A stretch of DNA of 64,000 nucleotides, taken from positions 186,001 to 250,000 of the forward strand of contig JAAVZX010000024.1 of the NCBI GenBank assembly GCA_022791875.1. The letters are read 5' to 3'. The translations under genes and the position numbers were made by a program. The DNA comes from Oscillibacter sp. (GTDB taxonomy: Bacteria > Bacillota > Clostridia > Oscillospirales > Oscillospiraceae). Under the pieces are notes generated by a model that saw only the letters and a list, made by a program, of their open reading frames with translations, was not told the origin of the DNA and did no database searches. Positions 1 to 64,000 of the stretch are shown here, piece after piece (the stretch's first letter is position 1; each line of letters starts with the position of its first letter).

Positions 1-125
1 GCGGGGGGTGCCAGCCGGGCTTCCGGCCCTCCGGGGGTGCCAGCCGGGCTTCCGGCCCAGGGAGGCGCTGCCTCCCTGGACTCTCCGCCAGGGGGAATGT
101 TTCCCCCTGGACCCCTCCAGATCAG
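1..125 (+). repeat. Family B repeat copy B1 with duplicated head segment
   Basis: The copy holds two hairpins: arms CCAGGGAGGC/GCCTCCCTGG (57-79) and CCAGGGGGAA/TTCCCCCTGG (88-110), followed by a CCAGATCAGGG tail. Before them a 26-base GC-rich segment (4-29) recurs exactly at 33-58, a 29-base tandem period. The same extended head segment is seen in copies A8 and B5. The left edge is cut by the window. Confidence 0.75.
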
Positions 126-149
126 GGTGCTTGTTTTGGATGTCTCTGT

Positions 150-467
150 TTATGTATGGTCTGGCGCGGTGACGAGTTCGGCGTTTTTCTCGCGGTCCGC
201 CAAGTACTGCGCCAGACACCGCGCGTCCGGCGTCAGCCCTCGGTCTTCCAGAATAATCTTGGAACCCGGCAGCTGGGCCTGGACGCGGCGCAGCTCCCGC
301 ACGTCCGCCTCCATCGCCAGCGCTTCGCCCCGCAGGGGAAGCACCAGCAACAGCCCCGGAATCGTGGGCCGTCCCGCGTGGAACAGCGCCCCGCCCACGA
401 TCCAGAAAAGGGTGGTCACGCCCACCGCTGACAGGAACGCCAGCACGCCGTCTTGCAGTAAAATCAT
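150..467 (-). CDS. Small membrane protein of unknown function
   Basis: 105 residues, not recognised as a named family. One or two hydrophobic segments lie near the N-terminus (about residues 7-30, then a VLPL stretch), followed by a charged cytoplasmic tail. I chose the ATG at 467 because GAGGTG sits 8 bases upstream; a GTG at 476 overlaps that ribosome site. It lies 47 bases downstream of the XRE regulator on the same strand and may be cotranscribed with it. Confidence 0.6.
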   Translation of the reverse strand: MILLQDGVLAFLSAVGVTTLFWIVGGALFHAGRPTIPGLLLVLPLRGEALAMEADVRELRRVQAQLPGSKIILEDRGLTPDARCLAQYLADREKNAELVTAPDHT

Positions 468-514
468 AGAAATCACCTCGCAATCATCATATGCAAGGTG
501 TGTTTTTTTGCCCC

Positions 515-727
515 TTACCGCTCGTCGGACCGCCCCACCAGGTAGTCGATAGATACGCCGAAGTGGTCCGCCAGCTTCCAGGCATTGGCAAGATTAGGAT
601 AGCTTGCGCCCCGCTCGTATTTTTGGTAGTGCGCTTCTGCAATGCCAATCGCGGAGGCAACCTGCACCTGTGTTTCGCCTAGCTCTTGTCGAAGTTCACG
701 AATTCTTTCTTTTATCAATATTTCCAT
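515..727 (-). CDS. XRE-family helix-turn-helix regulator
   Basis: 70-residue single-domain DNA-binding protein. The Cro/C1-type helix-turn-helix covers residues 4-62 (IRELRQELGETQVQVASAIG, then YQKYERGASYPN and HFGVSIDYLVGR), typical of small SinR/ImmR-like repressors. Start ATG at 727 follows AAGGGGG; an upstream in-frame GTG at 748 has no better site. It is divergent from the 72-aa gene at 814, and repeated motifs between the two are probable operators, so autoregulation is likely (inference). Confidence 0.85.
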   Translation of the reverse strand: MEILIKERIRELRQELGETQVQVASAIGIAEAHYQKYERGASYPNLANAWKLADHFGVSIDYLVGRSDER

Positions 728-736
728 AGTTCCCCC

Positions 737-795
737 TTGACACGTCAAGAAGTGAGTGCTATTCTATAATTATGAACACTCCATAAAGTGAGTGC
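737..795. promoter_or_regulatory. Divergent operator region between XRE gene and 72-aa gene
   Basis: AAGTGAGTGC occurs twice in direct orientation (750-759 and 786-795, start-to-start 36 bases). CACTC and GAGTG flank the second as an imperfect inverted repeat (777-794), and CTTGAC-AC-GTCAAG (736-749) is a perfect palindrome just before the XRE start. TATAAT at 765-770 could serve as a -10 box, but the visible TTGACA at 737 is 22 bases away, too far for a standard pair. Binding by the XRE protein is inferred. Confidence 0.5.
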
Positions 796-813
796 GAAGG
801 AAGGAGAAAAGTT

Positions 814-1032
814 ATGACAGATTTCATGAAATGGTTCTACGCCCACTACATCCAGCCCGGGCTGGCAGAAATTCCAAAGGAGGACTACGCCTCGTATTTC
901 TCCTTCCTGGAAAACAATCTGGACAAAAACGGCTGGGAAGCCTACGAAAAAGTCCTGGAATTCACCGCCGCCCACGCCTTTGCCCTGGGCGTCCGCGTCG
1001 GGCAGGGCTTCGCCAGGGATTTCAGCGCGTAA
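814..1032 (+). CDS. Small hypothetical protein (72 aa)
   Basis: 72 residues, rich in aromatic residues (FMKWFYAHYIQPG), predicted soluble and helical, with no recognised motif. It has a good ribosome site (GGAAGGAG, 7 bases from ATG). It is divergent from the XRE regulator and shares its operator region, so it is probably the regulator's target. Its 3' end overlaps the convergent ybeY by 11 bases. The function is unknown. Confidence 0.65.
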   Translation: MTDFMKWFYAHYIQPGLAEIPKEDYASYFSFLENNLDKNGWEAYEKVLEFTAAHAFALGVRVGQGFARDFSA

Positions 1033-1510
1033 TCCCCAGCTCCCCCAGAATTTTTTCCTCCCGCTCCCGCATCTGCGCCTTCATCGGCCCCTCGTCCACG
1101 TGGTCGTAGCCCAGCAGGTGCAGAAGCGAATGCGTCACCAGATACCCCAGTTCCCGTCGGTTGGAGTGCCCGTACTCCTTCGCCTGCGCCGCCGCGTGCT
1201 CCATGGAGATCATGATGTCCCCCAGGGGCACCAGCCCCGTGCCGGGGTCCGCGTCCTCCGGGTCGGGCAGCTCGCCCGGCTGGAGATCGAAGGCGGGGAA
1301 GCTCAGCACGTCAGTGGACTTGTCCACCTGCCGCGCCTCCCGGTTCAGCGCCTGGATTTCCGCGTCGCCGGTGATCAGCACGTCCACCTCACAGGGGAAG
1401 TCAACCCCCTGCAACCCAAGGGCTGTACGGATCACCTTGCGGATAAAGGCCCGCTGGCTGTCGTTCACGCCGGGGACGTTTGCGGTGATGGGAATGTAGT
1501 GCCGTTTCAT
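1022..1510 (-). CDS. ybeY: Endoribonuclease YbeY (rRNA maturation)
   Basis: 162 residues, the usual length. The zinc-binding motif HSLLHLLGYDH (residues 127-137, three His) is complete, and GDIMIS precedes it (97-102). YbeY is a single-strand endoribonuclease in 16S rRNA 3' maturation and 70S quality control. The gene overlaps the 3' end of phoH by 4 bases (start ATG at 1510), a conserved Firmicute arrangement that implies translational coupling. Confidence 0.95.
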   Translation of the reverse strand: MKRHYIPITANVPGVNDSQRAFIRKVIRTALGLQGVDFPCEVDVLITGDAEIQALNREARQVDKSTDVLSFPAFDLQPGELPDPEDADPGTGLVPLGDIMISMEHAAAQAKEYGHSNRRELGYLVTHSLLHLLGYDHVDEGPMKAQMREREEKILGELGITR

Positions 1511-2490
1511 TTCCGTTTCCCCCTGTCCTTGTCCTTATCGCGGCGTTTTTCGTAGTCCTCGTAGGCTTGCACGATCCGCTGGACCATGACATGGCGCACC
1601 ACGTCCGCGTTGGTCAGCTCGCAGATGCCGATCCCCTCCACGTTCCGCAGGACGCGCATTGCCTCCCGAAGTCCGGAGGTTTTGCCGTCGGGGAGGTCGA
1701 TCTGGGTAGCGTCGCCGGTGATCACGATTTTGGACCCGAAGCCCAGCCGCGTCAAAAACATTTTCATCTGTTCCCGGCTGGTATTCTGCGCCTCGTCCAA
1801 AATGATGAAGCTGTCGTCCAGCGTCCGCCCCCGCATATAGGCCAGAGGCGCGACTTCGATGTTCCCGCGCTCCAGGTATTTCTGGTAAGTCTCCGCCCCC
1901 AGCATATCAAAGAGGGCGTCGTACAGAGGCCGCAGGTAAGGGTCGACCTTAGACTGCAAGTCCCCAGGCAAAAACCCCAGCCGTTCCCCCGCCTCCACAG
2001 CAGGCCGCGTCAAAATAATCCGGTTAACCTGCTTGTCCCGGAACGCCATAACCGCCGCGGCGACGGCCAGATACGTCTTCCCGGTCCCCGCAGGCCCCAC
2101 GCCGATGGTAACGGTATTTTTGAGCACAGAAGCGATATAATCCTTCTGCCCCACCGTCTTCGGCTTAATCGGCCGCCCCTTCGCAGAGATACACAGCACA
2201 TCCCCCGTCAGCTCCGCGATTTTCTCTTCCTTCCCGGCCCGCACCATGTTAATAACGTACCGGACATTCTGCTCCCCGATAGCCTCCCCGCGGCTGGAGA
2301 GCGTCAAAAGTGCCTGAATCGCCTTACACCCCAGCGAAACTGCCTCCGCGTCCCCCTCAACCCGCAGCTCCCCCTCCCGGTTCACCACAGCAATGCCGAA
2401 CTCCTGCTCCAAAAGCCTGATATTCTCATCAAAAGACCCAAAAATATTGATAGCCTGCTCCAACCGTTCAATACTGATACGCTGTTCCAA
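1507..2490 (-). CDS. phoH: PhoH-family ATPase
   Basis: 327 residues. An N-terminal KH-like region (about 1-90) is followed by the PhoH P-loop domain: Walker A GPAGTGKT (132-139) and Walker B FIILDEAQN (228-236). PhoH/YbeZ proteins are ATP-binding partners of YbeY in RNA metabolism. The start is a TTG at 2490 with AAAGGAG upstream; no ATG lies near it. A family A repeat begins 36 bases upstream of the start, between this gene and yqfD. Confidence 0.93.
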   Translation of the reverse strand: MEQRISIERLEQAINIFGSFDENIRLLEQEFGIAVVNREGELRVEGDAEAVSLGCKAIQALLTLSSRGEAIGEQNVRYVINMVRAGKEEKIAELTGDVLCISAKGRPIKPKTVGQKDYIASVLKNTVTIGVGPAGTGKTYLAVAAAVMAFRDKQVNRIILTRPAVEAGERLGFLPGDLQSKVDPYLRPLYDALFDMLGAETYQKYLERGNIEVAPLAYMRGRTLDDSFIILDEAQNTSREQMKMFLTRLGFGSKIVITGDATQIDLPDGKTSGLREAMRVLRNVEGIGICELTNADVVRHVMVQRIVQAYEDYEKRRDKDKDRGKRK

Positions 2491-2525
2491 TGTCGCAACT
2501 CCTTTGTATAAATGTAGTGCGCCCC

Positions 2526-2668
2526 TACGGGGGGCCTCCGGCGGGTCACTTTTTCTCGAGAGAAAAAGTAACCAAAAAGAGCTTTAATACCGCTCTATGC
2601 TCTGGTGGGCGTTATAGCCTGTCACACGGTAACGGGGGCGTGTGGGTGCGGAACCTTTCAGGTCCCGC
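2526..2668 (+). repeat. Family A repeat copy A1
   Basis: Head GGGGGGCCTCCGGCGG, first palindrome with arms CTTTTTCTC/GAGAGAAAAAG, linker ending in GTCACACGGTAACG (2621-2634), then a degenerate terminal hairpin GCGGAACCT/AGGTCCCGC (2648-2668). Together with B2 it fills the 343-base gap between phoH and yqfD. Confidence 0.8.
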
Positions 2669-2728
2669 AGGGGTTATTGTCTGCAAAATGGGCCTGGCCA
2701 TGACAGAGGCAGGCCGTTCGGAAAAGGG

Positions 2729-2826
2729 TGATCTGCCAGGGTCCAGGGAGGCGCGTGCCTCCCTGGTGGGGTCCAGGGGCAAAGCCCCTGGCCGCCGGAG
2801 GCCCCCCGTCCCTCGTCCCCCGTAGG
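2729..2826 (-). repeat. Family B repeat copy B2
   Basis: Reverse orientation: GATCTGCCAGGGT tail, hairpin CCAGGGAGGC/GCCTCCCTGG (2743-2766), hairpin CCAGGGG/CCCCTGG (2773-2791), then the complemented head. It abuts the yqfD stop codon. Confidence 0.8.
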
Positions 2827-2833
2827 CAGGCAC

Positions 2834-4015
2834 CTACTCGGTATAGATAGGCACCTTCTCCCCAATCTCCTCCTCGCACTCCGCCGACAACGTCACAATC
2901 AACACGTCCCCCTTCTGGCGGGAGGAACACAGCGTCGTGCGCACCGTGCCATACGGATCGACCATCTCATGAAGCTGGGCGGTCAGAATAGCCTCGGCCT
3001 GCGCCTCGGCTTCCGCGGGGTCGCGGGCGGCGGGGACTGTCTCGTAAAAACGCCATGTCTCCGTCACCACCGTCAGCGGCAGGGGGACCCCCAGGATGCT
3101 GCATGGGGTTCTTTTGACTATTTTATCATATTCTGTATCCGTAATGCTACTGTTTGTGAAGAATTTTATTCGCCGACCTCCAATAATCAGGGACACCCCC
3201 GTTTTTTCCTCCCCCGTGTAGCTCTTCTGCGCCGCCGTCAGGGGCACGGAGGTCCTCAGCGTGTACCACGTGCGGGCCGTCACGGTCCCCAGGCCCCCCA
3301 GGACCCGCGCCCCCACCGTCTCCGTGTCCTCCACGCCGGAGATCAGAAGCTGGCCCTCGGTCACGGAGGTCCCCGGCAGGACGCAGGCCGTGCCGCCTAT
3401 GGCCTGGAGGCGCAGGACCAGCCCCGGACGGCGGGCCACAAGATTGGACGGCACCCGTTTGTCAATCAGCTCCGGCGGCAGAATCCGCTCCCGGACCTCC
3501 ACGCTGGCACGGCACCCGGATACGTTCACGCTGATCCAGCTCAGCTCCGGGAGGTCCAGCAGCACGTGGTTCCGCAGGGCTTCCCCGTCCAGGCTGAGGC
3601 CGAAGGTCCCCAGGCCCACGCCGTTCTTGTCCAAGGCGCGGAGGATGCGCTCAGTGGGGACGGTTTCGTTGCCCACCACGGTGAAATCCCAGATGTAGAA
3701 GGACCCCAGGAACAGGCACAGCGCGCAGGCCATCAGGCCCAGCACCAGGGCCTGACGGTGCTTGAAGCGCAGGAGGAAGTAGGGCACGCCCTCCAGGCCC
3801 ACCAGGGAGAAATTGCAGTCCAGGTGCGCGGCGGCTTTCTGGAGGCGCTTCCAGTCCTGGCGGGAGAGGCGGCAGGTGTAGGCCGTAGGGGACTCCCATT
3901 TCAGGTCCCAGAAGGACAGATCCTGCGCCCCGCACAGGTTCAGAACCCGTTCCGGAAAGGCGCACTCCACCCGCACCCGGACCTGCCCCCGGAACAGGTT
4001 GATCAGACTAGCCAT
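2834..4015 (-). CDS. yqfD: Sporulation protein YqfD
   Basis: 393 residues, the family length. It has an N-terminal soluble region, one transmembrane segment (about 88-109, LVLGLMACALCLFLGSFYIW), then an extracytoplasmic domain. YqfD is a conserved sporulation protein expressed in the mother cell in Bacillus; its biochemical role is unresolved. The start overlaps the yqfC stop by 8 bases, so the two are coupled. The yqfC-yqfD-phoH-ybeY order is a Firmicute hallmark, although here two repeats separate yqfD and phoH. Confidence 0.9.
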   Translation of the reverse strand: MASLINLFRGQVRVRVECAFPERVLNLCGAQDLSFWDLKWESPTAYTCRLSRQDWKRLQKAAAHLDCNFSLVGLEGVPYFLLRFKHRQALVLGLMACALCLFLGSFYIWDFTVVGNETVPTERILRALDKNGVGLGTFGLSLDGEALRNHVLLDLPELSWISVNVSGCRASVEVRERILPPELIDKRVPSNLVARRPGLVLRLQAIGGTACVLPGTSVTEGQLLISGVEDTETVGARVLGGLGTVTARTWYTLRTSVPLTAAQKSYTGEEKTGVSLIIGGRRIKFFTNSSITDTEYDKIVKRTPCSILGVPLPLTVVTETWRFYETVPAARDPAEAEAQAEAILTAQLHEMVDPYGTVRTTLCSSRQKGDVLIVTLSAECEEEIGEKVPIYTE

Positions 4016-4310
4016 TCTCCGCTCCCACCCATTCCACGGCGTCGATCCGCCCCCCGATGCGCAGTTCTTCCGCCGTCATGGCCAGGAGGGTCAGGCGGTC
4101 GCCCCGGACCCGGAGGACCCCGGCGGCGGTGTTGGCGTCGATCTGCTTGTCGCTGTAAGCCAGGAGGCCGGTGTGGTGTTCCAGGTAGAGCTGGCGTCCG
4201 CCCACCATCTCCAGGCGGGGCAGGCCCGCCACGATGTCGGCGGGCAGGTCGAACAGCTCTGCCAGGGACCCCAGGACGCCCCCCTCGCGGTCTTTTCGGT
4301 TTCGTTCCAT
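4008..4310 (-). CDS. yqfC: Sporulation protein YqfC
   Basis: 100 residues, YqfC/YabP family: a small soluble protein with the patterns LFDLPADIVAGLPRLEMVGGR and LYLEHHTGLLAYSD typical of the family. It is first in the yqfC-yqfD unit. In Bacillus yqfC is under sigma-E control; the region upstream here (4311-4400) contains a CATATA element that could be a sigma-E -10 box, but the -35 is unclear. The gene is divergent from ylbJ. Confidence 0.9.
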   Translation of the reverse strand: MERNRKDREGGVLGSLAELFDLPADIVAGLPRLEMVGGRQLYLEHHTGLLAYSDKQIDANTAAGVLRVRGDRLTLLAMTAEELRIGGRIDAVEWVGAENG

Positions 4311-4365
4311 CGTGCTTCACCTCAAACAAGCTATATGCGGCGGCCCCGGAAAGTTTGCCTGTCCC

Positions 4366-4395
4366 GTCATGGAAGCCCCGGACGGCGCATAGGAT
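4366..4395 (+). promoter_or_regulatory. Possible sigma-E-type promoter for ylbJ
   Basis: GTCATGG (4366-4372), 15 bases, CATAGGAT (4388-4395): this resembles the sporulation sigma-E pattern and ends 17 bases before the ylbJ ATG. It is suggested only by spacing, partial consensus and the sporulation context. Confidence 0.35.
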
Positions 4396-4412
4396 TTTCC
4401 GGGTGATGCGGA

Positions 4413-5330
4413 ATGAAAAGACGCTGGCGGGCGGATGCGTGCCTGATTTTATGCGGGGTGCTGGTGTGGTTCCTGGCGGACGCGGAGCGCGTTCGGCGTG
4501 CAGCGGCGGAGGCTTTGGCGCTGTGCGGCGGGGCGGTGATCCCGGCGCTGTTTCCGTTTATGGCGGTGTCGGCGCTGCTGGTGGCTCTGGGCTTCGGGGA
4601 GTGGCTGTCGCCATATCTGGCGGGGCTGATGGCGCTGTTCCGCCAGCCAGGTCCAGCGGGCTCGGCGCTGCTGCTGGGCCTGGTGGGCGGCTACCCCGTG
4701 GGGGCCAGGACGGCGACGGAGCTATATCAGAAGGGCTTGCTGACCGCCGACGAGGCGGAGCGCCTTTTGGGCTTTTGCAACAATTCCAACCCGGTTTTTT
4801 TGGTAAGTGTGCTGGGGTCCGGCGTATTTGGAGATGTACGGATCGGGGTCTGGCTATGGCTGATCCACGTACTGGCGGCGCTGCTGACGGGTCTGTTTTT
4901 CCGCGGGCCGAAGGCCCCAACACGGCGGCGCAAGCCGTTTTCTGCGCCCATGGTCCGGGAGATGCCGCCGTTTCAGACAGCCTTTGTAGACGCGGTACGC
5001 GGAGCCTGCGGGACGATGCTGTCCGTATGCGGCTTTGTGGTGCTGTTCTACGTGCTGGCGCGTCCGCTGGCGGCGCTGGGCGGCACAGCGGGCGCGGCGC
5101 TGGTAGGCTGCATGGAGCTGTTCTCCGTGACGCCTCTGCTGACGGCTGACCGGATAGGCTTCATCCTGGCGGCAGGCTGCGCAGGCTGGGGCGGACTGTC
5201 GATCCAGTGCCAATCGGCGGCGGTACTGGACGGCAGCGGCCTGCGGGTAAGGAACTGCGTTTTCGGAAAGCTGCTGCACGGGGGGATATCCGTCGTTTTG
5301 GCGGCGGGAGTGTGTGCAAGACTGTTTTAA
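4413..5330 (+). CDS. ylbJ: YlbJ-like sporulation integral membrane protein
   Basis: 305 residues with about eight hydrophobic segments. Nucleoside-recognition/Gate-type motifs GGYPVGA (residues about 92-98) and FCNNSNP (about 121-127) are those of YlbJ proteins, which are needed for spore cortex formation in Bacillus. It is shorter than Bacillus YlbJ (about 400 residues), so part of the family fold is missing or compact. It is divergent from yqfCD, consistent with sporulation. A family A repeat starts directly at its stop codon. Confidence 0.75.
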   Translation: MKRRWRADACLILCGVLVWFLADAERVRRAAAEALALCGGAVIPALFPFMAVSALLVALGFGEWLSPYLAGLMALFRQPGPAGSALLLGLVGGYPVGARTATELYQKGLLTADEAERLLGFCNNSNPVFLVSVLGSGVFGDVRIGVWLWLIHVLAALLTGLFFRGPKAPTRRRKPFSAPMVREMPPFQTAFVDAVRGACGTMLSVCGFVVLFYVLARPLAALGGTAGAALVGCMELFSVTPLLTADRIGFILAAGCAGWGGLSIQCQSAAVLDGSGLRVRNCVFGKLLHGGISVVLAAGVCARLF

Positions 5331-5486
5331 CGGGGGGCCTCCGGCGGCTTACTTTTCTTGAAAGAAAAGTAAGCAAAAGAACTTTTTAACTCGACGCGAA
5401 TCTGGTGGTTGATGGGGGCTTTCTGCGCCGGAACCACGTGCCTGCGTGTGGGGCATACTTTTTCGGTATGCCCCACAATTTTCTTT
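5331..5486 (+). repeat. Family A repeat copy A2 (subtype II), left half of a tail-to-tail pair
   Basis: The head begins at the base after the ylbJ stop. The first palindrome has arms CTTACTTTTCTT/AAGAAAAGTAAG-like, the linker carries AACTCGACGCGAATCTGGTGG-type sequence, and the terminal hairpin is GTGGGGCATAC/GTATGCCCCAC (5448-5476) followed by a T-rich run, so it should act as an intrinsic terminator. Confidence 0.85.
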
Positions 5487-5494
5487 TTAGGGCG

Positions 5495-5668
5495 TAAAAA
5501 AATCTGTGGTCCTTACCTCGAAACGAGGTAAGGACCACCTCGCACCCGTCGCGTTACGGTGCGGAAAGCCTGCGCGCCCACCAGATTCGCGTCGAGTTAA
5601 AGCTCTTTTTGGTTACTTTTTCTCTCGAGAAAAAGTGACCCGCCGGAGGCCCCCCGTAGGCATGGCAC
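5495..5668 (-). repeat. Family A repeat copy A3 (subtype I), right half of the pair
   Basis: Terminal hairpin GTGGTCCTTACCTCG/CGAGGTAAGGACCAC (5506-5538) with seven A's on its outer side (a T-run on the minus strand). The linker, first palindrome with CTCGAG core and head end at 5668. With A2 it fills the 402-base gap before the response regulator. Confidence 0.85.
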
Positions 5669-5732
5669 CTTCGACGTTGACATTTTCCGGGTATGTATGG
5701 TATTCTTTCCACAATGTAAGGAGGGGTGCAGG

Positions 5733-6419
5733 GTGTATCGGATTTTCGTTGTGGAGGATGATGGTGTGATTGCGGGGGTGGTCAGGAGGCATTTGGAGAG
5801 TTGGGGGTATGAGGTGGCTTGTGCGGGGGATTTCAGGGATGTTTTGGGGGAGTTTGTGGCGTTTGAGCCGGAGTTGGTGGTGTTGGATATCTCGCTGCCG
5901 TTTTTTAATGGGTATCATTGGTGTCAGGAAATTCGGAGGGTGTCTAAGGTGCCGATTCTGTTTTTGACTTCGGCGGCGGATAATGTGAACGTCGTTATGG
6001 CGATGCAGATGGGCGGGGACGACCTTTTGGCGAAGCCGTTTGATTTGCAGGTGCTGTCTGCTAAGGTGCAGGCGATGCTGCGGAGGGCCTATGATTTTGG
6101 GCCTGCGGCGTCGCTGATCCGGTGCGGGGAGGCGGTGCTGAATCTGTCTGACGGGTCCTTGAGCGTGGGGGGGAAGCGGGTGGAGCTGACCAAAAATGAA
6201 TTGAAGCTGCTTCAATTGCTTTTGGAACACAAGGGGCAGACGGTTACGCGGGACGCTATGATGACGGCGCTTTGGGAGTCGGACAGCTTTGTGGACGAAA
6301 ATACTCTGTCGGTGAACGTGAACCGGCTGCGGCGGAAACTGGAGGCGGCGGGGCTGTCTGACTTTATACGGACCCGGAAGGGGGAGGGCTACCTGATCCC
6401 TGACGGCGGGACGCAGTGA
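5733..6419 (+). CDS. OmpR/PhoB-type response regulator (BceR-like)
   Basis: About 228 residues. Receiver domain 1-115 with acidic pocket EDD (8-10) and phosphoacceptor Asp52 in VVLDIS; C-terminal winged helix (about 130-225) with ELTKNELKLLQLLLEHKGQ and VNRLRRKLE. The GTG at 5733 is preferred because AAGGAGGGG lies 6 bases upstream. It is followed 12 bases later by a BceS-like kinase; such pairs usually sense peptide antibiotics and switch on an ABC exporter. No exporter follows here. Codon use (many GGG and T-ending codons) differs from most neighbours. Confidence 0.88.
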   Translation: MYRIFVVEDDGVIAGVVRRHLESWGYEVACAGDFRDVLGEFVAFEPELVVLDISLPFFNGYHWCQEIRRVSKVPILFLTSAADNVNVVMAMQMGGDDLLAKPFDLQVLSAKVQAMLRRAYDFGPAASLIRCGEAVLNLSDGSLSVGGKRVELTKNELKLLQLLLEHKGQTVTRDAMMTALWESDSFVDENTLSVNVNRLRRKLEAAGLSDFIRTRKGEGYLIPDGGTQ

Positions 6420-6431
6420 GGGGGCGGGAAG

Positions 6432-7402
6432 ATGCTTCGGGCTTACCTTTTGCGGCAATGGAAGCTGGTGGTTCTGGTGGCGGGGTTCGCGGTATTGAAC
6501 TGGGGTGTGTTCTGGCTGTACCGTTTGCCTGGGGAACCGCTTCTTTACGCTTGGGCGCTGTGTCTGGCGCTGGGGCTGGTGATGTTCGCGGTTGGGTATT
6601 TCCGGTTTGTTCAGAGACACCGGGAGCTGGAGTGGCTTCTGCGGAAGGCCGGGGAGAACGCGCTTCCTCTGCCGCCTGCCAGGGGGCTGCTGGAGCGGGA
6701 TTATCAGGCATTGCTGCAAGCTGTGTGTGGGAGCCGGGCGGCGCTGTCTGTGGAGAACAACAGCCGTTTGCAGGATATGACGGACTACTATACCCTTTGG
6801 GCGCACCAAATCAAGACGCCGATTGCGGCGATGCACCTGCTGTTGCAGGAGACGCCGTGTCCGGAGATGGAGGCGGAGCTGCTGAAAATTGAGCAGTACG
6901 TGGAAATGGTGCTGGGGTATCTGCGGCTGGGGAGTGCGTCTACGGATTATGTGTTCCGTGAGCGGGAACTGGACCCGCTTTTGAGGCAGGCAGTGCGGAA
7001 ATATGCGCGGCTGTTTATTCTGAAGAAAATCTCGCTGGATCTGCGGGAGACGGGGCGGACGGTGCTGACGGATGAGAAGTGGCTGTCGTTTGTGATTGAG
7101 CAATTGTTGAGCAACGCGCTGAAATATACGCCGGAGGGCGGATTCGTATCTATGGGGATGGGGAAACGCTTGTGATTGCGGATAACGGGATTGGGATTCA
7201 GGAGGAGGATTTGCCGCGGGTGTTTGAGAAGGGATTTACGGGGTTTAATGGGCGTGAGAACCGGAAGTCGACGGGGATTGGGCTGTATCTGTGCCGGGAG
7301 GTGTTGGATCGGCTGAACCATGGGATTTCGATCGCGTCGAGGCCGGGGCAGGGAACGCTGGTGCGTCTGGATTTGGGGCGGAGGCCGCGTGTCATAGAAT
7401 AA
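6432..7402 (+). pseudogene. BceS-like sensor histidine kinase, frameshifted
   Basis: The first frame encodes two N-terminal transmembrane segments with a very short loop (about residues 12-57), the intramembrane-sensing layout, then the DHp motif HQIKTP with His125 and the N box (LLSNALKYTPEGG). That frame then runs to a stop at 7175. The ATP-binding remainder (VIADNGIGIQEEDLPRVFEKGF, then STGIGLYLCREVLDRL) continues to 7402 in another frame. Both parts join sensibly if one base is missing at about 7139-7142, giving ...YTPEGG-IRIYGDGETLVIADNG. Either the kinase is truncated before its G boxes, or this is a sequencing error. It sits 12 bases after its response regulator. Confidence 0.85.
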
Positions 7403-7567
7403 TGTGTGGGACCTTCTATTACCATAGAAGGTCCCACTTGCACTTACTGCGTTACCGTGTGACAAGCCTTAACGCCCACCAGAGCATAGAGCGGCATTAA
7501 AGCTCTTTTTGGTTACTTTTTCTCTCGAGAAAAAGTGACCCGCCGGAGGCCCCCCGTAGGCATGGCA
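7403..7567 (-). repeat. Family A repeat copy A4
   Basis: Terminal hairpin GTGGGACCTTCTAT/ATAGAAGGTCCCAC (7406-7437), linker with GTTACCGTGTGAC, first palindrome with CTCGAG core, and the complemented head next to the stop of the minus-strand 3-hydroxyacyl-CoA dehydrogenase. It lies downstream of that gene in its sense orientation and could terminate it. Confidence 0.85.
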
Positions 7568-7568
7568 C

Positions 7569-8501
7569 TCACAGATTATACAGCACCTTCGCCAAGGCAA
7601 TGTAAAGCCGGTCGCGCTCGCGGATAGCCTCGTCGGCCTTGTTGCCGGAGTAGTCGTAGAAGCCGGCGCCGGTTTTGACGCCGTAGCGGCCCTGGGAGAC
7701 GAGGTCTTCGAGGATGGGGTGGCCGTCGGTGCGGTTGCAGAGGGAGCCGAAGAGGTACTTGTTGACGCGGTTGAAGGAGTCGACGCCGTTGAAGTCGCAG
7801 ACGCCGAAGAGGCCGACGGCGGCGTAGCGGAGGCCCAGGCCGCCCTTCCAGACTGTGTCGATGTCCTCGATGGTGGCGACGCCGTTTTCGACGAGGTAGA
7901 GGGCCTCACGTAAGATGGCGTACTGGAGGCGGTTGATGAGGAAGCCGTTGATGTCCTTGCGGACCATGACGGGCTGCTTGCCCAGGTCCTTTACAAGCTC
8001 GTACATCTCCTGGGCGCGGGCGGGGTCGGTCTTCTCGCCGCAGATGATCTCGCACAGAGGCAGCAGGTGGGGCGGATTGAGCCAGTGTTGGCCCATGAAG
8101 CGCTCGGGTTTGTGGATGGGCTTCGCGATTTCGGTGATCAGGAGGCCGCTGGTATTGCTGGCCAGAAGGGCGTCTTCGGGGGCCAGGCGGCTGGCCCACT
8201 CCCAGAAAGCGTGCTTCTCGTCCATCTGCTCCACGATGGTCTCCAGAAGCAGATCGCACTCCCGCATAACTTCCTTATCGGTGGTGTACGTAATGAGCCC
8301 AAGCAGCTCCTGCGACTTCTCCGCAGAAATCAGCTCCGACTTGATCATCCCCTCCTGATTCAGAGCGATCAAATTCTTAGCCCGCTCCAACCCGGACTCC
8401 GACCGATTCCAGACGGTAGTCCTCCACCCCGCCTGCGCATAAACCTGCGCAAAGGAAGCCCCCATAATCCCCGCGCCCGCAATCACAACATGCTTACTCA
8501 T
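7569..8501 (-). CDS. 3-hydroxyacyl-CoA dehydrogenase (3-hydroxybutyryl-CoA dehydrogenase-like)
   Basis: About 310 residues. The N-terminal Rossmann domain has GAGIMG (residues 8-13) for NAD(P). SNTSGL, HWLNPPHLLPLCEII and the C-terminal helical domain (DINGFLINRLQYAILREAL) are family hallmarks; the catalytic His sits in GQHWLNPP. It converts 3-hydroxyacyl-CoA to 3-oxoacyl-CoA, or the reverse in butyrate formation. Start chosen at MSKHVVIAG, with AAAGGA upstream. It stands alone between repeats A4 and B3, so it is likely monocistronic. 'Hydroxybutyryl' specificity is inferred. Confidence 0.88.
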   Translation of the reverse strand: MSKHVVIAGAGIMGASFAQVYAQAGWRTTVWNRSESGLERAKNLIALNQEGMIKSELISAEKSQELLGLITYTTDKEVMRECDLLLETIVEQMDEKHAFWEWASRLAPEDALLASNTSGLLITEIAKPIHKPERFMGQHWLNPPHLLPLCEIICGEKTDPARAQEMYELVKDLGKQPVMVRKDINGFLINRLQYAILREALYLVENGVATIEDIDTVWKGGLGLRYAAVGLFGVCDFNGVDSFNRVNKYLFGSLCNRTDGHPILEDLVSQGRYGVKTGAGFYDYSGNKADEAIRERDRLYIALAKVLYNL

Positions 8502-8592
8502 AAACGAATCCCTGTCCTTTCCAATTTTTGTGGGAGATACCAAAATCATCATACCATACGCCTGGTTTTTTGTAAAGTCCCCTGCTGCGTTG

Positions 8593-8686
8593 GACGAGGG
8601 ACGGGGGGCCTCCGGCGGCCAGAGGGCTTTGCCCTCTGGACTCCCACCAGGGAGGCACGCGCCTCCCTGGACCCTGGCAGATCGGG
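8593..8686 (+). repeat. Family B repeat copy B3
   Basis: Head GGGGGGCCTCCGGCGG, hairpin CCAGAGGGC/GCCCTCTGG (8619-8639), hairpin CCAGGGAGGC/GCCTCCCTGG (8647-8670), tail ACCCTGGCAGATCGGG. It lies between two minus-strand genes. Confidence 0.85.
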
Positions 8687-8712
8687 CTTTGTTGTTGGGG
8701 GTTGCTCCTTTT

Positions 8713-11409
8713 TCAGGCTTCTGCTTCGCGGAGGCGTTCTACGATGGTGTGCTTGGAGATGGCTTGGCAGGTGAGGAGGGGGACCGCTGCGCCCAGAAGC
8801 AGGAAGAAGGGGAGCATGATTACGATGGGGAGAACGGTCAGGTGGTAGGAGAAGAACCAGAACAGGCTGTTGACCGTGTCGCCCAGAAAGGGGCCCAGGC
8901 ATACCGTCATGACCAGGGACGCCAGGAGGGCTAAGAGCGTGTAGTACAGGCCCTCGCAGACCAGCATCGTTTTGAGCTGCTTCCCCGTCATGCCTACGGA
9001 TTGCAGAACCGCCAGCTCACGCTTCCGGGCCAGAATGCCCGTCAGAACCGCGTTGCCGAAGTTCAGCACGCCTACCAGGCCCACAATGAAGCTCAGTGCA
9101 CCGCCCACAATGTAGAACATGTTCCGGAATTCCTCGAACTCTGCCACGTAGTTGGTGCGGCTCTCGTAGTTGTAAAGGGTCTGGACGTTCTCTGTGTAGT
9201 CCGCCAGAAACGCCTCCATCTCCGGCTCCAGCTCGTCGGTGGTGTTGAAGCACCAGTGCATCACGGAATCCGTGCCCGTGAAGTCCTTGAAGACCTCCGC
9301 GTTCAGGACGTATTGGTCCGCGCCGTAGAAGCGGTAGTTGACGGTCTGCCGGACCAGCACCAGGGCGCAGACGGTGAAGGTCTGATCCTCGTATTCCACA
9401 GGGCGGGAGGCGTAGTGCCGGGGGTCCTGGCTGTCATATACGGCGTCGATGTCGTCGATGATCTCGCCGTTGTCGGTGTAATAGTATTCCATTTTATCCA
9501 CGCGGCGCAAGGTGACGGTGTCGCCCACCTTCGCCCAGTGGGAGTCCATGTAGGGCACGCTGTAGTCGTTTTCTATCAGCACGGCGGCAATGGCCTTCTG
9601 ATTTGGGTCGTAGAGGGCGGAGATGTCCCCTTCCACCACGGTGAGCAGGTCCAGAGGAAAGTCTTCCATACCATAGATTTTCGCGCGGTCCATCAGGAAA
9701 CCCTCGTCGTTCCGCACGGCCTCTTTGACCGACTGTTCCACAATCTCCGGCGGGTTCCAGGCCCCGACGCTCTGCCTGTACCAGTCCTCCGGGACAAACT
9801 GCTGCACGTTGCTGACCTGGCCGTAGGTCCGGCCGCTCTCCGTGATGCCCGCGCCGCCTTGTTCGGCCACTTCCGCGATGATTTCCTCCGGGAGGGCGTC
9901 GTCGGCGGAGCGGAACATCAGGGAGGTGTTGAAATAGTTGGCATCGCCCAGAATGAAGTCCACGTCGGCGTTTCGGGTGAGGTACTTGTTCAGGTCGAAG
10001 CCGCTGGCGAAGGTATAGGTCATGGTGGCCAGGACCACGGCCAGGGTCAGGGAGAGGACGGTCACGACGGTTTTGCCCCTGCTGCGGCCCAGGTTCGCCC
10101 AGGCCATGCGGGACAGGGACGCGCCGCTCTGAGCCCTGCGGAGTTTTGGACGCTTCCCGTTTTTCTGCGTACCGCCCTCGGTGCAGCGCACCGCCTCCAC
10201 GGGGGAGACCTTCGCCGCCATCCGCCCCGGCCTTGCGCAGGAGAGGAAGACCGTCACCAGGGAGAACAGCGCCGCCCCGGCGAAAATCACCGGGTGGAAG
10301 GTGACAACGAAGTGCCCGTAGTCCATGCGGTCCAGGATGAGGGAGGACATGCGGGTGCCGATGAGGAAGCCCAGGAGCAGGCCGAAGGGGATGCCGATCA
10401 GGCTGAGAAGCAGGGCCTGCTGGCGGACGATGCGCTTGATCTGCCGCCCCGTGGTGCCGATGGTTTTTAGCAGGCCGTAGAAGCGGATGTCGTTGGTGAC
10501 GGAGATCTGGAAGATGTTGTAGATGATCAGGTAGCCGGTGAAGACAATCAGAAGGGTCAGGAGGATGATGGTCATGATTGCGCCGGCGTCCATGGCCTGG
10601 GCGAACTTGGCCCCAGTGTAGCCCCAGTTGACGCCGATGCCGATATAGTTGTCCGCCATGTGGTCCTCGGACTGATAGCTACGGGCTTCCAGAATGGCGT
10701 TCAGGTCTTCCTTGATGTGCATGGCGTCCTTGAGCATCACGTCCAGGCCCCATTTCCCGGTGAGGGAGTTGGGGTCGCCGCTGCCCAGGGCGCAGAGTTC
10801 CTCCGCGGCGGAGCGGGGGACGAGAATGTGGCTGGCGACGTTCGCCGCGTCATACTCCCACCAGCCGCAGAGGGTGAAGGTCCGGGTGACGGGGATGGGA
10901 TGGGCTGTCAGGTCGTCCAGGTTGAAGGTGACGGTGAACTCCGCGCCGATCTCCGGCTCGATGCCCAGGAGGGCCAGGACACGGGTGTCTGTCGCGGCCT
11001 GGTTGGTCCCTTCCTCGGGGTACGCGCCCTCTATGGGGATGCAGAAGCTGTGGGCCGCGTTGGCGGGCTCCTTGTAGCTTACTTCCACGTGGGACTTGCT
11101 GAAGGGCGGCTCGACGGGCATTCCCACCATGAGGCGCGCGCCGCTCTCCTGAATGAGGGGATCGGCCCGCAGGTCCTCCACCTGCTCCCAGGTGAGGGCT
11201 TTGAAGGTGCCGTGGAAGTCCCCGCCCACCTGGCGAAAATTCTCCTGCTGGTAGGATGTGTTCAGGGACACGGCGGTGGTGAACAGGGAGGTGAAAAGGA
11301 CGGTGGTGAGGGCAATGGCCAGGACGGCCACGATGTTCCGGGTCTTGGCCGCGGCCATGGAGCGGAGGCCCAGGCGGCGGATGCAGCCCTTGTTGGCGAC
11401 GTTCAGCAT
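8713..11409 (-). CDS. FtsX-like ABC transporter permease
   Basis: About 898 residues in two MacB/FtsX-like halves. There is one transmembrane segment near the N-terminus (about 22-45), a large extracellular part (about 46-280), a cluster of segments (about 280-400), a second single segment (about 450-475), another extracellular part, then the last cluster (about 770-890). Members export peptides or lipoproteins or act as antibiotic sensors. The ATG at 11409 follows GGTGAGGG; a GTG at 11418 overlaps the ATPase stop. It forms one locus with the ATPase and two-component pair upstream. BceB-type detoxification is plausible but not proven. Confidence 0.88.
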
Positions 11410-11414
11410 GGCCC

Positions 11415-12101
11415 TCACCCCCGATCCGCGGCGTGGGCGGAACGGACCCGCCCGTCCTCAATGCGGATGATCCGCCCCGCCGTCTGGGCGATCTCCTCGT
11501 TGTGGGTGATCATCACGATGGTCTGCGTAAACTTCTGGCTGGTGACCTTCAGGAGGCCCATGACGTCCTGGCTGGTGCGGGAGTCCAGGTTGCCCGTCGG
11601 CTCGTCGGCCAGGATGATGGCGGGCTTCGCCGCCAGGGCGCGGGCAATCGCCACACGCTGCTGCTGTCCGCCGGAGAGGTTCGAGGGGAGGTTTTGCAGC
11701 TTCTTCTCCAGACCCAAAGTCTCGATGATCTGCCCGATGTAGGCTTTGTCGGGCCGCTGGCCGTCCAGCTGGATGGGGAGAACGATGTTCTCGTAGACGT
11801 TCAGCACGGGGACCAGGTTGTAGTTCTGGAAGACGAAGCCGATCTTGCGGCGGCGGAAGATGGTGAGGGCCTCGTCCTTAAAAGAGAAGATGTTCCGCCC
11901 GTCCACGAAGACCTCGCCGGAGGTGGGGCGGTCCAGGCCCCCCAGCATGTGGAGCAGGGTGGACTTGCCGGAGCCGGAGGTGCCTACCACGGCCAGAAAT
12001 TCCCCCTTCTCCACCTGAATGTCCACGCCGTCCAGGGCCCGGACCTCCGCTTCGCCGCTGCCGTAGATTTTCCGCAGGTTTTTCGTCTCTAAAATCGTCA
12101 T
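11415..12101 (-). CDS. ABC transporter ATP-binding protein (MacB/BceA type)
   Basis: About 228 residues. Walker [10 protein letters not shown] (40-48), Q-loop FQNYNL (91-96), signature LSGGQ (142-146), Walker B IILADEP (162-168), H-loop MITHN. This is the LolD/MacB/BceA subfamily that energises FtsX-like permeases. The ATG at 12101 lies 9 bases from GGAGGT; a TTG at 12107 is too close to that site. The permease follows within a few bases, so the two are cotranscribed. Confidence 0.94.
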
Positions 12102-12218
12102 TTCCAATGTACCTCCATAAGGAAAAGTCTGTACTGCCTTTCGACAATACAGACTATAGCACCGAATTCTTTCCAGATTCTTTCTGAAATCTAACAGTTC
12201 TGAAAGATTTCCGCGCAG

Positions 12219-13103
12219 TCACCTGGGCAGAAACAGGGAGAACCGCGCCCCGTGGCCGGGTTTGGAGGACACCTTCACATATCCGCCCTGCCCCTCGGCG
12301 ATCTGCCGTGCGAGGCACAGCCCTACCCCGACGCCCTCCGCCTGGCTGGCCCCGGCCCCGCGGTAAAAACGCTGGAAGACCTTCCCTAGCTCTTCCTCCG
12401 GGATGCCCGGCCCTGTGTCCTCCACGTCGATGCGGGTGAACAGCTCGTAGGCCCTGGCGGAGACGGTGACGCGGCCTGACGGGGTGTATTTCACCGCGTT
12501 GTCGATCAGGCAGCATACGGCTTCCTCCGTCCACTTGGGGTCGAAGACCGCCTCCGCGTCCGCCGCCCCCAGGGACAGCGCAAGCCCCTTTTCCTCGGCA
12601 CGGGGCCGGAACTGGGCCGCGGCCTTTTCCAGCACCTCCCGCACAGACCCCGCCTCCGGGTGCAGGACCAGCATCCCCGCCTCCAGGCGGGAGATTTTCA
12701 CCAGGGCGTCAATCAGGGACTGGAGCTTCCGCACCTGGGCCTCCAGGGCCTCCGTCATGGCCCCCTGCTCGTCCAGGAGCTGGGTGTAGAGAAGGAGGTT
12801 CGCCAGGGGCGTTTTGGTCTGGTGGGAGATGTCGGCGATGAGGCGCTTGATTTTGTCCCGTTCCTCCCGAAGGCTGAGGGCGGAGACGGAGGCGGCGGAG
12901 ATGAAATGGGCAAATTTCGCCTCCAGGGCGGAGAGCAAACCCTCGTTGAACGCTTCTTCCCGGAACTCGCCCCGGATGGCGTCTTCCAGCATCCGGTTCA
13001 GGCGCAGGAGGGTGCGCCGCGTCCGGTGCCAGAGTACGAACGCGGCCCCCAGGGCCGTCAGGGCGATCAGCGCCGCCAGGGCGCAGAATGCGGGGGCCGT
13101 CAT
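12219..13103 (-). CDS. Sensor histidine kinase
   Basis: 294 residues. One N-terminal transmembrane segment (about 5-26), then a linker and a DHp domain with phospho-acceptor His94 in DISHQTKTPL. The ATPase domain has a complete N box (CLIDNAVKYTPSGR), G1 (DTGPGIPEEELGKVFQRF) and G2 (GVGLCLARQI). It overlaps the response regulator stop by 4 bases (ATGA), so it is translationally coupled. With almost no extracellular loop, it may sense through the nearby permease (inference). Confidence 0.93.
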   Translation of the reverse strand: MTAPAFCALAALIALTALGAAFVLWHRTRRTLLRLNRMLEDAIRGEFREEAFNEGLLSALEAKFAHFISAASVSALSLREERDKIKRLIADISHQTKTPLANLLLYTQLLDEQGAMTEALEAQVRKLQSLIDALVKISRLEAGMLVLHPEAGSVREVLEKAAAQFRPRAEEKGLALSLGAADAEAVFDPKWTEEAVCCLIDNAVKYTPSGRVTVSARAYELFTRIDVEDTGPGIPEEELGKVFQRFYRGAGASQAEGVGVGLCLARQIAEGQGGYVKVSSKPGHGARFSLFLPR

Positions 13104-13792
13104 GGGGCCTCCTTCGGGGCGGAGGCCCAGGTGTAGCCCAGGCCGTAGACGGTTTTGAGGAAGCGGGGGCGGGAGGGAACGGCCTCCAGCTTGTCCCGCA
13201 GGCGCTTCATGGTGACGGAGAGGGCGTTTTCGTCCACGTACTCCGCGCCGTCGGTCCACACGCGGTCCACCAGGGCGGCGCGGGTCATGGTGCGCCCCCG
13301 GTTCTCCACCAGGACGCGCAGCAGCTTCTGCTCCGTTTTGCTCAGCTCCACCAGCCGCCCGTCGCGGCGGAACTCCATGCGCTCGAAGTCGAAGGAGAAG
13401 TTTTCGATCTCCACCGGACCGCCCTGGGAGGGCGCGCCGCGCCGGAGCTGGGCGTTGACGCGGGCGCGGAGGACGGCGAGGGAGAAGGGCTTTGTCACGT
13501 AGTCGTCGGCTCCGGACTCCAGGCCAGCTACGATGTCGGTTTCCATGTCGTTGGCGGTGAGGAGGATGACGGGGACGGCGGAGGTCTGGCGGACGGTGCG
13601 CAGGAGGTCCAGGCCGCTTCCGTCGGGGAGGTTGATGTCGAAGATAAGGAGGTCGAAAGTGCCGCTGGCGAGAGCGTTCTGCGCGTCAGCGCAGGAGCGG
13701 CAGAGGGTCAGGATGAGGTCGGGGGATTTGAGGGCGAGGCAGAGGCCGTCGCCGAGGGTGCGGTCGTCTTCTACGATTAGAATGCGTTTCAT
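13100..13792 (-). CDS. OmpR/PhoB-type response regulator
   Basis: About 230 residues. Receiver with EDD (8-10), phosphoacceptor Asp52 (LLIFDINLPDG), Thr and Lys (LLTAND, TKPF); C-terminal winged helix (about 130-225; ELSKTEQKLLRVLVENRGR, VTMKRLRDKLE). The start is ATG 13792 with GGAGGC just upstream; the longer open frame only reads through repeat A5. It is the first gene of the regulator-kinase-ATPase-permease unit, with a 117-base gap between the kinase and ATPase genes that may hold the target promoter. Confidence 0.93.
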   Translation of the reverse strand: MKRILIVEDDRTLGDGLCLALKSPDLILTLCRSCADAQNALASGTFDLLIFDINLPDGSGLDLLRTVRQTSAVPVILLTANDMETDIVAGLESGADDYVTKPFSLAVLRARVNAQLRRGAPSQGGPVEIENFSFDFERMEFRRDGRLVELSKTEQKLLRVLVENRGRTMTRAALVDRVWTDGAEYVDENALSVTMKRLRDKLEAVPSRPRFLKTVYGLGYTWASAPKEAP

Positions 13793-13831
13793 GTGAGCCT
13801 CCGGTATTGGGGGTGCATTTTTGGTTATCGC

Positions 13832-13988
13832 AAAAAATAATCCCTGCGGAACATGGAATGTTCCGCACGCAGGCACATATTCCGGCGCAAAGGCCACAAC
13901 GCCCACCAGATTCGCGTCGAGTTAAAGCTCTTTTCGCTTCCTTTTCTCTCGAGAAAAGGAAGCCGCCGGAGGCCCCCCGTATGCAGGC
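13832..13988 (-). repeat. Family A repeat copy A5
   Basis: Terminal hairpin TGCGGAACAT/ATGTTCCGCA (13845-13867) with an A-rich outer flank (T-rich on the minus strand). It lacks the CACACGG linker motif but keeps ACTCGACGCGAATCTGGTGG-type linker, CTCGAG-centred palindrome and head. It follows the prfC stop directly in sense orientation. Confidence 0.82.
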
Positions 13989-13990
13989 AC

Positions 13991-15571
13991 TTACACGGAT
14001 AGTGCGTCCGCGAGTTCAAGGCCGGGGTTGTGTTTGGTTAGGAAGCCGATGGACCATTCGCCGCCGAAGGCGATTAGGAGACGGCCTTTGAAGTCTTCCA
14101 GGACCGCGGAGCCGGTGCAGAGGATTAGGTCGTCGGGTTTGCAGGGGCAGGCGGAGACCAGGCGGAGGTGGTCGTAGGGGAGGCCCTCCATGCGGAGGTC
14201 TACGCCGTATTCGGATTTCATTCTGTATTGGAAGACGTCGAATTGGAGGGTGCCGACGACGCCTACTACTACTTCTTCCATGCCTGCGCCGGGGAGTTTG
14301 AAAATTTGAATTGCGCCCTCTTGGGCGATTTGCTCCGTGCCTTTGATGAATTGCTTGCGCTTCATGGTGTCTTTGGGGGACACTCTGGTGAAATGTTCCG
14401 GTTCAAAGGTTGGAATGCCTGCGTAGCGGAACTTTTTGCCTGGGATTGTGATCGTGTCGCCGATGGAGAAAACGCCGGGGTCGAAGACGCCGATGATGTC
14501 TCCGGCGTAGGCTTCTTCTACAATTTCGCGTTCCGCGGCCATCATCTGCTGGGGTTGGGAGAGGCGCATTTTGCGGCCTGATTGGACGTGGAAATATTCT
14601 GCGTCGCGCTGGAAACGGCCGGAGCAGATGCGCATGAAGGCCAGGCGGTCCCGGTGGGCCTTGTTCATGTTGGCCTGGATCTTGAAGACGAAGGCGGAGA
14701 AGTCGGGGGAGAAGGCGTCGACTTCGCCTGCGTCTGCGGTGCGGCTCAGGGGGGCGGCAGTCATGCGGAGGAAGGCTTCTAAGAATGGCTCTACGCCGAA
14801 GTTGGTCAGGGCGGAGCCGAAGAAGACGGGGGAGAGGGTGCCCGCGCGGACGGCTTCTAAGTCGAAGTCGCGGCCCGCGCCCAGCAGTTCCACTTCTTCT
14901 TGAAGCTGCTGCCAGCGGGAGGGGCCGATCAGGCCGCCGACGGCGGGGTCGTCCAGGTCCACTTCCGTGGCCTCCGCCTTTTTGGCGTGGCCCTCACCGG
15001 AGAAGAAGAGAATGCGCTGCTTCTCACGGTCGTAGACGCCTTGGAACTCCTTGCCGGAACCAATGGGCCAGTTCATGGGATAGGTGTCGATGCCTAACTC
15101 GGCCTCCACTTCCCCGCAGAGGTCCAGAGGGTCCCGGCTGTCCCGATCCATCTTATTGATGAAGGTGAAAATGGGAATGTGCCGCAAGGCACAGACCCGA
15201 AAGAGCTTCCGCGTCTGCGGCTCCACGCCCTTGGCCGCGTCGATGACCATGACGGCAGAGTCCGCAGCCATGAGCGTCCGATACGTGTCCTCAGAGAAGT
15301 CCTGGTGCCCAGGCGTATCCAGAATATTGACGCAGAACCCGTCATGCTGGAACTGCATCACCGAGGAAGTGACCGAGATCCCGCGCTGCTTCTCAATCTC
15401 CATCCAGTCCGAGGTAGCAGCCCGCGCCCTCTTCCCCTTAACCTCACCCGCCTGCGCAATAGCCCCACCGTAAAGGAGCAGCTTTTCAGTGAGCGTAGTC
15501 TTCCCCGCGTCCGGATGCGAAATAATAGCAAAAGTCCGCCGCCGTGCAATTTCCTGCTGGAGTGTAAGCAT
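13991..15571 (-). CDS. prfC: Peptide chain release factor 3
   Basis: 526 residues, the expected length. This GTPase recycles RF1/RF2 after termination. G1 HPDAGKTT (19-26), G3 DTPGH (85-89), G4 INKMD (138-142); the RF3-specific region NWPIGSGKEFQGVYD follows. The start is MLTLQQE at 15571; the longer open frame runs into repeat A6. The gene stands alone and is flanked on both sides by family A repeats. Confidence 0.96.
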   Translation of the reverse strand: MLTLQQEIARRRTFAIISHPDAGKTTLTEKLLLYGGAIAQAGEVKGKRARAATSDWMEIEKQRGISVTSSVMQFQHDGFCVNILDTPGHQDFSEDTYRTLMAADSAVMVIDAAKGVEPQTRKLFRVCALRHIPIFTFINKMDRDSRDPLDLCGEVEAELGIDTYPMNWPIGSGKEFQGVYDREKQRILFFSGEGHAKKAEATEVDLDDPAVGGLIGPSRWQQLQEEVELLGAGRDFDLEAVRAGTLSPVFFGSALTNFGVEPFLEAFLRMTAAPLSRTADAGEVDAFSPDFSAFVFKIQANMNKAHRDRLAFMRICSGRFQRDAEYFHVQSGRKMRLSQPQQMMAAEREIVEEAYAGDIIGVFDPGVFSIGDTITIPGKKFRYAGIPTFEPEHFTRVSPKDTMKRKQFIKGTEQIAQEGAIQIFKLPGAGMEEVVVGVVGTLQFDVFQYRMKSEYGVDLRMEGLPYDHLRLVSACPCKPDDLILCTGSAVLEDFKGRLLIAFGGEWSIGFLTKHNPGLELADALSV

Positions 15572-15643
15572 GGAGTGTGCCTCCTTGATGGTAGTTTGAG
15601 TCTCTATGATATAATTTCCCGGGAGAAATTGCAAGGGTTTTCT

Positions 15644-15796
15644 GTGCCTCCGGCGGGTTCCTTTTCTCGAGAGAAAAGGAACCGAAAAGAGCTTTAACTC
15701 GACGCGAACCTGGTGGTTGAAGAAGCCTGGCACACGGTAACGAAGCGTTAGCGAGTGGGACCTTCCATTGGCATGGAAGGTCCCACGGGTTTTTTA
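15644..15796 (+). repeat. Family A repeat copy A6
   Basis: Truncated head (TGCCTCCGGCGG), palindrome with CTCGAG core, linker with CACACGGTAACG, terminal hairpin GTGGGACCTTCCAT/ATGGAAGGTCCCAC (15755-15786) followed by GGGTTTTTTA: a textbook intrinsic terminator shape. Confidence 0.85.
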
Positions 15797-15822
15797 TATT
15801 TGTTGACATGTGTTGCGGTGCA

Positions 15823-15851
15823 TTGACACCATAGACGGGCGGTGGTAGAAT
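15823..15851 (+). promoter_or_regulatory. Sigma-A promoter for the 15888 gene
   Basis: TTGACA (15823-15828), 17-base spacer, TAGAAT (15846-15851). A second TTGACA lies at 15803-15808. The start codon follows 36 bases after the -10. Confidence 0.75.
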
Positions 15852-15887
15852 TGGGGGCGGTAAATCTTTGGTTGGAGGGATGCGGTT

Positions 15888-16247
15888 GTGGCAATTGTCA
15901 TTGTTGTTGCTGTGCTTGCTGTAGTGATTATCTCAAGGAGTAAATATCGGAACAGGTCGAACGCGGGCGCGTTCTTCTTCGAGAATGACTGCCTGGTGCT
16001 GAACAGCGGGATTCCATACGCGATCCCTTTTGCTCAGATCGACCGGGTTGAGCTGCAATACAACTCCTGGGAGCTGGAACACCGGCTCTCCTACGGGCTG
16101 TTCGTAAAGGTATTCAAGACGGATGGGAAGACGAGGCGGGTTTTCTACAAAGGATACGGCACCGCAAAGCTGGCGCGGCCCGCAGATATGGAGCGGGCTT
16201 TGAAGGAAAACGGAATCCGCTGTGTCATGGTGGATTCCCAGGACTGA
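15888..16247 (+). CDS. Small membrane-anchored protein with possible PH-like fold
   Basis: 119 residues. An N-terminal transmembrane helix (VAIVIVVAVLAVVIIS, residues 1-16) is followed by a short, mostly beta-type domain (FFENDCLVLNSGIPYAIPFAQIDRVEL, FVKVFKTDGKTRRVFYKGY) reminiscent of bacterial PH-like domains; that match is by eye only. The start is GTG with GGAGGG upstream. The MBL-fold hydrolase follows after 42 bases, probably in one transcript. Confidence 0.65.
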   Translation: MAIVIVVAVLAVVIISRSKYRNRSNAGAFFFENDCLVLNSGIPYAIPFAQIDRVELQYNSWELEHRLSYGLFVKVFKTDGKTRRVFYKGYGTAKLARPADMERALKENGIRCVMVDSQD

Positions 16248-16289
16248 GGATTCCCGGAGACTGCATTTACATAAGGAGGCACAGGCAGT

Positions 16290-17168
16290 ATGTATGAACT
16301 GAGACAGGTTTCGGAGCATTGCTATTACATCCAGAGTCCCGCGAAGATCGGGCTGGTGCGGCTGGAGGGGGACGAGGTGTGCCTCATCGACAGCGGCAGC
16401 GATAAGGACGCAGGGCGGAAAGTCCGCCAGATCCTGGACAAGAACGGCTGGAAGCTGAAAGCCATCTACAACACCCACTCCAACGCCGACCACATCGGCG
16501 GCAACCGCTACCTGCAAAACCAGACCGGCTGCGCCGTCTACGCGCCGGGGATCGAGGCGGCCTTCACCCGCTGGCCCATCCTGGAGCCCTCCTTCCTCTA
16601 CGGGGGCTACCCCTGCAAGGACCTGCGGCACAAGTTCCTCCTGGCCCAGGACAGCGAGGTCCAGGCGCTGACGCCGGATGTCCTGCCTGTGGGCTTCGAG
16701 CTGCTCCCCCTGCCTGGGCACTTCTTCGACATGGCGGGCTTCCGCACACCGGAGGGCGTGGTGTACCTGGCGGACTGCCTGTCCAGCCGGGAGACGCTGG
16801 AGAAGTACCGGATTGGGTTTATCTACGACGTGGCGGCGTACCTGGAGACGCTGGAGGCCGTGAAGGGGATGGAGGCGAAGCTGTTCGTCCCGGCCCACGC
16901 GGAGGCGGCGGAGAGCGTGGCAGAGCTGGCACAGTACAATATTGATACGGTGCATGAGGTGGCAGAGAAAATCCTGGAGCTGTGCAGGGAACCCCTTTGT
17001 TTTGAGGTGATTTTGCAGAGGCTGTTTGCCGGGTACGGGCTGGCGATGAATTTTGAGCAGTATGTTTTGGTGGGGAGCACGGTGCGGTCTTACCTGTCCT
17101 GGCTCCGGGACGCGGGACGGGTGGAGTGTGCGTTTGAGGATAATATGCTGGTTTGGCGGAGGGTGTAG
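16290..17168 (+). CDS. MBL-fold metallo-hydrolase
   Basis: 292 residues. The metallo-beta-lactamase core carries DSG (36-38) and metal motif THSNADHIGG (62-71), then LPLPGHFFDMAG and VYLADCL for the third His and bridging Asp. The usual HxHxDH reads HSNADH, so the second His is Asn. A C-terminal region of about 80 residues looks like a winged-helix addition. Hydrolysis of a thioester or phosphoester is likely; the substrate is unknown. GGAGG lies upstream of the ATG. Confidence 0.85.
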   Translation: MYELRQVSEHCYYIQSPAKIGLVRLEGDEVCLIDSGSDKDAGRKVRQILDKNGWKLKAIYNTHSNADHIGGNRYLQNQTGCAVYAPGIEAAFTRWPILEPSFLYGGYPCKDLRHKFLLAQDSEVQALTPDVLPVGFELLPLPGHFFDMAGFRTPEGVVYLADCLSSRETLEKYRIGFIYDVAAYLETLEAVKGMEAKLFVPAHAEAAESVAELAQYNIDTVHEVAEKILELCREPLCFEVILQRLFAGYGLAMNFEQYVLVGSTVRSYLSWLRDAGRVECAFEDNMLVWRRV

Positions 17169-17275
17169 GGGCGAACCTGCGTGTTCGCCCTGGCAGGCAG
17201 CTGCATCATCCCCAAGAGTGCGGTGGTTGCGGGGGAGGGGCGGACACGCAGGTCCGCCCCTACGGGGTGCATTCC
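17167..17275. repeat. Family C repeat copy C1
   Basis: Two short hairpins, GGGCGAAC/GTTCGCCC (17170-17190 area) and GGGGCGGAC/GTCCGCCCC (about 17238-17261), flanked by TAGGGG and CCCCTACGGGG. They lie directly after the MBL-fold gene stop and share their style with C2. Confidence 0.6.
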
Positions 17276-17286
17276 AGGTGGGTGAT

Positions 17287-17448
17287 CAAAAAATGTGTGG
17301 GTCCTTTCATTCGCATGAAAGGACCCACCTGCACCGGCCCCCGTTACCGTGTGACAGACTTTAACAACCACCAGAGCACAGAGCGGATCTAAATCTCTTT
17401 TCGCTTCCTTTTCTCTCGAGAAAAGGAAGCCGCCGGAGGCCCCCCGTA
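17287..17448 (-). repeat. Family A repeat copy A7
   Basis: Terminal hairpin GTGGGTCCTTTCAT/ATGAAAGGACCCAC (17297-17328) with a run of A on the outer side, linker GTTACCGTGTGACA, CTCGAG palindrome, complemented head. With C1 it fills most of the 436 bases between the MBL gene and the tRNA array. Confidence 0.85.
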
Positions 17449-17545
17449 AAAAGGTTCCGAAAATCCCCGACTTTCGATAAAAATGCGCGGAAACAAGGCG
17501 GGATGGTAGGAAAAAGAAAAAGATGAAAAAATTTTGAGATTGGGG

Positions 17546-17574
17546 TTGACAGGAGGGGGGAATTCGCGTATAAT
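17546..17574 (+). promoter_or_regulatory. Consensus sigma-A promoter of the tRNA array
   Basis: TTGACA (17546-17551), 17 bases, TATAAT (17569-17574): both boxes match consensus exactly, 30 bases before tRNA-Val. Confidence 0.9.
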
Positions 17575-17604
17575 AACCCTTGCCGTTCGGTGGTCGGACG
17601 TTTC

Positions 17605-17681
17605 GGGAGCATAGCTCAGCTGGTTAGAGCATCTGCCTTACAAGCAGGGGGTCACTGGTTCGAGTCCAGTTGTTCCCACCA
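17605..17681 (+). tRNA. tRNA-Val (TAC)
   Basis: Full cloverleaf: acceptor GGGAGCA/TGTTCCC (one G-T pair), anticodon loop CTTACAA, T-loop GGTTCGAGTCC, encoded CCA. Confidence 0.96.
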
Positions 17682-17699
17682 AAGTTCCGCCCTTGATAT

Positions 17700-17776
17700 G
17701 GCCCGGTAGTTCAGTTGGTTAGAACGCTAGCCTGTCACGCTAGAGGTCGACGGTTCGAGCCCGTTCCGGGTCGCCA
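17700..17776 (+). tRNA. tRNA-Asp (GTC)
   Basis: Acceptor GGCCCGG/CCGGGTC, anticodon stem CTAGC/GCTAG around CTGTCAC, T-loop GGTTCGAGCCC, encoded CCA. Confidence 0.96.
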
Positions 17777-17804
17777 TTTGTCCCCACGTTTTTGTGGGGC
17801 CTAC

Positions 17805-17880
17805 GCCCAGATAGCTCAGTTGGTAGAGCAGTGGACTGAAAATCCACGTGTCGCTGGTTCGATTCCGGCTCTGGGCACCA
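17805..17880 (+). tRNA. tRNA-Phe (GAA)
   Basis: Acceptor GCCCAGA/TCTGGGC, anticodon loop CTGAAAA, T-loop GGTTCGATTCC, encoded CCA. A small hairpin CCCCAC/GTGGGG (17782-17799) separates it from tRNA-Asp. Confidence 0.96.
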
Positions 17881-17883
17881 TCC

Positions 17884-17959
17884 GCGGGCATAGCTCATCT
17901 GGTAGAGCGCCACCTTGCCAAGGTGGAGGTAGCGAGTTCGAGCCTCGTTGCCCGCTCCA
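17884..17959 (+). tRNA. tRNA-Gly (GCC)
   Basis: Acceptor GCGGGCA/TGCCCGC, anticodon stem CCACC/GGTGG around TTGCCAA, T-loop AGTTCGAGCCT, encoded CCA. It is only 3 bases from tRNA-Phe. Confidence 0.96.
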
Positions 17960-17960
17960 G

Positions 17961-17992
17961 CGCCATGCCCACACTGCTGTGTGGGCATGGCG
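17961..17992 (+). terminator. Strong hairpin after tRNA-Gly
   Basis: Perfect 14-base arms CGCCATGCCCACAC/GTGTGGGCATGGCG around a 4-base loop. No T-run follows directly, so it may be a processing or attenuation structure rather than a simple terminator. Confidence 0.55.
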
Positions 17993-18038
17993 TTCCACCT
18001 CCCCCCTTTGCGGGCGAAAAAATTTTTTCAAAAAAGTG

Positions 18039-18067
18039 TGGACTTTTTTCCGCAAAGCGTATATAAT
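18039..18067 (+). promoter_or_regulatory. Promoter of tRNA-Cys
   Basis: TGGACT (18039-18044), 17 bases, TATAAT (18062-18067), 15 bases before the mature tRNA end. The separate promoter agrees with the hairpin upstream ending the first tRNA transcript. Confidence 0.7.
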
Positions 18068-18082
18068 AGCATATGAAGGTTC

Positions 18083-18157
18083 GGTGACATAGCCAAGTGG
18101 TAAGGCAAGGGTCTGCAAAACCCTGATTCCCCGGTTCAAATCCGGGTGTCACCTCCA
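18083..18157 (+). tRNA. tRNA-Cys (GCA)
   Basis: Acceptor GGTGACA/TGTCACC, anticodon loop CTGCAAA, T-loop GGTTCAAATCC, discriminator T and encoded CCA. Confidence 0.96.
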
Positions 18158-18163
18158 GTGAAG

Positions 18164-18197
18164 AACCCTGTAACTGTATCGGTTGCAGGGTTTCTTT
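18164..18197 (+). terminator. Intrinsic terminator after tRNA-Cys
   Basis: AACCCTGTAAC (18164-18174) pairs with GTTGCAGGGTT (18182-18192), followed by TCTTTCT. Confidence 0.75.
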
Positions 18198-18238
18198 CTG
18201 TCCCCGCCCCCGCGGGACCGCGGAATCGCGTTTTTCCC

Positions 18239-18268
18239 TTGACCATTCCAGGGCGGCGGGAGTATAAT
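18239..18268 (+). promoter_or_regulatory. Sigma-A promoter for the xpaC-telA unit
   Basis: TTGACC (18239-18244), 18-base spacer, TATAAT (18263-18268), 40 bases before the XpaC start. Confidence 0.75.
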
Positions 18269-18308
18269 AAGATGAATCGCACCCGTGTGAAAAAAAGGAG
18301 ATGTGCCT

Positions 18309-19019
18309 ATGTCCAGCGGCGAACGCAAACCCGTCGCACCCTTCTACGCAGTCGGCGCCCTCTGGCTCCTGTGCGGGCTCCTGCTGCCGCTTTATTCCAT
18401 CACCCACTACCTTTTGCTGGCAAGCATATCTGCCGTCGCCTTCCTGGCGGTGAACGCCATCTGCAAGAGCAGCGGCGTCGTGGAGGCCGAAGGGGAGAAG
18501 CCGAAGCCTGAACCGGCCCCCGCGTCCCAGTCCTCCGCCAACCCCGAACTCGACAAGATGCTGCGGGACGGCCTGGAGGCCGTGGCGGAGATGAAGCGCC
18601 TGAACGACAGCATTGCCGCCCCGGGCATTTCCGCCGATATCTCCCGCCTGGAGCAGGTGTCCGGGAGAATCTTCCAGGCCGTCCGGGAGGACCCGGCCAA
18701 GCTCCCCCAGATCCGCCGCTTCATGGACTACTACCTGCCCACCACTTTGAAGCTCCTGAACGCCTACGACCGCATGAGCGCCGCAGGCGTCTCCGGCGAG
18801 AACATCGACGCCTCCCTCAGCAAGATCGAGGCCATGATGCACACCGTCGTCCGCGCCTTCGAGAAGCAGCTGGACAGCCTCTACGGCTCCGACGCCCTGG
18901 ATATCTCCACCGACATTTCCGTCCTGGAGAGCATGATGGAGCGGGAGGGCCTCACCGGCCAGGAGCTGCGCCCCGACGCCCGCCAGCAGGACCCGAACGA
19001 CATCCGTTTGGAGTTCTGA
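18309..19019 (+). CDS. XpaC-like protein (5-bromo-4-chloroindolyl phosphate hydrolysis family)
   Basis: 236 residues. Two adjacent transmembrane helices near the N-terminus (about residues 12-30 and 33-50), then a helical cytoplasmic domain with the XpaC pattern (ISRLEQVSGRIFQAVREDPAKLPQ, RRFMDYYLPTTLKLL). XpaC proteins are almost always encoded next to TelA, as here; the joint role is in envelope stress or toxic-compound tolerance, with the biochemistry unknown. Start ATG 18309 has AAGGAG 8 bases upstream. Confidence 0.85.
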   Translation: MSSGERKPVAPFYAVGALWLLCGLLLPLYSITHYLLLASISAVAFLAVNAICKSSGVVEAEGEKPKPEPAPASQSSANPELDKMLRDGLEAVAEMKRLNDSIAAPGISADISRLEQVSGRIFQAVREDPAKLPQIRRFMDYYLPTTLKLLNAYDRMSAAGVSGENIDASLSKIEAMMHTVVRAFEKQLDSLYGSDALDISTDISVLESMMEREGLTGQELRPDARQQDPNDIRLEF

Positions 19020-19087
19020 TTTGATAACAGAGCGGAGTAACCAAAGGAACTTATACGATACGGACTGAAAAAATGCGGAGGTTAACT

Positions 19088-19300
19088 ATGAACGAAGATC
19101 GCGCCGTAAAGCTCTGCGGCCTCATGGCCGCCCTTACCGCCGTGTGCGCCGGAATGGACTTCTGGCTCAGCGGACGCCGCCGGGAGCCCCTGTACGCCCT
19201 GGCGGGCCTGGCCTGGCTGGCCAGCTGCTTTGGTTGGATTGCCCAGACCATGCGCCGCTGGAAGAACGACGGCGAGGAGATCTGGGAAGAAGAGGTCTGA
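19088..19300 (+). CDS. Small membrane protein between xpaC and telA
   Basis: 70 residues, two hydrophobic segments (about 8-24 and 34-53), positively charged between them and acidic at the C-terminus (DGEEIWEEEV). GCGGAGG lies upstream of the ATG at 19088. It is not recognised; its position inside the XpaC/TelA unit suggests a partner of those proteins. Confidence 0.65.
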   Translation: MNEDRAVKLCGLMAALTAVCAGMDFWLSGRRREPLYALAGLAWLASCFGWIAQTMRRWKNDGEEIWEEEV

Positions 19301-19339
19301 GCGCCCCACACATATTGAACAAGAGATGGAGGAACAAAC

Positions 19340-20488
19340 ATGAGCAGCGATATGATCCCTGAGCTGACCTTCGGCGACGCCCCCTCCGCCGCGGAGGCCA
19401 TGCCCGAGCTGAGCCTCGCCTCCGAGCCACAGAAGCCGGAGGTCAAGCCCGTGGAGCTGGATGACAGTATGCTCTCCGAGGCCGAGAAGAAGTCCGTGGA
19501 GGAGTTCTCCCAGAAGATTGACATCATGGACACCAGCGCCATCCTCAACTACGGCGTCAACGCCCAGAAGAAGATCGCGGGCTTCTCCGAAAACGCCCTC
19601 AGCTCCGTGCGCACCAAGGATTTGGGCGAGATCGGGAAGTCCCTGAGCGAGCTGGTGGTGGAGCTGAAGGGCTTCGGCGAGGAAGAGGAAAAGAAGGGCT
19701 TCTTCGGCAAGTTCAAGAAGGCCGGGAACAAGCTGGAGGCGATGAAGGCCCAGTATTCCAAGGTGGAGACGAACGTGGACAAAATCGTCCGGGAGCTGGA
19801 GCAGCATCAGGTGACGCTGATGAAGGATGTGGCCATGTTTGACCAGATGTATGAGCTGAACCTGCGCTATTACAAGGAACTGACGATGTATATCTTAGCC
19901 GGCAAGAAGAAGCTGGCGGCAGTGCGGGAAAACGAGCTGGTACAGCTCCGCCAGAAAGCGGAGCAGACCGGCGCCCAGGAGGACGCCCAGCGCTATAACG
20001 ATATGGTGCAGATGTGCGAGCGCTTCGAGAAGAAGCTCCACGACCTGGAGCTGACCCGCATGATCTCCATCCAGATGGGCCCCCAGACCCGGATGCTGCA
20101 AAACAACGACACCCTGATGGTGGAGAAAATCCAGTCCTCCCTGGTGAACACGATCCCCCTCTGGAAGAGCCAGATGGTCCTGGCCCTGGGCATGGAGCAC
20201 GGCCGTCAGGCCACCGCAGCCCAGAGCGCCGTGACGGAAATGACCAACGAGCTTCTCAAGCGCAACGCCGACATGCTCCGCATGGGCACCATCGAAACCG
20301 CCAAGGAGGCGGAGCGCAGCGTCGTGGATATCGAGACGCTCCAGCACACGAACCAGCAGCTGATCTCCACCCTCGACGAAGTCCTCAACATCCAGCGGGA
20401 GGGCGCGCAGAAGCGCAAAGCCGCCGAGGTGGAACTGGGCCGCATTGAGGGCGAACTGCGCCAGAAGCTGATGGAACTGCGGAATTGA
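19340..20488 (+). CDS. TelA-like toxic anion resistance protein
   Basis: 382 residues, soluble, almost entirely helical with coiled-coil character, the TelA (PF05816) pattern: KDLGEIGKSLSELVVELKGF, YSKVETNVDKIVRELE, LRYYKELTMYILAGKKKL, ALGMEHGRQATAAQSAVTEMTNELL. TelA proteins were named for tellurite resistance and act with XpaC in envelope-stress tolerance. The start follows GGAGGAACAAAC. It is third in the xpaC-70aa-telA-TPM series. Confidence 0.92.
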   Translation: MSSDMIPELTFGDAPSAAEAMPELSLASEPQKPEVKPVELDDSMLSEAEKKSVEEFSQKIDIMDTSAILNYGVNAQKKIAGFSENALSSVRTKDLGEIGKSLSELVVELKGFGEEEEKKGFFGKFKKAGNKLEAMKAQYSKVETNVDKIVRELEQHQVTLMKDVAMFDQMYELNLRYYKELTMYILAGKKKLAAVRENELVQLRQKAEQTGAQEDAQRYNDMVQMCERFEKKLHDLELTRMISIQMGPQTRMLQNNDTLMVEKIQSSLVNTIPLWKSQMVLALGMEHGRQATAAQSAVTEMTNELLKRNADMLRMGTIETAKEAERSVVDIETLQHTNQQLISTLDEVLNIQREGAQKRKAAEVELGRIEGELRQKLMELRN

Positions 20489-20553
20489 CGGAACCCCCAG
20501 GCGGTTCGCGCGCAATCTGAATACGAAGCGTTATAATAGATGGGAATGAGTTT

Positions 20554-21636
20554 ATGAAGCTGTTGCAAAAACGTCCGGTAGCGGCGGTGATCATGGTGCT
20601 GGCCATCCTTGCAGGCATCGCCCTTGGGCAGCGCCGCAAGCCCGCTGACACAACCTTTTTCGGTGATTTCGACTACGTCCTCCACAACGAGCGCGATGTC
20701 ATCAGCGACCAGACCGCCGACTACATCGGCTCCATGAACGCCTCCCTCTTCGCCCAGACCGGCGCGCAGATTGTGGTAGACGTGGTAAAAACCACCGGCG
20801 ACGCCGACATTGTGGACTACGCCGAAGACGTTTTCGACCACTACGGCATCGGCTCCAAGGAGCGCGACAACGGCATTCTCATCGTCCTGGCCCTGGAAAA
20901 CATCTTCGAGGGCGAGCCGGACGGCGATTACTGCATGTCTTGGGGCGCTGGCTTCACCCGTTCCCAGCAGGACGACCTGGACGACATTCTGGTAGACAAC
21001 ATGGAAGAAGCTTTCGTAGTCCAGCGCTACGACCTGGCTGTCCGCCAGACCTTCGATGCCCTGATTGACTATTTAGAAGGCGTTTACCACGTCTCAGTCC
21101 GCCAGGACTACTACCCCCCAGCGACCACGGATTACCACGCCATTTCCGGCAATTACAGCACCACCGCCTCCGGCCACGTGGTCCCCACAGAGGTCTACAT
21201 GGCCGAAATCGTAACCTTAATCATCGTCCTCCTGATCATCTGGATCATAGCCGACGCCATGCGCTACCGCCGCTACCAAAGGCGCTGCCTGGGCCCCGGC
21301 ATGATCTACCCCCCCGTCCGCTACTACCCCATCTTCTGGGGCCGCCGCCCCCGCGCCCCCAGGCCCCCAAGACCCCCGCGTCCCCCCAGGCCCCCCATGG
21401 GCGGCTTCACCGGCGGCGGTTCCTACGGCGGCAGCGCCCGCCGCCCCAGCTCCAGCCCCCGCCCCGGCGGCGGCTCCTACGGCGGCAGCGCCCGCCGTCC
21501 CACCTCCACCCCCCGCCCCGGCGGCTCCTTCGGCGGCAGCACCCGCCGCCCCAGCTCCGGCGGCATAAAGCGCAGCGGAGGCGGCGGAGGAATGCACCGC
21601 GGCGGCGGCTCGAGAGGCGGAGGACGTCGAAGATGA
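20554..21636 (+). CDS. TPM-domain membrane protein with Gly/Arg-rich tail
   Basis: 360 residues. An N-terminal transmembrane helix (about 10-25) anchors a TPM domain (about 40-165; FDYVLHNERDVISDQTADYI, GAQIVVDVV, IGSKERDNGILIVLAL). A second transmembrane helix (about 213-233) leads to a low-complexity tail with repeated GGSYGGSARRP units and a poly-Gly/Arg end. TPM domains act as small phosphatase-like or membrane-complex assembly modules. The ribosome site is weak. It probably belongs to the XpaC/TelA unit. A family A repeat begins right after the stop. Confidence 0.85.
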   Translation: MKLLQKRPVAAVIMVLAILAGIALGQRRKPADTTFFGDFDYVLHNERDVISDQTADYIGSMNASLFAQTGAQIVVDVVKTTGDADIVDYAEDVFDHYGIGSKERDNGILIVLALENIFEGEPDGDYCMSWGAGFTRSQQDDLDDILVDNMEEAFVVQRYDLAVRQTFDALIDYLEGVYHVSVRQDYYPPATTDYHAISGNYSTTASGHVVPTEVYMAEIVTLIIVLLIIWIIADAMRYRRYQRRCLGPGMIYPPVRYYPIFWGRRPRAPRPPRPPRPPRPPMGGFTGGGSYGGSARRPSSSPRPGGGSYGGSARRPTSTPRPGGSFGGSTRRPSSGGIKRSGGGGGMHRGGGSRGGGRRR

Positions 21637-21644
21637 TCCCATAC

Positions 21645-21819
21645 GAGGGGCTGCCAGCCGGGCTTCCGGCCTCCGGCGGCTTCCTTTTCTCGAGAGAAAA
21701 GGAAGCGAAAAGAGCTTTCATACCGCTCTATACCCTGGCAGGTGTTAAAGCCTGTCACACGGTAACGCAGAGAGTGCAAGTGGGACCTTCCATTACCATG
21801 GAAGGTCCCACACATTTTT
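21645..21819 (+). repeat. Family A repeat copy A8 with extended head
   Basis: The extended head (GCTGCCAGCCGGGCTTCCGG then CCTCCGGCGG) is followed by the CTCGAG palindrome, linker GTCACACGGTAACG and terminal hairpin GTGGGACCTTCCAT/ATGGAAGGTCCCAC (21780-21811) with ACATTTTTC after it. Confidence 0.85.
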
Positions 21820-21828
21820 CTGATATAC

Positions 21829-21926
21829 TCCGTAGGGGCGGGCCTCTGTGCCCGCCCGTCCTTCGCAACTGCCATTGTTGCTTGGGATGCATCCCGTAGG
21901 GGCCGCCGCCCTCGGCGGCCCCTCCC
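21829..21926. repeat. Family C repeat copy C2
   Basis: GTAGGGGCGGGC/GCCCGCCC hairpin near 21832-21850, GGGATGCATCCC palindrome (about 21888-21899), then AGGGGCCGCCG/CGGCGGCCCCT. With A8 it fills the 318-base gap before the thioesterase. Confidence 0.6.
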
Positions 21927-21954
21927 CCGCGCCCACCGCACCCACGGTAAACGC

Positions 21955-22701
21955 TCAAAACACACACTCCGCCGTAAAACAAATTCCGTCTCTCCCAGCG
22001 CCCTCCACGCGGTAAACGTCCCCCTCACGGAACCCGGAAAGCCGCAGCGTCTCCCCCAACACCGCCTCCCGGCTGTAGTTGACGAAAAACTGCTTCACCG
22101 TCCGCTCTTGCAGCTCGGCGGGCAGGGCATCCCACACAATATCCGCATAATTCCCGCTGAACAAATGCCCGTTGCCGTCCAGATCCGACCAGCGGACCGT
22201 CCGCGTCCCCAAATCGGTCCGTCCCTCCTTCGGCAGGACCACCTTCCGCGGGTCTGGGCAGTCGATTTCCTTCGGGCACGTGGTGATCTCCTTCGCCGTG
22301 AACGACGCGGGGCGCAGAATCTTCCGGCTGATGGGGTCCACCAGAATCCAATCGCTCTTTCCGCTCACCCGCAGCCGCCCCGCCTGGTCGCGCATTTCGT
22401 AAACCCGCTGCATATGCGCCCCCTTCGCGCCGTTCTCCCAGGTGGTGACAGTGAGGACGTCCGCCGCATGGGGACAATCGCGGATCTGAATGGCCGCGCG
22501 GGAGAGAAGGAAGACCTCGCGCAGGGCGTAGAGCTTCTCGTAGGTGAGGCCCCGGGCGTCGTAGTCGTAGCCCGCGAACGCGGCCATTTTGCTCAGCAGG
22601 GCCGCGGGACGGGCCCGCTTCTCGCGGTCGCAGTCCCAGAATACCAATTCCTCCTGGCGGGAATAGCTGTTCTCCGTCAGGATTTGCTTAAAATCCATCA
22701 T
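21955..22701 (-). CDS. Acyl-ACP thioesterase
   Basis: About 248 residues, double hot-dog fold of the FatA/bacterial acyl-ACP thioesterase family: an N-terminal half with LLSKMAAFAGYDYDARGLTY, and a second half beginning TVRWSDLDGNGHLFSGNYADIVWDAL, where Asp, Asn and His lie in the DxxGHxxSGxY pattern used for catalysis. It releases free fatty acids from ACP. Start ATG 22701 follows AAAGGAG by 8 bases. It is divergent from the FHA-FtsW gene. Confidence 0.9.
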   Translation of the reverse strand: MMDFKQILTENSYSRQEELVFWDCDREKRARPAALLSKMAAFAGYDYDARGLTYEKLYALREVFLLSRAAIQIRDCPHAADVLTVTTWENGAKGAHMQRVYEMRDQAGRLRVSGKSDWILVDPISRKILRPASFTAKEITTCPKEIDCPDPRKVVLPKEGRTDLGTRTVRWSDLDGNGHLFSGNYADIVWDALPAELQERTVKQFFVNYSREAVLGETLRLSGFREGDVYRVEGAGRDGICFTAECVF

Positions 22702-22855
22702 CTTTTCCGCTCCTTTTGGCTGATTGCCTGCCAGCATTATACCACCAGACTTTGGAATGCACAAGTTCAGAAAGACGCCGCGGAACGGTGGATTTTTTTC
22801 CCGGAGTGTGTTATGATACTCTTCACAGAATTTTTCCAGAGGGGAGGCGTTGACT

Positions 22856-24610
22856 ATGGAGGCATTAACGGCGGTCTTTCAAGGCCCCTTGAGCGCCCTG
22901 ACGGCGCTGCTGTCAGAGCACCCGGCGCTGGGCGTCTGGTACACGGCTTTCATCCGCTTCCTGTTCCCGATACTGGCGCTGCTGATTCTGGGGCGTGCGG
23001 TGCGGTCCCTCCTGCGCATCCCCCACACGCCGGAAACCTGGGGCCAGCTCAGCCTCCCCAACGGCGCCCCCATCCCCCTCACCCACTGGGAGAACATCAT
23101 CGGCCGTGGCGGCTTCGCGGACGTGCGCCTGAACTACCCCAGCATTTCCCGCCAGCACGCCGCCCTCTGCCGCGGCGAAGACGGCGCATGGACCATCTAC
23201 GACCTGGACTCCAAAGGCGGCGTCCGGGTAAACGGGGAACTGGTAGAGGACTCGGCCCCCGCGGCGCTGGGGGACACGATTGAACTGGGCGGCGTGCCCC
23301 TGCTGTTCCTCCCCCAGACGGCGGCGGAGCGGGAGGAATTGGAGCAGAAGCGCCGCGCGGAGCGCCCCACCACCGTGTGGCCGTCGTTTCTCTGGCTGAC
23401 GCTGTTCCAGCTCCTGACCTGCCTCCAGCTGATCATATCGGCGGGGGAAGAGGTTTCTGCGGCGGTGCCGCTGGCTTTCTGCGGCCTGACGGCGGTGATG
23501 TGGATCTACTTCATAGTGCTGCGGTGCAGCCGCTGCGTGGGCTTCGAGATGGAGACGATTGCCTTTTTCCTCTCCACGCTCTGCCTGTCCGTGACGGCCT
23601 CCAGCGCGCCGGGGAGCCTGTACAAGCAGCTTCTGGCGGTCTTCCTGGGACTGGGGCTGTTTCTGGTGCTGGGCCTGTTCCTGCGGGACCTGGGGCGGGT
23701 GCAGAAGTACCGCTGGCTCATGGCGGCAATGGCCATTGGTCTGCTGGGAATCACGCTGGTGATCGGGAACCGGAAGTACGGCGCGGTGAACTGGATCTCC
23801 CTGGGCGGGATGTCGTTCCAGCCGTCGGAAATCGCGAAAATATGCTATATTTTTGCCGGATCGGCGACGCTGGAGCGGCTTTTCCACCGCAGGAACCTGA
23901 CACTGTTCATCGTCCTGACCGGCGTGTGCATCGGCTGTCTGGGGCTGATGAGCGACTTCGGGACGGCGGCGGTGTTCTTCGTAACCTTCCTGGTTCTGGC
24001 GTTCCTGCGGTCCGGGGACTTCGCCACGCTGTCTCTGATCTGCGGCGGGGCGGTGTTCGGGGCGGGGATCATCGTGAAATTCAAGCCGTATATCCTGAGC
24101 CGCTTCGCGTCCTGGGGCCACGCCTGGGAGGCGGCGTCTACAACGGGCTACCAGCAGACGCGGACCATGTCGGCGGCGGCGTCGGGGGGCCTGCTGGGCA
24201 TGGGCGCGGGGGAGGGCTGGCTCCATAACGTGGCGGCGGCGGACACGGATTTGGTGTTCGGGATGCTCTGCGAGGAATGGGGGCTGGTGATCGCGCTGCT
24301 GGCGGTGGGATCGATTGTAGTGCTGGCGCTGTTCACGGTGCGGGCCTGCCGCGTGGGGCGCTCCAGCTTCTACACGATTGCGGCCTGCGCCGCAGGCTCC
24401 CTGCTGGTGTTCCAGACTTGTCTGAACGTGTTGGGATCGGTGGACCTACTGCCCCTGACGGGCGTGACGTTCCCCTTTGTCTCCAATGGCGGATCGGCCA
24501 TGATGTCAGCCTGGGGCCTGCTGGCCTTCCTGAAAGCCACCGACACACGGGAGAACGCCAGCTTCGCCATTCGACGCTGGAAGAGCCTGCAAAAGAAGCA
24601 GGGATTGTAA
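22856..24610 (+). CDS. FHA-domain / FtsW-RodA-SpoVE fusion protein
   Basis: About 584 residues. A first transmembrane helix (about 28-48) is followed by a forkhead-associated domain (about 75-150) with GRGGFADVRLNYPSISRQHA and WTIYDLDSKGGVRVNGE, the phosphothreonine-binding signature. A SEDS glycosyltransferase core of about ten helices follows, with ISLGGMSFQPSEIAKICYIF, LMSDFGTAAVFF and TFPFVSNGGSAMMS. SEDS proteins polymerise lipid II with a class B PBP. The partner PBP follows at 24719. The FHA domain implies control by a Ser/Thr kinase not in this window. ATG 22856 is 8 bases from GGGGAGG; TTG 22850 is an alternative. Confidence 0.93.
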   Translation: MEALTAVFQGPLSALTALLSEHPALGVWYTAFIRFLFPILALLILGRAVRSLLRIPHTPETWGQLSLPNGAPIPLTHWENIIGRGGFADVRLNYPSISRQHAALCRGEDGAWTIYDLDSKGGVRVNGELVEDSAPAALGDTIELGGVPLLFLPQTAAEREELEQKRRAERPTTVWPSFLWLTLFQLLTCLQLIISAGEEVSAAVPLAFCGLTAVMWIYFIVLRCSRCVGFEMETIAFFLSTLCLSVTASSAPGSLYKQLLAVFLGLGLFLVLGLFLRDLGRVQKYRWLMAAMAIGLLGITLVIGNRKYGAVNWISLGGMSFQPSEIAKICYIFAGSATLERLFHRRNLTLFIVLTGVCIGCLGLMSDFGTAAVFFVTFLVLAFLRSGDFATLSLICGGAVFGAGIIVKFKPYILSRFASWGHAWEAASTTGYQQTRTMSAAASGGLLGMGAGEGWLHNVAAADTDLVFGMLCEEWGLVIALLAVGSIVVLALFTVRACRVGRSSFYTIAACAAGSLLVFQTCLNVLGSVDLLPLTGVTFPFVSNGGSAMMSAWGLLAFLKATDTRENASFAIRRWKSLQKKQGL

Positions 24611-24621
24611 AAAAGCCCAGT

Positions 24622-24702
24622 TAGCAGGGTCCAGGGGGAACTGTTCCCCCTGGTGGGAATCCAGAGGGCCGTGTGAAAAGGCCCTTTGGCCGCCGGAGGC
24701 GA
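24622..24702 (-). repeat. Family B repeat copy B4
   Basis: AGCAGGGT tail, hairpin CCAGGGGGAA/TTCCCCCTGG (24630-24652), hairpin CCAGAGGGCC/GGCCCTTTGG (24661-24689), then GCCGCCGGAGGC. It lies inside the SEDS-PBP operon, just before the PBP ribosome site. Confidence 0.75.
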
Positions 24703-24718
24703 GGGAGGTGCCTGCGAT

Positions 24719-26086
24719 TTGAAGAAGATTGAGAGAAGAGCGGCAGTCTGCGCGATCCTGGCGCTGGTGCTTGCGGCGGGGATGGCGCTGTTTCTGGTAC
24801 GGTGGGTGACGCGGGGCGGGAGCTGGGCGTCTTCGGCGTTTAACCGGCACCTTTATAATTCCAGCGGGCAGCTTGCCAGCGGGAGCGTTCTGGACCGGGA
24901 TGGGGATGTGTTGTCGGAGGTCAAGGGCGGGAAGCGGACCTATTACGCCGACGAGACGGTGCGGAGGGCTACTTTGCACGCCGTCGGGGACTTGCAGGGG
25001 AATATCGGGACCGGGGCGCTGAATGCGTTTGCGCATAAGCTGACGGGTTATACGCTTGTCAACGGGGCCTTTGGGGCCGGGCGTGGGCGGTCGCTGTACC
25101 TGACTTTGGATGCGCGTTACAACTATGAGGCCTACCGTGCCTTGAACGGGCGGTCGGGGGCGGTGGGGGTGTACAATTATAAGACCGGGGAAATTCTCTG
25201 CATGGTTTCCGCGCCCAGTTACGATCCTTTGAACGTGCCCGAAGACTTGGAGAGCAACGAGCGTTGGCAGGGAGCCTACCTCAACCGCTTCCTCAGCTCC
25301 ACCTTTACGCCCGGGTCCGTCTACAAAACCGTGACCCTGGCGGCGGCTATGGAAACCATTCCCTCCCTTATGGAGCGCACGTGGACCTGCGAGGGTTCCA
25401 TCGTCATGGGCGGGGAAACCATCGCCTGTACCGAAGCCCACGGCGAGCAGTCCACCGGGGACGCGTTCGCCAACAGCTGCAACGTGGCGTTCGCGGAAAT
25501 GGCGGAGGAACTCGGGGCCGATACCCTCCGCAAATACACGGAACAGGCGGGCCTGATGGTCTCCTACTCCGTCGACGGCATCCCGACGGCAAAGGGGTCC
25601 TTCGACTGGCCGGGCCTCAGCGGCGGACGCCTTGGCTGGGCCGGCGTCGGGCAGGACCGGAACCTGGTGAACCCCTGCGCCCTGATGGTCTACATGGGCG
25701 CCATCGCCAACGGAGGCCAGGCGGCGGTGCCGTATGAGATTTACAAAACAGAGAATGCCCTAGGAGTGCCGTCCCTGCCCCACCGGACCCGCCGGACCGG
25801 AACGCTGGTTGCGCCGGATACCGCGTCGGCGCTGGCGGACCTCATGGCGGACAACGTGAAGAAGACGTACCGCGCGGACCGCTTTCCCGGCATGGACATC
25901 TGCGCGAAGTCCGGGACCGCGGAGGTGGGGGGCGGGAAGGAGCCGCACGCCTGGTTCGCGGGCTTCCTGCGGGACGAGGGCGCGCCGTATGCGTTCGTGG
26001 TGCTGGTGGAGAACGGCGGCGGCGGGAGCAGCGCCGCGGGAGGCGTCGCGGCGCGGGTGCTGGATATTATGGTCAACGGATATTGA
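24719..26086 (+). CDS. Penicillin-binding transpeptidase (PbpA-like class B)
   Basis: 455 residues. A single N-terminal transmembrane anchor (about 8-28) is followed by a short dimerisation region and a transpeptidase domain with all three motifs: S200-V-Y-K203 (nucleophile Ser), S253-C-N255 and K397-S-G-T. It cross-links peptidoglycan with the SEDS polymerase encoded upstream. The start is TTG 24719 with GGAGGTG 8 bases upstream; the open frame before it is repeat B4. The rodA-pbpA-FHA association is known in Actinobacteria; here FHA is fused to the SEDS protein. Confidence 0.92.
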   Translation: MKKIERRAAVCAILALVLAAGMALFLVRWVTRGGSWASSAFNRHLYNSSGQLASGSVLDRDGDVLSEVKGGKRTYYADETVRRATLHAVGDLQGNIGTGALNAFAHKLTGYTLVNGAFGAGRGRSLYLTLDARYNYEAYRALNGRSGAVGVYNYKTGEILCMVSAPSYDPLNVPEDLESNERWQGAYLNRFLSSTFTPGSVYKTVTLAAAMETIPSLMERTWTCEGSIVMGGETIACTEAHGEQSTGDAFANSCNVAFAEMAEELGADTLRKYTEQAGLMVSYSVDGIPTAKGSFDWPGLSGGRLGWAGVGQDRNLVNPCALMVYMGAIANGGQAAVPYEIYKTENALGVPSLPHRTRRTGTLVAPDTASALADLMADNVKKTYRADRFPGMDICAKSGTAEVGGGKEPHAWFAGFLRDEGAPYAFVVLVENGGGGSSAAGGVAARVLDIMVNGY

Positions 26087-26131
26087 TTGTGCTTCGTATA
26101 GATTATTGCTTTTTAGACGGAGGGTATTGGG

Positions 26132-26431
26132 ATGAAGGAGAAAAAAGGCGTCCTTTTGCGGACGGTGCGTCAGATGAACGCGGGGGCGATTGTCAGCGGG
26201 ATCGGGTTTGCGCTGTATCTGATTGCGTCGGCGCTGGGGAAGGAAGCGGCCGCGGATGGGATCGCGGTGGTGTTCGGCGTTGTGGCGCTGTATGTGTTTG
26301 TGTCGATCTCGGAGGGACGGCGGCTCGATAAAGAGGCGGTGAGCTATAACCTCCTGTGGGGGCAGGGGGCCTTGACTCTGTTGCTGGTGGGCTGCGCCGT
26401 TCTGACGGTGAAGATGCGTTTGGGATTATAG
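26132..26431 (+). CDS. Small three-helix membrane protein
   Basis: 99 residues with three hydrophobic stretches (about 18-35, 42-58, 74-92). GGAGGG lies upstream of the ATG. It is unrecognised. It follows the PBP by 45 bases and is likely the last gene of that transcript; a strong terminator follows at once. Confidence 0.65.
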   Translation: MKEKKGVLLRTVRQMNAGAIVSGIGFALYLIASALGKEAAADGIAVVFGVVALYVFVSISEGRRLDKEAVSYNLLWGQGALTLLLVGCAVLTVKMRLGL

Positions 26432-26436
26432 AGCTA

Positions 26437-26470
26437 AAGGAGGCCGGGTATTGAACCCGGCCTCCTTTTA
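26437..26470. terminator. Bidirectional intrinsic terminator
   Basis: AAAGGAGGCCGGGT and ACCCGGCCTCCTTT form a perfect hairpin with A-run and T-run on opposite flanks, serving both the PBP unit and metQ. Confidence 0.9.
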
Positions 26471-26479
26471 CAGAGGTAC

Positions 26480-27334
26480 TCAGAACAGCGCAACCACCGC
26501 GCCGTCGTAAGTCTCTTCGATATAGGTGCGGACCTCGTCGCTCTGGAGGGCCTTCACCAGCGCCTGAATGGCGTCGCTGTTCTCGTTGCCTTCCTTCACG
26601 GCCACGACGTTGGCATAAGCCTCGGCGGCGTCGCCGGTGGCGGCTTCCACGGCAACGGCGTCGGACACCTTGAGGCCCGCGTCAATGGCGTAGTTGCCGT
26701 TGATGACGGCCATGTCCACGTCGGCGAGGCGGGAGGGAAGCTGCTCGGCGTTCAGCTCGACGATGTCGAAGCTGTGGGGGTTCTCGGCCACGTCGCTCTT
26801 GGTGGCGGAGAGGCCCACGCCCTCTTTCAGGGTGATCAGGCCCTCCTGCTCCAGAAGGAGAAGGGCGCGGGCCTCGTTGGTGCCGTCGTTGGGGACGGCG
26901 ATCTGGGCGCCGTCGGCCAGGTCGGCGAGAGCGGCGGTCTTGCCCGCGTAGAGGCCGAAGGGCTCGTAGTGGATGGCGGCGGCGCTGACCATGTGGGTGC
27001 CGTGCTCCTCGTTGAAGCCGTTCATGTAGGTGATGTGCTGGAAGTAGTTGGCGTCCAGGGAGCCGTCCTCGAGGGAGTCGTTGGGGGTGATGTAGTCGTT
27101 GAACTCGATGATTTCCAGGTCGTAGCCCTCAGCGGCCATAAGCTCCTTGGCGACTTCCAGGATGGCGGCGTGGGGGGCGGGGGTCGCGCCGACCTTGATG
27201 GTGACGGTTTCGCCGGAGCCGGAATCGCCGGAATCGCCGGAGGCGTTGGAGCCGCTGGAACTGCCGCCGCCGCAGGCGGTGAGGCCCAGGAGCAGGATCA
27301 GGACCAGTGCAAGGACAGAGATTCTTCTTTTCAT
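26480..27334 (-). CDS. metQ: Methionine ABC transporter substrate-binding lipoprotein
   Basis: 284 residues. Lipoprotein signal peptide with lipobox LTAC (Cys about 21), a Ser/Gly linker, then the NlpA/MetQ fold (KVGATPAPHAAILEV, DYITPNDSLEDGSLDANYFQH, IAVPNDGTNEARALLLLE, NGNYAIDAGL). It binds methionine outside the membrane. It is last in metN-metI-metQ, under the Met T-box at about 29125-29440. Confidence 0.95.
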   Translation of the reverse strand: MKRRISVLALVLILLLGLTACGGGSSSGSNASGDSGDSGSGETVTIKVGATPAPHAAILEVAKELMAAEGYDLEIIEFNDYITPNDSLEDGSLDANYFQHITYMNGFNEEHGTHMVSAAAIHYEPFGLYAGKTAALADLADGAQIAVPNDGTNEARALLLLEQEGLITLKEGVGLSATKSDVAENPHSFDIVELNAEQLPSRLADVDMAVINGNYAIDAGLKVSDAVAVEAATGDAAEAYANVVAVKEGNENSDAIQALVKALQSDEVRTYIEETYDGAVVALF

Positions 27335-27340
27335 GACAAT

Positions 27341-28079
27341 TTACTCCTTTTTAGAATTGGATTGATTGATACGCCGGTCCGACTTGACGGACCAGGCGGT
27401 ACCGATGGATTGGATGATCTGGACCATGATGACCAGAATGATCACGGCCACGTACATGACAATGACCTGATTGCGCCCATGGCCCCGCATAAGGGCCACG
27501 GCACCCAGACCGCTGCCGCCGATGTTTCCGGCCATAGCGCCGTAGCCCAGAATGGTAATGGAGGCGTTGGTCGCGCCGTTGATCAGGGAAGGGCGGCACT
27601 CGGGCAGCATAACCTTGGTAACAATCTGCCAGGGGGAACAGCCCATCGCCTGGGCCGCTTCAATCACGCCCCGATCCATCTCCCGCAGGGAAATCTCCAC
27701 CAGCCGGGCGATATAGGGAGCCGCCGCAACCGTCAGCGGGACAATAGTAGCCGCCGTGCCCACGCTGGTGCCCAGAATCAGGCGGGACAGGGGGATAACC
27801 ATAACCATCAGAATCAGGAACGGTACGGAGCGCAGAAGGTTTACGATGGTATTCAGAATGCTCATCAGCGCCTTGGGCAGGGGCCGAATGCCCCCTTCCT
27901 CGCCTGTGACAAGAATGATTCCCAAAGGCAGTCCGATCATGTAGGCAAACACCGTCGCCAAAGCGGGGGCGTAAATGGTTTCCCAAATCTCGAAAGCGAG
28001 ATTGCCGAAATCAGACAGGTACGCAATCTGCTCCGGCACCTTGGCGATGCCCCAGCCCTCAAAGAGCCCAATCAAAAAC

Positions 28080-28087
<8 letters not shown>
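27341..28087 (-). CDS. metI: Methionine ABC transporter permease
   Basis: 248 residues, about five transmembrane helices, with the ABC permease EAA loop (EAAQAMGCSPWQIVTKVMLPE) that docks to MetN. Start MSEF at 28087 overlaps the metN stop by 8 bases. metQ follows 6 bases after its stop. Confidence 0.95.
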
Positions 28088-29099
<1,012 letters not shown>

Positions 29100-29124
29100 A
29101 GCGCTTACTCCTTTCACCGGGGCA

Positions 29125-29440
29125 AAAATAAAAAGGTCCTTGAAGCGTCAAGCCTCAAGGACGGGCACGCAAACGCGCCGTGGTACCACCTTGTTTCGCG
29201 CGCCCCCTCACGGGGACGGCCTTACGGAGTGCGATCACACTCCTGCGCTGTCACGTGCGCACACGTCGCGGCCTATGGGGACCCCAAAAGAGGGAAGTCC
29301 GCAGTCGGCGGCGCAACTCCAAGACCATGTTCCGCCGGCCCTTCCGTACCTCTTCCCAGCCCCCGAGGCTCTCTGCGACGTATCGTCCGGCGTACTCTTC
29401 TCTTCATCGTCTTTGCAATATGCAATTGAAGAATTGTTTA
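29125..29440 (-). promoter_or_regulatory. T-box riboswitch, methionine specific, controlling metNIQ
   Basis: On the minus strand, an AGAGAG-containing stem I is followed by GGAAC-ATG-GTC, placing a methionine specifier codon (29328-29326) in the usual position. The T-box element AAGGTGGTACCACG lies at 29192-29179. The terminator is GTCCTTGA/TCAAGGAC (29162-29136) followed by CTTTTTATTTT. Uncharged tRNA-Met should pair with the specifier and T-box and favour read-through. This fits a methionine importer. Confidence 0.92.
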
Positions 29441-29447
29441 CCCACTA

Positions 29448-29476
29448 AGTTTACCTGTTTTTATACCTCCTGTCAA
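29448..29476 (-). promoter_or_regulatory. Sigma-A promoter of the T-box leader
   Basis: Minus strand: TTGACA (29476-29471), 17 bases, TAAACT (29453-29448), just upstream of the leader. Confidence 0.75.
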
Positions 29477-29619
29477 CGGTCATTTTCCCCAGAACCCCCA
29501 CCAACCCCACCCTCCGCTCTGTACATTCCCCACAAAACGCCCTCGAAAAATTTCCCCCCGAATTGGATTGAACCACGCTGGCAAAAATGCTATCATATGT
29601 GGTGCGCACCGTATCCCCG

Positions 29620-29732
29620 CAGGGGGACGGGGGGCTGCCAGCGGGGCTTCCCGCCTCCGGCGGCCAGAGGGCTTTGCCCTCTGGACTCCCACCAGGGAGG
29701 CAGGCGCCTCCCTGGACCCTGGCAGATCGGGT
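29620..29732 (+). repeat. Family B repeat copy B5 with extended head
   Basis: GGGGGGCTGCCAGCGGGGC then CCTCCGGCGG, hairpin CCAGAGGGC/GCCCTCTGG (29664-29684), hairpin CCAGGGAGGC/GCCTCCCTGG (29692-29715), tail ACCCTGGCAGATCGGG. With the T-box leader it occupies the gap between metN and the DUF368 gene. Confidence 0.85.
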
Positions 29733-29795
29733 TTCTTTTGGGGGACTGGCTGTTTTTTTGGATTTTGCATTCTTTGGTTGCTGGGTGGTGATCTC

Positions 29796-30611
29796 TTGGC
29801 GGAACGGAAAAATATTCTGCGGTGGCTCTTGTGCGGGTTCCTTATCGGGGCGGGGGCGATCCTGCCTGGGGTGTCCGGGGGGGTGCTGGCCGTCGTCTTT
29901 GATATCTATCGGCCTTTTATGGAGCTTTTGACACGGCCGCGGTCCGCTTTGCCGAAATATTGGCGGGGGTTCCTGCCCCTGGGGATCGGATGGTGCGCCG
30001 GGTTCATGGCCTTTGCGAAGGGAATTGCCGCCGCAATCGTCCTCTCCGACGCCGTTACTACCTGGCTCTTTATCGGATTGATTGTGGGCACGATTCCCTC
30101 CCTCTTCCGAGAGGCCGGGAAGGAGGGGCGGAATGCCTTTTCATGGCTGAGCCTGGCCCTGTGCGCCCTGACCGTCTTCGCGGGCCTCTTCTACGTCAGC
30201 CGGATCGCCCACGCGGAGGTGGAGCCGAATTTCTGGTGGTATAACTTCTGCGGCGTCCTCTGGGGCATGAGCATCGTGATTCCCGGCATGACCTCTTCGT
30301 CCATTATGATGGCCCTGGGCCTCTACCAGCCCATGTTGGAGGGCCTGGCAAACCTGGATTTCCTCGTCCTGGCGGCGAGCCTCCCGGGGATGGGCCTGGC
30401 GATTCTGCTGCTGGCCCGCCTGGTGACGTGGTTCTTCCGCCAGCACTACTCCATCGCCTTTCACGGCATCTTGGGCTTCGTTCTGGCCTCCACGCTGGTG
30501 ATTGTCCCCGTGGAGTACACGGGCCTCATGGAAATCGTGTTGTCGGCTCTGTGCTGCGGCGGCGGGTTCCTCCTGGCCTTCTTCCTGGCGCGGCTGGAAA
30601 AGGGGATATAG
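29796..30611 (+). CDS. DUF368 membrane protein (PopT-like polyprenyl-phosphate transporter)
   Basis: 271 residues from the chosen TTG at 29796 (GGTGGTG upstream); the start is uncertain because no ATG precedes the first helices and the open frame continues into repeat B5. About eight transmembrane segments, with family motifs AGAILPGVSGGVLAVVFDIY near the N-terminus and WGMSIVIPGMTSSSIMMALG in the second half, an internal repeat typical of DUF368. DUF368/PopT proteins recycle undecaprenyl phosphate across the membrane. Confidence 0.85.
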   Translation: MAERKNILRWLLCGFLIGAGAILPGVSGGVLAVVFDIYRPFMELLTRPRSALPKYWRGFLPLGIGWCAGFMAFAKGIAAAIVLSDAVTTWLFIGLIVGTIPSLFREAGKEGRNAFSWLSLALCALTVFAGLFYVSRIAHAEVEPNFWWYNFCGVLWGMSIVIPGMTSSSIMMALGLYQPMLEGLANLDFLVLAASLPGMGLAILLLARLVTWFFRQHYSIAFHGILGFVLASTLVIVPVEYTGLMEIVLSALCCGGGFLLAFFLARLEKGI

Positions 30612-30671
30612 CCTGTCAGAATTCGTTTTTACCTTATATAACATATTTTACAGAAACAAGGAGGGCGCATC

Positions 30672-31817
30672 ATGCAGTATCGGGAGCTGGGCCGGACGGG
30701 CCTGCGGGTGAGTGAGATTGGAATGGGCTGTGAGGGCTTCGTGGACAAGCCCTTCGAGCAGGTCAAGGAGCTGGTGGACGCCATGGAGGCGGGCGGGGTG
30801 AACTGCATCGACCTCTATACCCCGAACCCGGAGTTCCGCTCCAACCTGGGGCAGGCGCTTAGAGGACGGCGGGAGAAGTTCGTCCTCCAGGCCCACGTCT
30901 GCGCGGTCTGGAAGGATGGGCAGTACATGCGGACCCGGAACATGGACGAGGTCCGGGCGGGCTTCGAGGACCAGCTCCGCCGTCTGGAGACGGACCGCGT
31001 TGAAATCGGCATGATCCATTACGTGGACTCCATGGCCGACTGGGAGACGGTGCTCACGGGCGGCGTGATGGACTACGTGCAGGACCTGAAAAAGCGGGGC
31101 GTGATTCTCTCCGCGGGGCTGTCCAGCCATAATCCGGAGGTGGCGCTGGCGGCGGTGAAAACGGGGCTGATTGACGTGCTGATGTTCAGCGTGAACCCGT
31201 GCTACGACCTCCAGCCCGCGGGGGAGGATGTGGAGGAGCTCTGGGCGGAGAAGAACTACGCGGAACCCCTGGTGAACATGGACCCCCAGCGGCGGGAGCT
31301 ATATGAGACCTGCCAGCGGCTGGGGGTAGGGATCACGGTGATGAAAGCCTTTGGCGGCGGGGACCTCCTGAGCGAGTATTCCCCGGCGGGCAAGGCGCTG
31401 ACGCTGTACCAGTGCCTGAACTACGCGCTGACGCGTCCCGGCGTAGCGTCGGTGATGTCGGGGGCGCGGACCCTGGAGGAGCTGAAAACCAGCATTGCCT
31501 ACGAGGACGCGCCGGAGAGCGCGCGGGACTACGCGGAGGCGTTTGCGTCCCTGCCCAAAATCAGCTGGAAGGGCCACTGCATGTACTGCGGCCACTGTGC
31601 GCCGTGTCCGGCGGGCATTGACGTAGCGTCGGTGACGAAGTTCCTGAATCTGGCGAAAGCCCAGGGCAGCGTCCCCGAGACAGTGCGGGAGCACTACGCG
31701 GTCCTGGACCATCACGCAAGCGAGTGCGTCGCCTGCGGCGGCTGCGAGAAGCGCTGTCCCTTCGGCGTTCCCGTAATCGAGAACATGCAAAAAGCGGCAG
31801 AAATTTTCGGCAAGTAA
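30672..31817 (+). CDS. Aldo/keto reductase with C-terminal 4Fe-4S clusters
   Basis: 381 residues. An N-terminal aldo/keto reductase barrel (about 1-285; MQYRELGRTGLRVSEIGMGC, VIDLYTPN-like segment, ITVMKAFGGGDLL) is fused to a ferredoxin-like end: CMYCGHCAPCPAG (about 302-314) and CVACGGCEKRCPFG (about 355-368), enough for two clusters. Such proteins are common in anaerobes and probably couple NAD(P)H oxidation to ferredoxin-linked electron transfer. The substrate is unknown. GGAGGGCGCATC precedes the ATG. Confidence 0.92.
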   Translation: MQYRELGRTGLRVSEIGMGCEGFVDKPFEQVKELVDAMEAGGVNCIDLYTPNPEFRSNLGQALRGRREKFVLQAHVCAVWKDGQYMRTRNMDEVRAGFEDQLRRLETDRVEIGMIHYVDSMADWETVLTGGVMDYVQDLKKRGVILSAGLSSHNPEVALAAVKTGLIDVLMFSVNPCYDLQPAGEDVEELWAEKNYAEPLVNMDPQRRELYETCQRLGVGITVMKAFGGGDLLSEYSPAGKALTLYQCLNYALTRPGVASVMSGARTLEELKTSIAYEDAPESARDYAEAFASLPKISWKGHCMYCGHCAPCPAGIDVASVTKFLNLAKAQGSVPETVREHYAVLDHHASECVACGGCEKRCPFGVPVIENMQKAAEIFGK

Positions 31818-31827
31818 ACAGAAAAGA

Positions 31828-31859
31828 GTCCCGGGACCCGAAAAAGGCCCCGGGACTCT
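31828..31859 (+). terminator. Hairpin after the aldo/keto reductase
   Basis: GAGTCCCGGG and CCCCGGGACTC arms, no clear T-run after it. Confidence 0.55.
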
Positions 31860-31879
31860 GCATACTATAAAGAACGGAC

Positions 31880-31975
31880 TGATCTGCCAGGGTCCAGGGA
31901 GGCGCCTGCCTCCCTGGTAGGAGTCCAGAGGGCAAAGCCCTCTGGCCGCCGGAGGCCCCCCGCCCGCCGGAGGCA
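31880..31975 (-). repeat. Family B repeat copy B6
   Basis: GATCTGCCAGGGT tail, hairpin CCAGGGAGGC/GCCTCCCTGG, hairpin CCAGAGGGC/GCCCTCTGG, complemented head, with a partly duplicated CGCCGGAGGC end. With the preceding hairpin it fills most of the 326 bases before the MBOAT gene. Confidence 0.82.
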
Positions 31976-32143
31976 CAAAAAATTTGGCGGGCACTGTCAA
32001 AGACTGTTGCATTTTGTTATTGTTTGTGGTATCATTACTTCGCTATACCGCGGGGGAGTGCGGCGTCTGCGGTGGGTGCGGATTCCATATTCTCCTGGTT
32101 TTTGGCGGATTTTTGGCTTTTTTGACGAAGAAGGTGTTGCTTT

Positions 32144-33550
32144 TTGGCGATCCATACCGCCCCATTCCTGTTCTTCTTTCTGCCTCCGGTTTTTTTGCTT
32201 TACTTGATCATTCCCGGAGTGCGGTGTAAAAATTGGTTTCTCGCCGTTGTCAGCCTGCTCTTTTATACCTGCGGACAGTGGCAGGGAATCCCCTGCCTGC
32301 TGGCCTCCGTCATTCTGACATGGCTGGCCGGAATCTGGCTTCCCAAGGACGGGGGCGGACGGAAAAAATTGCTTCTGGCCGCGGTGCTGATCATTCATCT
32401 GCTCCTGCTGGGCTCCTTCAAGTATTGGAACTTCTTCACTGGGATGCTGAACGGCCTGCTGGGCCTCCGGCTGCCTGAAACCTCCCTGATTCTGCCCGTG
32501 GGCATCTCCTTCTTCACCTTCAAGGCCATGTCCTACGCCATCGACGTCTACCGGGACGGGAACGCCGCGGCGAAGCGCTTCTCCGACGTCCTCCTGTACA
32601 TCTCCTTCTTCCCGCAGATTACCTCCGGACCCATCAGCCGCTTCGGCTCCTTCGCCGAACGCCTGGAGAAACGTCCCGTGGACGCGGAGCGGATCGCGCG
32701 GGGCCTGCGGCGCTTCATCGTGGGCTACGCGAAAAAGGCGCTGATCTCCGAGGCGGCGGCGGGAATTGCCAACAGCGCCTTCGGCATGAGCGCCGGTGAT
32801 CTGGACTTCCGTCTGGCGTGGCTGGGTGCGGCGGCTTACACGGTTCAGATCTACTTCGACTTCTCCGGCTACAGCGACATGTCCATCGGCCTGGCGTCCA
32901 TTCTGGGCTTCGATACCCCGGAGAACTTCAACTATCCCTACATTTCCGCGTCCATAACGGAATTCTGGCGGCGCTGGCATATCTCCCTGTCCTCCTGGTT
33001 CCGGGACTACCTGTACATCCCCCTGGGCGGCGGACGCCGCGGCACGGTGCGCAAGGGCGTGAACAAGGCAATCGTTTTCCTGCTCTGCGGGCTGTGGCAC
33101 GGGGCCAGCTGGACCTTCGTGATCTGGGGCGTGTGGCACGGCGTGTTCTCCGCGCTGGAAAGCTACATGCCGGAGCGGGTGAAGGCCCTGGGCCGGACCC
33201 TGCCGGGAAAGGTGCTGAGCCACGTGTACACGCTCCTGGTGGTGTGCCTGGGCTTCGTGATTTTCCGGGCCTCCAGCCTGGGTGAGGCCCTTATGGTCTA
33301 CCGGGCCATGTTCACCGGCGGGACCGCCGCGGAGTCCGGTCTGGCGCTGGCGCGGATCTCCCCGGCGGCGTGGTGCGCCATGGGCGCGGGGGTTGTGGGC
33401 AGTACGCCTGTGGGGCCGTGGCTGAAAGAGCGGGCCTCCGGCGGATTCTGGCGTCCTGTCAGCTATATCGCGGCGGCGGGGCTGTTTGTGCTGTGCCTGC
33501 TGTGCGCGGCGGGAAGCGGCTTCCAGCCCTTCATCTATACGCAGTTTTGA
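32144..33550 (+). CDS. MBOAT-family membrane O-acyltransferase (AlgI/DltB-like)
   Basis: 468 residues, about ten or more transmembrane helices. MBOAT motifs FFPQITSGPISRF, TVQIYFDFSGYSDMSIGLASILGF, TEFWRRWHISLSSWFRDYLYIPLGG and LLCGLWHGASWTFVIWGVWHG, the last carrying the invariant His. It moves acyl (usually acetyl) groups across the membrane onto an extracellular polymer. The start is TTG 32144 with GAAGGTG upstream. The DHHW gene follows after a few bases, the standard acyl-acceptor partner. Confidence 0.94.
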   Translation: MAIHTAPFLFFFLPPVFLLYLIIPGVRCKNWFLAVVSLLFYTCGQWQGIPCLLASVILTWLAGIWLPKDGGGRKKLLLAAVLIIHLLLLGSFKYWNFFTGMLNGLLGLRLPETSLILPVGISFFTFKAMSYAIDVYRDGNAAAKRFSDVLLYISFFPQITSGPISRFGSFAERLEKRPVDAERIARGLRRFIVGYAKKALISEAAAGIANSAFGMSAGDLDFRLAWLGAAAYTVQIYFDFSGYSDMSIGLASILGFDTPENFNYPYISASITEFWRRWHISLSSWFRDYLYIPLGGGRRGTVRKGVNKAIVFLLCGLWHGASWTFVIWGVWHGVFSALESYMPERVKALGRTLPGKVLSHVYTLLVVCLGFVIFRASSLGEALMVYRAMFTGGTAAESGLALARISPAAWCAMGAGVVGSTPVGPWLKERASGGFWRPVSYIAAAGLFVLCLLCAAGSGFQPFIYTQF

Positions 33551-33559
33551 GGTGGCGTG

Positions 33560-34954
33560 ATGGGAAAAAAGTTAGGCTATGCCGCCTTCGCGGCGCTGAT
33601 CATGCTGATTTGCCTGATCCCGTCCCTGGGGATGCTCCTGCCGTCCCAGGGGGAGGCGGGAGGCAATCAGACCCTGGCCTCCGCCCCCGCCCTCCGGGAC
33701 GGGGAGGGGAACCTGAACCGCAATTACCTCTCCCAGATGCTGGACTACCTGGAGGACAACTATTTCCTCCGCCAGAAGATGATCACGGGCTGGTCGGCCC
33801 TGAACGCGAAGCTGCTCCGCAGCTCCATTACGGAGGACGTGGTGCTGGGCTCGGAGGGCTGGCTGTACTTCGGCGACACCCTGGAGGACTACACGGGCAC
33901 CAACCCTATGACGGAGTACGAGATTGCCTCCGCTGCCCACAACCTGGCGCTGATGGGCGAATACTGCGAGAGCCAGAGCACGTCCTTCCTCTTCACCCTG
34001 GCCCCCAATAAGAACTCCCTCTATCCGGAACACATGCCCGATCTGCCCCGGAACGACGTGCGCTCCAACGCGGAGCGCCTGGCGGAATGCCTGGCGCGGA
34101 AACGGGTGGAGTACCTGGACCTCTTCGCCCTGTTCCGGGAGCGGCCGGAGACGCTGTACTTCCAGACAGACTCCCACTGGAACAGCCAGGGCGCGGCTCT
34201 GGCGGCGGACGCCCTCAACGAGGCCCTGAACATGGGCCGGACCACCCGCTACTTCGACGCCCACTTCCGCCCCGAGTTGGTCCACAAGGGGGACCTCTAC
34301 GATATGCTCTACCCCGCCGGAGACGGCCTGGACACCGATTGGACCTACTGCGGCGATGCCCTGCAATTCGAGTACGACGCCCCCATCCGCTCGGCGGAAA
34401 ACCTCACGATCATGACCCACGGCCAGGGGGATCACTCTCTGCTGATGTTCCGGGACTCCTTCGGGAACCTGCTGTATCCGTATATGGCGGACAGCTCCAG
34501 AGCGGCGCTGTTCTCCCGGGCCCCGGATTACCGATTGGACCTGATTCCGGAGCGGGAGGCCGACAGGGTGGTGGTGGAGCTGGTGGAGCGGAATATCCGC
34601 TACCTGATCCAGAATGTGCCGCTGATGCCTGCGCCAAGCCGGAGCATTGGCAGCTTCGATTGGAAAGCGGTGGATTTTGCCGTGCCCATGGAGCGGAATG
34701 CAGACAAACTTCCAGGCTATATACTGGTTACGGGCACTCTGCCTGTGGTTCCGGACCCGGATACTGCGGTGTACCTGGACGGATTTGAGGCATTCCGGCT
34801 GGAGAACGGCGGCTTTGCGGCGTATATTCCAGAGGACGCGCTGGGGGAGAATGACCCGGCGGTGTACTTTACCTCTGACGGCGTGAGCTGTGTGTCTGGT
34901 TACACTGAGCCGGAGGGTGAATGGCGCGCTTCATTGAAAGAGGTGCAGAAGTGA
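33560..34954 (+). CDS. DHHW/AlgX-like exported acetyltransferase partner
   Basis: 464 residues. An N-terminal membrane anchor (about 7-24), then an SGNH-like extracellular domain with GSEGWLYFGDTLEDYTG, YFQTDSHWNSQGA (Asp-x-His) and LMFRDSFGNLLYPY (Ser nucleophile region), as in AlgJ/AlgX and DHHW proteins. It probably receives acyl groups from the MBOAT protein and places them on a polysaccharide. Start ATG 33560; GTG 33557 is possible. Its stop overlaps the start of the transglutaminase gene (GTGA). Confidence 0.88.
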   Translation: MGKKLGYAAFAALIMLICLIPSLGMLLPSQGEAGGNQTLASAPALRDGEGNLNRNYLSQMLDYLEDNYFLRQKMITGWSALNAKLLRSSITEDVVLGSEGWLYFGDTLEDYTGTNPMTEYEIASAAHNLALMGEYCESQSTSFLFTLAPNKNSLYPEHMPDLPRNDVRSNAERLAECLARKRVEYLDLFALFRERPETLYFQTDSHWNSQGAALAADALNEALNMGRTTRYFDAHFRPELVHKGDLYDMLYPAGDGLDTDWTYCGDALQFEYDAPIRSAENLTIMTHGQGDHSLLMFRDSFGNLLYPYMADSSRAALFSRAPDYRLDLIPEREADRVVVELVERNIRYLIQNVPLMPAPSRSIGSFDWKAVDFAVPMERNADKLPGYILVTGTLPVVPDPDTAVYLDGFEAFRLENGGFAAYIPEDALGENDPAVYFTSDGVSCVSGYTEPEGEWRASLKEVQK

Positions 34955-36303
34955 AAACACGCTGGATCGCTTTTTTGATGGCGCTGGCGCTGCTGCTTTC
35001 GGTGCCGGTTTCCGCCGCTGAGGCGGAGAATCCGGAAGCGCCGGAGGAAGCCGCGGCGGCGGAAACGCCTGCGGGCGTAAACCTCGTAACGGATGAACAC
35101 ATCCCCTATATTTACGGCAGCGGAGGCGCGTTCCCCAGCTTCCATCCCTGGCGGAACGTCACCCGCGCCGAGGCGGCGCAGATGCTGTTCCGGCTGCTTC
35201 CGGAGGCCCCGGAGCTGACGGCGGAGTATGCGGATGTGCCGGAGGCGGCGTGGTACGCTGAGGCCGTCCGGGCCATGGGAAGCCTGGGGGTCATGGGGGC
35301 GGGGGCGGAGACGTTCGCGCCTGGTGATGAGATTACGCGGGGCGAGTTCGTGCGCTGTATTGCCAGCTTCTTCCCGCTGGAGACGGACGGGACGGAGCAG
35401 TTTCCCGATGTGGACCCGGCGTCCCCGGATGCGCCCTACATTCTCTCCGCGAAAGCGGCGGGTTGGGCCAGGGGGAACAGCGACGGGCTGTTCCATCCCG
35501 ACGACCCCATCACCCGCGCCCAGGCGGCGGTCCTGCTGAACCGCGCCCTGGGGCGCAGCGGCGACGCTGCTTACATACTCACCGCCCACCCTGCGTTTTA
35601 CTTAGACGTCCCGCCGGACAGCTGGTTCTACGCGGACGTGATGGAGGCGTCCATCGCCCACAGCTTCGAGGACGCCGACGGCCAGGAGCGCTGGACCGCT
35701 CACACGGCCCGTGCCGAGGTACCCGCCGAGGGCTTCCAGCTCGTGGACGGCTGGCTCTATTACTACGATGCCGACCGGAACGATATCCTGCGCAACACCC
35801 AGGTCGGGGGCCTGCCCCTGAACGCCGCGGGGCGCTTTACCTCCGGCAGCGCCAAGCTGGACGGCCTGCTCCGCACTATCGTCCTCCGGGAAACCAAAGA
35901 GGGCATGACCCGGGAGGAACGCCTCCGTGCCCTGTACCTCTACGTCCGGGACACGAAGGAATTCAAGTACCGCAAGCGCCCCACCTACGCCATGGGCGCG
36001 TCGGACTTCATGCTGGACGACGCCCTGCTTCTCCTGGAGACGGGGCGCGGGAACTGCTACTGCTACGCCTCCGTCTTCTGGTATCTCTCCCGCTGGATCG
36101 GCTATGACTCCGTGATCTACAGCGGCCTGGTGGGCCAGAACGCCAGCCCCCACGCCTGGGTGGAGATTGCGTTCGACGGCGCGTACCGCATTTTCGACCC
36201 GGAGCTGGAGATGTCCTACCACCAGAAGGGCCGGACAGACGTGAACCTCTACAAATTCCTGGATGCCAAAAACAGTTGGCGCTACATACGGCCCGAGGGC
36301 TGA
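34951..36303 (+). CDS. S-layer-homology transglutaminase-like protein
   Basis: 450 residues. Signal peptide (about 3-22), three SLH repeats (about 45-215; RNVTRAEAAQMLFRLLPEAPE, DEITRGEFVRCIASFFP, DPITRAQAAVLLNRAL), then a transglutaminase domain (about 285-435) with RGNCYCYASVFWYLSRW, SPHAWVEIAFDG and FDPELEM, giving a Cys-His-Asp triad. It should sit on the cell wall and act on proteins or peptides outside. The GTG at 34951 overlaps the DHHW stop by 4 bases and follows AAAGAGGTG. Its coupling to the acyltransferase pair is notable. Confidence 0.9.
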   Translation: MKTRWIAFLMALALLLSVPVSAAEAENPEAPEEAAAAETPAGVNLVTDEHIPYIYGSGGAFPSFHPWRNVTRAEAAQMLFRLLPEAPELTAEYADVPEAAWYAEAVRAMGSLGVMGAGAETFAPGDEITRGEFVRCIASFFPLETDGTEQFPDVDPASPDAPYILSAKAAGWARGNSDGLFHPDDPITRAQAAVLLNRALGRSGDAAYILTAHPAFYLDVPPDSWFYADVMEASIAHSFEDADGQERWTAHTARAEVPAEGFQLVDGWLYYYDADRNDILRNTQVGGLPLNAAGRFTSGSAKLDGLLRTIVLRETKEGMTREERLRALYLYVRDTKEFKYRKRPTYAMGASDFMLDDALLLLETGRGNCYCYASVFWYLSRWIGYDSVIYSGLVGQNASPHAWVEIAFDGAYRIFDPELEMSYHQKGRTDVNLYKFLDAKNSWRYIRPEG

Positions 36304-36330
36304 ATAACTGACAAAAGGAGATAAAAAGTG

Positions 36331-36939
36331 ATGAAAAAGTTTTGTGTGGTTTTGACGGCCCTTGCATTGATGTGCGCTCTGTGCGCCTGCGGCGGACAGT
36401 CCGCCCCGGTGAACGAACCCAACGATCCCCCTGCCCAGACCAATTCCCAGCCCAAGACGGACGATCAGCAGGCTCCGGACAACAGCAAGGAAAATGATGC
36501 CCCCGATGCCCCCACCGAGCCCTCCGACAGCGAACCCGCCCCCGAAGAGGGCGAGGCCGCGCCTGGGGAAGAAGAGAGCCCCGCCGAATCTGGCGGCACA
36601 GATCAGCCTGAGGAGGCCGTAAGGACGGCCCCCGTCCAGACCCAGCCCGTGGAAGCACCTCCGGCGCTTGAACCCGCCCCCGAGGAAGCGCTCGCGGCTC
36701 CGGTTGAAGAACCCGCCGCCCCCGCTGAAAAACCCGCCGCCGATCCGAAGGCCACCGCTGCGAACCTGGTGGGCCGTCCCGTCAGCGAGCTTTACGCCGC
36801 CATCGGACAGCCGGTTTCCTCCGATTACGCCCCCAGCTGCCTCGTTGAGGGCGGCGAGGACGGGGAGCTGACTTATAACGGCTTTACCGTTTACACCGTG
36901 AAAGACGCCTCCGGGGAGACGGTTTACGACGTTTTCTGA
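36331..36939 (+). CDS. Acidic, proline-rich lipoprotein
   Basis: About 202 residues. Signal peptide ending in lipobox LCAC (Cys about 20), then a long disordered Pro/Glu/Ala region (about 25-145) and a small C-terminal domain (about 150-200; ANLVGRPVSELYAAIGQPVSSDYAPSC, GEDGELTYNGFTVYTVKD). The end resembles small beta-rich domains but I cannot name it. It is last in the MBOAT-DHHW-transglutaminase set, 28 bases after the previous stop. Confidence 0.8.
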   Translation: MKKFCVVLTALALMCALCACGGQSAPVNEPNDPPAQTNSQPKTDDQQAPDNSKENDAPDAPTEPSDSEPAPEEGEAAPGEEESPAESGGTDQPEEAVRTAPVQTQPVEAPPALEPAPEEALAAPVEEPAAPAEKPAADPKATAANLVGRPVSELYAAIGQPVSSDYAPSCLVEGGEDGELTYNGFTVYTVKDASGETVYDVF

Positions 36940-36962
36940 ACTGAATCAGGGCATAAAAAGAC

Positions 36963-37002
36963 CGCGCCCATCCCCCGAATTCTGCTCTGGGGGATGGGCG
37001 CG
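36963..37002. terminator. Convergent terminator hairpin
   Basis: Perfect 14-base arms CGCGCCCATCCCCC/GGGGGATGGGCGCG; it lies between the lipoprotein gene and the convergent nitroreductase. AAAAAG is on one side, CCTTGTT on the other. Confidence 0.75.
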
Positions 37003-37025
37003 GCCTTGTTCGTTTCCAGCGCTTC

Positions 37026-37598
37026 TCAGTCAATTACCAGGTCTTCGACCTTCCGCTTCGGAACATAGTGGACATCGGCTTCGTCCCTGTAATACTTGGT
37101 GCTGCCCTCCGCGTCCACGATGACGACCTTTTCGTCGGGCTTCCCCAGGGCGATCACCAGGGTGGGCACAATCCCCTCCGGGAGGTGCAGGAGTTCCGCC
37201 ATGGCGTCCTTCTTGAAGTTGGCGATCATGCACCCGCCGAGGCCCTTTTCCGCCGCACCCAGGAGCATGGTCTGGGAGGCGATCCCCACGTCGGCCTGGC
37301 AGTTGGCGGGCGCGGCGCAGATGGCCGTGTCCACGCAGACGACGATGAAGGCGGTGGGGTGCTTCCCGTCGTGGGGGATGGTGAGCTGGGGAAGCATCGC
37401 GGCCCATTTGGTGTTAGCGACGACGGTTTCCACCTCGTCGTGCTGGTAGACGAGGCGGTACTTGAGGGGCTGGTTGTTGGCCCCGGAGGGCGTGCAGCGC
37501 GCCAGCCCGACCAGATCCAGAAGTTCCTCCTTGGTGATGGTACGGCTCTCATCGAAGCCGCGGTAGCTGCGGTTAGCCAGAACGAGATCCTTGAACAT
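37026..37598 (-). CDS. Nitroreductase-family protein
   Basis: 190 residues. FMN-dependent nitroreductase fold: N-terminal ANRSYRGFDESRTITKEELLDLV with the Arg/Ser FMN contacts, GLARCTPSGANNQPLKYRLV, and GLGGCMIANFKKD near the C-terminal half. It likely reduces quinones or nitro compounds with NAD(P)H. ATG 37598 has GGAGTT upstream; a TTG at 37613 gives a 5-residue extension. It stands alone between a terminator and repeat B7. Confidence 0.92.
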   Translation of the reverse strand: MFKDLVLANRSYRGFDESRTITKEELLDLVGLARCTPSGANNQPLKYRLVYQHDEVETVVANTKWAAMLPQLTIPHDGKHPTAFIVVCVDTAICAAPANCQADVGIASQTMLLGAAEKGLGGCMIANFKKDAMAELLHLPEGIVPTLVIALGKPDEKVVIVDAEGSTKYYRDEADVHYVPKRKVEDLVID

Positions 37599-37664
37599 AT
37601 GAAACAACTCCAATCAAATAAAAAATGTACAAGAGGCGCAGAGGGCCTCAAAGGAGACAAAAGT

Positions 37665-37736
37665 TAGCGGGGTCCAGGGGAAACAGTTTCCCCTGGTGGG
37701 GAAGTGCAGAGGGGGCAAAGCCCCCTTTGCGGCCAG
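37665..37736 (-). repeat. Family B repeat copy B7, degenerate
   Basis: AGCGGGGT tail, hairpin CCAGGGGAAA/TTTCCCCTGG (37673-37696), a second GGGGGC/GCCCCC stem (37710-37725) and a decayed head. It lies between GntR and nitroreductase genes. Confidence 0.65.
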
Positions 37737-37756
37737 GAGTCTGAAGGCGGGAGCCC

Positions 37757-38437
37757 TCAGAGATTCACGCTGTGGTGTAGCGCCCGGAACGTGTTGGCGA
37801 TGGCGGCGTTGATGTGGTAGTAGTCCTTGAGGTGGTCGCAGATGGCGTTGGAGGTGCGGACGTAGTCGCGGGCTAAGAGGCCGTCGAGGATTTCGCGGTG
37901 GTGGCGGACGTCCTGGAGGCTTTTTTCCACGTTGGAGTAGTGGGAGATTTGGATCAGGCGGATGATCTGGTAGAGGCGCTTTTGGTTGTCTATCAGGATG
38001 CGGTTGCGGCTGACCTCTACGATTCTGGTGTGAAAGCTGTGGTCGGAGGTGATGAAGCCCTGGATGTCTCCGCGCTTCGCGCACTCCTCGCAGACCTCCA
38101 CCAGGGGGCGCATATCTAAAAAATCCTGGTTCGTGCCGAACTGGATGGCCAGGCGGGCGGCGAGGATGTCCTGGGAGAGGCGGACGGTGCCCACCTCCTC
38201 CATGGCCTGCTGGTCGTAGACCCGGACGCTGGCGCAGTGCCGGGGTGCCACCTCCACCAGACCCTCCGCAGAGAGAAGGCGCAGGGCTTCCCGCACGGGC
38301 GTCCGGCTTCCGCCGACGAACTCCGCCATCTTCTCCTCCGGAATCCGGTCCCCCTGGGCCAGCTCCTTCGAGAAAATCATCTCCTTGATCTTCTCGTAGA
38401 CCTCCCGGCTCAGGACTTTGCGTGTGTTATTGTTCAT
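37757..38437 (-). CDS. GntR-family regulator with FCD domain
   Basis: About 226 residues. N-terminal winged helix (about 10-75; VYEKIKEMIFSKELAQGDRIPEEKMAEFVGGSRTPVREALRLLSAEG), then a helical FCD ligand-binding domain (about 85-215) with the metal-site His residues HSFHTRIVE and VRHHREILDGL. FCD members sense small organic acids. It is divergent from por, and a palindrome at the por start suggests direct control of that operon. Start ATG 38437 after TGAGGG. Confidence 0.92.
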   Translation of the reverse strand: MNNNTRKVLSREVYEKIKEMIFSKELAQGDRIPEEKMAEFVGGSRTPVREALRLLSAEGLVEVAPRHCASVRVYDQQAMEEVGTVRLSQDILAARLAIQFGTNQDFLDMRPLVEVCEECAKRGDIQGFITSDHSFHTRIVEVSRNRILIDNQKRLYQIIRLIQISHYSNVEKSLQDVRHHREILDGLLARDYVRTSNAICDHLKDYYHINAAIANTFRALHHSVNL

Positions 38438-38590
38438 ATCAACCCTCATTTTTCACGTATATAGTACCATCATACATATTTTTTGCGGAAAATCAAGAGC
38501 AAGGGCGTCGGGCGTGGGGGAAACCATGTGAAAAAAGGGAAGCCCGTTTCGTGTAAAACTCACAAAAATTTGGAAAGCGAAAGAAAAGTC

Positions 38591-38619
38591 TTGAAAATTT
38601 TTGCCATTTCCGCTACAAT
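38591..38619 (+). promoter_or_regulatory. Sigma-A promoter of the por operon
   Basis: TTGAAA (38591-38596), 17 bases, TACAAT (38614-38619), 49 bases upstream of the first por start. Confidence 0.82.
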
Positions 38620-38622
38620 AGA

Positions 38623-38650
38623 TGTATACGATTTTCTGCTACTGTATACA
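38623..38650. promoter_or_regulatory. Probable GntR operator over the por start site
   Basis: Perfect inverted repeat TGTATAC (38623-38629) and GTATACA (38644-38650), centred just after the predicted transcription start. A looser GTATA/CATAC-type motif lies near 38457-38475 by the regulator's own start. Repression by the adjacent GntR protein is inferred. Confidence 0.65.
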
Positions 38651-38667
38651 CTTTTGGAGGCGAGAAA

Positions 38668-39216
38668 ATGATTCAGATCAAATGGTACGCCCGGGGCGGG
38701 CAGGGGGGCTTCACGGCCTGCCGGCTCATGGCCCTGGCGGCGGTGAAGCACTCGGGGAGCTATGTGCAGGCCTTCCCGTCCTTCGGGCCGGAGCGGCGGG
38801 GGGCCCCCGTCTTCGGCTTTACCCGCATTGACGAGCGCCCCATCCGGGACCACAGCCAGATCTATGACTACGACTATGCCGTGGTCATCGACCAGACCCT
38901 GCTGGAGTCCCAGGACGTGATGAGCGGCCTGAAGGAGGGGGGCACCGTCTTCGTGAACAGCACCCGGACCCCGGAGGAACTGGGCCTCACCGGCGGGAAG
39001 GTGGTCACCTTCGACGCGGACACGATCTCCCTGGAGATCCTGAAAGCCAAGATCTCCAACACGGCCATGATGGCTGTGGCGGCGCTGTACAGCGGCGTGG
39101 CCGACAGGAAGGGCATGGAGGACGCCTGCCGGGAGCTGCTTCCGGAGCGGATCGTGAAGAAGAATCTGGAGATTATCGAGCGGGTCTGCGGAGAAATCGG
39201 GGAGGTGCGGGCATGA
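38668..39216 (+). CDS. 2-oxoacid:ferredoxin oxidoreductase, gamma subunit
   Basis: 182 residues, gamma-type domain: WYARGGQGGFTACRLMALAA near the start, FGPERRGAPVFGFTRI, and SGLKEGGTVFVNSTRTPEELGL. It binds CoA-related parts of the complex that converts a 2-oxoacid plus CoA and ferredoxin to acyl-CoA, CO2 and reduced ferredoxin. GGAGG precedes the ATG. First of four overlapping genes; it overlaps the delta gene by 4 bases. Confidence 0.92.
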   Translation: MIQIKWYARGGQGGFTACRLMALAAVKHSGSYVQAFPSFGPERRGAPVFGFTRIDERPIRDHSQIYDYDYAVVIDQTLLESQDVMSGLKEGGTVFVNSTRTPEELGLTGGKVVTFDADTISLEILKAKISNTAMMAVAALYSGVADRKGMEDACRELLPERIVKKNLEIIERVCGEIGEVRA

Positions 39217-39515
39217 AGGGAAAGCCGGAGATTGATCACAGCTTCCGCCGTCCGGTGGGCGCGGCGGAAATGCCCCTGGGGCCCTGCGCGGACGCGGGCA
39301 TCCTGGTGGAGGGCAACGCGGGCTGGCGGACCATGCGGCCCGTGGTGGACCGCGAGAAATGCGTGAAGTGCATGATCTGCTGGACGCTGTGCCCCGACGG
39401 GGTCATCGACCGGGAGGTCAACATCGACATGGACTTCTGCAAGGGCTGCGGCCTCTGCGCCCACGAGTGCCCCAGGAAGGCCATTACCATGGTGAAGGAG
39501 GGTGAGGAGGCATGA
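39213..39515 (+). CDS. 2-oxoacid:ferredoxin oxidoreductase, delta subunit
   Basis: 100 residues. Ferredoxin-like subunit with two 4Fe-4S motifs, CVKCMICWTLCP and CKGCGLCAHECP, carrying electrons from the catalytic core to ferredoxin. It overlaps both neighbours by 4 bases, so translation of the complex is coupled. Confidence 0.94.
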   Translation: MKGKPEIDHSFRRPVGAAEMPLGPCADAGILVEGNAGWRTMRPVVDREKCVKCMICWTLCPDGVIDREVNIDMDFCKGCGLCAHECPRKAITMVKEGEEA

Positions 39516-40693
39516 GCGAACAGGTGAAGATGTTCCTGAACGGCGACGAGGCGGTGGCCTGGGCCGTGCGGCTGTGCCGCCCGGACGTGGTGTCGGCGTA
39601 CCCCATCACCCCCCAGACCATCGTGGTTGAGAAAATTTCCGAGTTCGTGGCGGACGGGCTGATGAAGTGCCAGTATATGCACGTGGAGAGCGAGCACAGC
39701 GCCATGGCCAGCGCTATGGGCGCGTCCCTGGCGGGGGCCCGGACCTTTACTGCCACGTCCTCCCAGGGCCTGGCGTACATGTGCGAAATGCTCCACTACG
39801 TCAGCGGAAGCCGCTTCCCCATCGTTATGATGAACGCCAACCGGACGCTTGCCGCGCCCTGGAACATCTTCGGGGACCAGCGGGACTCCATCTCCCAGCG
39901 GGACTCCGGGTGGATTCAGGTCTACGTGGAGAACGGGCAGGAAGCCCTGGACATGATCATCCAGGCATACCGGATCGCGGAGCACGAGAAGGTGTATCTG
40001 CCGGTTATGGTGAACCTGGACGGCTTCGTCAACACCCATACATATGAAATGGTGGAGGTCCCCGCCCAGGAGGACGTGGACGCGTTTCTGCCGCCCTTCA
40101 AGTCCCTGAACGCGGTGGATTTCGAGCACCCGAAGAGCTACTGCATCAGCGCGGGCACGGACTGGAACATGGAGTTCCGTCAGCAGCAGCAGCAGGCCAC
40201 CCTGGATGCGGAGGCCGTGATCCAGGCGGTGGATAAGGAGTACGGCGCGGCCTTCGGCCGGAGCTACGGCGGGATGCTGGAGGAGTACCGGATGGAGGAC
40301 GCGGAGGTCTGCCTGGTTGCTCTGGGCAGCGTGAACGGGACCATCAAGGAGGTCGTGGACAGCCTGCGGGGCGAGGGGAAGAAGGTGGGCCTCGTGAAGC
40401 TGCGCTTCATCCGCCCCTTCCCCAGGGACTACTTCAAGGCCCTGGCGGGCCGTGTGAAGGCCGTGGGCATCGTGAGCCGGGACCTGTCCTTCGGCTACGA
40501 GGGCGCCATCGGCAGCGAGGTCAAGGCCGCGATGCAGGGCGCGGGGACGGCGGTCCCGGCGGTGAACTTCGTGGCGGGCCTGGCGGGCCGCGATATCCCC
40601 AGGGGGACCATTGCGGAAATGTACCAGAAGCTGGAGCGCGCCGCGGACGGCGGGGCGTACCAGGACATGGAAATGGTGGATATGAGGTGGTGA
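39512..40693 (+). CDS. 2-oxoacid:ferredoxin oxidoreductase, alpha subunit
   Basis: 393 residues. N-terminal pyrimidine-binding domain with AYPITPQTIVVEKISEF and HVESEHSAMASAMGASLAGARTFTATSSQGLAYM, and a C-terminal transketolase-like domain (about 270-390; VCLVALGSVNGTIKEVVDSL, LRFIRPFP). The subunit layout (four genes, gamma-delta-alpha-beta) suits pyruvate, 2-oxoisovalerate or aryl-pyruvate oxidoreductases; the substrate cannot be set from sequence alone. The context of acyl-CoA genes favours a role in amino-acid or 2-oxoacid fermentation. Confidence 0.93.
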   Translation: MSEQVKMFLNGDEAVAWAVRLCRPDVVSAYPITPQTIVVEKISEFVADGLMKCQYMHVESEHSAMASAMGASLAGARTFTATSSQGLAYMCEMLHYVSGSRFPIVMMNANRTLAAPWNIFGDQRDSISQRDSGWIQVYVENGQEALDMIIQAYRIAEHEKVYLPVMVNLDGFVNTHTYEMVEVPAQEDVDAFLPPFKSLNAVDFEHPKSYCISAGTDWNMEFRQQQQQATLDAEAVIQAVDKEYGAAFGRSYGGMLEEYRMEDAEVCLVALGSVNGTIKEVVDSLRGEGKKVGLVKLRFIRPFPRDYFKALAGRVKAVGIVSRDLSFGYEGAIGSEVKAAMQGAGTAVPAVNFVAGLAGRDIPRGTIAEMYQKLERAADGGAYQDMEMVDMRW

Positions 40694-40698
40694 AGACG

Positions 40699-41583
40699 AT
40701 GTTGGCAAAGGATTTGACGGATAAGGAATACCTGTACGGCCATAAGGCGTGCCCTGGGTGCTCCCTGGGCATTGTGGGGCGGCTGACAATGAAGGTTCTG
40801 GGGGAGAAGACGGTGGTCTGCCTGCCGGCGAGCTGCATGTCCACCGTGACCACCCAGTATCCCCAGATGAACTACACCACGCCCTCCCTGACCAGCTCCT
40901 TCCCCGCCTCGGCGGCGGTGATCGCGGGCATGGCGGCGGCTTACAAGGCCATGGGCGTGGAGGACGTGAACGTGGTGTCCTTCGCGGGTGACGGCGGCAC
41001 GGCGGACATCGGCCTGCAGGCCCTGTCCGGCGCGGTGGAGCAGGGGCAGAAGTTTATCTACATCTGCTACGACAACGAGGCGTACATGAACACGGGCATT
41101 CAGGGCAGCGGCCTGACCCCCATGGGCGCGACGACCACCACGACCCCCGCGGGGGCGTGCTCCTTCGGCGAGACGCATGTGAAAAAGAACATGTTCGAGA
41201 TCATGATGGCCCACCGCATCCCGTATTGCGCCACGGCCTCCACCAGCTACCCCAACGATCTCGTCACGAAGGTGGAGAAGGCCAAGAACACCAACGGCCC
41301 GTCCTTCATCCACATCATGGCTCCCTGCCCCACGGGCTGGGGCTTCGCATCGGAGCTGACGGTGGAGATTGGCCGCATGGCGGTGGAGTGTGGCATGTGG
41401 TCCCTGATGGAGTACCAGGACGGCAAGGTGACGGTGAACAAATTCGCAGACAAGCCCAAGGACGTGACGCCGTACCTGAAAGCCCAGCGCCGCTTCTCCC
41501 ACCTGAACGAGGAGCAGATCGCCCTGATTACCGCCCAGCGGGACAAGGAGCTCGCGATCATCCGCGGCTGGGCAAAGCAGTAG
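40699..41583 (+). CDS. 2-oxoacid:ferredoxin oxidoreductase, beta subunit
   Basis: 294 residues. Thiamine-diphosphate subunit: HKACPGCSLGI near the N-terminus, FAGDGGTADIGLQALSGAVEQGQ and YDNEAYMNTG (the GDG...N thiamine pyrophosphate motif), then a C-terminal PCPTGW. CPGC supplies iron-sulfur ligands. The ATG at 40699 lies 9 bases from GAGGTG; GTG codons at 40687 and 40690 overlap the alpha stop. The acyl-CoA dehydrogenase follows 49 bases later. Confidence 0.93.
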   Translation: MLAKDLTDKEYLYGHKACPGCSLGIVGRLTMKVLGEKTVVCLPASCMSTVTTQYPQMNYTTPSLTSSFPASAAVIAGMAAAYKAMGVEDVNVVSFAGDGGTADIGLQALSGAVEQGQKFIYICYDNEAYMNTGIQGSGLTPMGATTTTTPAGACSFGETHVKKNMFEIMMAHRIPYCATASTSYPNDLVTKVEKAKNTNGPSFIHIMAPCPTGWGFASELTVEIGRMAVECGMWSLMEYQDGKVTVNKFADKPKDVTPYLKAQRRFSHLNEEQIALITAQRDKELAIIRGWAKQ

Positions 41584-41632
41584 GCCCTCAGCGCTATCGG
41601 ATTTGCATCATTTTATATAGGAGGATTGCAGT

Positions 41633-42802
41633 ATGGATTTTAAGCTCAACGAAGTGCAGCTGGCTGTGCGGGACGCGGCGCGTACCTTTGCGACCAAGTA
41701 CGTTCAGCCCCGGATCGACGAGATCGAAAAGGCCGAGGAATTCCCCCAGGACCTGTTTGACGTGATGGCGGAAATGGGCCTGCTGGGCGTGCCCTACCCC
41801 GAGGAGCACGGCGGCATCGGCGCGGGCTACGTGGCTACCGCCGTGGCCCTGGAGGAGATCGGAAAGGTGTCCGCCAGCGCGGCGACCCTGCTGACCGTCT
41901 GCTACCTGCCTCTTGACGCGTTCCACCTGTTCGCCAACGAGGCCCAGACGGAAAAGTACCTGGTCCCCGGCATCGCGGGCGAGTACCGCGGCTCCTTCGC
42001 GTTCACCGAACCCGGCACCGGCTCCGACCCCAAGCAGCTCACCACCATTGCCAAGAAAGTGGGCGACAAGTATTATCTCAGCGGCACGAAGCGCTTTATC
42101 TCCAACGCGGCCTATCCCGGCCCCATGGTGGTCTTTGCCAAGGAGGCCGAGACGGAGATCTGCACCGCGTTCATCATCGACAAATTCTGCAAGGGCTACT
42201 CCCTCTCCAACCCCTGGGACAAGGTGAGCCTCCACGGAAGCCACGTCTACGACGTGTTCCTGGACGAGGTGGAAGTAGGCGAAGAGGACGTTCTGGGCAC
42301 CCACGGCCAGGGCTTCGACATCCTCATCGGCACCACCGCCTACGGCAAGCTGGCCTTCTCCGCCGTCTTCACGGGCACCATGGGCGGCTCCTACGACATG
42401 GCGGTGAAGTACGCCAAGGAGAAGATGCACCGCGACAAGCCGATTGCGAAGTTCCCCACGGTCCAGTCCCGGATCGCCCAGATTGCGGCCAACGTCATGG
42501 CGGCGAAGCTCTGCCTCTACAAGGCGGCGGCGGACGCCGACGAGTACGCCGGAGACATCCGCAAGATCCAGTGCAGCACCGCCCTGATCAAGGGCTATAT
42601 CTCCGACCTGGCGGTGGAGACGAACGTGCTGGCCCTGAACGTCCACGGCGCTTACGGCGTTACCGCCGAGTACCAGGTGGAGCGCATGGTCCGCGACTCC
42701 CTGGTTGCCCCGAACATTGAGGGTTCCGCCGACATCCAGCGCCTGATCGCAGGCGGCTACATCCTCCGCAGCAAGGACAGCTACTTCGACACCAACTTCT
42801 AA
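41633..42802 (+). CDS. Acyl-CoA dehydrogenase
   Basis: 389 residues, three-domain ACAD fold. AFTEPGTGSDPKQLTTIAKK (FAD/substrate binding), a middle beta domain and a C-terminal helical domain with NVHGAYGVTAEYQVERMVRDS. The catalytic Glu is in PNIEGSADIQRL, where most relatives have YEGT. It oxidises or reduces the 2,3-bond of an acyl-CoA using Etf as electron partner, encoded downstream. GGAGGATTGCAGT precedes the start. Butyryl-CoA dehydrogenase is possible; chain preference is not visible. Confidence 0.92.
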   Translation: MDFKLNEVQLAVRDAARTFATKYVQPRIDEIEKAEEFPQDLFDVMAEMGLLGVPYPEEHGGIGAGYVATAVALEEIGKVSASAATLLTVCYLPLDAFHLFANEAQTEKYLVPGIAGEYRGSFAFTEPGTGSDPKQLTTIAKKVGDKYYLSGTKRFISNAAYPGPMVVFAKEAETEICTAFIIDKFCKGYSLSNPWDKVSLHGSHVYDVFLDEVEVGEEDVLGTHGQGFDILIGTTAYGKLAFSAVFTGTMGGSYDMAVKYAKEKMHRDKPIAKFPTVQSRIAQIAANVMAAKLCLYKAAADADEYAGDIRKIQCSTALIKGYISDLAVETNVLALNVHGAYGVTAEYQVERMVRDSLVAPNIEGSADIQRLIAGGYILRSKDSYFDTNF

Positions 42803-42830
42803 ATTAGGAGAACAGGCCCAATAAAACACC

Positions 42831-42906
42831 CTGATCTGCCAGAGTCCAGAGGGGCGCGTGCCCCTCTGGTGGGGTCCAGGGGCAAAGCCCCTGGCCGCTG
42901 GAGGCA
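42831..42906 (-). repeat. Family B repeat copy B8
   Basis: GATCTGCCAGAGT tail, hairpin CCAGAGGGGC/GCCCCTCTGG (42845-42868), hairpin CCAGGGG/CCCCTGG (42876-42894), then GCCGCTGGAGGC. It lies inside the acyl-CoA dehydrogenase-crotonase gap. Confidence 0.8.
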
Positions 42907-42935
42907 TGGCAGGGACTATGAAAGGACGGTTCACT

Positions 42936-43808
42936 ATGGCTTACGAAACCATTCTGTACGATGTTTCCGAGGGAATTGCGACCATTACCCTGCACCGGCC
43001 CGACAACATGAACTCCTACAACAATACGATGTGCGCGGAGATCAACCAGGCTCTGGACGCGGCGGACAACGACGCGGCGGTTCGGGTGGTGATCTTCACC
43101 GGCGGCGAGGGGACGAAGAAGCCCGTCTACTGCGCCGGGTTCGACCTCACCGGCGGCAAGCCCTTCGACTTCTCTGCCGAGGATATCCACGAGACCCGCG
43201 ACACCGGCGGCACCAACGCCCTGCGGCTCTACGAGATGAAGAAGCCCGTCATTGCCGCCATCAACGGCGCGGCGGTGGGCATCGGGGCCACCATGACCCT
43301 GCCCATGGACGTGCGCATCATGTCCGAGAACGCGAAAATGGGCTTCGTCTTCGCCAAGCGCGGCTTCGTGAACGAGGCGTGCTCCAGCTGGTTCCTGCCC
43401 CGGATCGTGGGCGTGTCCAAGGCCGTGGAGCTGGTGGTCACGGGCCGCATCATCAAGGCCCAGGAGGCCCTGGCCTGCGGACTCGTCTCCGAAGTGGTCC
43501 CCGAGGGGCAGGCGTATGCCCGCGCCCGGGAGATTGCCAAGGAGATCGCCGACAACTGCGCCCCCGTGTCCGTGGCCCTGTGCCGCCAGATGATCTACCA
43601 GATGGCCGGCGCCCGCTGGCCCATGACCGCCCACAAGCTGGAGTCGTGCAGCTACCACTACATCGGCGTCTCCCCCGACGCCCTGGAGGGCGCGGCCTCC
43701 TTCCTGGAGAAGCGGCCCCCCGAGTGGAAGATGGACCCCGCCAAGGACATGCCCCCCGAGTACCCCTGGTTCCCGCCTGCCCAGTTCCCGCGCAACATCC
43801 AGGAATAA
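42936..43808 (+). CDS. Crotonase-family protein (annotated-type enoyl-CoA hydratase)
   Basis: 290 residues. Crotonase fold: ATITLHRPDNMNSYNNTM, YCAGFDLTGG, KPVIAAINGAAVGIGATMTLPMD, and FVFAKRGFVNEACSSWFLPRIVG. By eye alignment to rat hydratase, the two catalytic Glu positions (GGGCE and QPE) carry Thr and Phe here; Glu in VNEACSSW is the remaining acidic candidate. It may therefore be an isomerase, hydrolase or another crotonase activity. ATG 42936 follows AAAGGACGG; the longer frame reads through repeat B8. It lies between the acyl-CoA dehydrogenase and etfBA. Confidence 0.85.
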   Translation: MAYETILYDVSEGIATITLHRPDNMNSYNNTMCAEINQALDAADNDAAVRVVIFTGGEGTKKPVYCAGFDLTGGKPFDFSAEDIHETRDTGGTNALRLYEMKKPVIAAINGAAVGIGATMTLPMDVRIMSENAKMGFVFAKRGFVNEACSSWFLPRIVGVSKAVELVVTGRIIKAQEALACGLVSEVVPEGQAYARAREIAKEIADNCAPVSVALCRQMIYQMAGARWPMTAHKLESCSYHYIGVSPDALEGAASFLEKRPPEWKMDPAKDMPPEYPWFPPAQFPRNIQE

Positions 43809-43902
43809 AGCCGCAGACGGCGCGTCCATCCGCCGGAAAAGAATCCGCCGCCGCCCAGGCGCGTCCTGCGCGGCGGCGTTCATCTAAGAAGGAGGCACCA
43901 GA

Positions 43903-44706
43903 ATGAATGTTGTGGTGTGTGTCAAGCAGGTCCCTGACACAACGGAAATCAAAATCGACCCCGTGACCAATACCCTCATGCGGGAGGGTGTGCCCAGTAT
44001 CCTGAATACCTTCGATACCTACGCCCTGGAGGCCGCTCTGCGCCTCAAGGACGCCGATAAGTCCACGAAAGTGACCGTCATTTCCATGGGCCTGCCCAAG
44101 GCGAAGGACGTGCTGAAAGAGGCCCTGTCCGTAGGCGCGGACGAAGCCTTCCTGGTCAGTGACCGCCCCTTCGGCGGCGCGGACACCCTCGCCACCAGCT
44201 ACACCCTCACCCGCACCATCCAGTTTTTAGAGGAACGGAAGGGCGAAAAGTTCGACATCATCTTCTGCGGCAAGCAGGCCATCGACGGCGACACCGCACA
44301 GGTGGGACCCGAGGTTGCCGAGCACATGGGCTACGCCCAGGTGACTTATGCCACAGAGGTGGAGCTGGAGAACGGAAAGGCCATCGTCCGCAAGGACACC
44401 GACGACGGCTACTGCGTCCTGGCGGCCCAGCTCCCCTGCGTCATTTCCGTGACGAAAGCCCCTTATGAACTGCGTTTCGCCACCATCAAGGGCAAGCTGA
44501 AAGCGAACCGCACCGAGATCGAAACCCTCACCAACGAGGTCCTCCAAATCGAGCCGGACCGAATCGGCTTAAAAGGCTCCCCGACGAAGGTGAAGAAGAG
44601 CTTCACGCCGGAGCTGAAAAAAGCGGGCATCGTCCTCAGCGGCGACGATCCGGGCGCTATGGGTACGAAGCTGGTCGGAATGCTGCGGGACGCGAAGGTT
44701 CTGTAA
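43903..44706 (+). CDS. etfB: Electron transfer flavoprotein, beta subunit
   Basis: 267 residues. NVVVCVKQVPDTTEIKIDP at the N-terminus, GADTLATSYTLTRTI and IDGDTAQVGPEVAEHMGY in the nucleotide region, typical of clostridial EtfB. It carries AMP or, in bifurcating types, the beta-FAD. The gene has GAAGGAGG upstream and is followed by etfA after 13 bases. Confidence 0.95.
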   Translation: MNVVVCVKQVPDTTEIKIDPVTNTLMREGVPSILNTFDTYALEAALRLKDADKSTKVTVISMGLPKAKDVLKEALSVGADEAFLVSDRPFGGADTLATSYTLTRTIQFLEERKGEKFDIIFCGKQAIDGDTAQVGPEVAEHMGYAQVTYATEVELENGKAIVRKDTDDGYCVLAAQLPCVISVTKAPYELRFATIKGKLKANRTEIETLTNEVLQIEPDRIGLKGSPTKVKKSFTPELKKAGIVLSGDDPGAMGTKLVGMLRDAKVL

Positions 44707-44719
44707 GGAGGGGATGGCA

Positions 44720-45733
44720 ATGACGAATTTTGCGGATTATAAGAATCTGTGGGTCTTCCTGGAGACGGCGGAGGGCAAGGCCAAGAGCGTGGGTCTGGAA
44801 CTCCTGAACCCGGGACGCCGCATCGCGGATCAACTGGGCTGCAAGCTGGTAGCCGTTCTTTTCGGCGCGGACAACGCCGAGGCCGAGAAAGCCGCGGCGG
44901 AATACGGCGCGGATGAGATCATCAGCGTGGAGGGCCCCGACTACGCCGTCTACTTCACCGACGCCTACGCCTACGGAATGCACGTCCTGGTAGAGAAGTA
45001 CAAGCCCGAAATCATCTTCGTAGGCGCGACGAACGTAGGCCGCGACTTTGCCCCCCGCGTCAGCTGCCGTCTCAAAACGGGCCTGACCGCAGACTGCACC
45101 TCCCTGGACATCGACGCCGAAACCGGCAACATGGCCTGGACCCGCCCCGCCTTCGGCGGCAACTTAATGGCGACGATCCTGTGCCCCGACACCCGTCCCC
45201 AGATTGGCACAGTACGCCCCGGCGTCTTCAAAAAGGCCCCGCCCCAACCGGGCAGAACCGTCCCAATCATCAAGGAAAGCATCCCAGTCCCCCAAGAGGA
45301 AATCAAGGTAGAACTGGTAGAATCGGTAAAAGAGATAGCAAACGAACTGGTCAAACTGGAAGACGCAGAAATCATCGTCTCCGGCGGCCGCGGCGTCGGC
45401 GGCCCCGAGGGCTTCGCCCCCGTGCGTGAGCTTGCGAACGCACTAGGTGCCGCCGTCGGTTCCTCCAGAGCCGCTGTAGACGCCGGCTGGATTCCCCACG
45501 CCCACCAGGTAGGCCAAACCGGCAAAACCGTAGGCCCCAAAGTCTACATCGCCTGCGGCATCTCCGGCGCCATCCAGCACCTGGCCGGCATGAGCGGCTC
45601 CGACTGCATCATAGCCATCAACAAAGACCCCGAAGCCCCCATCTTCAAAGTCGCCGACTACGGCATTGTAGGCGACCTCTTCAAGGTCCTCCCCGCTATG
45701 ACGAAGGAAGTCCTGCGTCAGAAGAGCGAGTGA
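44720..45733 (+). CDS. etfA: Electron transfer flavoprotein, alpha subunit
   Basis: About 337 residues. A C-terminal FAD domain (about 210-325) carries [63 protein letters not shown] and [20 protein letters not shown]. It receives electrons from the acyl-CoA dehydrogenase or, if bifurcating, drives crotonyl-CoA and ferredoxin reduction together; which applies is not decidable here. ATG 44720 is 9 bases from AGGAG; ATG 44714 is too close. Repeat A9 starts one base after the stop. Confidence 0.95.
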
Positions 45734-45734
45734 G

Positions 45735-45897
45735 TACGGGGGGCCTCCGGCGGGTTCCTTTTCTCGAGAGAAAAGGAACCGAAAAGAGCTTTAATACCGC
45801 TCTATGCTCTGGTGGTTGTTTGAGTCTGTCACACGGTAACGTGGGAATTGCGAAGTGGTTCTTACCTCGATCGAGGTAAGGACCACTTGGATTTTTT
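45735..45897 (+). repeat. Family A repeat copy A9
   Basis: Head at the etfA stop, CTCGAG palindrome, linker TGTCACACGGTAACG, terminal hairpin AAGTGGTTCTTACCTCGA/TCGAGGTAAGGACCACTT (45853-45888, one G-T pair) followed by ATTTTTTA: probable terminator of the por-etf operon. Confidence 0.87.
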
Positions 45898-46450
45898 ATG
45901 CGCTTTCTGAGGCGCGGCGGACCATGGTTTCTATCATGCCGTCGGCCAGCTCGCAGAGACGGCGGAATTGGGCGCGGAGGTCATAGCGCATTCCGGTGTT
46001 CAGCCATTCCATGATCTGGCCAAAGCAGGCGCATTTGTAGAAGCGGAGGATGATTTCGCGGTCCTGGCCGGAGAGCGGAAGCTCCCCAAAGGCCGCGTCC
46101 GCGTAGCTTTGGACCACCCGGCGGCAGACATCCATCAGATGCACCTCGAAAAGCTCCCGGTGGGCCGACTGGCTGATATGCAGGATGATCAAGCGCTTCT
46201 CCATAGCGAAGCGGGCCGCTGTATCCAGGCAGTCGCCAAGGGAGGGAGCGGCCCCCTGCGCGGCAATAATCTGGTCCGCGTAATCCGTCACAATCTCCTG
46301 GAGCAAAGCCGGGATATCCTTAAAATGATAATAAAACGAATTCCGGTTCACATTACACTCCCGCACGATATCCTTCACCGTAATCTCCCGCAACGCCTGC
46401 GTCTCCAAGAGCCGAAGAAAAGCGTCCATAATAGCCCGTTTCGCCGTCAT
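45896..46450 (-). CDS. TetR-family regulator 1
   Basis: 184 residues. Short TetR helix-turn-helix at the N-terminus (KRAIMDAFLRLLETQALREITVKDIVRECNVNRNSFYYHFKDIPALL), then a helical ligand domain. ATG 46450 follows GGAAGGAG. It overlaps the stop of the second TetR gene by 4 bases, so both are made from one message. Two paired TetR genes next to a membrane transporter suggest ligand-gated control of that transporter. Confidence 0.9.
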   Translation of the reverse strand: MTAKRAIMDAFLRLLETQALREITVKDIVRECNVNRNSFYYHFKDIPALLQEIVTDYADQIIAAQGAAPSLGDCLDTAARFAMEKRLIILHISQSAHRELFEVHLMDVCRRVVQSYADAAFGELPLSGQDREIILRFYKCACFGQIMEWLNTGMRYDLRAQFRRLCELADGMIETMVRRASESA

Positions 46451-47118
46451 AACCGCGTCTCCTTCCTACGATCGGAGCAGGCACCACCCTCCCGCACCGT
46501 TTCGCGTCGAGTTAAAAAGTTCTTTTTGCTTACTTTTTCTTTCAAGAAAAAGTAAGACGCCGCACCATCAGCCGCCCGCTGAGCCGCGGCAATCAGTTCT
46601 TCCCGCGGGACGGACATCCCCTGGTCGAACCACTCTTTCAGCAGCCCGATGAACCCCCAGGTCAGGAAGCTGAGGAAGTAGTCGGTCAGGGCCTGGTCCT
46701 GGGGGTGGAACCAGGTTTCAATGAGGGGCTCCCCGTTTCTGCGGATGAACTGCTGGAGGGTCTGGATGAAGCCGCTGGCCTCGCTGCTGCGGAACAGGAT
46801 TTCGCAGGTTTCCCGGCGGTCCAGGATGAAATCTAAGACAGGTTCCAGGACCGGGCGGACGGTGCCCTCCTCCATCGTCTCCGGGATGTGGGTGTCGATC
46901 AGGACCTGCATCTCGTTCAGAAGGTCCTCCTCCAGGTTTTGCAGGAGGTCGGCGGTGCCGGAGTAGTGGAGGTAGAACGTGCCCCGGTTCATGTCGGCCT
47001 CGTCTGTTACGTCCCGGACGGAAATCTCCGAAAAGGACTTCCTCTTCATAAGCGTCAGCAGGCTTTCTTTCAGGAGCTTCCGCGACCTCCTGGCCCTGCG
47101 GTCCTCCGAGTTCTTCAT
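46447..47118 (-). CDS. TetR-family regulator 2 with repeat-derived C-terminus
   Basis: 223 residues. TetR helix-turn-helix (about 10-60; RKLLKESLLTLMKRKSFSEISVRDVTDEADMNRGTFYLHYSGTADLL) and helical ligand domain to about residue 186. The last 35-40 residues (from AASYFFLKEKVSKKNF on) are encoded by family A repeat A10, so the repeat replaced the original end and carries the reading frame into the next gene. It is divergent from the 953-aa secreted protein gene. GAGGTG lies upstream of ATG 47118. Confidence 0.88.
   Translation of the reverse strand: MKNSEDRRARRSRKLLKESLLTLMKRKSFSEISVRDVTDEADMNRGTFYLHYSGTADLLQNLEEDLLNEMQVLIDTHIPETMEEGTVRPVLEPVLDFILDRRETCEILFRSSEASGFIQTLQQFIRRNGEPLIETWFHPQDQALTDYFLSFLTWGFIGLLKEWFDQGMSVPREELIAAAQRAADGAASYFFLKEKVSKKNFLTRRETVREGGACSDRRKETRL
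46490..46562 (-). repeat. Family A repeat copy A10, truncated and inside a gene
   Basis: Subtype II: the CTTACTTTTTCTT/AAGAAAAAGTAAG palindrome and AACTCGACGCGAAACGGTG linker are kept, the head is cut to GCGGCG and the terminal hairpin is missing. It is read in frame as the C-terminus of TetR 2. Confidence 0.78.
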
Positions 47119-47186
47119 AGCTGCACCTCTTTCGTTGCATTTTTATGAACTTGCCGGTCTTTTAGACATTTTCCGGATTTTGCCTA

Positions 47187-47215
47187 TTGACCCTGTTCTC
47201 TGCCTCTATTATAAT
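47187..47215 (+). promoter_or_regulatory. Sigma-A promoter of the MMPL operon
   Basis: TTGACC (47187-47192), 17 bases, TATAAT (47210-47215). AATCAACA occurs at 47213 and 47231, near the likely start point. Confidence 0.85.
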
Positions 47216-47244
47216 CAACATAGTTCAATAAATCAACAAAAATT

Positions 47245-47270
47245 TTTTAATCGACAACTGCTGATTAAAA
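47245..47270. promoter_or_regulatory. Inverted repeat, possible TetR operator or leader hairpin
   Basis: TTTTAATC (47245-47252), 10 bases, GATTAAAA (47263-47270), ending directly before the GGAGGT ribosome site of the 953-aa gene. Confidence 0.5.
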
Positions 47271-47284
47271 TGGAGGTAATCCTT

Positions 47285-50146
47285 ATGCCGCGCCAAACAT
47301 GGAAGAAACGCACCTTCGCTCTGGCTCTGGCCCTCAGCGTGGCCGCAGCCTGCGTCACGCCCGCCCTGGCCGAGCCCATCGGCGACGGCGTCGCGCCCAC
47401 CTATGACGAAGCCTACTACGCAACCCTGGACTACTACGGAAATTTGGTGGAGGGCAGCGTCGTGAAGAGTTACGCCCTGAACGGCGCGGAGTCCTTCACC
47501 GACTACGGGGCCTACGACGAAGTGGTCAACCTCACCGACCGCACCCCCGCCAGCGTCGCCGGAGACAAGACGGCCTTCCGCTTCGACGGCGGCGCGCCGG
47601 ACCACTTCTACTTCGAGGGCAAGACCCGCACCCCCTTCGACGCCCTCCCCTGGACCGTCACCCTGCGCTATACCCTGAACGGCGTCCCCGCAAAGGCGGA
47701 GGACCTGGCGGGGCAGCAGGGCGTAGTGGAAATCCTGCTGGACATCGTGCCCAACGAGACGGCCAGCGACTACGCCCGCTATAACTACACCCTGGAGGCC
47801 ATGGCCATCTTCAACCAGGACGACATCGTGTCTCTGGAGGCCCCCGGCGCCCAGGTCCAGCTGGTGGGCAACCTGCGGACGGCCCTGTTCCTGGCCCTCC
47901 CCGGCGAGGAACAGCACTTCACCATCCGCGTGGGCAGCAACGACTTCTCCTTCGGCGGCATGACCATTCTGATGGTCCCCGCCACCCTGGCCCAGCTGGA
48001 GGAAATTGCGAAGCTCAGCGAGCGCAAGGACGACCTGGAGGACGACTACGACGCCCTCTCCGGCAGTCTCGACGCCCTCCTGGACAGCCTGAGCAGCATC
48101 CAGAGCGGGCTGTACGCCTCCGCCAGCGGCCTGGACCAGTTGGAAATCGCCCGCGGCACCTTCTCCAACAGCAAGGGGACCCTCTACGAGGGCGCCGACA
48201 CCCTCCGGGGCGACCTGACGGACCTGGCGGTCCTTCTGGAGCCGGTGGAGGAGCGCCTGAAAACCCTGAGCCTCACCGTGACCAGCTCCACCAACGTCCT
48301 GAACGAGCTGACGGACGCAGTGCTGAATTTGCAGGAGCAGTTGGTGGACGTGGAGAAGGCCCTGAAAGACCTGGAGGCGGGGACCGCCGACGTGAAGCAC
48401 ATTCTGGACCTGGCGGGGGACCTGGAGTGGAGCCTCCTGCGCCTGGAGGACGCCCTGGGGGGCACCCATATCAGCACCGACAAGGTGTCCACCAACAGCA
48501 AGGCCCTGGTGGAGAAGGTGAAGAACGTCCACAGCGCCTACGCGGAGACGGATCAGACGGCCTTCATGGAGAAGATGCTGGTACTGAACGGGTCCGGGAC
48601 GGCGGAGGCGAAGGCCCAGGCGGCAGGACTGGCGAAGCTCCTGGCGGCGGACGCGGCGGGCCTCCCGGTGCCCGCGGACCAGCAGGCGAATCTGGCAAAG
48701 GCGAAGCAGCTGGCGGGCGTCCACGCCGCTAAAGGGAGTATCAGCTTCCAGACCTTCTGCGGCCAGCTTCCCGGCGTCACGGAGAGCCAGGCCAAGCAGA
48801 TGGGGGACCTGTGGACCATCTACAGCAGCGGCGGAAATACATCCAACGTAAGGCCCGGCAATCCCGATACCGAGAAGCCGGGAACCACGCCGGAAAAGCC
48901 TGATACAAAGCCGGAGAACCCTGGGACAACTCCGGAGAACCCCGACACGAAGCCGGAGAACCCCGACACGAAGCCGGAGAATCCTGGGACGACTTCGGAG
49001 AACCCTGATACAAAGTCGGAGAATCCTGGAGCAACACCAGAGAAGCCCGAAACGCCTCCGGAAAATACGGACACGACCCTGGAACAGCCTGAAACCCCTG
49101 CGGAAGCAGATCCGGCGGATTCCCAGACGCCCCAGGAAGCCCCCGAAGCATCTCCAGAAACTGCTCCGGAGGAAAACAACCGTACATCCGACAGCGACAC
49201 CACTGAACCCGCCGCGGAGGAAGCCGGCGAAACGCTCACCGCGTCCCTGCTCCACAACGACCCGGCAGACGGCGGAGACTCCGGAACCGACACCCCCACT
49301 ACGCCCCCCAGCACGGAAACACCTGAAAAGCCCACGACGCCTCCCGCCCAAGAGAACACCGTCGGCGGCGCGGTCATCGACCTGATCACCGGGGGCCTGG
49401 ACAGCGCCACGGCCCGCATCGACCAGATCCAGAACCAGGTGACCCGGGAGCTGGAAGAGCTGAAATATCCCACGTCGAAGGTGGCGGGGGACCTGGCGGA
49501 CCTGTGCGGGGACCTGTACCTGCTGTTCCCCATGCTGGACGACGCGGCGGACCTCTCCGCGGCCCTGCGGGCCTCCTCGGGGCTGATCCGGGAAATGCTG
49601 AACTCCGTGGACAGCCTGCGGGAAGAACTGAACGCCTACGAGCCTACCTTGCAGGAGGCCCTTGCCAACGCCGGAACCCTCTCCAAGAGCGCCGTGACCA
49701 CCATCCAGGACACGGAAGCCCTGATTGCCAACGCGGAGAGCGTCCTCCGGACCTCCGGCGCGGAGCTGGATAAGGGAACCCAGCAGTCCCTCAGCGGCCT
49801 GGCCGCCGCCCTCAGACAGACGGCCCGCGCCCTGGCCACTACGAAGGACGTGAAGGACGCCAAGAACACCATCACGGACATCATCGAGGACACCTGGAAC
49901 GAGTACACCGGAGACGTGAACAACCTCCTTCTGATGGACGCCACGGCGGAGCCGGTGTCCCTGACGGACGAACGGAACCCCGCCCCCTCCAGCGTCCAGG
50001 TCCTGATCCGGACCCAGGAGATCAAGGAGGCGGAGCCGGAGAAGGAGGCGGAGGCGGAAGCCGTGAAGGCTGAGACGACCTTCTGGGACCGTGTGGTCCA
50101 GATGTTCCGGGACTTCTGGCAGGCCATTACCGGAATTTTCCGCTGA
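47285..50146 (+). CDS. Secreted coiled-coil accessory protein of an MMPL transporter
   Basis: 953 residues. Signal peptide (about 1-30; ALALALSVAAACVTPALA), an extracellular domain to about 240, then long helical heptad-rich stretches (about 250-450) with many Leu/Asp. A low-complexity Pro/Glu/Thr linker (about 522-695) has repeated PENPDTK and PENPGTT units. A second helical region follows (about 700-900), then a possible membrane-proximal end (FWDRVVQMFRDFWQAITGIF). No family is recognised with confidence. It starts 70 bases after a strong promoter, with GGAGGT at 8 bases, and is followed 21 bases later by the MMPL gene. Confidence 0.85.
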   Translation: MPRQTWKKRTFALALALSVAAACVTPALAEPIGDGVAPTYDEAYYATLDYYGNLVEGSVVKSYALNGAESFTDYGAYDEVVNLTDRTPASVAGDKTAFRFDGGAPDHFYFEGKTRTPFDALPWTVTLRYTLNGVPAKAEDLAGQQGVVEILLDIVPNETASDYARYNYTLEAMAIFNQDDIVSLEAPGAQVQLVGNLRTALFLALPGEEQHFTIRVGSNDFSFGGMTILMVPATLAQLEEIAKLSERKDDLEDDYDALSGSLDALLDSLSSIQSGLYASASGLDQLEIARGTFSNSKGTLYEGADTLRGDLTDLAVLLEPVEERLKTLSLTVTSSTNVLNELTDAVLNLQEQLVDVEKALKDLEAGTADVKHILDLAGDLEWSLLRLEDALGGTHISTDKVSTNSKALVEKVKNVHSAYAETDQTAFMEKMLVLNGSGTAEAKAQAAGLAKLLAADAAGLPVPADQQANLAKAKQLAGVHAAKGSISFQTFCGQLPGVTESQAKQMGDLWTIYSSGGNTSNVRPGNPDTEKPGTTPEKPDTKPENPGTTPENPDTKPENPDTKPENPGTTSENPDTKSENPGATPEKPETPPENTDTTLEQPETPAEADPADSQTPQEAPEASPETAPEENNRTSDSDTTEPAAEEAGETLTASLLHNDPADGGDSGTDTPTTPPSTETPEKPTTPPAQENTVGGAVIDLITGGLDSATARIDQIQNQVTRELEELKYPTSKVAGDLADLCGDLYLLFPMLDDAADLSAALRASSGLIREMLNSVDSLREELNAYEPTLQEALANAGTLSKSAVTTIQDTEALIANAESVLRTSGAELDKGTQQSLSGLAAALRQTARALATTKDVKDAKNTITDIIEDTWNEYTGDVNNLLLMDATAEPVSLTDERNPAPSSVQVLIRTQEIKEAEPEKEAEAEAVKAETTFWDRVVQMFRDFWQAITGIFR

Positions 50147-50167
50147 CAGGAAAGGAGCGGGACCTTT

Positions 50168-52321
50168 ATGATCGAAAAAATTGCCCATACGCTGACGCGC
50201 AAACCCCGTTTCGTAGCCCTGGTGGCGGTCCTGATGCTGATTCCGGCGGGCCTGGGCTTCGTGGCCACCCGCATCAACTATGATATTCTCTCCTACCTGC
50301 CCCAGGACCTGCCCTCCTCCCAGGGCGAGCAGCTTCTGGAGGAACCGTTTCAGATGGCGGCGACCAGTATGCTGATCGTGGAGGGAATGCCCGCGGGGTA
50401 CACGAACCGGCTGATTCAGGATATCAAGGACGTTCCCGGCGTGTCCAGCGCGGTCTGGATCAGCAATCTGGTGGGCATCCAGGTGCCGGTGGAGATGATT
50501 CCGGCGGATTTTCGGGAGATGTTCTTCTCGGGGCAGGCTACCATGATGCTGATTCAGTACGACCACCCCGGCGCGTCCGATGAGACGATGGAGGCCATTC
50601 AGCAGGTGCGGAATGTGTGCAATGAGCGCTGCTTCCTGGCGGGATTCTCCGTGGTGATCAAGGATACGCGGGACGTGATGGACAGCGAGCTTCCTGTTTT
50701 CGTGGGGCTGGCGGTGCTTCTGGCCCTGGTGGCGATGAGCGTGACGTTGGAGTCCACGGTGCTCCCCTTCGTGTATCTGGCCAGCATCGGTATGGCCGTT
50801 GTTTACAACTTCGGCAGCAATATTTTCCTCGGAGAGATTTCGTACATCACTAAGGCAATCGCCGCCGTTCTCCAACTGGGCGTTACGATGGACTACTCCA
50901 TCTTCCTCTACCACCGTTACGAGGAAGAGCGGGAGCACTATGAGGATAAGCGGGACGCTATGACCCAGGCGATTATCGCGGCCTTCCGGTCCCTGTCGGG
51001 CAGCAGCATGACTACGATTGCGGGCTTTCTGGCCCTGTGCTTCATGCGGCTGACCCTGGGCAAGGATATCGGCATCGTCATGGCGAAGGGCGTTGTGCTG
51101 GGCGTGGCGACGGTGATTCTGGTGCTCCCGTCCCTGGTGCTGGTGTTTGACAAGCAGATTGACAGGCACCATCACAGGACCCTGATTCCGTCCTTTGACC
51201 GGGTGAACAGGATGATTTACAAGGCCCGCGTACCGCTGGTGATTCTGACGCTCGTACTGTTCCTTCCGGCGGTCTACGCCCAGAAGCACGCCAATATTTA
51301 CTACAAGCTGGACGAATCCCTCCCCCGGGACCTCCCGTCCATCGTCAGCAACGAAAAGCTGAAGGACGACTTCGACATGGCAACCAGCCACTTTGTGGTC
51401 CTGCGGGACGATCTTTCCTCCGCGGACATGGCGGAGATGGAGGAACAATTGGAGGACATTCCGGGCATTACGTCCCTGGTTTCCTACCACAGCATGTTAG
51501 GCACCGGCATTCCGGACTTCTTCATCCCGGACACCGTAAAAGATATGCTCCGCCAGGAGGGCTACCAGCTCATGATGATCAACTCCAGCTACGCCCCCGC
51601 TACGGATGAGGTGTCGACGCAGCTGGACGCCATGAACGAGATTCTCCACCGCTACGACCCGGAGGCCATGATCACAGGCGAGGGCGCGATGTACCGCGAC
51701 CTGATTGACACTTCGTCAGTGGATTTCAGAGTGACGAATTACATCTCAATTGCCGCCATTTTCCTGATAATCGCCATCGTATTCCGCTCCATCACCATCC
51801 CAGCAGTCCTGGTTGCCACAATAGAGCTGGCCATTTTCATCAACCAAGGCATCTGCTATTTCACCGGCACCGAAATCCCCTTCATAGCCCCCACGATCAT
51901 CAGCTGCGTCCAACTGGGCGCGACAGTAGACTACGCGATCCTAATGACCTCCAGATTCCAGGAGGAACTAAAGAAGGGCCTAACGAGAAAGGAAGCCATC
52001 CAAATAGCCGCCTGTTCCTCCGACGCCTCGATAGTAACCAGCGCCCTAGTCCTATTCTGCGCCACCCTAGGCGTCTCCTTCGTCTCCTCCATCGACCTAA
52101 TCGGCGCCATCTGCGTCATGCTGGCCCGCGGCGCCCTTATCTCCGCCGTCGTCAGCATCTTCCTGATGCCCGCCATCCTCTGCGTCTGCGAACCCATCTT
52201 CCAGCACACCAGCTGGAAGTGGAAGACACCGCCGCCACCGCCGCCACCGCCGCCCGACGACGGGGACGAGGACGAGGGACGGGGGGCCTCCGGCGGCTTA
52301 CTTTTCTTGAAAGAAAAGTAA
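50168..52321 (+). CDS. MMPL/RND-family transporter
   Basis: 717 residues, about twelve transmembrane helices in two halves (one helix, large loop, five helices, repeated), with MMPL motifs QLGVTMDYSIFLYHRYEEE (about 240) and QLGATVDYAILMTSRFQEEL (about 585), whose Asp-Tyr pairs relay protons. It exports lipids or hydrophobic drugs. The C-terminal tail has nine prolines, then an acidic stretch; its last residues (GRGASGGLLFLKEK) and stop codon come from repeat A11. TetR regulators and the secreted protein are next door. The distal third is rich in otherwise rare CTA, ATA and AGA codons. Confidence 0.93.
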   Translation: MIEKIAHTLTRKPRFVALVAVLMLIPAGLGFVATRINYDILSYLPQDLPSSQGEQLLEEPFQMAATSMLIVEGMPAGYTNRLIQDIKDVPGVSSAVWISNLVGIQVPVEMIPADFREMFFSGQATMMLIQYDHPGASDETMEAIQQVRNVCNERCFLAGFSVVIKDTRDVMDSELPVFVGLAVLLALVAMSVTLESTVLPFVYLASIGMAVVYNFGSNIFLGEISYITKAIAAVLQLGVTMDYSIFLYHRYEEEREHYEDKRDAMTQAIIAAFRSLSGSSMTTIAGFLALCFMRLTLGKDIGIVMAKGVVLGVATVILVLPSLVLVFDKQIDRHHHRTLIPSFDRVNRMIYKARVPLVILTLVLFLPAVYAQKHANIYYKLDESLPRDLPSIVSNEKLKDDFDMATSHFVVLRDDLSSADMAEMEEQLEDIPGITSLVSYHSMLGTGIPDFFIPDTVKDMLRQEGYQLMMINSSYAPATDEVSTQLDAMNEILHRYDPEAMITGEGAMYRDLIDTSSVDFRVTNYISIAAIFLIIAIVFRSITIPAVLVATIELAIFINQGICYFTGTEIPFIAPTIISCVQLGATVDYAILMTSRFQEELKKGLTRKEAIQIAACSSDASIVTSALVLFCATLGVSFVSSIDLIGAICVMLARGALISAVVSIFLMPAILCVCEPIFQHTSWKWKTPPPPPPPPPDDGDEDEGRGASGGLLFLKEK

Positions 52322-52432
52322 GCAAAAGAACTTTTTAACTCGACGCGAATCTGGTGGGTGTTGAAGGCTGTTGCGCAGTAACCATGTGCCTGCGTGTGGG
52401 GCATACCATCCTGGTATGCCCCACGGTTTTTC
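52279..52432 (+). repeat. Family A repeat copy A11 (subtype II), left half of second tail-to-tail pair
   Basis: Head, CTTACTTTTCTT/AAGAAAAGTAAG palindrome, AACTCGACGCGAATCTGGTGG-type linker, terminal hairpin GTGGGGCATACC/GGTATGCCCCAC (52396-52424) and GTTTTT. Its first 43 bases are coding in the MMPL gene. Confidence 0.87.
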
Positions 52433-52444
52433 AGTTTACATAAG

Positions 52445-52611
52445 AAATCTGTGGGACCTTCTATCGCAATAGAAGGTCCCACTTGCACCTGCCCCGTTAC
52501 CGTGTGACAGGCTTTAACGCCCACCGCACCGTAGAGCGGTATGAAAGCTCTTTTCGCTTCCTTTTCTCTCGAGAAAAGGAAGCCGCCGGAGGCCCCCCGT
52601 AGGTACGCACC
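52445..52611 (-). repeat. Family A repeat copy A12 (subtype I), right half of the pair
   Basis: Terminal hairpin GTGGGACCTTCTAT/ATAGAAGGTCCCAC (52451-52482), linker GTTACCGTGTGACAGG, CTCGAG palindrome, complemented head ending in GTAGGTACGCACC. With A11 it fills the 347 bases before the CoA-transferase. Confidence 0.87.
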
Positions 52612-52668
52612 TTGACAGACCGCCAGCCTTCGTAGTATGATGGGGGTACAATTTTGGAGGTGGGAATT

Positions 52669-54027
52669 TTGGGTACTAATGAGTTGCGTGCGGTCCGCCG
52701 GGGGCGGATGGCGGGGGCCGGGAGCTGGCAGGAGCAGTTTGAGGGGCTTCGGATGTCTGCTGCTGAGGCGGCGGGGTTGATTCGGGACGGGGATGCTGTT
52801 TGTATGCCGGGGGCGGCTAGTTGGCCTTATGCGGTGGACGCGGCGTTGACGGAACGGTTGACTGAGATTCAGGGGCATATTGAGCTTGATGGGTTGTTTA
52901 CGCCGGTGGATACTGTGCTGCTGCGGCCTGAAAATAAAGCGTTGGTGGATTATTATGTCAACTTTTTGGCTGGGGATCGGGCTTTGATTCCCCAGGGGAA
53001 TGTACATTTTGTGCCGACGCATTTGAGTAAAAATGGAGCCTGGATCTGCGCGCGTGAGCCGCGGGTTACGGTCATTACTTGTACGCCGCCGGATGAAAAC
53101 GGGTGGATGAGCCGGAGTATTTCTGCGTCCCATCTGGATCGGGCTGTGCTGGAGCAGAGCGAGGTCGTGATCGTGGAAATCAATCCGCGGCTGCCCTGGC
53201 TGGTCAGCGAGGGGGAGTGCCATCTGCTGTTCCATGTGTCGGAGGCGGATGCTATCGTGGAGAGCAATCATACGCTGGCGGAAAATGGGTCGCCTGCAGC
53301 GACGGAGGTGGATCGGATTATTGCCGGGTTTATCGCGGAGATGATTCCGGATGGGGCCTGCCTGCAATTCGGGCAGGGGGGACTGCCCAACGCGGTGGGC
53401 GAGTGTTTGGCCTACGCGGGGAAGAAGGACCTGGGGATTCATACCGAGGTGCTGACCAACTGCGTGATGAAGCTGATGCAGCAGGGGGTGGTGAACAACA
53501 GCCAGAAGGCCCTATGTACCGGGCGGGCCGTGGGGGCGCTGTGCGTGGGGGACCAGGAGCTCTGGACCTTTGCCGACGGCAACCGGGACCTGTGCTTCAA
53601 GGAGGTCCGCTGGGTGAATGATCCGCGGAACATCTGCCAGAACAGCAATGTCGTGTCCATCAACAACGCCATGGAAATCGACCTCACGGGGCAGATCAAC
53701 GCGGAGAGCGTGGGGCCGCGGATGTACTCGGGAACGGGTGGGCAGCTGGAATGGGTCATCGGGTCCCAGTGGTCTCCGGGTGGAAAGAGCATCATTGCGC
53801 TGCGGTCCAGCTACCGGGACAAGGCGGGGGTGCTGCAAAGCAAGATTAAGCCTCTGCTGACGCCGGGAAGCATCGTGACGACGCCGCGGACCTGCGTGCA
53901 GTACGTGGTGACGGAGTACGGGGTGGCGAATCTGAAGTTCAAGAGCGTCCGGGAACGGGCGAAGGCGCTGATCGCGATTGCGCATCCGGATTTCCGGGCG
54001 GAGCTGGAGAGGGAGATTCCGCTGTGA
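52669..54027 (+). CDS. Acetyl-CoA hydrolase/transferase-family CoA-transferase
   Basis: 452 residues. Two alpha/beta CoA-transferase halves. LPNAVGECLAYAGKKDLGIHTEVLTN contains the catalytic Glu (HTE) expected to form the glutamyl-CoA thioester, and SGTGGQLEWVIGSQWSPGGKSIIALRS is the second-half signature. 4-Hydroxybutyrate or butyryl-CoA:acetate CoA-transferase is likely. TTG 52669 is 8 bases from GGAGG. The first half uses many GGG/GAT/TTG codons, the second half GGC/GAC/CTG. It overlaps the next gene's GTG by 4 bases. Confidence 0.9.
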   Translation: MGTNELRAVRRGRMAGAGSWQEQFEGLRMSAAEAAGLIRDGDAVCMPGAASWPYAVDAALTERLTEIQGHIELDGLFTPVDTVLLRPENKALVDYYVNFLAGDRALIPQGNVHFVPTHLSKNGAWICAREPRVTVITCTPPDENGWMSRSISASHLDRAVLEQSEVVIVEINPRLPWLVSEGECHLLFHVSEADAIVESNHTLAENGSPAATEVDRIIAGFIAEMIPDGACLQFGQGGLPNAVGECLAYAGKKDLGIHTEVLTNCVMKLMQQGVVNNSQKALCTGRAVGALCVGDQELWTFADGNRDLCFKEVRWVNDPRNICQNSNVVSINNAMEIDLTGQINAESVGPRMYSGTGGQLEWVIGSQWSPGGKSIIALRSSYRDKAGVLQSKIKPLLTPGSIVTTPRTCVQYVVTEYGVANLKFKSVRERAKALIAIAHPDFRAELEREIPL

Positions 54028-54536
54028 GCCGTAAAAACGGGATGGAAGAGCGCGATATGATCAAGATCTGGGGATGGGAAAAGAAGCCGCGAACCATGCT
54101 GAGGTTTCTCAAAATTGGGGACATTTTTTGTTTTAAATATGATGACCACACCTATCGCTTCGGGCGGATCATGTCAAAGGTAATCTTTCATATCGTGGAA
54201 ATATTTGACTATGCTTCCGACCAGCCGGTCATTACCGGGGAAGATGTTCTCAACGCAGGCCGGCTCTTGGTGACCCCGTTGGATACTTACAGTCTTTTTG
54301 ACCGAAAAAGCGAGGGAGAGTGGCGGATCATTGGCCACCAGGAGGACTACACTCCGAAAAACGCGGAGAATATCTGGTTCTCTTGGGGCGCTGCCTCTGG
54401 GTGCCGGAAGTCCAATCCGCTGGACCAGACGGTGTTTATCAGCGAGGAGGAGGGGAAAGCCCTGCCGCCCCTTTCTCCTGGTGGAGATTATGATGTAAAG
54501 AGCGAAATAGCAGATAAATTGAAGAAAAGCGAATAA
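54024..54536 (+). CDS. Imm26-like immunity-type protein
   Basis: 170 residues. FLKIGDIFCFKYDDHTYRFGRIM and the following FHIVEIFDYASDQPVI resemble Imm26 (immunity 26/HocA-like) proteins, often found beside polymorphic-toxin genes; this is a by-eye match. No toxin gene is visible next to it. The start is uncertain: GTG 54024 overlaps the CoA-transferase stop (used here), ATG 54042 and 54057 are alternatives. AT content is higher than that of its neighbours. Confidence 0.6.
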   Translation: MSRKNGMEERDMIKIWGWEKKPRTMLRFLKIGDIFCFKYDDHTYRFGRIMSKVIFHIVEIFDYASDQPVITGEDVLNAGRLLVTPLDTYSLFDRKSEGEWRIIGHQEDYTPKNAENIWFSWGAASGCRKSNPLDQTVFISEEEGKALPPLSPGGDYDVKSEIADKLKKSE

Positions 54537-54558
54537 CATAGACAACATGAGAGTGACG

Positions 54559-54596
54559 AAAAGAACCCACCTGGCTAACCAGGCGGGTTCTTTTTT
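54559..54596 (+). terminator. Intrinsic terminator
   Basis: AAGAACCC-CCTGG and CCAGG-CGGGTTCTT arms followed by six T's, between convergent genes. Confidence 0.9.
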
Positions 54597-54601
54597 CATG
54601 C

Positions 54602-57600
54602 TCAGCGCACCCTCTGCGTGAACCGGTAGAGAATCACAGCGAACTGCGCGCGTGTGACGGTGCCCTCGGGATCCAGGCGCTTGCCGCCGCTGGTGCCGTT
54701 GAGAATCCCCTTGGCCACGGCCCAGGCCATGGCGTTCCGGGAGGCGGGGGAGATTTGCCCGCTGTCGGCAAAATTGGTGAGGGGCGCCTGGGTGGCGGTG
54801 TCGCCGCCCAGGAGGAAGGCGGCCTGGTAGAGGGCGGTGATCATCTCCTGGCGGGTGATGGGGGTGGTGGGGTGGTCGCCGGAGGCGATGCCGTTCTTGA
54901 CGGCCCAGGTTTTGGCCTGATCCATGCCCGCGGGACGGTTCCCGAAGATGCGGGCCATGACCATCCAGAGCTGCTGGTGGTTGGTAGAGCTGTAGGGGCT
55001 GAACGTGGCGGCGGTGGTGCCGGTCATATAGCCCGACTGGTAGGCCCAGCCGATTTCACCCGCCGCCCAGTAGGTGGAGGGGATATCCCGGAAGACCTGG
55101 GCCGCGGCGCTGGGGCTGGGCACAGGCTGGATGGTGATGTCAGGGGTGGTGACGGTGGTTGGGGGCGTGTAGGTGGGGTAATAGGGGCGGTAAGAGGAGG
55201 ACGAGGAGGGGCGGGAGGGCCGGGAATAGGAGTAGATCCAGGTGAATTCCGCGTAGACGTAGACCCTGGAAGCGGGCATGGTGAAGCGGTAGCGCCCGCC
55301 GCCGGTGTTCTCGAGGCTGACGCGCCAGCCGTCGTCGTCCGTGACCCAGATGCCGTCCAGCTCGTAGCCGCTGTTGGGGTAGGTGCTGATGGTGACGGTT
55401 TCCCCGGGGCGGGCGCGGGAGGCGTTGGTTTCGATAACGCCGTCGTAGGTGCGGGTGCAGGTGACGGCGTAGTCGGTTTCGGAGGTGGACTTGGCCTTGA
55501 CGGAGATGTCAAATGTTGCGGTTTTGCCCTCGTAGGTGATGGTGAGGGTTTGCTTCTCCACGGCCTTGCTGGAATCGAAGCCTGTGACCATGGCGGCGGT
55601 GACGTTTACCGTTTTTGTGGTCTTGTCGGACATAGTGGCTTCGATGGTGAGTTTATCCACGCTCAGGGCATCGCCGACGGTGTACTCGGTCTTATGGGCG
55701 GTGCTGTTGACCTTGATGGAGTCCACGGTGGCGGCGGGTTTTTCGGGGTCGCCGGTGCTGGATTTTTCCTTGATGGAGATGTCAAATGTTGCGGTTTTGC
55801 CCTCGTAGGTGATGGTGAGGGTTTGCTTCTCCACGGCTTTGGTGGTGTCGAAGCCTGTGACCATGGCGGCGGTGACGTTTACCGTTTTTGTAGTCTTGTC
55901 GGACATAGTGGCTTCGATGGTGAGTTTATCCACGCTCAGGGCATCGCCGACGGTGTACTCGGTCTTGTGGGTGGTGCTGTTGACCTTGATGGAGTCCACG
56001 GTAGCGGCGGGTTTTTCGGGGTCGCCGGTGCTGGATTTTTCCTTGATGGAGATGTCAAATGTTGCGGTTTTGCCCCCGTAGGTGATGGTGAGGGTTTGCT
56101 TTTCCACGGCTTTGGTGGGGTCGAAGCCTGTGACCATTTCCGCGGTGACAGGGATTTCCTGCGTTTTACCATCGGACATGGTGGCCTCGATGGTAAGGCC
56201 AGCCACGCTCAGGGCGTCGCCGACAGTGTACTCCGTTTTGTGGTTAGTGCTGTTAACCTTGATAGATACCACGGTGGGCGTTTCGGGCGGGTTGACGGGC
56301 GTATCCTCACCGATGATCAGCGTACCTGTGACGGTTGTCTCTTGGCCACTCTGCATGTAAGCTGCGGGAATGGTGAATTCGATCTTATAGGCGCCGTCAG
56401 CAAATACAGGATTAAAAAGGTCTTTAGGCTCAATCGCGATAATTTCACTATTGTCCTCATAGGTAAAAAACAGGTTAAAAGCATCCGCTCTGTATATTTC
56501 AGTATCATTTCCCACAGTAACCAAAGGAGCCGCTTTTTCGTTTACGCGGACTTTCGGAGCAATAAGGTACAATCCAAAATTTTCTGTGCTGTCCGAATAG
56601 TCTACAGTCAAAGGAATTGCGATTTTCCAATCGTCAAGCTCTATAAAATCTTCAGTTTTCACAGGGGGCGGCACCTGCATGGAAACGTTGATAATTTCCG
56701 TCTTTAGGATCGAAGAGCCTACCCATTTTCCTTCACTGTAATTGAGCCCTATATTGGTCAAGTTTGAGGGGTTGGCCAGAAAAAAGGAGCCTTCGTCTGT
56801 GTTTTCAGGGGCGGTGATGTAAATATACTCGTTTCTGGGCTGTCCGGATATACCCTCAGAATTGATGGAACCAATGCCTACTTTTGTTTTGCCAGACACG
56901 CTGCCGCTGATGTTCAGCGTTTGTTCTTTGCCCAGAATCAATGTTCCGCCGCCGGTGAAATTACCAACAGCAAAGTCGTTATCGTAATTCGAGAGATTCA
57001 GCGTACCGCCGGTGACTGTGAGGTTTGGGTGGGTGCCGGTGAAATTGCTTCCCGCCGCTGGCATGAAATTGCCACTCTGCACCGACAGGCTGGCAATATT
57101 GTCCAGGACGACGTTATATGTCAGATTGTCGTTGCCATTGAAGGTCACGGCGGCCTGCGTGCTCCCACCTGTAAGGCCATGTACTGCGCGTACAAGTCCG
57201 TTCCGCAGGGAGATATCCACCGCGCCGGTGACGGGAAATTTCGTTGTGTTTGCTGTGGGCGGATCTGGGTTCCACTTATCAACATCAAATATGTTGTTTG
57301 AATCGACAGGCGTTTCCAAAGCGCCGCAGGCATACACCGTTCCCATACTTCCCACAGCGTCGCTATGGAAGAGGATGCTGGCGGGAGTAGCCGAAGGGCT
57401 GGCATTGCCGTCAGCGGAGATATTTCCGGCATACATATTGCCAAGGCTGGTGGTTCCCTGGATCATAATTGTACCATGATTGCCGGACCGAGGCGTTTCG
57501 TCAAGGACAAGCCCCGTCACGCCGCCGCAGAACAGGTGGACCTCCCGGCCCGCCCGTTGGTTGGCATTGTTTAAGGCGTAGGTAACATTCTTTAAGGTCA

Positions 57601-57964
57601 GCGTATGACCGTTGGCAATAATGGCGTTTCGGGTGCCGTTTACGAAATTGAGGGTAAGATTTTCAAAGGTTACATCCGCGCCCAGAAGGATTCCGCCCTT
57701 GCGCAGGTAGATGTTTCCGCCTTTGATCGTCACCTGTTTGTCAATCACCCAGGGCTGGCTGTTGCTGCCTGTGTCGTTAACTTCGCACGAGCCTTTCAGA
57801 ATGATGGTGTCGCCGTCTTTGGCGGTTTGCAGGGCGTTCACAAGCCCGTCTGTATCGCTGGGGTTTACAGCTATCTCCTGCGCCGCCGCCCGCACCGGCG
57901 GCAGCAGGGCCGCGGTCAGGCACAGCGCCATGATCAGAGACAAAAACTTCGTCATTTTCTTCAT
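54602..57964 (-). CDS. Large SLH-anchored surface protein with Ig-like repeats
   Basis: 1120 residues. Signal peptide (about 5-28), a right-handed beta-helix-like region (about 40-400) with repeated GGNIYLRKGGILLGA and NLTVTGGTLNLSNY type turns, then three Ig-like repeats (about 555-825) of 91 residues each (SIKVNSTNHKTEYTVGDALSV...). An InlB-like beta repeat (about 850-910), a Ser/Pro/Tyr linker and three SLH motifs (about 958-1120) follow. Start MKKMTKF at 57964 after AAGGAATTG. The Ig-like repeats are nearly identical at DNA level (period 273 bases). Divergent from the BTAD regulator; likely adhesin or S-layer-associated. Confidence 0.9.
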   Translation of the reverse strand: MKKMTKFLSLIMALCLTAALLPPVRAAAQEIAVNPSDTDGLVNALQTAKDGDTIILKGSCEVNDTGSNSQPWVIDKQVTIKGGNIYLRKGGILLGADVTFENLTLNFVNGTRNAIIANGHTLTLKNVTYALNNANQRAGREVHLFCGGVTGLVLDETPRSGNHGTIMIQGTTSLGNMYAGNISADGNASPSATPASILFHSDAVGSMGTVYACGALETPVDSNNIFDVDKWNPDPPTANTTKFPVTGAVDISLRNGLVRAVHGLTGGSTQAAVTFNGNDNLTYNVVLDNIASLSVQSGNFMPAAGSNFTGTHPNLTVTGGTLNLSNYDNDFAVGNFTGGGTLILGKEQTLNISGSVSGKTKVGIGSINSEGISGQPRNEYIYITAPENTDEGSFFLANPSNLTNIGLNYSEGKWVGSSILKTEIINVSMQVPPPVKTEDFIELDDWKIAIPLTVDYSDSTENFGLYLIAPKVRVNEKAAPLVTVGNDTEIYRADAFNLFFTYEDNSEIIAIEPKDLFNPVFADGAYKIEFTIPAAYMQSGQETTVTGTLIIGEDTPVNPPETPTVVSIKVNSTNHKTEYTVGDALSVAGLTIEATMSDGKTQEIPVTAEMVTGFDPTKAVEKQTLTITYGGKTATFDISIKEKSSTGDPEKPAATVDSIKVNSTTHKTEYTVGDALSVDKLTIEATMSDKTTKTVNVTAAMVTGFDTTKAVEKQTLTITYEGKTATFDISIKEKSSTGDPEKPAATVDSIKVNSTAHKTEYTVGDALSVDKLTIEATMSDKTTKTVNVTAAMVTGFDSSKAVEKQTLTITYEGKTATFDISVKAKSTSETDYAVTCTRTYDGVIETNASRARPGETVTISTYPNSGYELDGIWVTDDDGWRVSLENTGGGRYRFTMPASRVYVYAEFTWIYSYSRPSRPSSSSSYRPYYPTYTPPTTVTTPDITIQPVPSPSAAAQVFRDIPSTYWAAGEIGWAYQSGYMTGTTAATFSPYSSTNHQQLWMVMARIFGNRPAGMDQAKTWAVKNGIASGDHPTTPITRQEMITALYQAAFLLGGDTATQAPLTNFADSGQISPASRNAMAWAVAKGILNGTSGGKRLDPEGTVTRAQFAVILYRFTQRVR

Positions 57965-58307
57965 ATCACAATTCCTTCCTGGTCCGTATGTAAACAACTG
58001 CCATTTAAGATACAACCAATATACCCGATACCGGGGAAAATTGCAACCATTTTCCGCGAAGAAACCTGGATTTGGCGATTTTTCCCATGGAAAGTCCGGA
58101 GGCCGCGCAAAAAATCCCGCCTCCGGTGCGGCGGGTTTACAAAAAAGTGTACTTTTTGGCAGGCAGATACGCAATTACTGAATGATACCAGAATACCATA
58201 GATTCTCCCGTATTTCAATCATAAATACTGTGAAATTTTCCATAATTTTACCCTGCAAAAAAGTACAGGATGTTGCACGGCGGGCAGAGGGGGGGAGTTG
58301 TGGAGGC
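57965..58307. other. 343-base divergent intergenic region
   Basis: It holds the starts of the SLH protein (minus) and the BTAD regulator (plus). A GC-rich hairpin CCCGCC/GGCGGG lies at 58116-58135 between A- and T-rich flanks. CATAAT (58241-58246) could be a -10 box without a good -35. I see no gene, repeat of families A-C, or clear operator. Confidence 0.5.
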
Positions 58308-59504
58308 ATGAATGAGAAGGGCATACAGGTGAAAATGCTGGGGGACTTTTCTATCTCCTGCGGCGGCGCGGTCATTGACAAAAACAGCCACCCGTCCCGG
58401 AAGACCCGGATTCTGCTGGCCTACCTGCTGCACAGCCAGGGCCGCATGGTGCCCACCGGCGAGCTGACGGCGGCCCTGGCCGGGGGCGGCCCGGAGGAGA
58501 GCTCCGTCCCCGCCCTGCGGACGGCCCTGTACCGGGTGCGGCGGGTCCTGGAACCCCTGGGGGAGGCGGCGGGGAAGCCTTTGATCGTCACCTCCAGCGG
58601 CATGTACGGCTGGAACCCGGAGGCCCCCGCGGAGGTGGACGCGGAGGCGTTTGAGCGCCGCTGCCGGGAGGGCGTTCCGGAGGGGGAGGACCCCGTTCGC
58701 TACCGCTGGGCGACCCTGGAGCTGTACCAGGGCGACTTCCTCCCCTCCCTGGCAGCGGAGCGCTGGGTGGAACCCCTGGCGGAGTATTACCGGGGGCTGT
58801 ACCTGGCGGCGGTGGAGGGGGCCGCGCCGGTGCTGATCCAGAACGGCATGGCCCGGGAGGCGGCCCGCTGCTGCCGGAGGGCCGTCCGCGCCTCCCCGTA
58901 CCACGAGGCCCTCTACGGCTGGGAGATGTGCGCCCACGCCGCCCTGGGGGACCCGGACAGCGCCAGGGCCGTGTACGAGGAGCTGCGGGCGCTGCTCTAC
59001 GAGGACCTGGGGGTCCTGCCGGGAGAGGAGATCCAGCGGATCTACCGGGAGGCCCTGCTCAGCGGCCAGGGGAGCGTCCTGACTCTGGAGAACATCCGGG
59101 CGGAGCTCCAGGAGCACAGCCCCGCCTCCGGGGCCCTGGTGTGCGACTACCCCTCCTTCCGCCTGTTCTACCAGGCGGAGGCCCGCGCCGCCTCCCGGCG
59201 GGGGGACGCGGTTCACATCGGCCTCCTGTCCCTCCTGGGCCTGGACGGCCGGCCCCTGGAGGGCAGCCGCCTCTCCCGGGCCATGGACCAGCTTCGCAGG
59301 GAGATCGAGCACAGCCTCCGCACCGGCGACATCGCCGCCTGCTGCAGCGCGTCCCAGTACATACTGATGCTGGTCCAGGCCAATTACGAGAACAGCAGAT
59401 TGGTGTGCAGCCGCATCGAAAAAGCCTTTTTCAGAACCCACCCCCGGGCGGCGGTCCGCATCCAGGCGACCGTGTTTCCTTTGGAACCGCTGCCCAGAGC
59501 GTGA
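58308..59504 (+). CDS. SARP/BTAD-type transcriptional regulator
   Basis: 398 residues. N-terminal OmpR-like winged helix (about 5-100; VKMLGDFSISCGGAVI, RKTRILLAYLLHSQGRMV, ALRTALYRVRRVLEPLG), then a bacterial transcriptional activator domain (about 115-250) made of TPR-like helices (FERRCREGVP, YRWATLELYQGDFLPSL, AVRASPYHEALYGWEMCAHAALGD). The remaining 150 residues (DYPSFRLFYQAEARAASRRG) resemble a degenerate GGDEF-like or unknown domain. ATG 58308 follows GGGGGAG. It probably activates the surface-protein genes that flank it (inference). Confidence 0.88.
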   Translation: MNEKGIQVKMLGDFSISCGGAVIDKNSHPSRKTRILLAYLLHSQGRMVPTGELTAALAGGGPEESSVPALRTALYRVRRVLEPLGEAAGKPLIVTSSGMYGWNPEAPAEVDAEAFERRCREGVPEGEDPVRYRWATLELYQGDFLPSLAAERWVEPLAEYYRGLYLAAVEGAAPVLIQNGMAREAARCCRRAVRASPYHEALYGWEMCAHAALGDPDSARAVYEELRALLYEDLGVLPGEEIQRIYREALLSGQGSVLTLENIRAELQEHSPASGALVCDYPSFRLFYQAEARAASRRGDAVHIGLLSLLGLDGRPLEGSRLSRAMDQLRREIEHSLRTGDIAACCSASQYILMLVQANYENSRLVCSRIEKAFFRTHPRAAVRIQATVFPLEPLPRA

Positions 59505-59716
59505 GTATTTTTTGACGGGGCGTCTTTCACGTGTGAGCTGCCGGACCGGGTGCCCTGCGTGCAGATTTTCACAAAAATGTCAGTGTTGCACAAAAACCGT
59601 CGCAGAAATTTGGAGAAAACGTTATAACTTTTTTGAGGCCAAGAGCGGGTTGTAAAGCGATCTGTAATCTGGCCCTGGTATAGTAGGCGTATCACGAGAC
59701 AAAGGGAGGGGGCGCG

Positions 59717-60151
59717 ATGCCGAATTACAGAGGAGAGGCGTTCCGGAGCCTGTGCCTGTGCGTGGACTCCTACGACGGAGGCGTCTGGAAGGGCCGCTTC
59801 TACTACCCCGCCCTGGAGGGCGGCGGACGCCGCTTCGGGAGCCTGCCCCAATTTCTCACGGCGGCGGAGGCGTTGTTTGACGACATGAGGTTCCCCCAGT
59901 CCTTCACCGCGAAGCGGAGCTTCTCTCCGCTGCCGGAGGGGGGACCCGGCGGCGCCCCCGGCCCGGAGGGCCGTCCGAAGGGACGGCGGGGCACCTTTCT
60001 GATACAGCTCCTGTTCCGCCAGAACGCAAGCTGGCAGGGCAGCGTCACCTGGGTGGAGGGCAGCGGCGGGCAGTCCTTCCGCAGCGTGCTGGAGCTGATA
60101 CTTCTGATAGACAGCGCCCTGGGCGGCTGCGGGGAGGGATCGCAGGCATGA
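59717..60151 (+). CDS. Small hypothetical protein upstream of the signal peptidase
   Basis: 144 residues. N-terminal beta-rich part (YRGEAFRSLCLCVDSYDGGVWKGRFYYPAL), a Gly/Pro-rich centre, and a C-terminal part (TFLIQLLFRQNASWQGSVTWVEG). The family is not recognised. GGGAGGGGG precedes the ATG. Its stop overlaps the signal peptidase ATG (ATGA), so the two are co-translated and probably work in the same process. 212 bases without a clear promoter separate it from the regulator. Confidence 0.65.
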   Translation: MPNYRGEAFRSLCLCVDSYDGGVWKGRFYYPALEGGGRRFGSLPQFLTAAEALFDDMRFPQSFTAKRSFSPLPEGGPGGAPGPEGRPKGRRGTFLIQLLFRQNASWQGSVTWVEGSGGQSFRSVLELILLIDSALGGCGEGSQA

Positions 60152-60996
60152 CACAAAAGCAGCTGGAAAAGCTCAGCCGGAGGCGTCTTCTGGAGCTCCT
60201 GGCCCAGCAGACCGGACGGGCGGAGCGCCTGGAGCGGGAGAACGCCCGCCTCAAGGAGCGGATCGCCGACCGGGAGCTGCACCTGATTCAGATGGGGACC
60301 CTGGCGGAGACGATTGTGCGCAGCGGCGCCCAGCTGGGGCGGGTCCAGGGGGCCCAATACCTCCAGGAGATCCAAAGCCTCACGGCCCAGCCGGAGGAAG
60401 AGGAACAGGAGGACCCGGATCCGCCGGGACACATAGATTGGCCGACCCGCGAGCAGCTTTTGCTGGAGGCCCAGCGGGAAGGCGGTAAACGGCGCTATCT
60501 GTGGAGCCTCAAAACCACCGTCTACGCCATGATCACCGTGGCGGCCGCGGCGGTGTTGGTGGCGGTGCTCCTGCTGCCGGTGCTGCAAATCTACGGCACC
60601 TCCATGAACCCCACCCTCTACGAGGGGGACTTCGTCGTCAGCGTCAAGGGCGGGAAGATGGAGACGGGGGACCTGGTGGCCTTTTACTACAACAACAAGA
60701 TTCTCGTCAAGCGGGTCATCGGCCAGGCGGGCCAGTGGATCGACATCGCCGAGGACGGGACGGTCTACGTGGACAACGTGAAAATCGACGAGCCCTACCT
60801 GACGGACCGGGGCCTGGGGGAGTGCGACATCGAGCTGCCCTACCAGGTGCCGGAGAACCGGGTCTTCGTCATGGGGGACAACCGCAGTATTTCCGTGGAC
60901 TCCAGAAGCACCACCATTGGCTGCGTATCGGAGGAACAGCTGGTGGGCCGGATCGTGTTCCGGATCTGGCCCCTGAGCGAATTCGGCGAGCTGTGA
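60148..60996 (+). CDS. lepB: Signal peptidase I with N-terminal coiled coil
   Basis: 282 residues, longer than usual. An N-terminal charged coiled coil (about 3-45; LEKLSRRRLLELLAQQTGRAERLERENARLKERI) precedes one transmembrane helix (about 122-146). The S26 core has YGTSMNPTLYEGD (Ser152), LVKRVIG (Lys188) and FVMGDNRSISVDSR. It cleaves signal peptides outside the membrane. Its place directly before the giant surface protein, and the cytoplasmic coiled coil, suggest a dedicated peptidase for that locus (inference). Confidence 0.93.
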   Translation: MTQKQLEKLSRRRLLELLAQQTGRAERLERENARLKERIADRELHLIQMGTLAETIVRSGAQLGRVQGAQYLQEIQSLTAQPEEEEQEDPDPPGHIDWPTREQLLLEAQREGGKRRYLWSLKTTVYAMITVAAAAVLVAVLLLPVLQIYGTSMNPTLYEGDFVVSVKGGKMETGDLVAFYYNNKILVKRVIGQAGQWIDIAEDGTVYVDNVKIDEPYLTDRGLGECDIELPYQVPENRVFVMGDNRSISVDSRSTTIGCVSEEQLVGRIVFRIWPLSEFGEL

Positions 60997-61046
60997 CTAT
61001 TTCTATATGTGAGCGTTTCAGATTCAGATAAAGGGGAGTGGAGGCA

Positions 61047-64000
61047 GTGAAAAAGGTATTGAAGAAGGTGTGCGCCTGCTTCGGCGCGAGCCGGACGCGG
61101 AAGGCCATGGCCCGGATGCTGGCGGTTGTGGTGGTCTTTACCACCACGTATTCGCTGGTCCTTCCGGCCATCACGAAGACCGTCCGCCTCAGCGGCGAGC
61201 TGGACGGGGGCAGCGTGGAGGTGGAGGCCATGAGCCGGGTGGTGCCCGAGGGCACGGAGCTGGTTCTGGCCCCGGTGCTCCTGCCGGAGGACGAGGCGGG
61301 AGAGGAGGTCCCCGCGTCCGCCCGGCGGCTGACGGAGGAAGAGGTGCAGATGATCAAGGATGCGGCCCTGGAGGGGGACGAAACCCTGGAGGCCGTGATC
61401 CTGAAAGCCCTGGACATCTCGCTGAACTACAACGGCAACGAGATTGAGCCCAACGACGTGGTGCGTCTGTTCCTGCGTTCGGACCTGATCCGGACGGCGA
61501 ACCGGCCTGCCATCGTCCACCTCACCGACAGCGGCGAGGCCGTCCTTCTGGAGGCCCGGGACGCCGACGGCGACGTGATCCTCTTCGGCGAGAACTTCGT
61601 CGACGAGCTGGACGAGGTCGTGGTGCCCATCGGCCCGGAGGAAGAGGAGGAAAAGTACCTCCTGGACGGGGACGGGAATCCCATCAGGGAGTCCGACCGG
61701 GACCGCTACCTCTGGAACGAGGACGGAAGCCTGATGCTGGGCGAGGACGGGAAGCCCGTACTGAACCCGGAGGCCCCCGCGCCGGAGGAGCCCGTCACGC
61801 CGCCCGAGGGGGAAGTGGACCCCGAAGAGAAGCCCGGCGAGGGCGAGACGCCTGCGCCCGAAGAGGGTGAGGGTGAAGAGCCGGAGGAGAAGCCCGATCC
61901 GGACGCTGGCGATGAGGACAAGGAAGAGACGCCTGATCCGGATACCGGCGATGAGGACAAGGAAGAGACGCCTGATCCGGATACCGGCGATCAGGACAAG
62001 GAAGAGACGCCTGATCCGGATACCGGCGATCAGGACAAGGAAGAGACCCCTAATCCGGATACCAGCGATCAGGATAAGGAAGAGACCCCCGAGCCGGACA
62101 CCGGCGACGCGGATAAGGAAGAGACGCCCACCCCGGACGCTGGCGATCAGGACAAGGAAGAGACACCTGCTCCGGATGCCGGAGAGGACGAGGGCGAGAA
62201 GCATAAGCCCGAGCCGGATGGCGGCAAAAATGAGAGCACCACGCCCTCTGAGGGCAGCACGGAGGGCGATTCCTCCGACACCGGTTCCGACGCGGATTCC
62301 GGCAGCTCCGACGCGTCCGACGGCGCTTCCAGCGACGCCGGAAACGACTCCGGCAGCTCTGATACATCTAATAACGACAGCAGCAGTGATAACGGCAGCA
62401 GCTCCGATTCCTCGGACAGCGGGAGCAGCGACAGCGACAGCGGCGAAGCCTCCGTGGAGACGGACAGCTTTTCCGTGTACGCCATCGTCGGCCTGGCCCC
62501 GAAGGCGGAGGAACCCCCAGAGGAGTTCCGGACTTTCAGCGGCAGCGCGGAGGACGTGGACGTGTACGTAACGGCGTCCCTGGCGGCGTTCCCGGAGGGG
62601 ACCGTCATGGAAGTGACGCCGGTGGACACGGAGGCGGTTCTGGAGAGCGTGAGCGAGGTCATGGGCGAGCAGATCAGCGTGGTCCAGGCGGTGGACATCA
62701 GCTTCTACGGCCCCGAGGGGGAGGAGCTGGAGCCCAGCGAGCCCATCAGCGTGGTCATGCGGCCCCGTGAGGCCTTGGACGCGGAGAATTCCCGTCTGGT
62801 CCACATCGGCGCGGCGGAAGCCTCCGTCGTGGAGAACGCGGACTTTGAGGAGGAGCAGGTGTCCTTCGACTCCGGCGAGTTCTCCACCTACGTGATCGTG
62901 ATCACCCTGGGCAAGCCCGGCGAGCACGTGTACAAGGGCGACGGCGTCACCGTGACCGTGACCTACGGCAGCGACGCGGGGCTCCCCGAGGGGACAGAGA
63001 TGACCATTGAGGAGCTGAAAGAGGGCACGGAGGAGTACGCAGAATACTTCGCCCGGTCCCAGAGCGCGTTGAACCTGAATACCAGTGAGATCGCCATGGA
63101 GAACGTGAGCCTGGAAGCCCAGTTTGACTACCTCTTCGGCGGCGGGAGCAAGCTGCTGAGCGCCCGGTTCTACGATATCACGCTGAAGTTTGCGGGTCAG
63201 GAGATCGAGCCCGCGGCGCCAGTGAATGTGGAGATTAAGTATGACGACGCCTCCGCGGTGGGCGAGGGGATGAAAATTGTCCACTTTGCCGACGAGGGGA
63301 CGGAGATTATCGGGGATGTGAAGGTCGAAACCGGGGACGACGGAGCGACGGTCAGTTACCAGCAGAAGAGCTTTTCTGTAACGGCAACTGCAACTGATAT
63401 TGCGAAAGGGTATGGCAATGGTGGCTGGTGGTATACAACCTCCTTCCAGGGTACCAAAACTTATACCTTGACATTCCGTTATGATTATAATGGTAGCGGT
63501 ATTTTTGAGCTTGGCTATCCTGGTAATTTCCACACTCCTGATGGGCAACCTAAAAAAGATAATGCAGGTTGGTCATGGCCCGGCGATCCTGGGTATCCTT
63601 TCGGAAACGATGCGGGTCGATTGATTAAGGGAACGACCATAGAACAGATTCTCAAGGCATTGGCAACAGTGACTGAGGATAGAACCGGAGGAGTTGAAGG
63701 CTATTGGCAACAGTGCAAAGGTGTAGACTTCATTATGTACGGCACCTACACCGTAGACGATGACAACTGGGAGGCCAATGGATCTAGAAATTCTGGTGCT
63801 ATGGAAACCGAGGTATGGACCGGAGAATATTATGGTTCTTGGAGTACGACTAAGCCAACGGGTTGGCAAAACAAGACTATCAATATTAAGCGAGCAGCCG
63901 AGTTTACTTCGGGAGAATTGATCCATATTGAAGGATTGGCAGGACATCCTATCCATGCCCGGACTAAAGTAATTATCGATAATGGTTCCAGCGGGGAAGA
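61047..64000 (+). CDS. Giant acidic surface protein (partial, runs off the window)
   Basis: At least 984 residues, open at the right edge. GTG start with GGGGAG 8 bases upstream. N-terminal signal/anchor helix (about 18-40; ARMLAVVVVFTTTYSLVLPAI). A mostly acidic domain follows, then eight or so 13-residue repeats of the ETPDPDTGDQDKE type (about 286-375), a Ser/Asp-rich linker (about 410-470), and at least two beta-sandwich-like domains (from about 480). From about residue 770 the DNA becomes clearly richer in A+T and the sequence turns to YWQQ, NWEANGSRNSG type. Cna-B or similar adhesin modules are expected beyond the edge. No antisense gene is credible here. Confidence 0.85.
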   Translation, partial: MKKVLKKVCACFGASRTRKAMARMLAVVVVFTTTYSLVLPAITKTVRLSGELDGGSVEVEAMSRVVPEGTELVLAPVLLPEDEAGEEVPASARRLTEEEVQMIKDAALEGDETLEAVILKALDISLNYNGNEIEPNDVVRLFLRSDLIRTANRPAIVHLTDSGEAVLLEARDADGDVILFGENFVDELDEVVVPIGPEEEEEKYLLDGDGNPIRESDRDRYLWNEDGSLMLGEDGKPVLNPEAPAPEEPVTPPEGEVDPEEKPGEGETPAPEEGEGEEPEEKPDPDAGDEDKEETPDPDTGDEDKEETPDPDTGDQDKEETPDPDTGDQDKEETPNPDTSDQDKEETPEPDTGDADKEETPTPDAGDQDKEETPAPDAGEDEGEKHKPEPDGGKNESTTPSEGSTEGDSSDTGSDADSGSSDASDGASSDAGNDSGSSDTSNNDSSSDNGSSSDSSDSGSSDSDSGEASVETDSFSVYAIVGLAPKAEEPPEEFRTFSGSAEDVDVYVTASLAAFPEGTVMEVTPVDTEAVLESVSEVMGEQISVVQAVDISFYGPEGEELEPSEPISVVMRPREALDAENSRLVHIGAAEASVVENADFEEEQVSFDSGEFSTYVIVITLGKPGEHVYKGDGVTVTVTYGSDAGLPEGTEMTIEELKEGTEEYAEYFARSQSALNLNTSEIAMENVSLEAQFDYLFGGGSKLLSARFYDITLKFAGQEIEPAAPVNVEIKYDDASAVGEGMKIVHFADEGTEIIGDVKVETGDDGATVSYQQKSFSVTATATDIAKGYGNGGWWYTTSFQGTKTYTLTFRYDYNGSGIFELGYPGNFHTPDGQPKKDNAGWSWPGDPGYPFGNDAGRLIKGTTIEQILKALATVTEDRTGGVEGYWQQCKGVDFIMYGTYTVDDDNWEANGSRNSGAMETEVWTGEYYGSWSTTKPTGWQNKTINIKRAAEFTSGELIHIEGLAGHPIHARTKVIIDNGSSGE

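Follow-up and report, generated by a model that had tools for sequence, protein, structure and literature searches.

Family A of the analysed Oscillibacter DNA is best explained, with a probability of about 0.6, as a mobile and modular 3'-end cassette with a pseudoknot-type core. Such a cassette would enter at or just behind a stop codon and join the 3' untranslated region, its conserved core being made up of a purine segment, D, and the stem S1 that precedes it. The S1 loop would, in many other genomes, pair past D, so that an H-type pseudoknot forms and D runs along S1; in this lineage the loop would have shrunk to about 2 nt with D still tracking S1, and the core would have been joined to a GC-rich head upstream and to an intrinsic terminator downstream. 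The computation establishes the copies themselves, the covariation of S1 and of the terminal hairpin, the T tracts, the mirror coupling of D, the S2 pairing outside this genome, the stop-codon adjacency in related genera and the element-free sites in relatives. The mirror-coupled D, of which the earlier sequence-only reading made no mention, is the main new part, together with the pseudoknot, the wide spread and the stop-codon-flush position.

Copies in the window

The window is the whole stretch of 64,000 nt analysed from Oscillibacter sp. (GCA_022791875.1, contig JAAVZX010000024.1, positions 186,001-250,000, forward strand), and it carries the following copies of family A.

A1, 2529..2680, plus strand: head, S1 palindrome (CTCGAG), D (AAAAAGAGC), linker 2, terminal hairpin TGCGGAACCT..
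A2, 5332..5490, plus strand: head, S1 (CTTGAA), D (AAAAGAAC), linker 1, terminal hairpin GTGGGGCATAC and T tract
A3, 5495..5655, minus strand: hairpin GTGGTCCTTACCTCG and T tract; A2 is its convergent partner
A4, 7395..7555, minus strand: head, S1, D, linker 2, hairpin GTGGGACCTTCTAT
A5, 13830..13978, minus strand: head, S1, D, linker 1, hairpin TGCGGAACAT
A6, 15645..15797, plus strand: short head CCTCCGGCGG, S1, D, linker 1, hairpin GTGGGACCTTCCAT and T6
A7, 17285..17445, minus strand: head, S1, D, linker 2, hairpin GTGGGTCCTTTCAT and T6
A8, 21645..21822, plus strand: extended head GGGGCTGCCAGCCGGGCTTCCGGCCTCCGGCGG, S1, D, linker 2, hairpin GTGGGACCTTCCAT
A9, 45738..45900, plus strand: head, S1, D, linker 2, hairpin GTGGTTCTTACCTC (one G.T pair) and T6
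A10, 46475..46557, minus strand: truncated to S1, D and the beginning of linker 1; located at the 3' end of ORF 46447-47118
A11, 52281..52440, plus strand: head, S1 (CTTGAA), D, linker 1, hairpin GTGGGGCATACC and T tract
A12, 52440..52598, minus strand: hairpin GTGGGACCTTCTAT; A11 is its convergent partner

A common layout of head, first palindrome, linker and terminal hairpin had been ascribed to all twelve. The first palindrome is indeed found in 12/12, but the other three parts are not in all: the exact 16-base head occurs in 9/12, the copies at 15644 and 21645 have CCTCCGGCGG only, and the copy at 46490 (A10) is devoid of both head and terminal hairpin. The claimed linker GTCACACGGTAACG is exact in 6/12 and differs by a single mismatch in one more; the remaining five have only a second linker (CTCGACGCGAA..). 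The supposed palindrome centre CTCGAG does occur, CTTGAA being the other centre and CTTATAA a rare one. A2 starts 1 nt past the end of ORF 4413-5330 and A9 starts 4 nt past the end of ORF 44714-45733, while A1 is convergent with a family-B unit (family-B head at 2807, minus strand).

Expansion and turnover

The window family is part of a big genome-wide expansion, with 285 exact heads across the genome against 0 for the reversed control, which is not chance, and 197 first-hairpin units within the 1.41 Mb of genome examined. Among the other same-genus genomes, 3 of 60 have one head each, each lying in a long open frame. The covariance model R1 gave matches in 36 of 150 family genomes and 32 of 106 genera, with no same-genus genome besides the Oscillibacter source genome among the 36. 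Presence and absence were compared at three loci with and without the element, and turnover between species was seen: the element is missing from 5/5 same-genus orthologues aligned at the A10 site, of the 10 loci aligned at a second site 2 carry the element and 8 do not, and a composite element is present in 5 of 6 Paraburkholderia sequences aligned and missing from P. phymatum. The idea of a copied structured element, already put forward, is supported by the number of heads; a target-site duplication was demonstrated at none of the three loci, where the flanks are too diverged. Neighbouring units less than 420 nt apart are convergent in all 38 cases, exact outward heads standing at both ends of 16 of these pairs and at one end of 14; single units are common, and terminal inverted repeats are absent from them.

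The high copy number with its patchy spread, the outward heads of the convergent pairs and the core sequence kept across phyla would also suit an element acting as single-stranded DNA, whose hairpin and mirror segment would be recognised by a single-strand transposase or recombinase, the terminator being a by-product kept by selection. This reading is judged unlikely. The Y1 transposase family PF01797, the sole transposase family searched, gave matches in 5 of 14 control genomes but 0 in this one, whose completeness is 84.6%, a result that also speaks against mobilisation of the RAYT/IS200 type by a resident enzyme; a mobilising gene or a parent transposon was not found. For the 3'-end cassette, the mobilising enzyme would act in trans.

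Position at gene ends

The placement behind gene ends, noted earlier for the window, holds for the genome, where a co-oriented gene precedes 117 of 177 copies, at a distance of at most 30 nt in 96 of these, and 6 copies lie inside a called gene (home-made gene caller; 20 of 197 copies were dropped at stretch ends), the location being mainly downstream of coding regions as in REPs. In the related genera, S1 stands directly after the stop codon in 16 of the 23 units with a clear upstream frame, i.e., one of at least 70 codons ending at most 60 nt upstream of the unit (46 units examined), and the stop codons flush with S1 are TAA in 10 and TGA in 6. Adjacency to either codon is hard to explain by a DNA target, which argues against the single-stranded DNA reading. 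In the cassette reading, the fold would form in mRNA, and the structure may shield the message end or slow the terminating ribosome.

The first palindrome and the mirror-coupled segment

Covariation of the first palindrome, as had been claimed, was confirmed in 46 sequences, 97.4% of the cells being paired; changes on both sides occur in 44 cells, compared with 10.9 after shuffling and no more than 12 after sliding. The hairpin arms were anchored by script; a MAFFT whole-unit alignment for RNAalifold misplaced the hairpins.

Behind S1, the purine segment D tracks the stem position by position as a mirror image. Among the 193 parsed copies, the run lengths agree in 183 (permutation maximum 107) and the loop-flanking base in 189 (permutation maximum 125), with the reservation that copies share descent and the permutation tests, therefore, overstate independence. 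An 8-mer scan of this genome gave 130 for the parallel complement, whereas three control relations gave 9, 4 and 4 and the 3-mer-shuffled control, run on 40 of its 80 stretches, gave 0; in the pan loci the scan gave 27 for the parallel and 36 for the reverse complement and is not decisive, because the words there are nearly mirror-symmetric. Unequal T/A runs follow the mirror order in 48 of the pan seed sites, agree in the first run only in 21 and in neither in 10; the respective numbers are 15 (4 trivial 2/1 runs), 5 and 4 for the pan non-seed sites and 41 (7 trivial), 3 and 3 for this genome. The direct order amounts to 0 in all sets. The reading of D as a copy of the 3' arm in direct order was therefore rejected; in this genome the 8-mer scan contradicts it as well. 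The mirror relation of D to the stem extends beyond this genome to other genera and other phyla, the first runs spanning 3 to 7.

The same data bear on ordinary intergenic repeats, i.e., REP-like palindromes and terminators copied by recombination, in which template switching in palindromes would account for the covariation, and a small number of inherited haplotypes for the D coupling. The arms are near-perfect palindromes, maintainable by template switching, haplotypes are shared among the copies of this genome (42 distinct S1+D strings), and REPs too lie mainly behind genes, according to PMC3733652. However, template switching gives direct or inverted copies and not the mirror found across genera and phyla, and 179 of the 193 copies match in run length as well as in loop-flanking base, two features interleaved along the sequence. 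We consider this explanation improbable.

Within the cassette reading, the position-by-position coupling points to a putative covarying triple-helix signature, with D along the S1 stem and base triples predicted to place A opposite U-A pairs and G opposite C-G pairs; against it, 14 of the 42 distinct S1+D strings of this genome do not match fully as triples. The Y-R.R order would suit a DNA purine-motif triplex, a point in favour of the single-stranded DNA alternative. A mirror relation is also seen in the main variants of family B, a separate family of the same genome, between the arm of the first hairpin and the segment that follows this hairpin.

The core in other genomes

The S1 palindrome with D is found in many phyla, and in other genomes pairing tends to occur between the hairpin loop and the stretch downstream of D (this pairing being S2), with covariation, as in an H-type pseudoknot. 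S2 of at least 5 bp occurs in 34 of 109 sites, against 6 expected and a maximum of 12, and no S2 of 3 bp was found in 22 of the 109, the sites having been parsed by demanding a D-like run, so that those without D were left out. Pairs 2-5 of S2 are Watson-Crick in 44, 49, 42 and 37 of 71, against shuffled maxima of 39, 36, 35 and 34; pair 1 is no better than the shuffles (35/71 vs. a mean of 37.8). In this genome, window copies included, S2 is not demonstrable. BLAST of an 81-base core from locus L171 gave no match in phages or in E. coli, and 23 plasmid records, 13 of them larger than 1 Mb.

The search against Rfam 15 gave only tRNA above the gathering cut-off in the window and nothing in the 18 pan loci searched out of 115; a search of 7 pan loci at E<=1 yielded two matches (L219 758-889 and L126 4694-4727), neither of them at the core (L219 1823-1854, L126 2320-2349). 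The literature search by element sequence words gave no paper on a bacterial repeat, as judged by title, and the search by concept gave nothing on point for this element, only papers mentioning REPs.

The terminal hairpin and the strand

The terminal arms covary, as had been proposed. Hairpins with a 14-bp stem come in 34 distinct forms, which account for 103 copies among the 197 units; Watson-Crick pairs fill 459 of the 476 cells of these forms, whereas 2000 arm shuffles gave 336 on average and never more than 372, and 11 of the 14 pairs covary. Among the 145 hairpins of score at least 9 with a family-type arm, a T4 run follows within 12 nt in 110, and an A4 run precedes within 12 nt in only 7; this T-rich flank, also noted earlier, supports the terminator reading, the arrangement being that of an intrinsic terminator, a GC-rich hairpin and then a U tract, and it weighs against single-stranded DNA as the acting form. 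The copies at gene ends, as their hairpins and T runs suggest, probably help to stop transcription, and two cassettes, often convergent, may form a bidirectional terminator. The third stem that had been suggested, GCTTTAA with TTAAAGC, was rejected as not kept, both exact halves being present in 1 of 96 linker-2 copies.

The mismatches of the terminal hairpin lean to A.C in the reader's sense (32 A.C vs. 7 G.U), as do those of S1 (27 A.C vs. 2 G.U, 25 of them from one haplotype). Such a lean would favour a fold on the opposite strand, on which the same core would be a pyrimidine major-groove triplex; counted by independent events, the bias is weak, and the choice of strand by G.U and A.C counts was set aside as not decisive. 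Covariation does not decide between RNA and single-stranded DNA.

Wider reading and known systems

More tentatively than the cassette itself, one may suppose a hitherto unnamed pan-bacterial mobile RNA element with a pseudoknot core and a covarying triple helix, its stem flush against more than one type of stop codon as if placed by a translation- or mRNA-linked mechanism, and domesticated here into a portable terminator. Family B may be another realisation of this triplex principle. The mirror-coupled third strand is an unusual covariation signal, and its variants across phyla allow tests of RNA (or DNA) triplexes; insertion flush with stop codons would be a new target rule for mobile elements and would open the role of extragenic palindromes at gene ends to direct tests, the related species offering loci with and without the element.

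H-type pseudoknots with triple helices are known from telomerase RNA, the SAM-II riboswitch and viral frameshift pseudoknots. In these, as in the predicted fold of the core, one loop lies along the stem; they are single functional RNAs, whereas the core belongs to a dispersed element. Some convergent family-A pairs end in outward identical 16-base heads, which may correspond to the terminal inverted repeats of MITEs; family A differs from MITEs in that single units are common and a parent transposon was not found, and no target-site duplication could be made out, the flanks being too diverged. REPs within 15 nt of E. coli stop codons reportedly stall terminating ribosomes, a finding of Liang, Rudd and Deutscher. 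Like these REPs, the family-A core would place a stable structure at the very end of the coding sequence, but here the stem can start at the first base past the stop codon, and the fold differs.

The GTAG- and CGTC-tagged REPs and BIMEs are described, in PMC3733652 and PMC2817692, as short multicopy palindromes, mostly downstream of genes, often in opposite-orientation dimers and uneven between species, the ends of GTAG REPs often giving the flanking frame its TAG stop codon. Family A is like them in its short palindromes, high copy number, position downstream of genes, opposite-orientation pairs and uneven distribution between species. In contrast to the unpaired GTAG/CGTC tag of REPs, S1 has no such tag and its ends are paired (CTAC..GTAG, CTTCC..GGAAG, GTTAC..GTAAC); S1 is followed by the mirror-coupled segment and, elsewhere, by the pseudoknot strand, the terminator is built into the unit, and the PF01797 Y1 transposase was not found in this 84.6% complete genome. 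Many heads of family A are preceded by TAC, so that the outer head edge reads GTA on the other strand.

Family A in the window and in the source genome

The first palindrome (S1, arms X and R) was found in all twelve window copies of family A (A1 to A12). Of the layout that the sequence-only reading had described as common to the twelve, the exact head is present in nine; two have a short or extended head, and A10 (46490, minus strand) is truncated. Collection throughout the source genome GCA_022791875.1 (2.95 Mb, 88 contigs, 84.6% complete; the window lies on contig 66), as that reading had proposed, gave 285 exact heads versus 0 for the reversed control, and 197 units in 1.41 Mb, with CCTCCGGCGG in 166 of them. 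Three of 60 other same-genus genomes contain the exact head, once each and always within an open frame (197 to 567 codons long). Some heads are adjoined at the 5' side by short G-rich repeats such as GACGAGGGAC (window ~8590-8602 and 52260-52280). A hairpin repeat tagged with GTAG (CCGTAGGGGCGG..) often lies 3' of the A units (window ~21820-21850, plus strand; ~17235-17265, minus strand) and looks like a GTAG REP, though no Y1 transposase was found in the source genome.

The mirror-coupled segment D

A purine segment, D, is located 3' of S1; its A run is as long as the run in both S1 arms, and its base G or A tracks the loop-flanking pair (C..G with G, T..A with A). Run lengths match in 183 of the 193 parsed copies (permutation mean 88, maximum 107), loop-flanking bases in 189 (mean 105, maximum 125), and both in 179; among the 42 distinct S1+D strings, the match is full in 28 and incomplete in 14. 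When the columns of 197 units were screened for mutual information, the X-D pair came third, level with the true stem pairs. D mirrors R, i.e., it is the complement of X in the same reading direction, and because polymerase copying yields no mirror repeats, this coupling calls for either a functional explanation or a series of coincidences. The direct order of runs occurred in 0 cases among all unequal-run sites, including those of the wide (pan) set of core-bearing stretches from other bacteria.

Unequal-run sites: full mirror / first run only / neither
Source genome: 41/3/3 (7 of the 41 are trivial 2/1 runs)
Wide set, seed: 48/21/10
Wide set, non-seed: 15/5/4 (4 of the 15 are trivial 2/1 runs)
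Paraburkholderia: 2/1/0

The S1 loop of the window copies is ~2 nt, and therefore a second stem, S2 (the S1 apical loop paired with the sequence after D), is not demonstrable there; for five window copies, fold prediction gave z-scores of -1.2 to -5.3.

The core in other bacteria and a putative pseudoknot

In the named genome collection, the S1 pattern without D matches at least 115 stretches, with record titles among the listed matches from Pseudomonadota, Desulfobacterales, Bacteroidota, Bacillota, Nitrospirae, Verrucomicrobia, Lentisphaerae, Neomarinimicrobiota and Latescibacterota. Many core-bearing records are bins, single ones of which may reflect contamination; isolates among the listed carriers include Stenotrophomonas, Xanthomonas, Lysobacter, Leeuwenhoekiella and Papillibacter. 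With a loose pattern (123 sites), D lies on exactly one side of the palindrome in 114, on both in 2 and on neither in 7. The D run equals the stem run in 84 of 109 distinct wide-set sites, parsed with a D-like run as a requirement (permutation mean 34, maximum 50). In 34 of these 109, the loop can pair over at least 5 bp with the sequence right after D (shuffled mean 6, maximum 12), and in 59 over at least 4 bp versus 22 and 35 when shuffled; no S2 of 3 bp is present in 22. For 71 wide-set sites with loops of at least 6 nt, S2 pairs 2 to 5, not pair 1, exceed all 500 shuffles. Judged by sequence, the stem, the loop strand and D have the layout of a predicted H-type pseudoknot, for which the mirror relation is expected, since a stem-bridging loop runs parallel to the 5' strand of the stem. 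The mirror rule extends to sites beyond the search seed, with runs such as T3CT4/A3GA4 and T5CT2/A5GA2.

The pieces AACTCGC..GCTCAGACA and CTGCGCTYCTCG are shared right of the core in loci L126, L158, L164, L205 and L231, perhaps as parts of a larger structured RNA. Hairpins around CATCCATG lie downstream of the core in L130, L149, L154 and L206; these records span at least two phyla.

Terminal hairpin and convergent pairs

The 103 terminal hairpins of 14 bp comprise 34 distinct ones, with more than one Watson-Crick form at 11 of the 14 pairs. Their arms had been claimed to covary, which is borne out by 459 paired cells of 476 in the distinct hairpins (maximum 372 over 2000 shuffles). The terminator-like end likewise stands: of 145 family-type hairpins, 110 have a T4 run after them and 7 an A4 run before them, an arrangement with the appearance of a putative intrinsic terminator in the orientation of the sequence-only reading. 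The third stem proposed for the linker is not conserved, both exact halves being present in only 1 of 96 linker-2 copies.

All 38 pairs of neighbouring units less than 420 nt apart are convergent, with exact heads at both ends in 16 and at one end in 14:
Window 5332-5655, convergent pair
Window 52281-52598, convergent pair
Other stretches of the source genome, 36 further pairs
By our own sorting of hairpin classes, both partners share a class in only 4 of the 38 pairs, a scarcity that would fit avoidance of a long perfect palindrome.

Position at gene ends

Genes near the core in the wide set, related genera and the source genome were called by simple, home-made reading-frame calls. In related genera, 46 units were parsed from 38 of 40 stretches (none in L280 and L310), mostly from two genomes, G212 and G115; a frame of at least 70 codons ends within 60 nt upstream of 23 of the 46, and S1 begins directly after the stop codon in 16 of these 23 (TAA 10, TGA 6). 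Across 120 wide-set sites, a gap of zero is seen 6 times versus 0.47 per offset (offsets 7 to 40). In the source genome, a called frame ends within 80 nt of 56 of the 90 exact-head units and, for 48 of these, stops 1 to 18 nt short of the head; co-oriented genes within 150 nt before the head number 107 vs 43. Gene orientation is mixed in the wide set (left neighbour co-oriented 50, opposite 47), and the flush position is not universal: by eye, Xanthomonas-like records have another hairpin between gene and core.

Strand and probable working order

The T tracts and the position relative to genes favour the strand of the sequence-only reading, whereas the mismatched pairs lean weakly the other way: in that sense, A.C and G.U number 32 vs 7 in the terminal hairpin and 27 vs 2 in S1 of the source genome, most A.C stemming from a few inherited haplotypes, and such an A.C excess would be G.U on the opposite strand. 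In the wide set, S2 sites that form three or more of the four pairs have 9 A.C and 4 G.U; eight of the nine A.C fall on pair 1, a position at which D may have slipped. If folded on the opposite strand, the core would form a pyrimidine major-groove triplex, a type well known from RNA. The cassette would most likely be transcribed together with its gene, the core would fold after the last ribosome has gone and, once folded, would protect the message end or delay the ribosome at termination, and transcription would stop at the terminal hairpin.

Turnover and spread

The comparison of syntenic loci, also proposed from the sequence alone, revealed sites with and without the element between species at three loci; the direction of change (gain or loss) is one that we infer, and no target duplication was readable there. 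A10, which sits at a gene's 3' end, is absent from five of five aligned same-genus orthologues. At one locus of another genus (match in 39 of 41 genomes, ten aligned), the element directly follows TAA in two, one of them rearranged, and is absent from eight. Of six aligned Paraburkholderia sequences, five contain a composite that P. phymatum lacks at the syntenic site.

Model R1, built on 13 pairs and on 46 sequences in which S1 covaries, matches 36 of 150 family genomes (32 of 106 genera), none of the 36 being another same-genus genome; at least 31 matches each were found in the source genome and seven other family genomes, with up to 40 candidates per genome scored. In 24 genomes picked for already carrying a seed match, a strict pattern has 1 to 76 occurrences per genome, versus 1 each in two genomes and 0 in the rest for the backward control. 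In Paraburkholderia, the core is part of ~0.6 to 0.8 kb composites of two convergent units; CACACGG lies within 110 nt of 16 of 30 core units from ten stretches, and CACACGG(C/T)AAC accompanies 6 of the 30. Resemblance of these motifs to the window linker GTCACACGGTAACG suggests a possible, unproven homology beyond the core. In genome G401, the core repeatedly lies within ~110 nt of contig starts across many contigs, as if a surrounding repeat broke the assembly.

Known families and family B

Rfam 15 gave nothing beyond tRNAs in the window and, of the 115 wide-set loci, no match in the 18 searched; at a relaxed cut-off, seven wide-set loci gave only two matches, both off the core. A literature search by sequence words and concepts found no description of the family A element among open-licence papers. 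REPs have an unpaired GTAG or CGTC tag, the GTAG ones being associated with RAYT enzymes (PMC3733652, PMC2817692), and are like family A in genomic place and copy number; in contrast, S1 has neither tag, and no RAYT-type enzyme was found in the source genome.

Family B has the same or a similar head to family A:
Window 2807, minus strand, family B head
Window 8603, plus strand, family B head
Window 29629, plus strand, family B head
Window 31961, minus strand, family B head
Two GC-rich hairpins come after the head (CCAGAGGGCTTTGCCCTCTGG ACTCCC ACC AGGGAGG..). In the main variants (ACTCCC, ACCCC, ATTCTCC), but not in the CCAGCCC type, the arm of the first hairpin is largely mirrored by the bases 3' of that hairpin. 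By eye, several family B units lie just upstream of genes.
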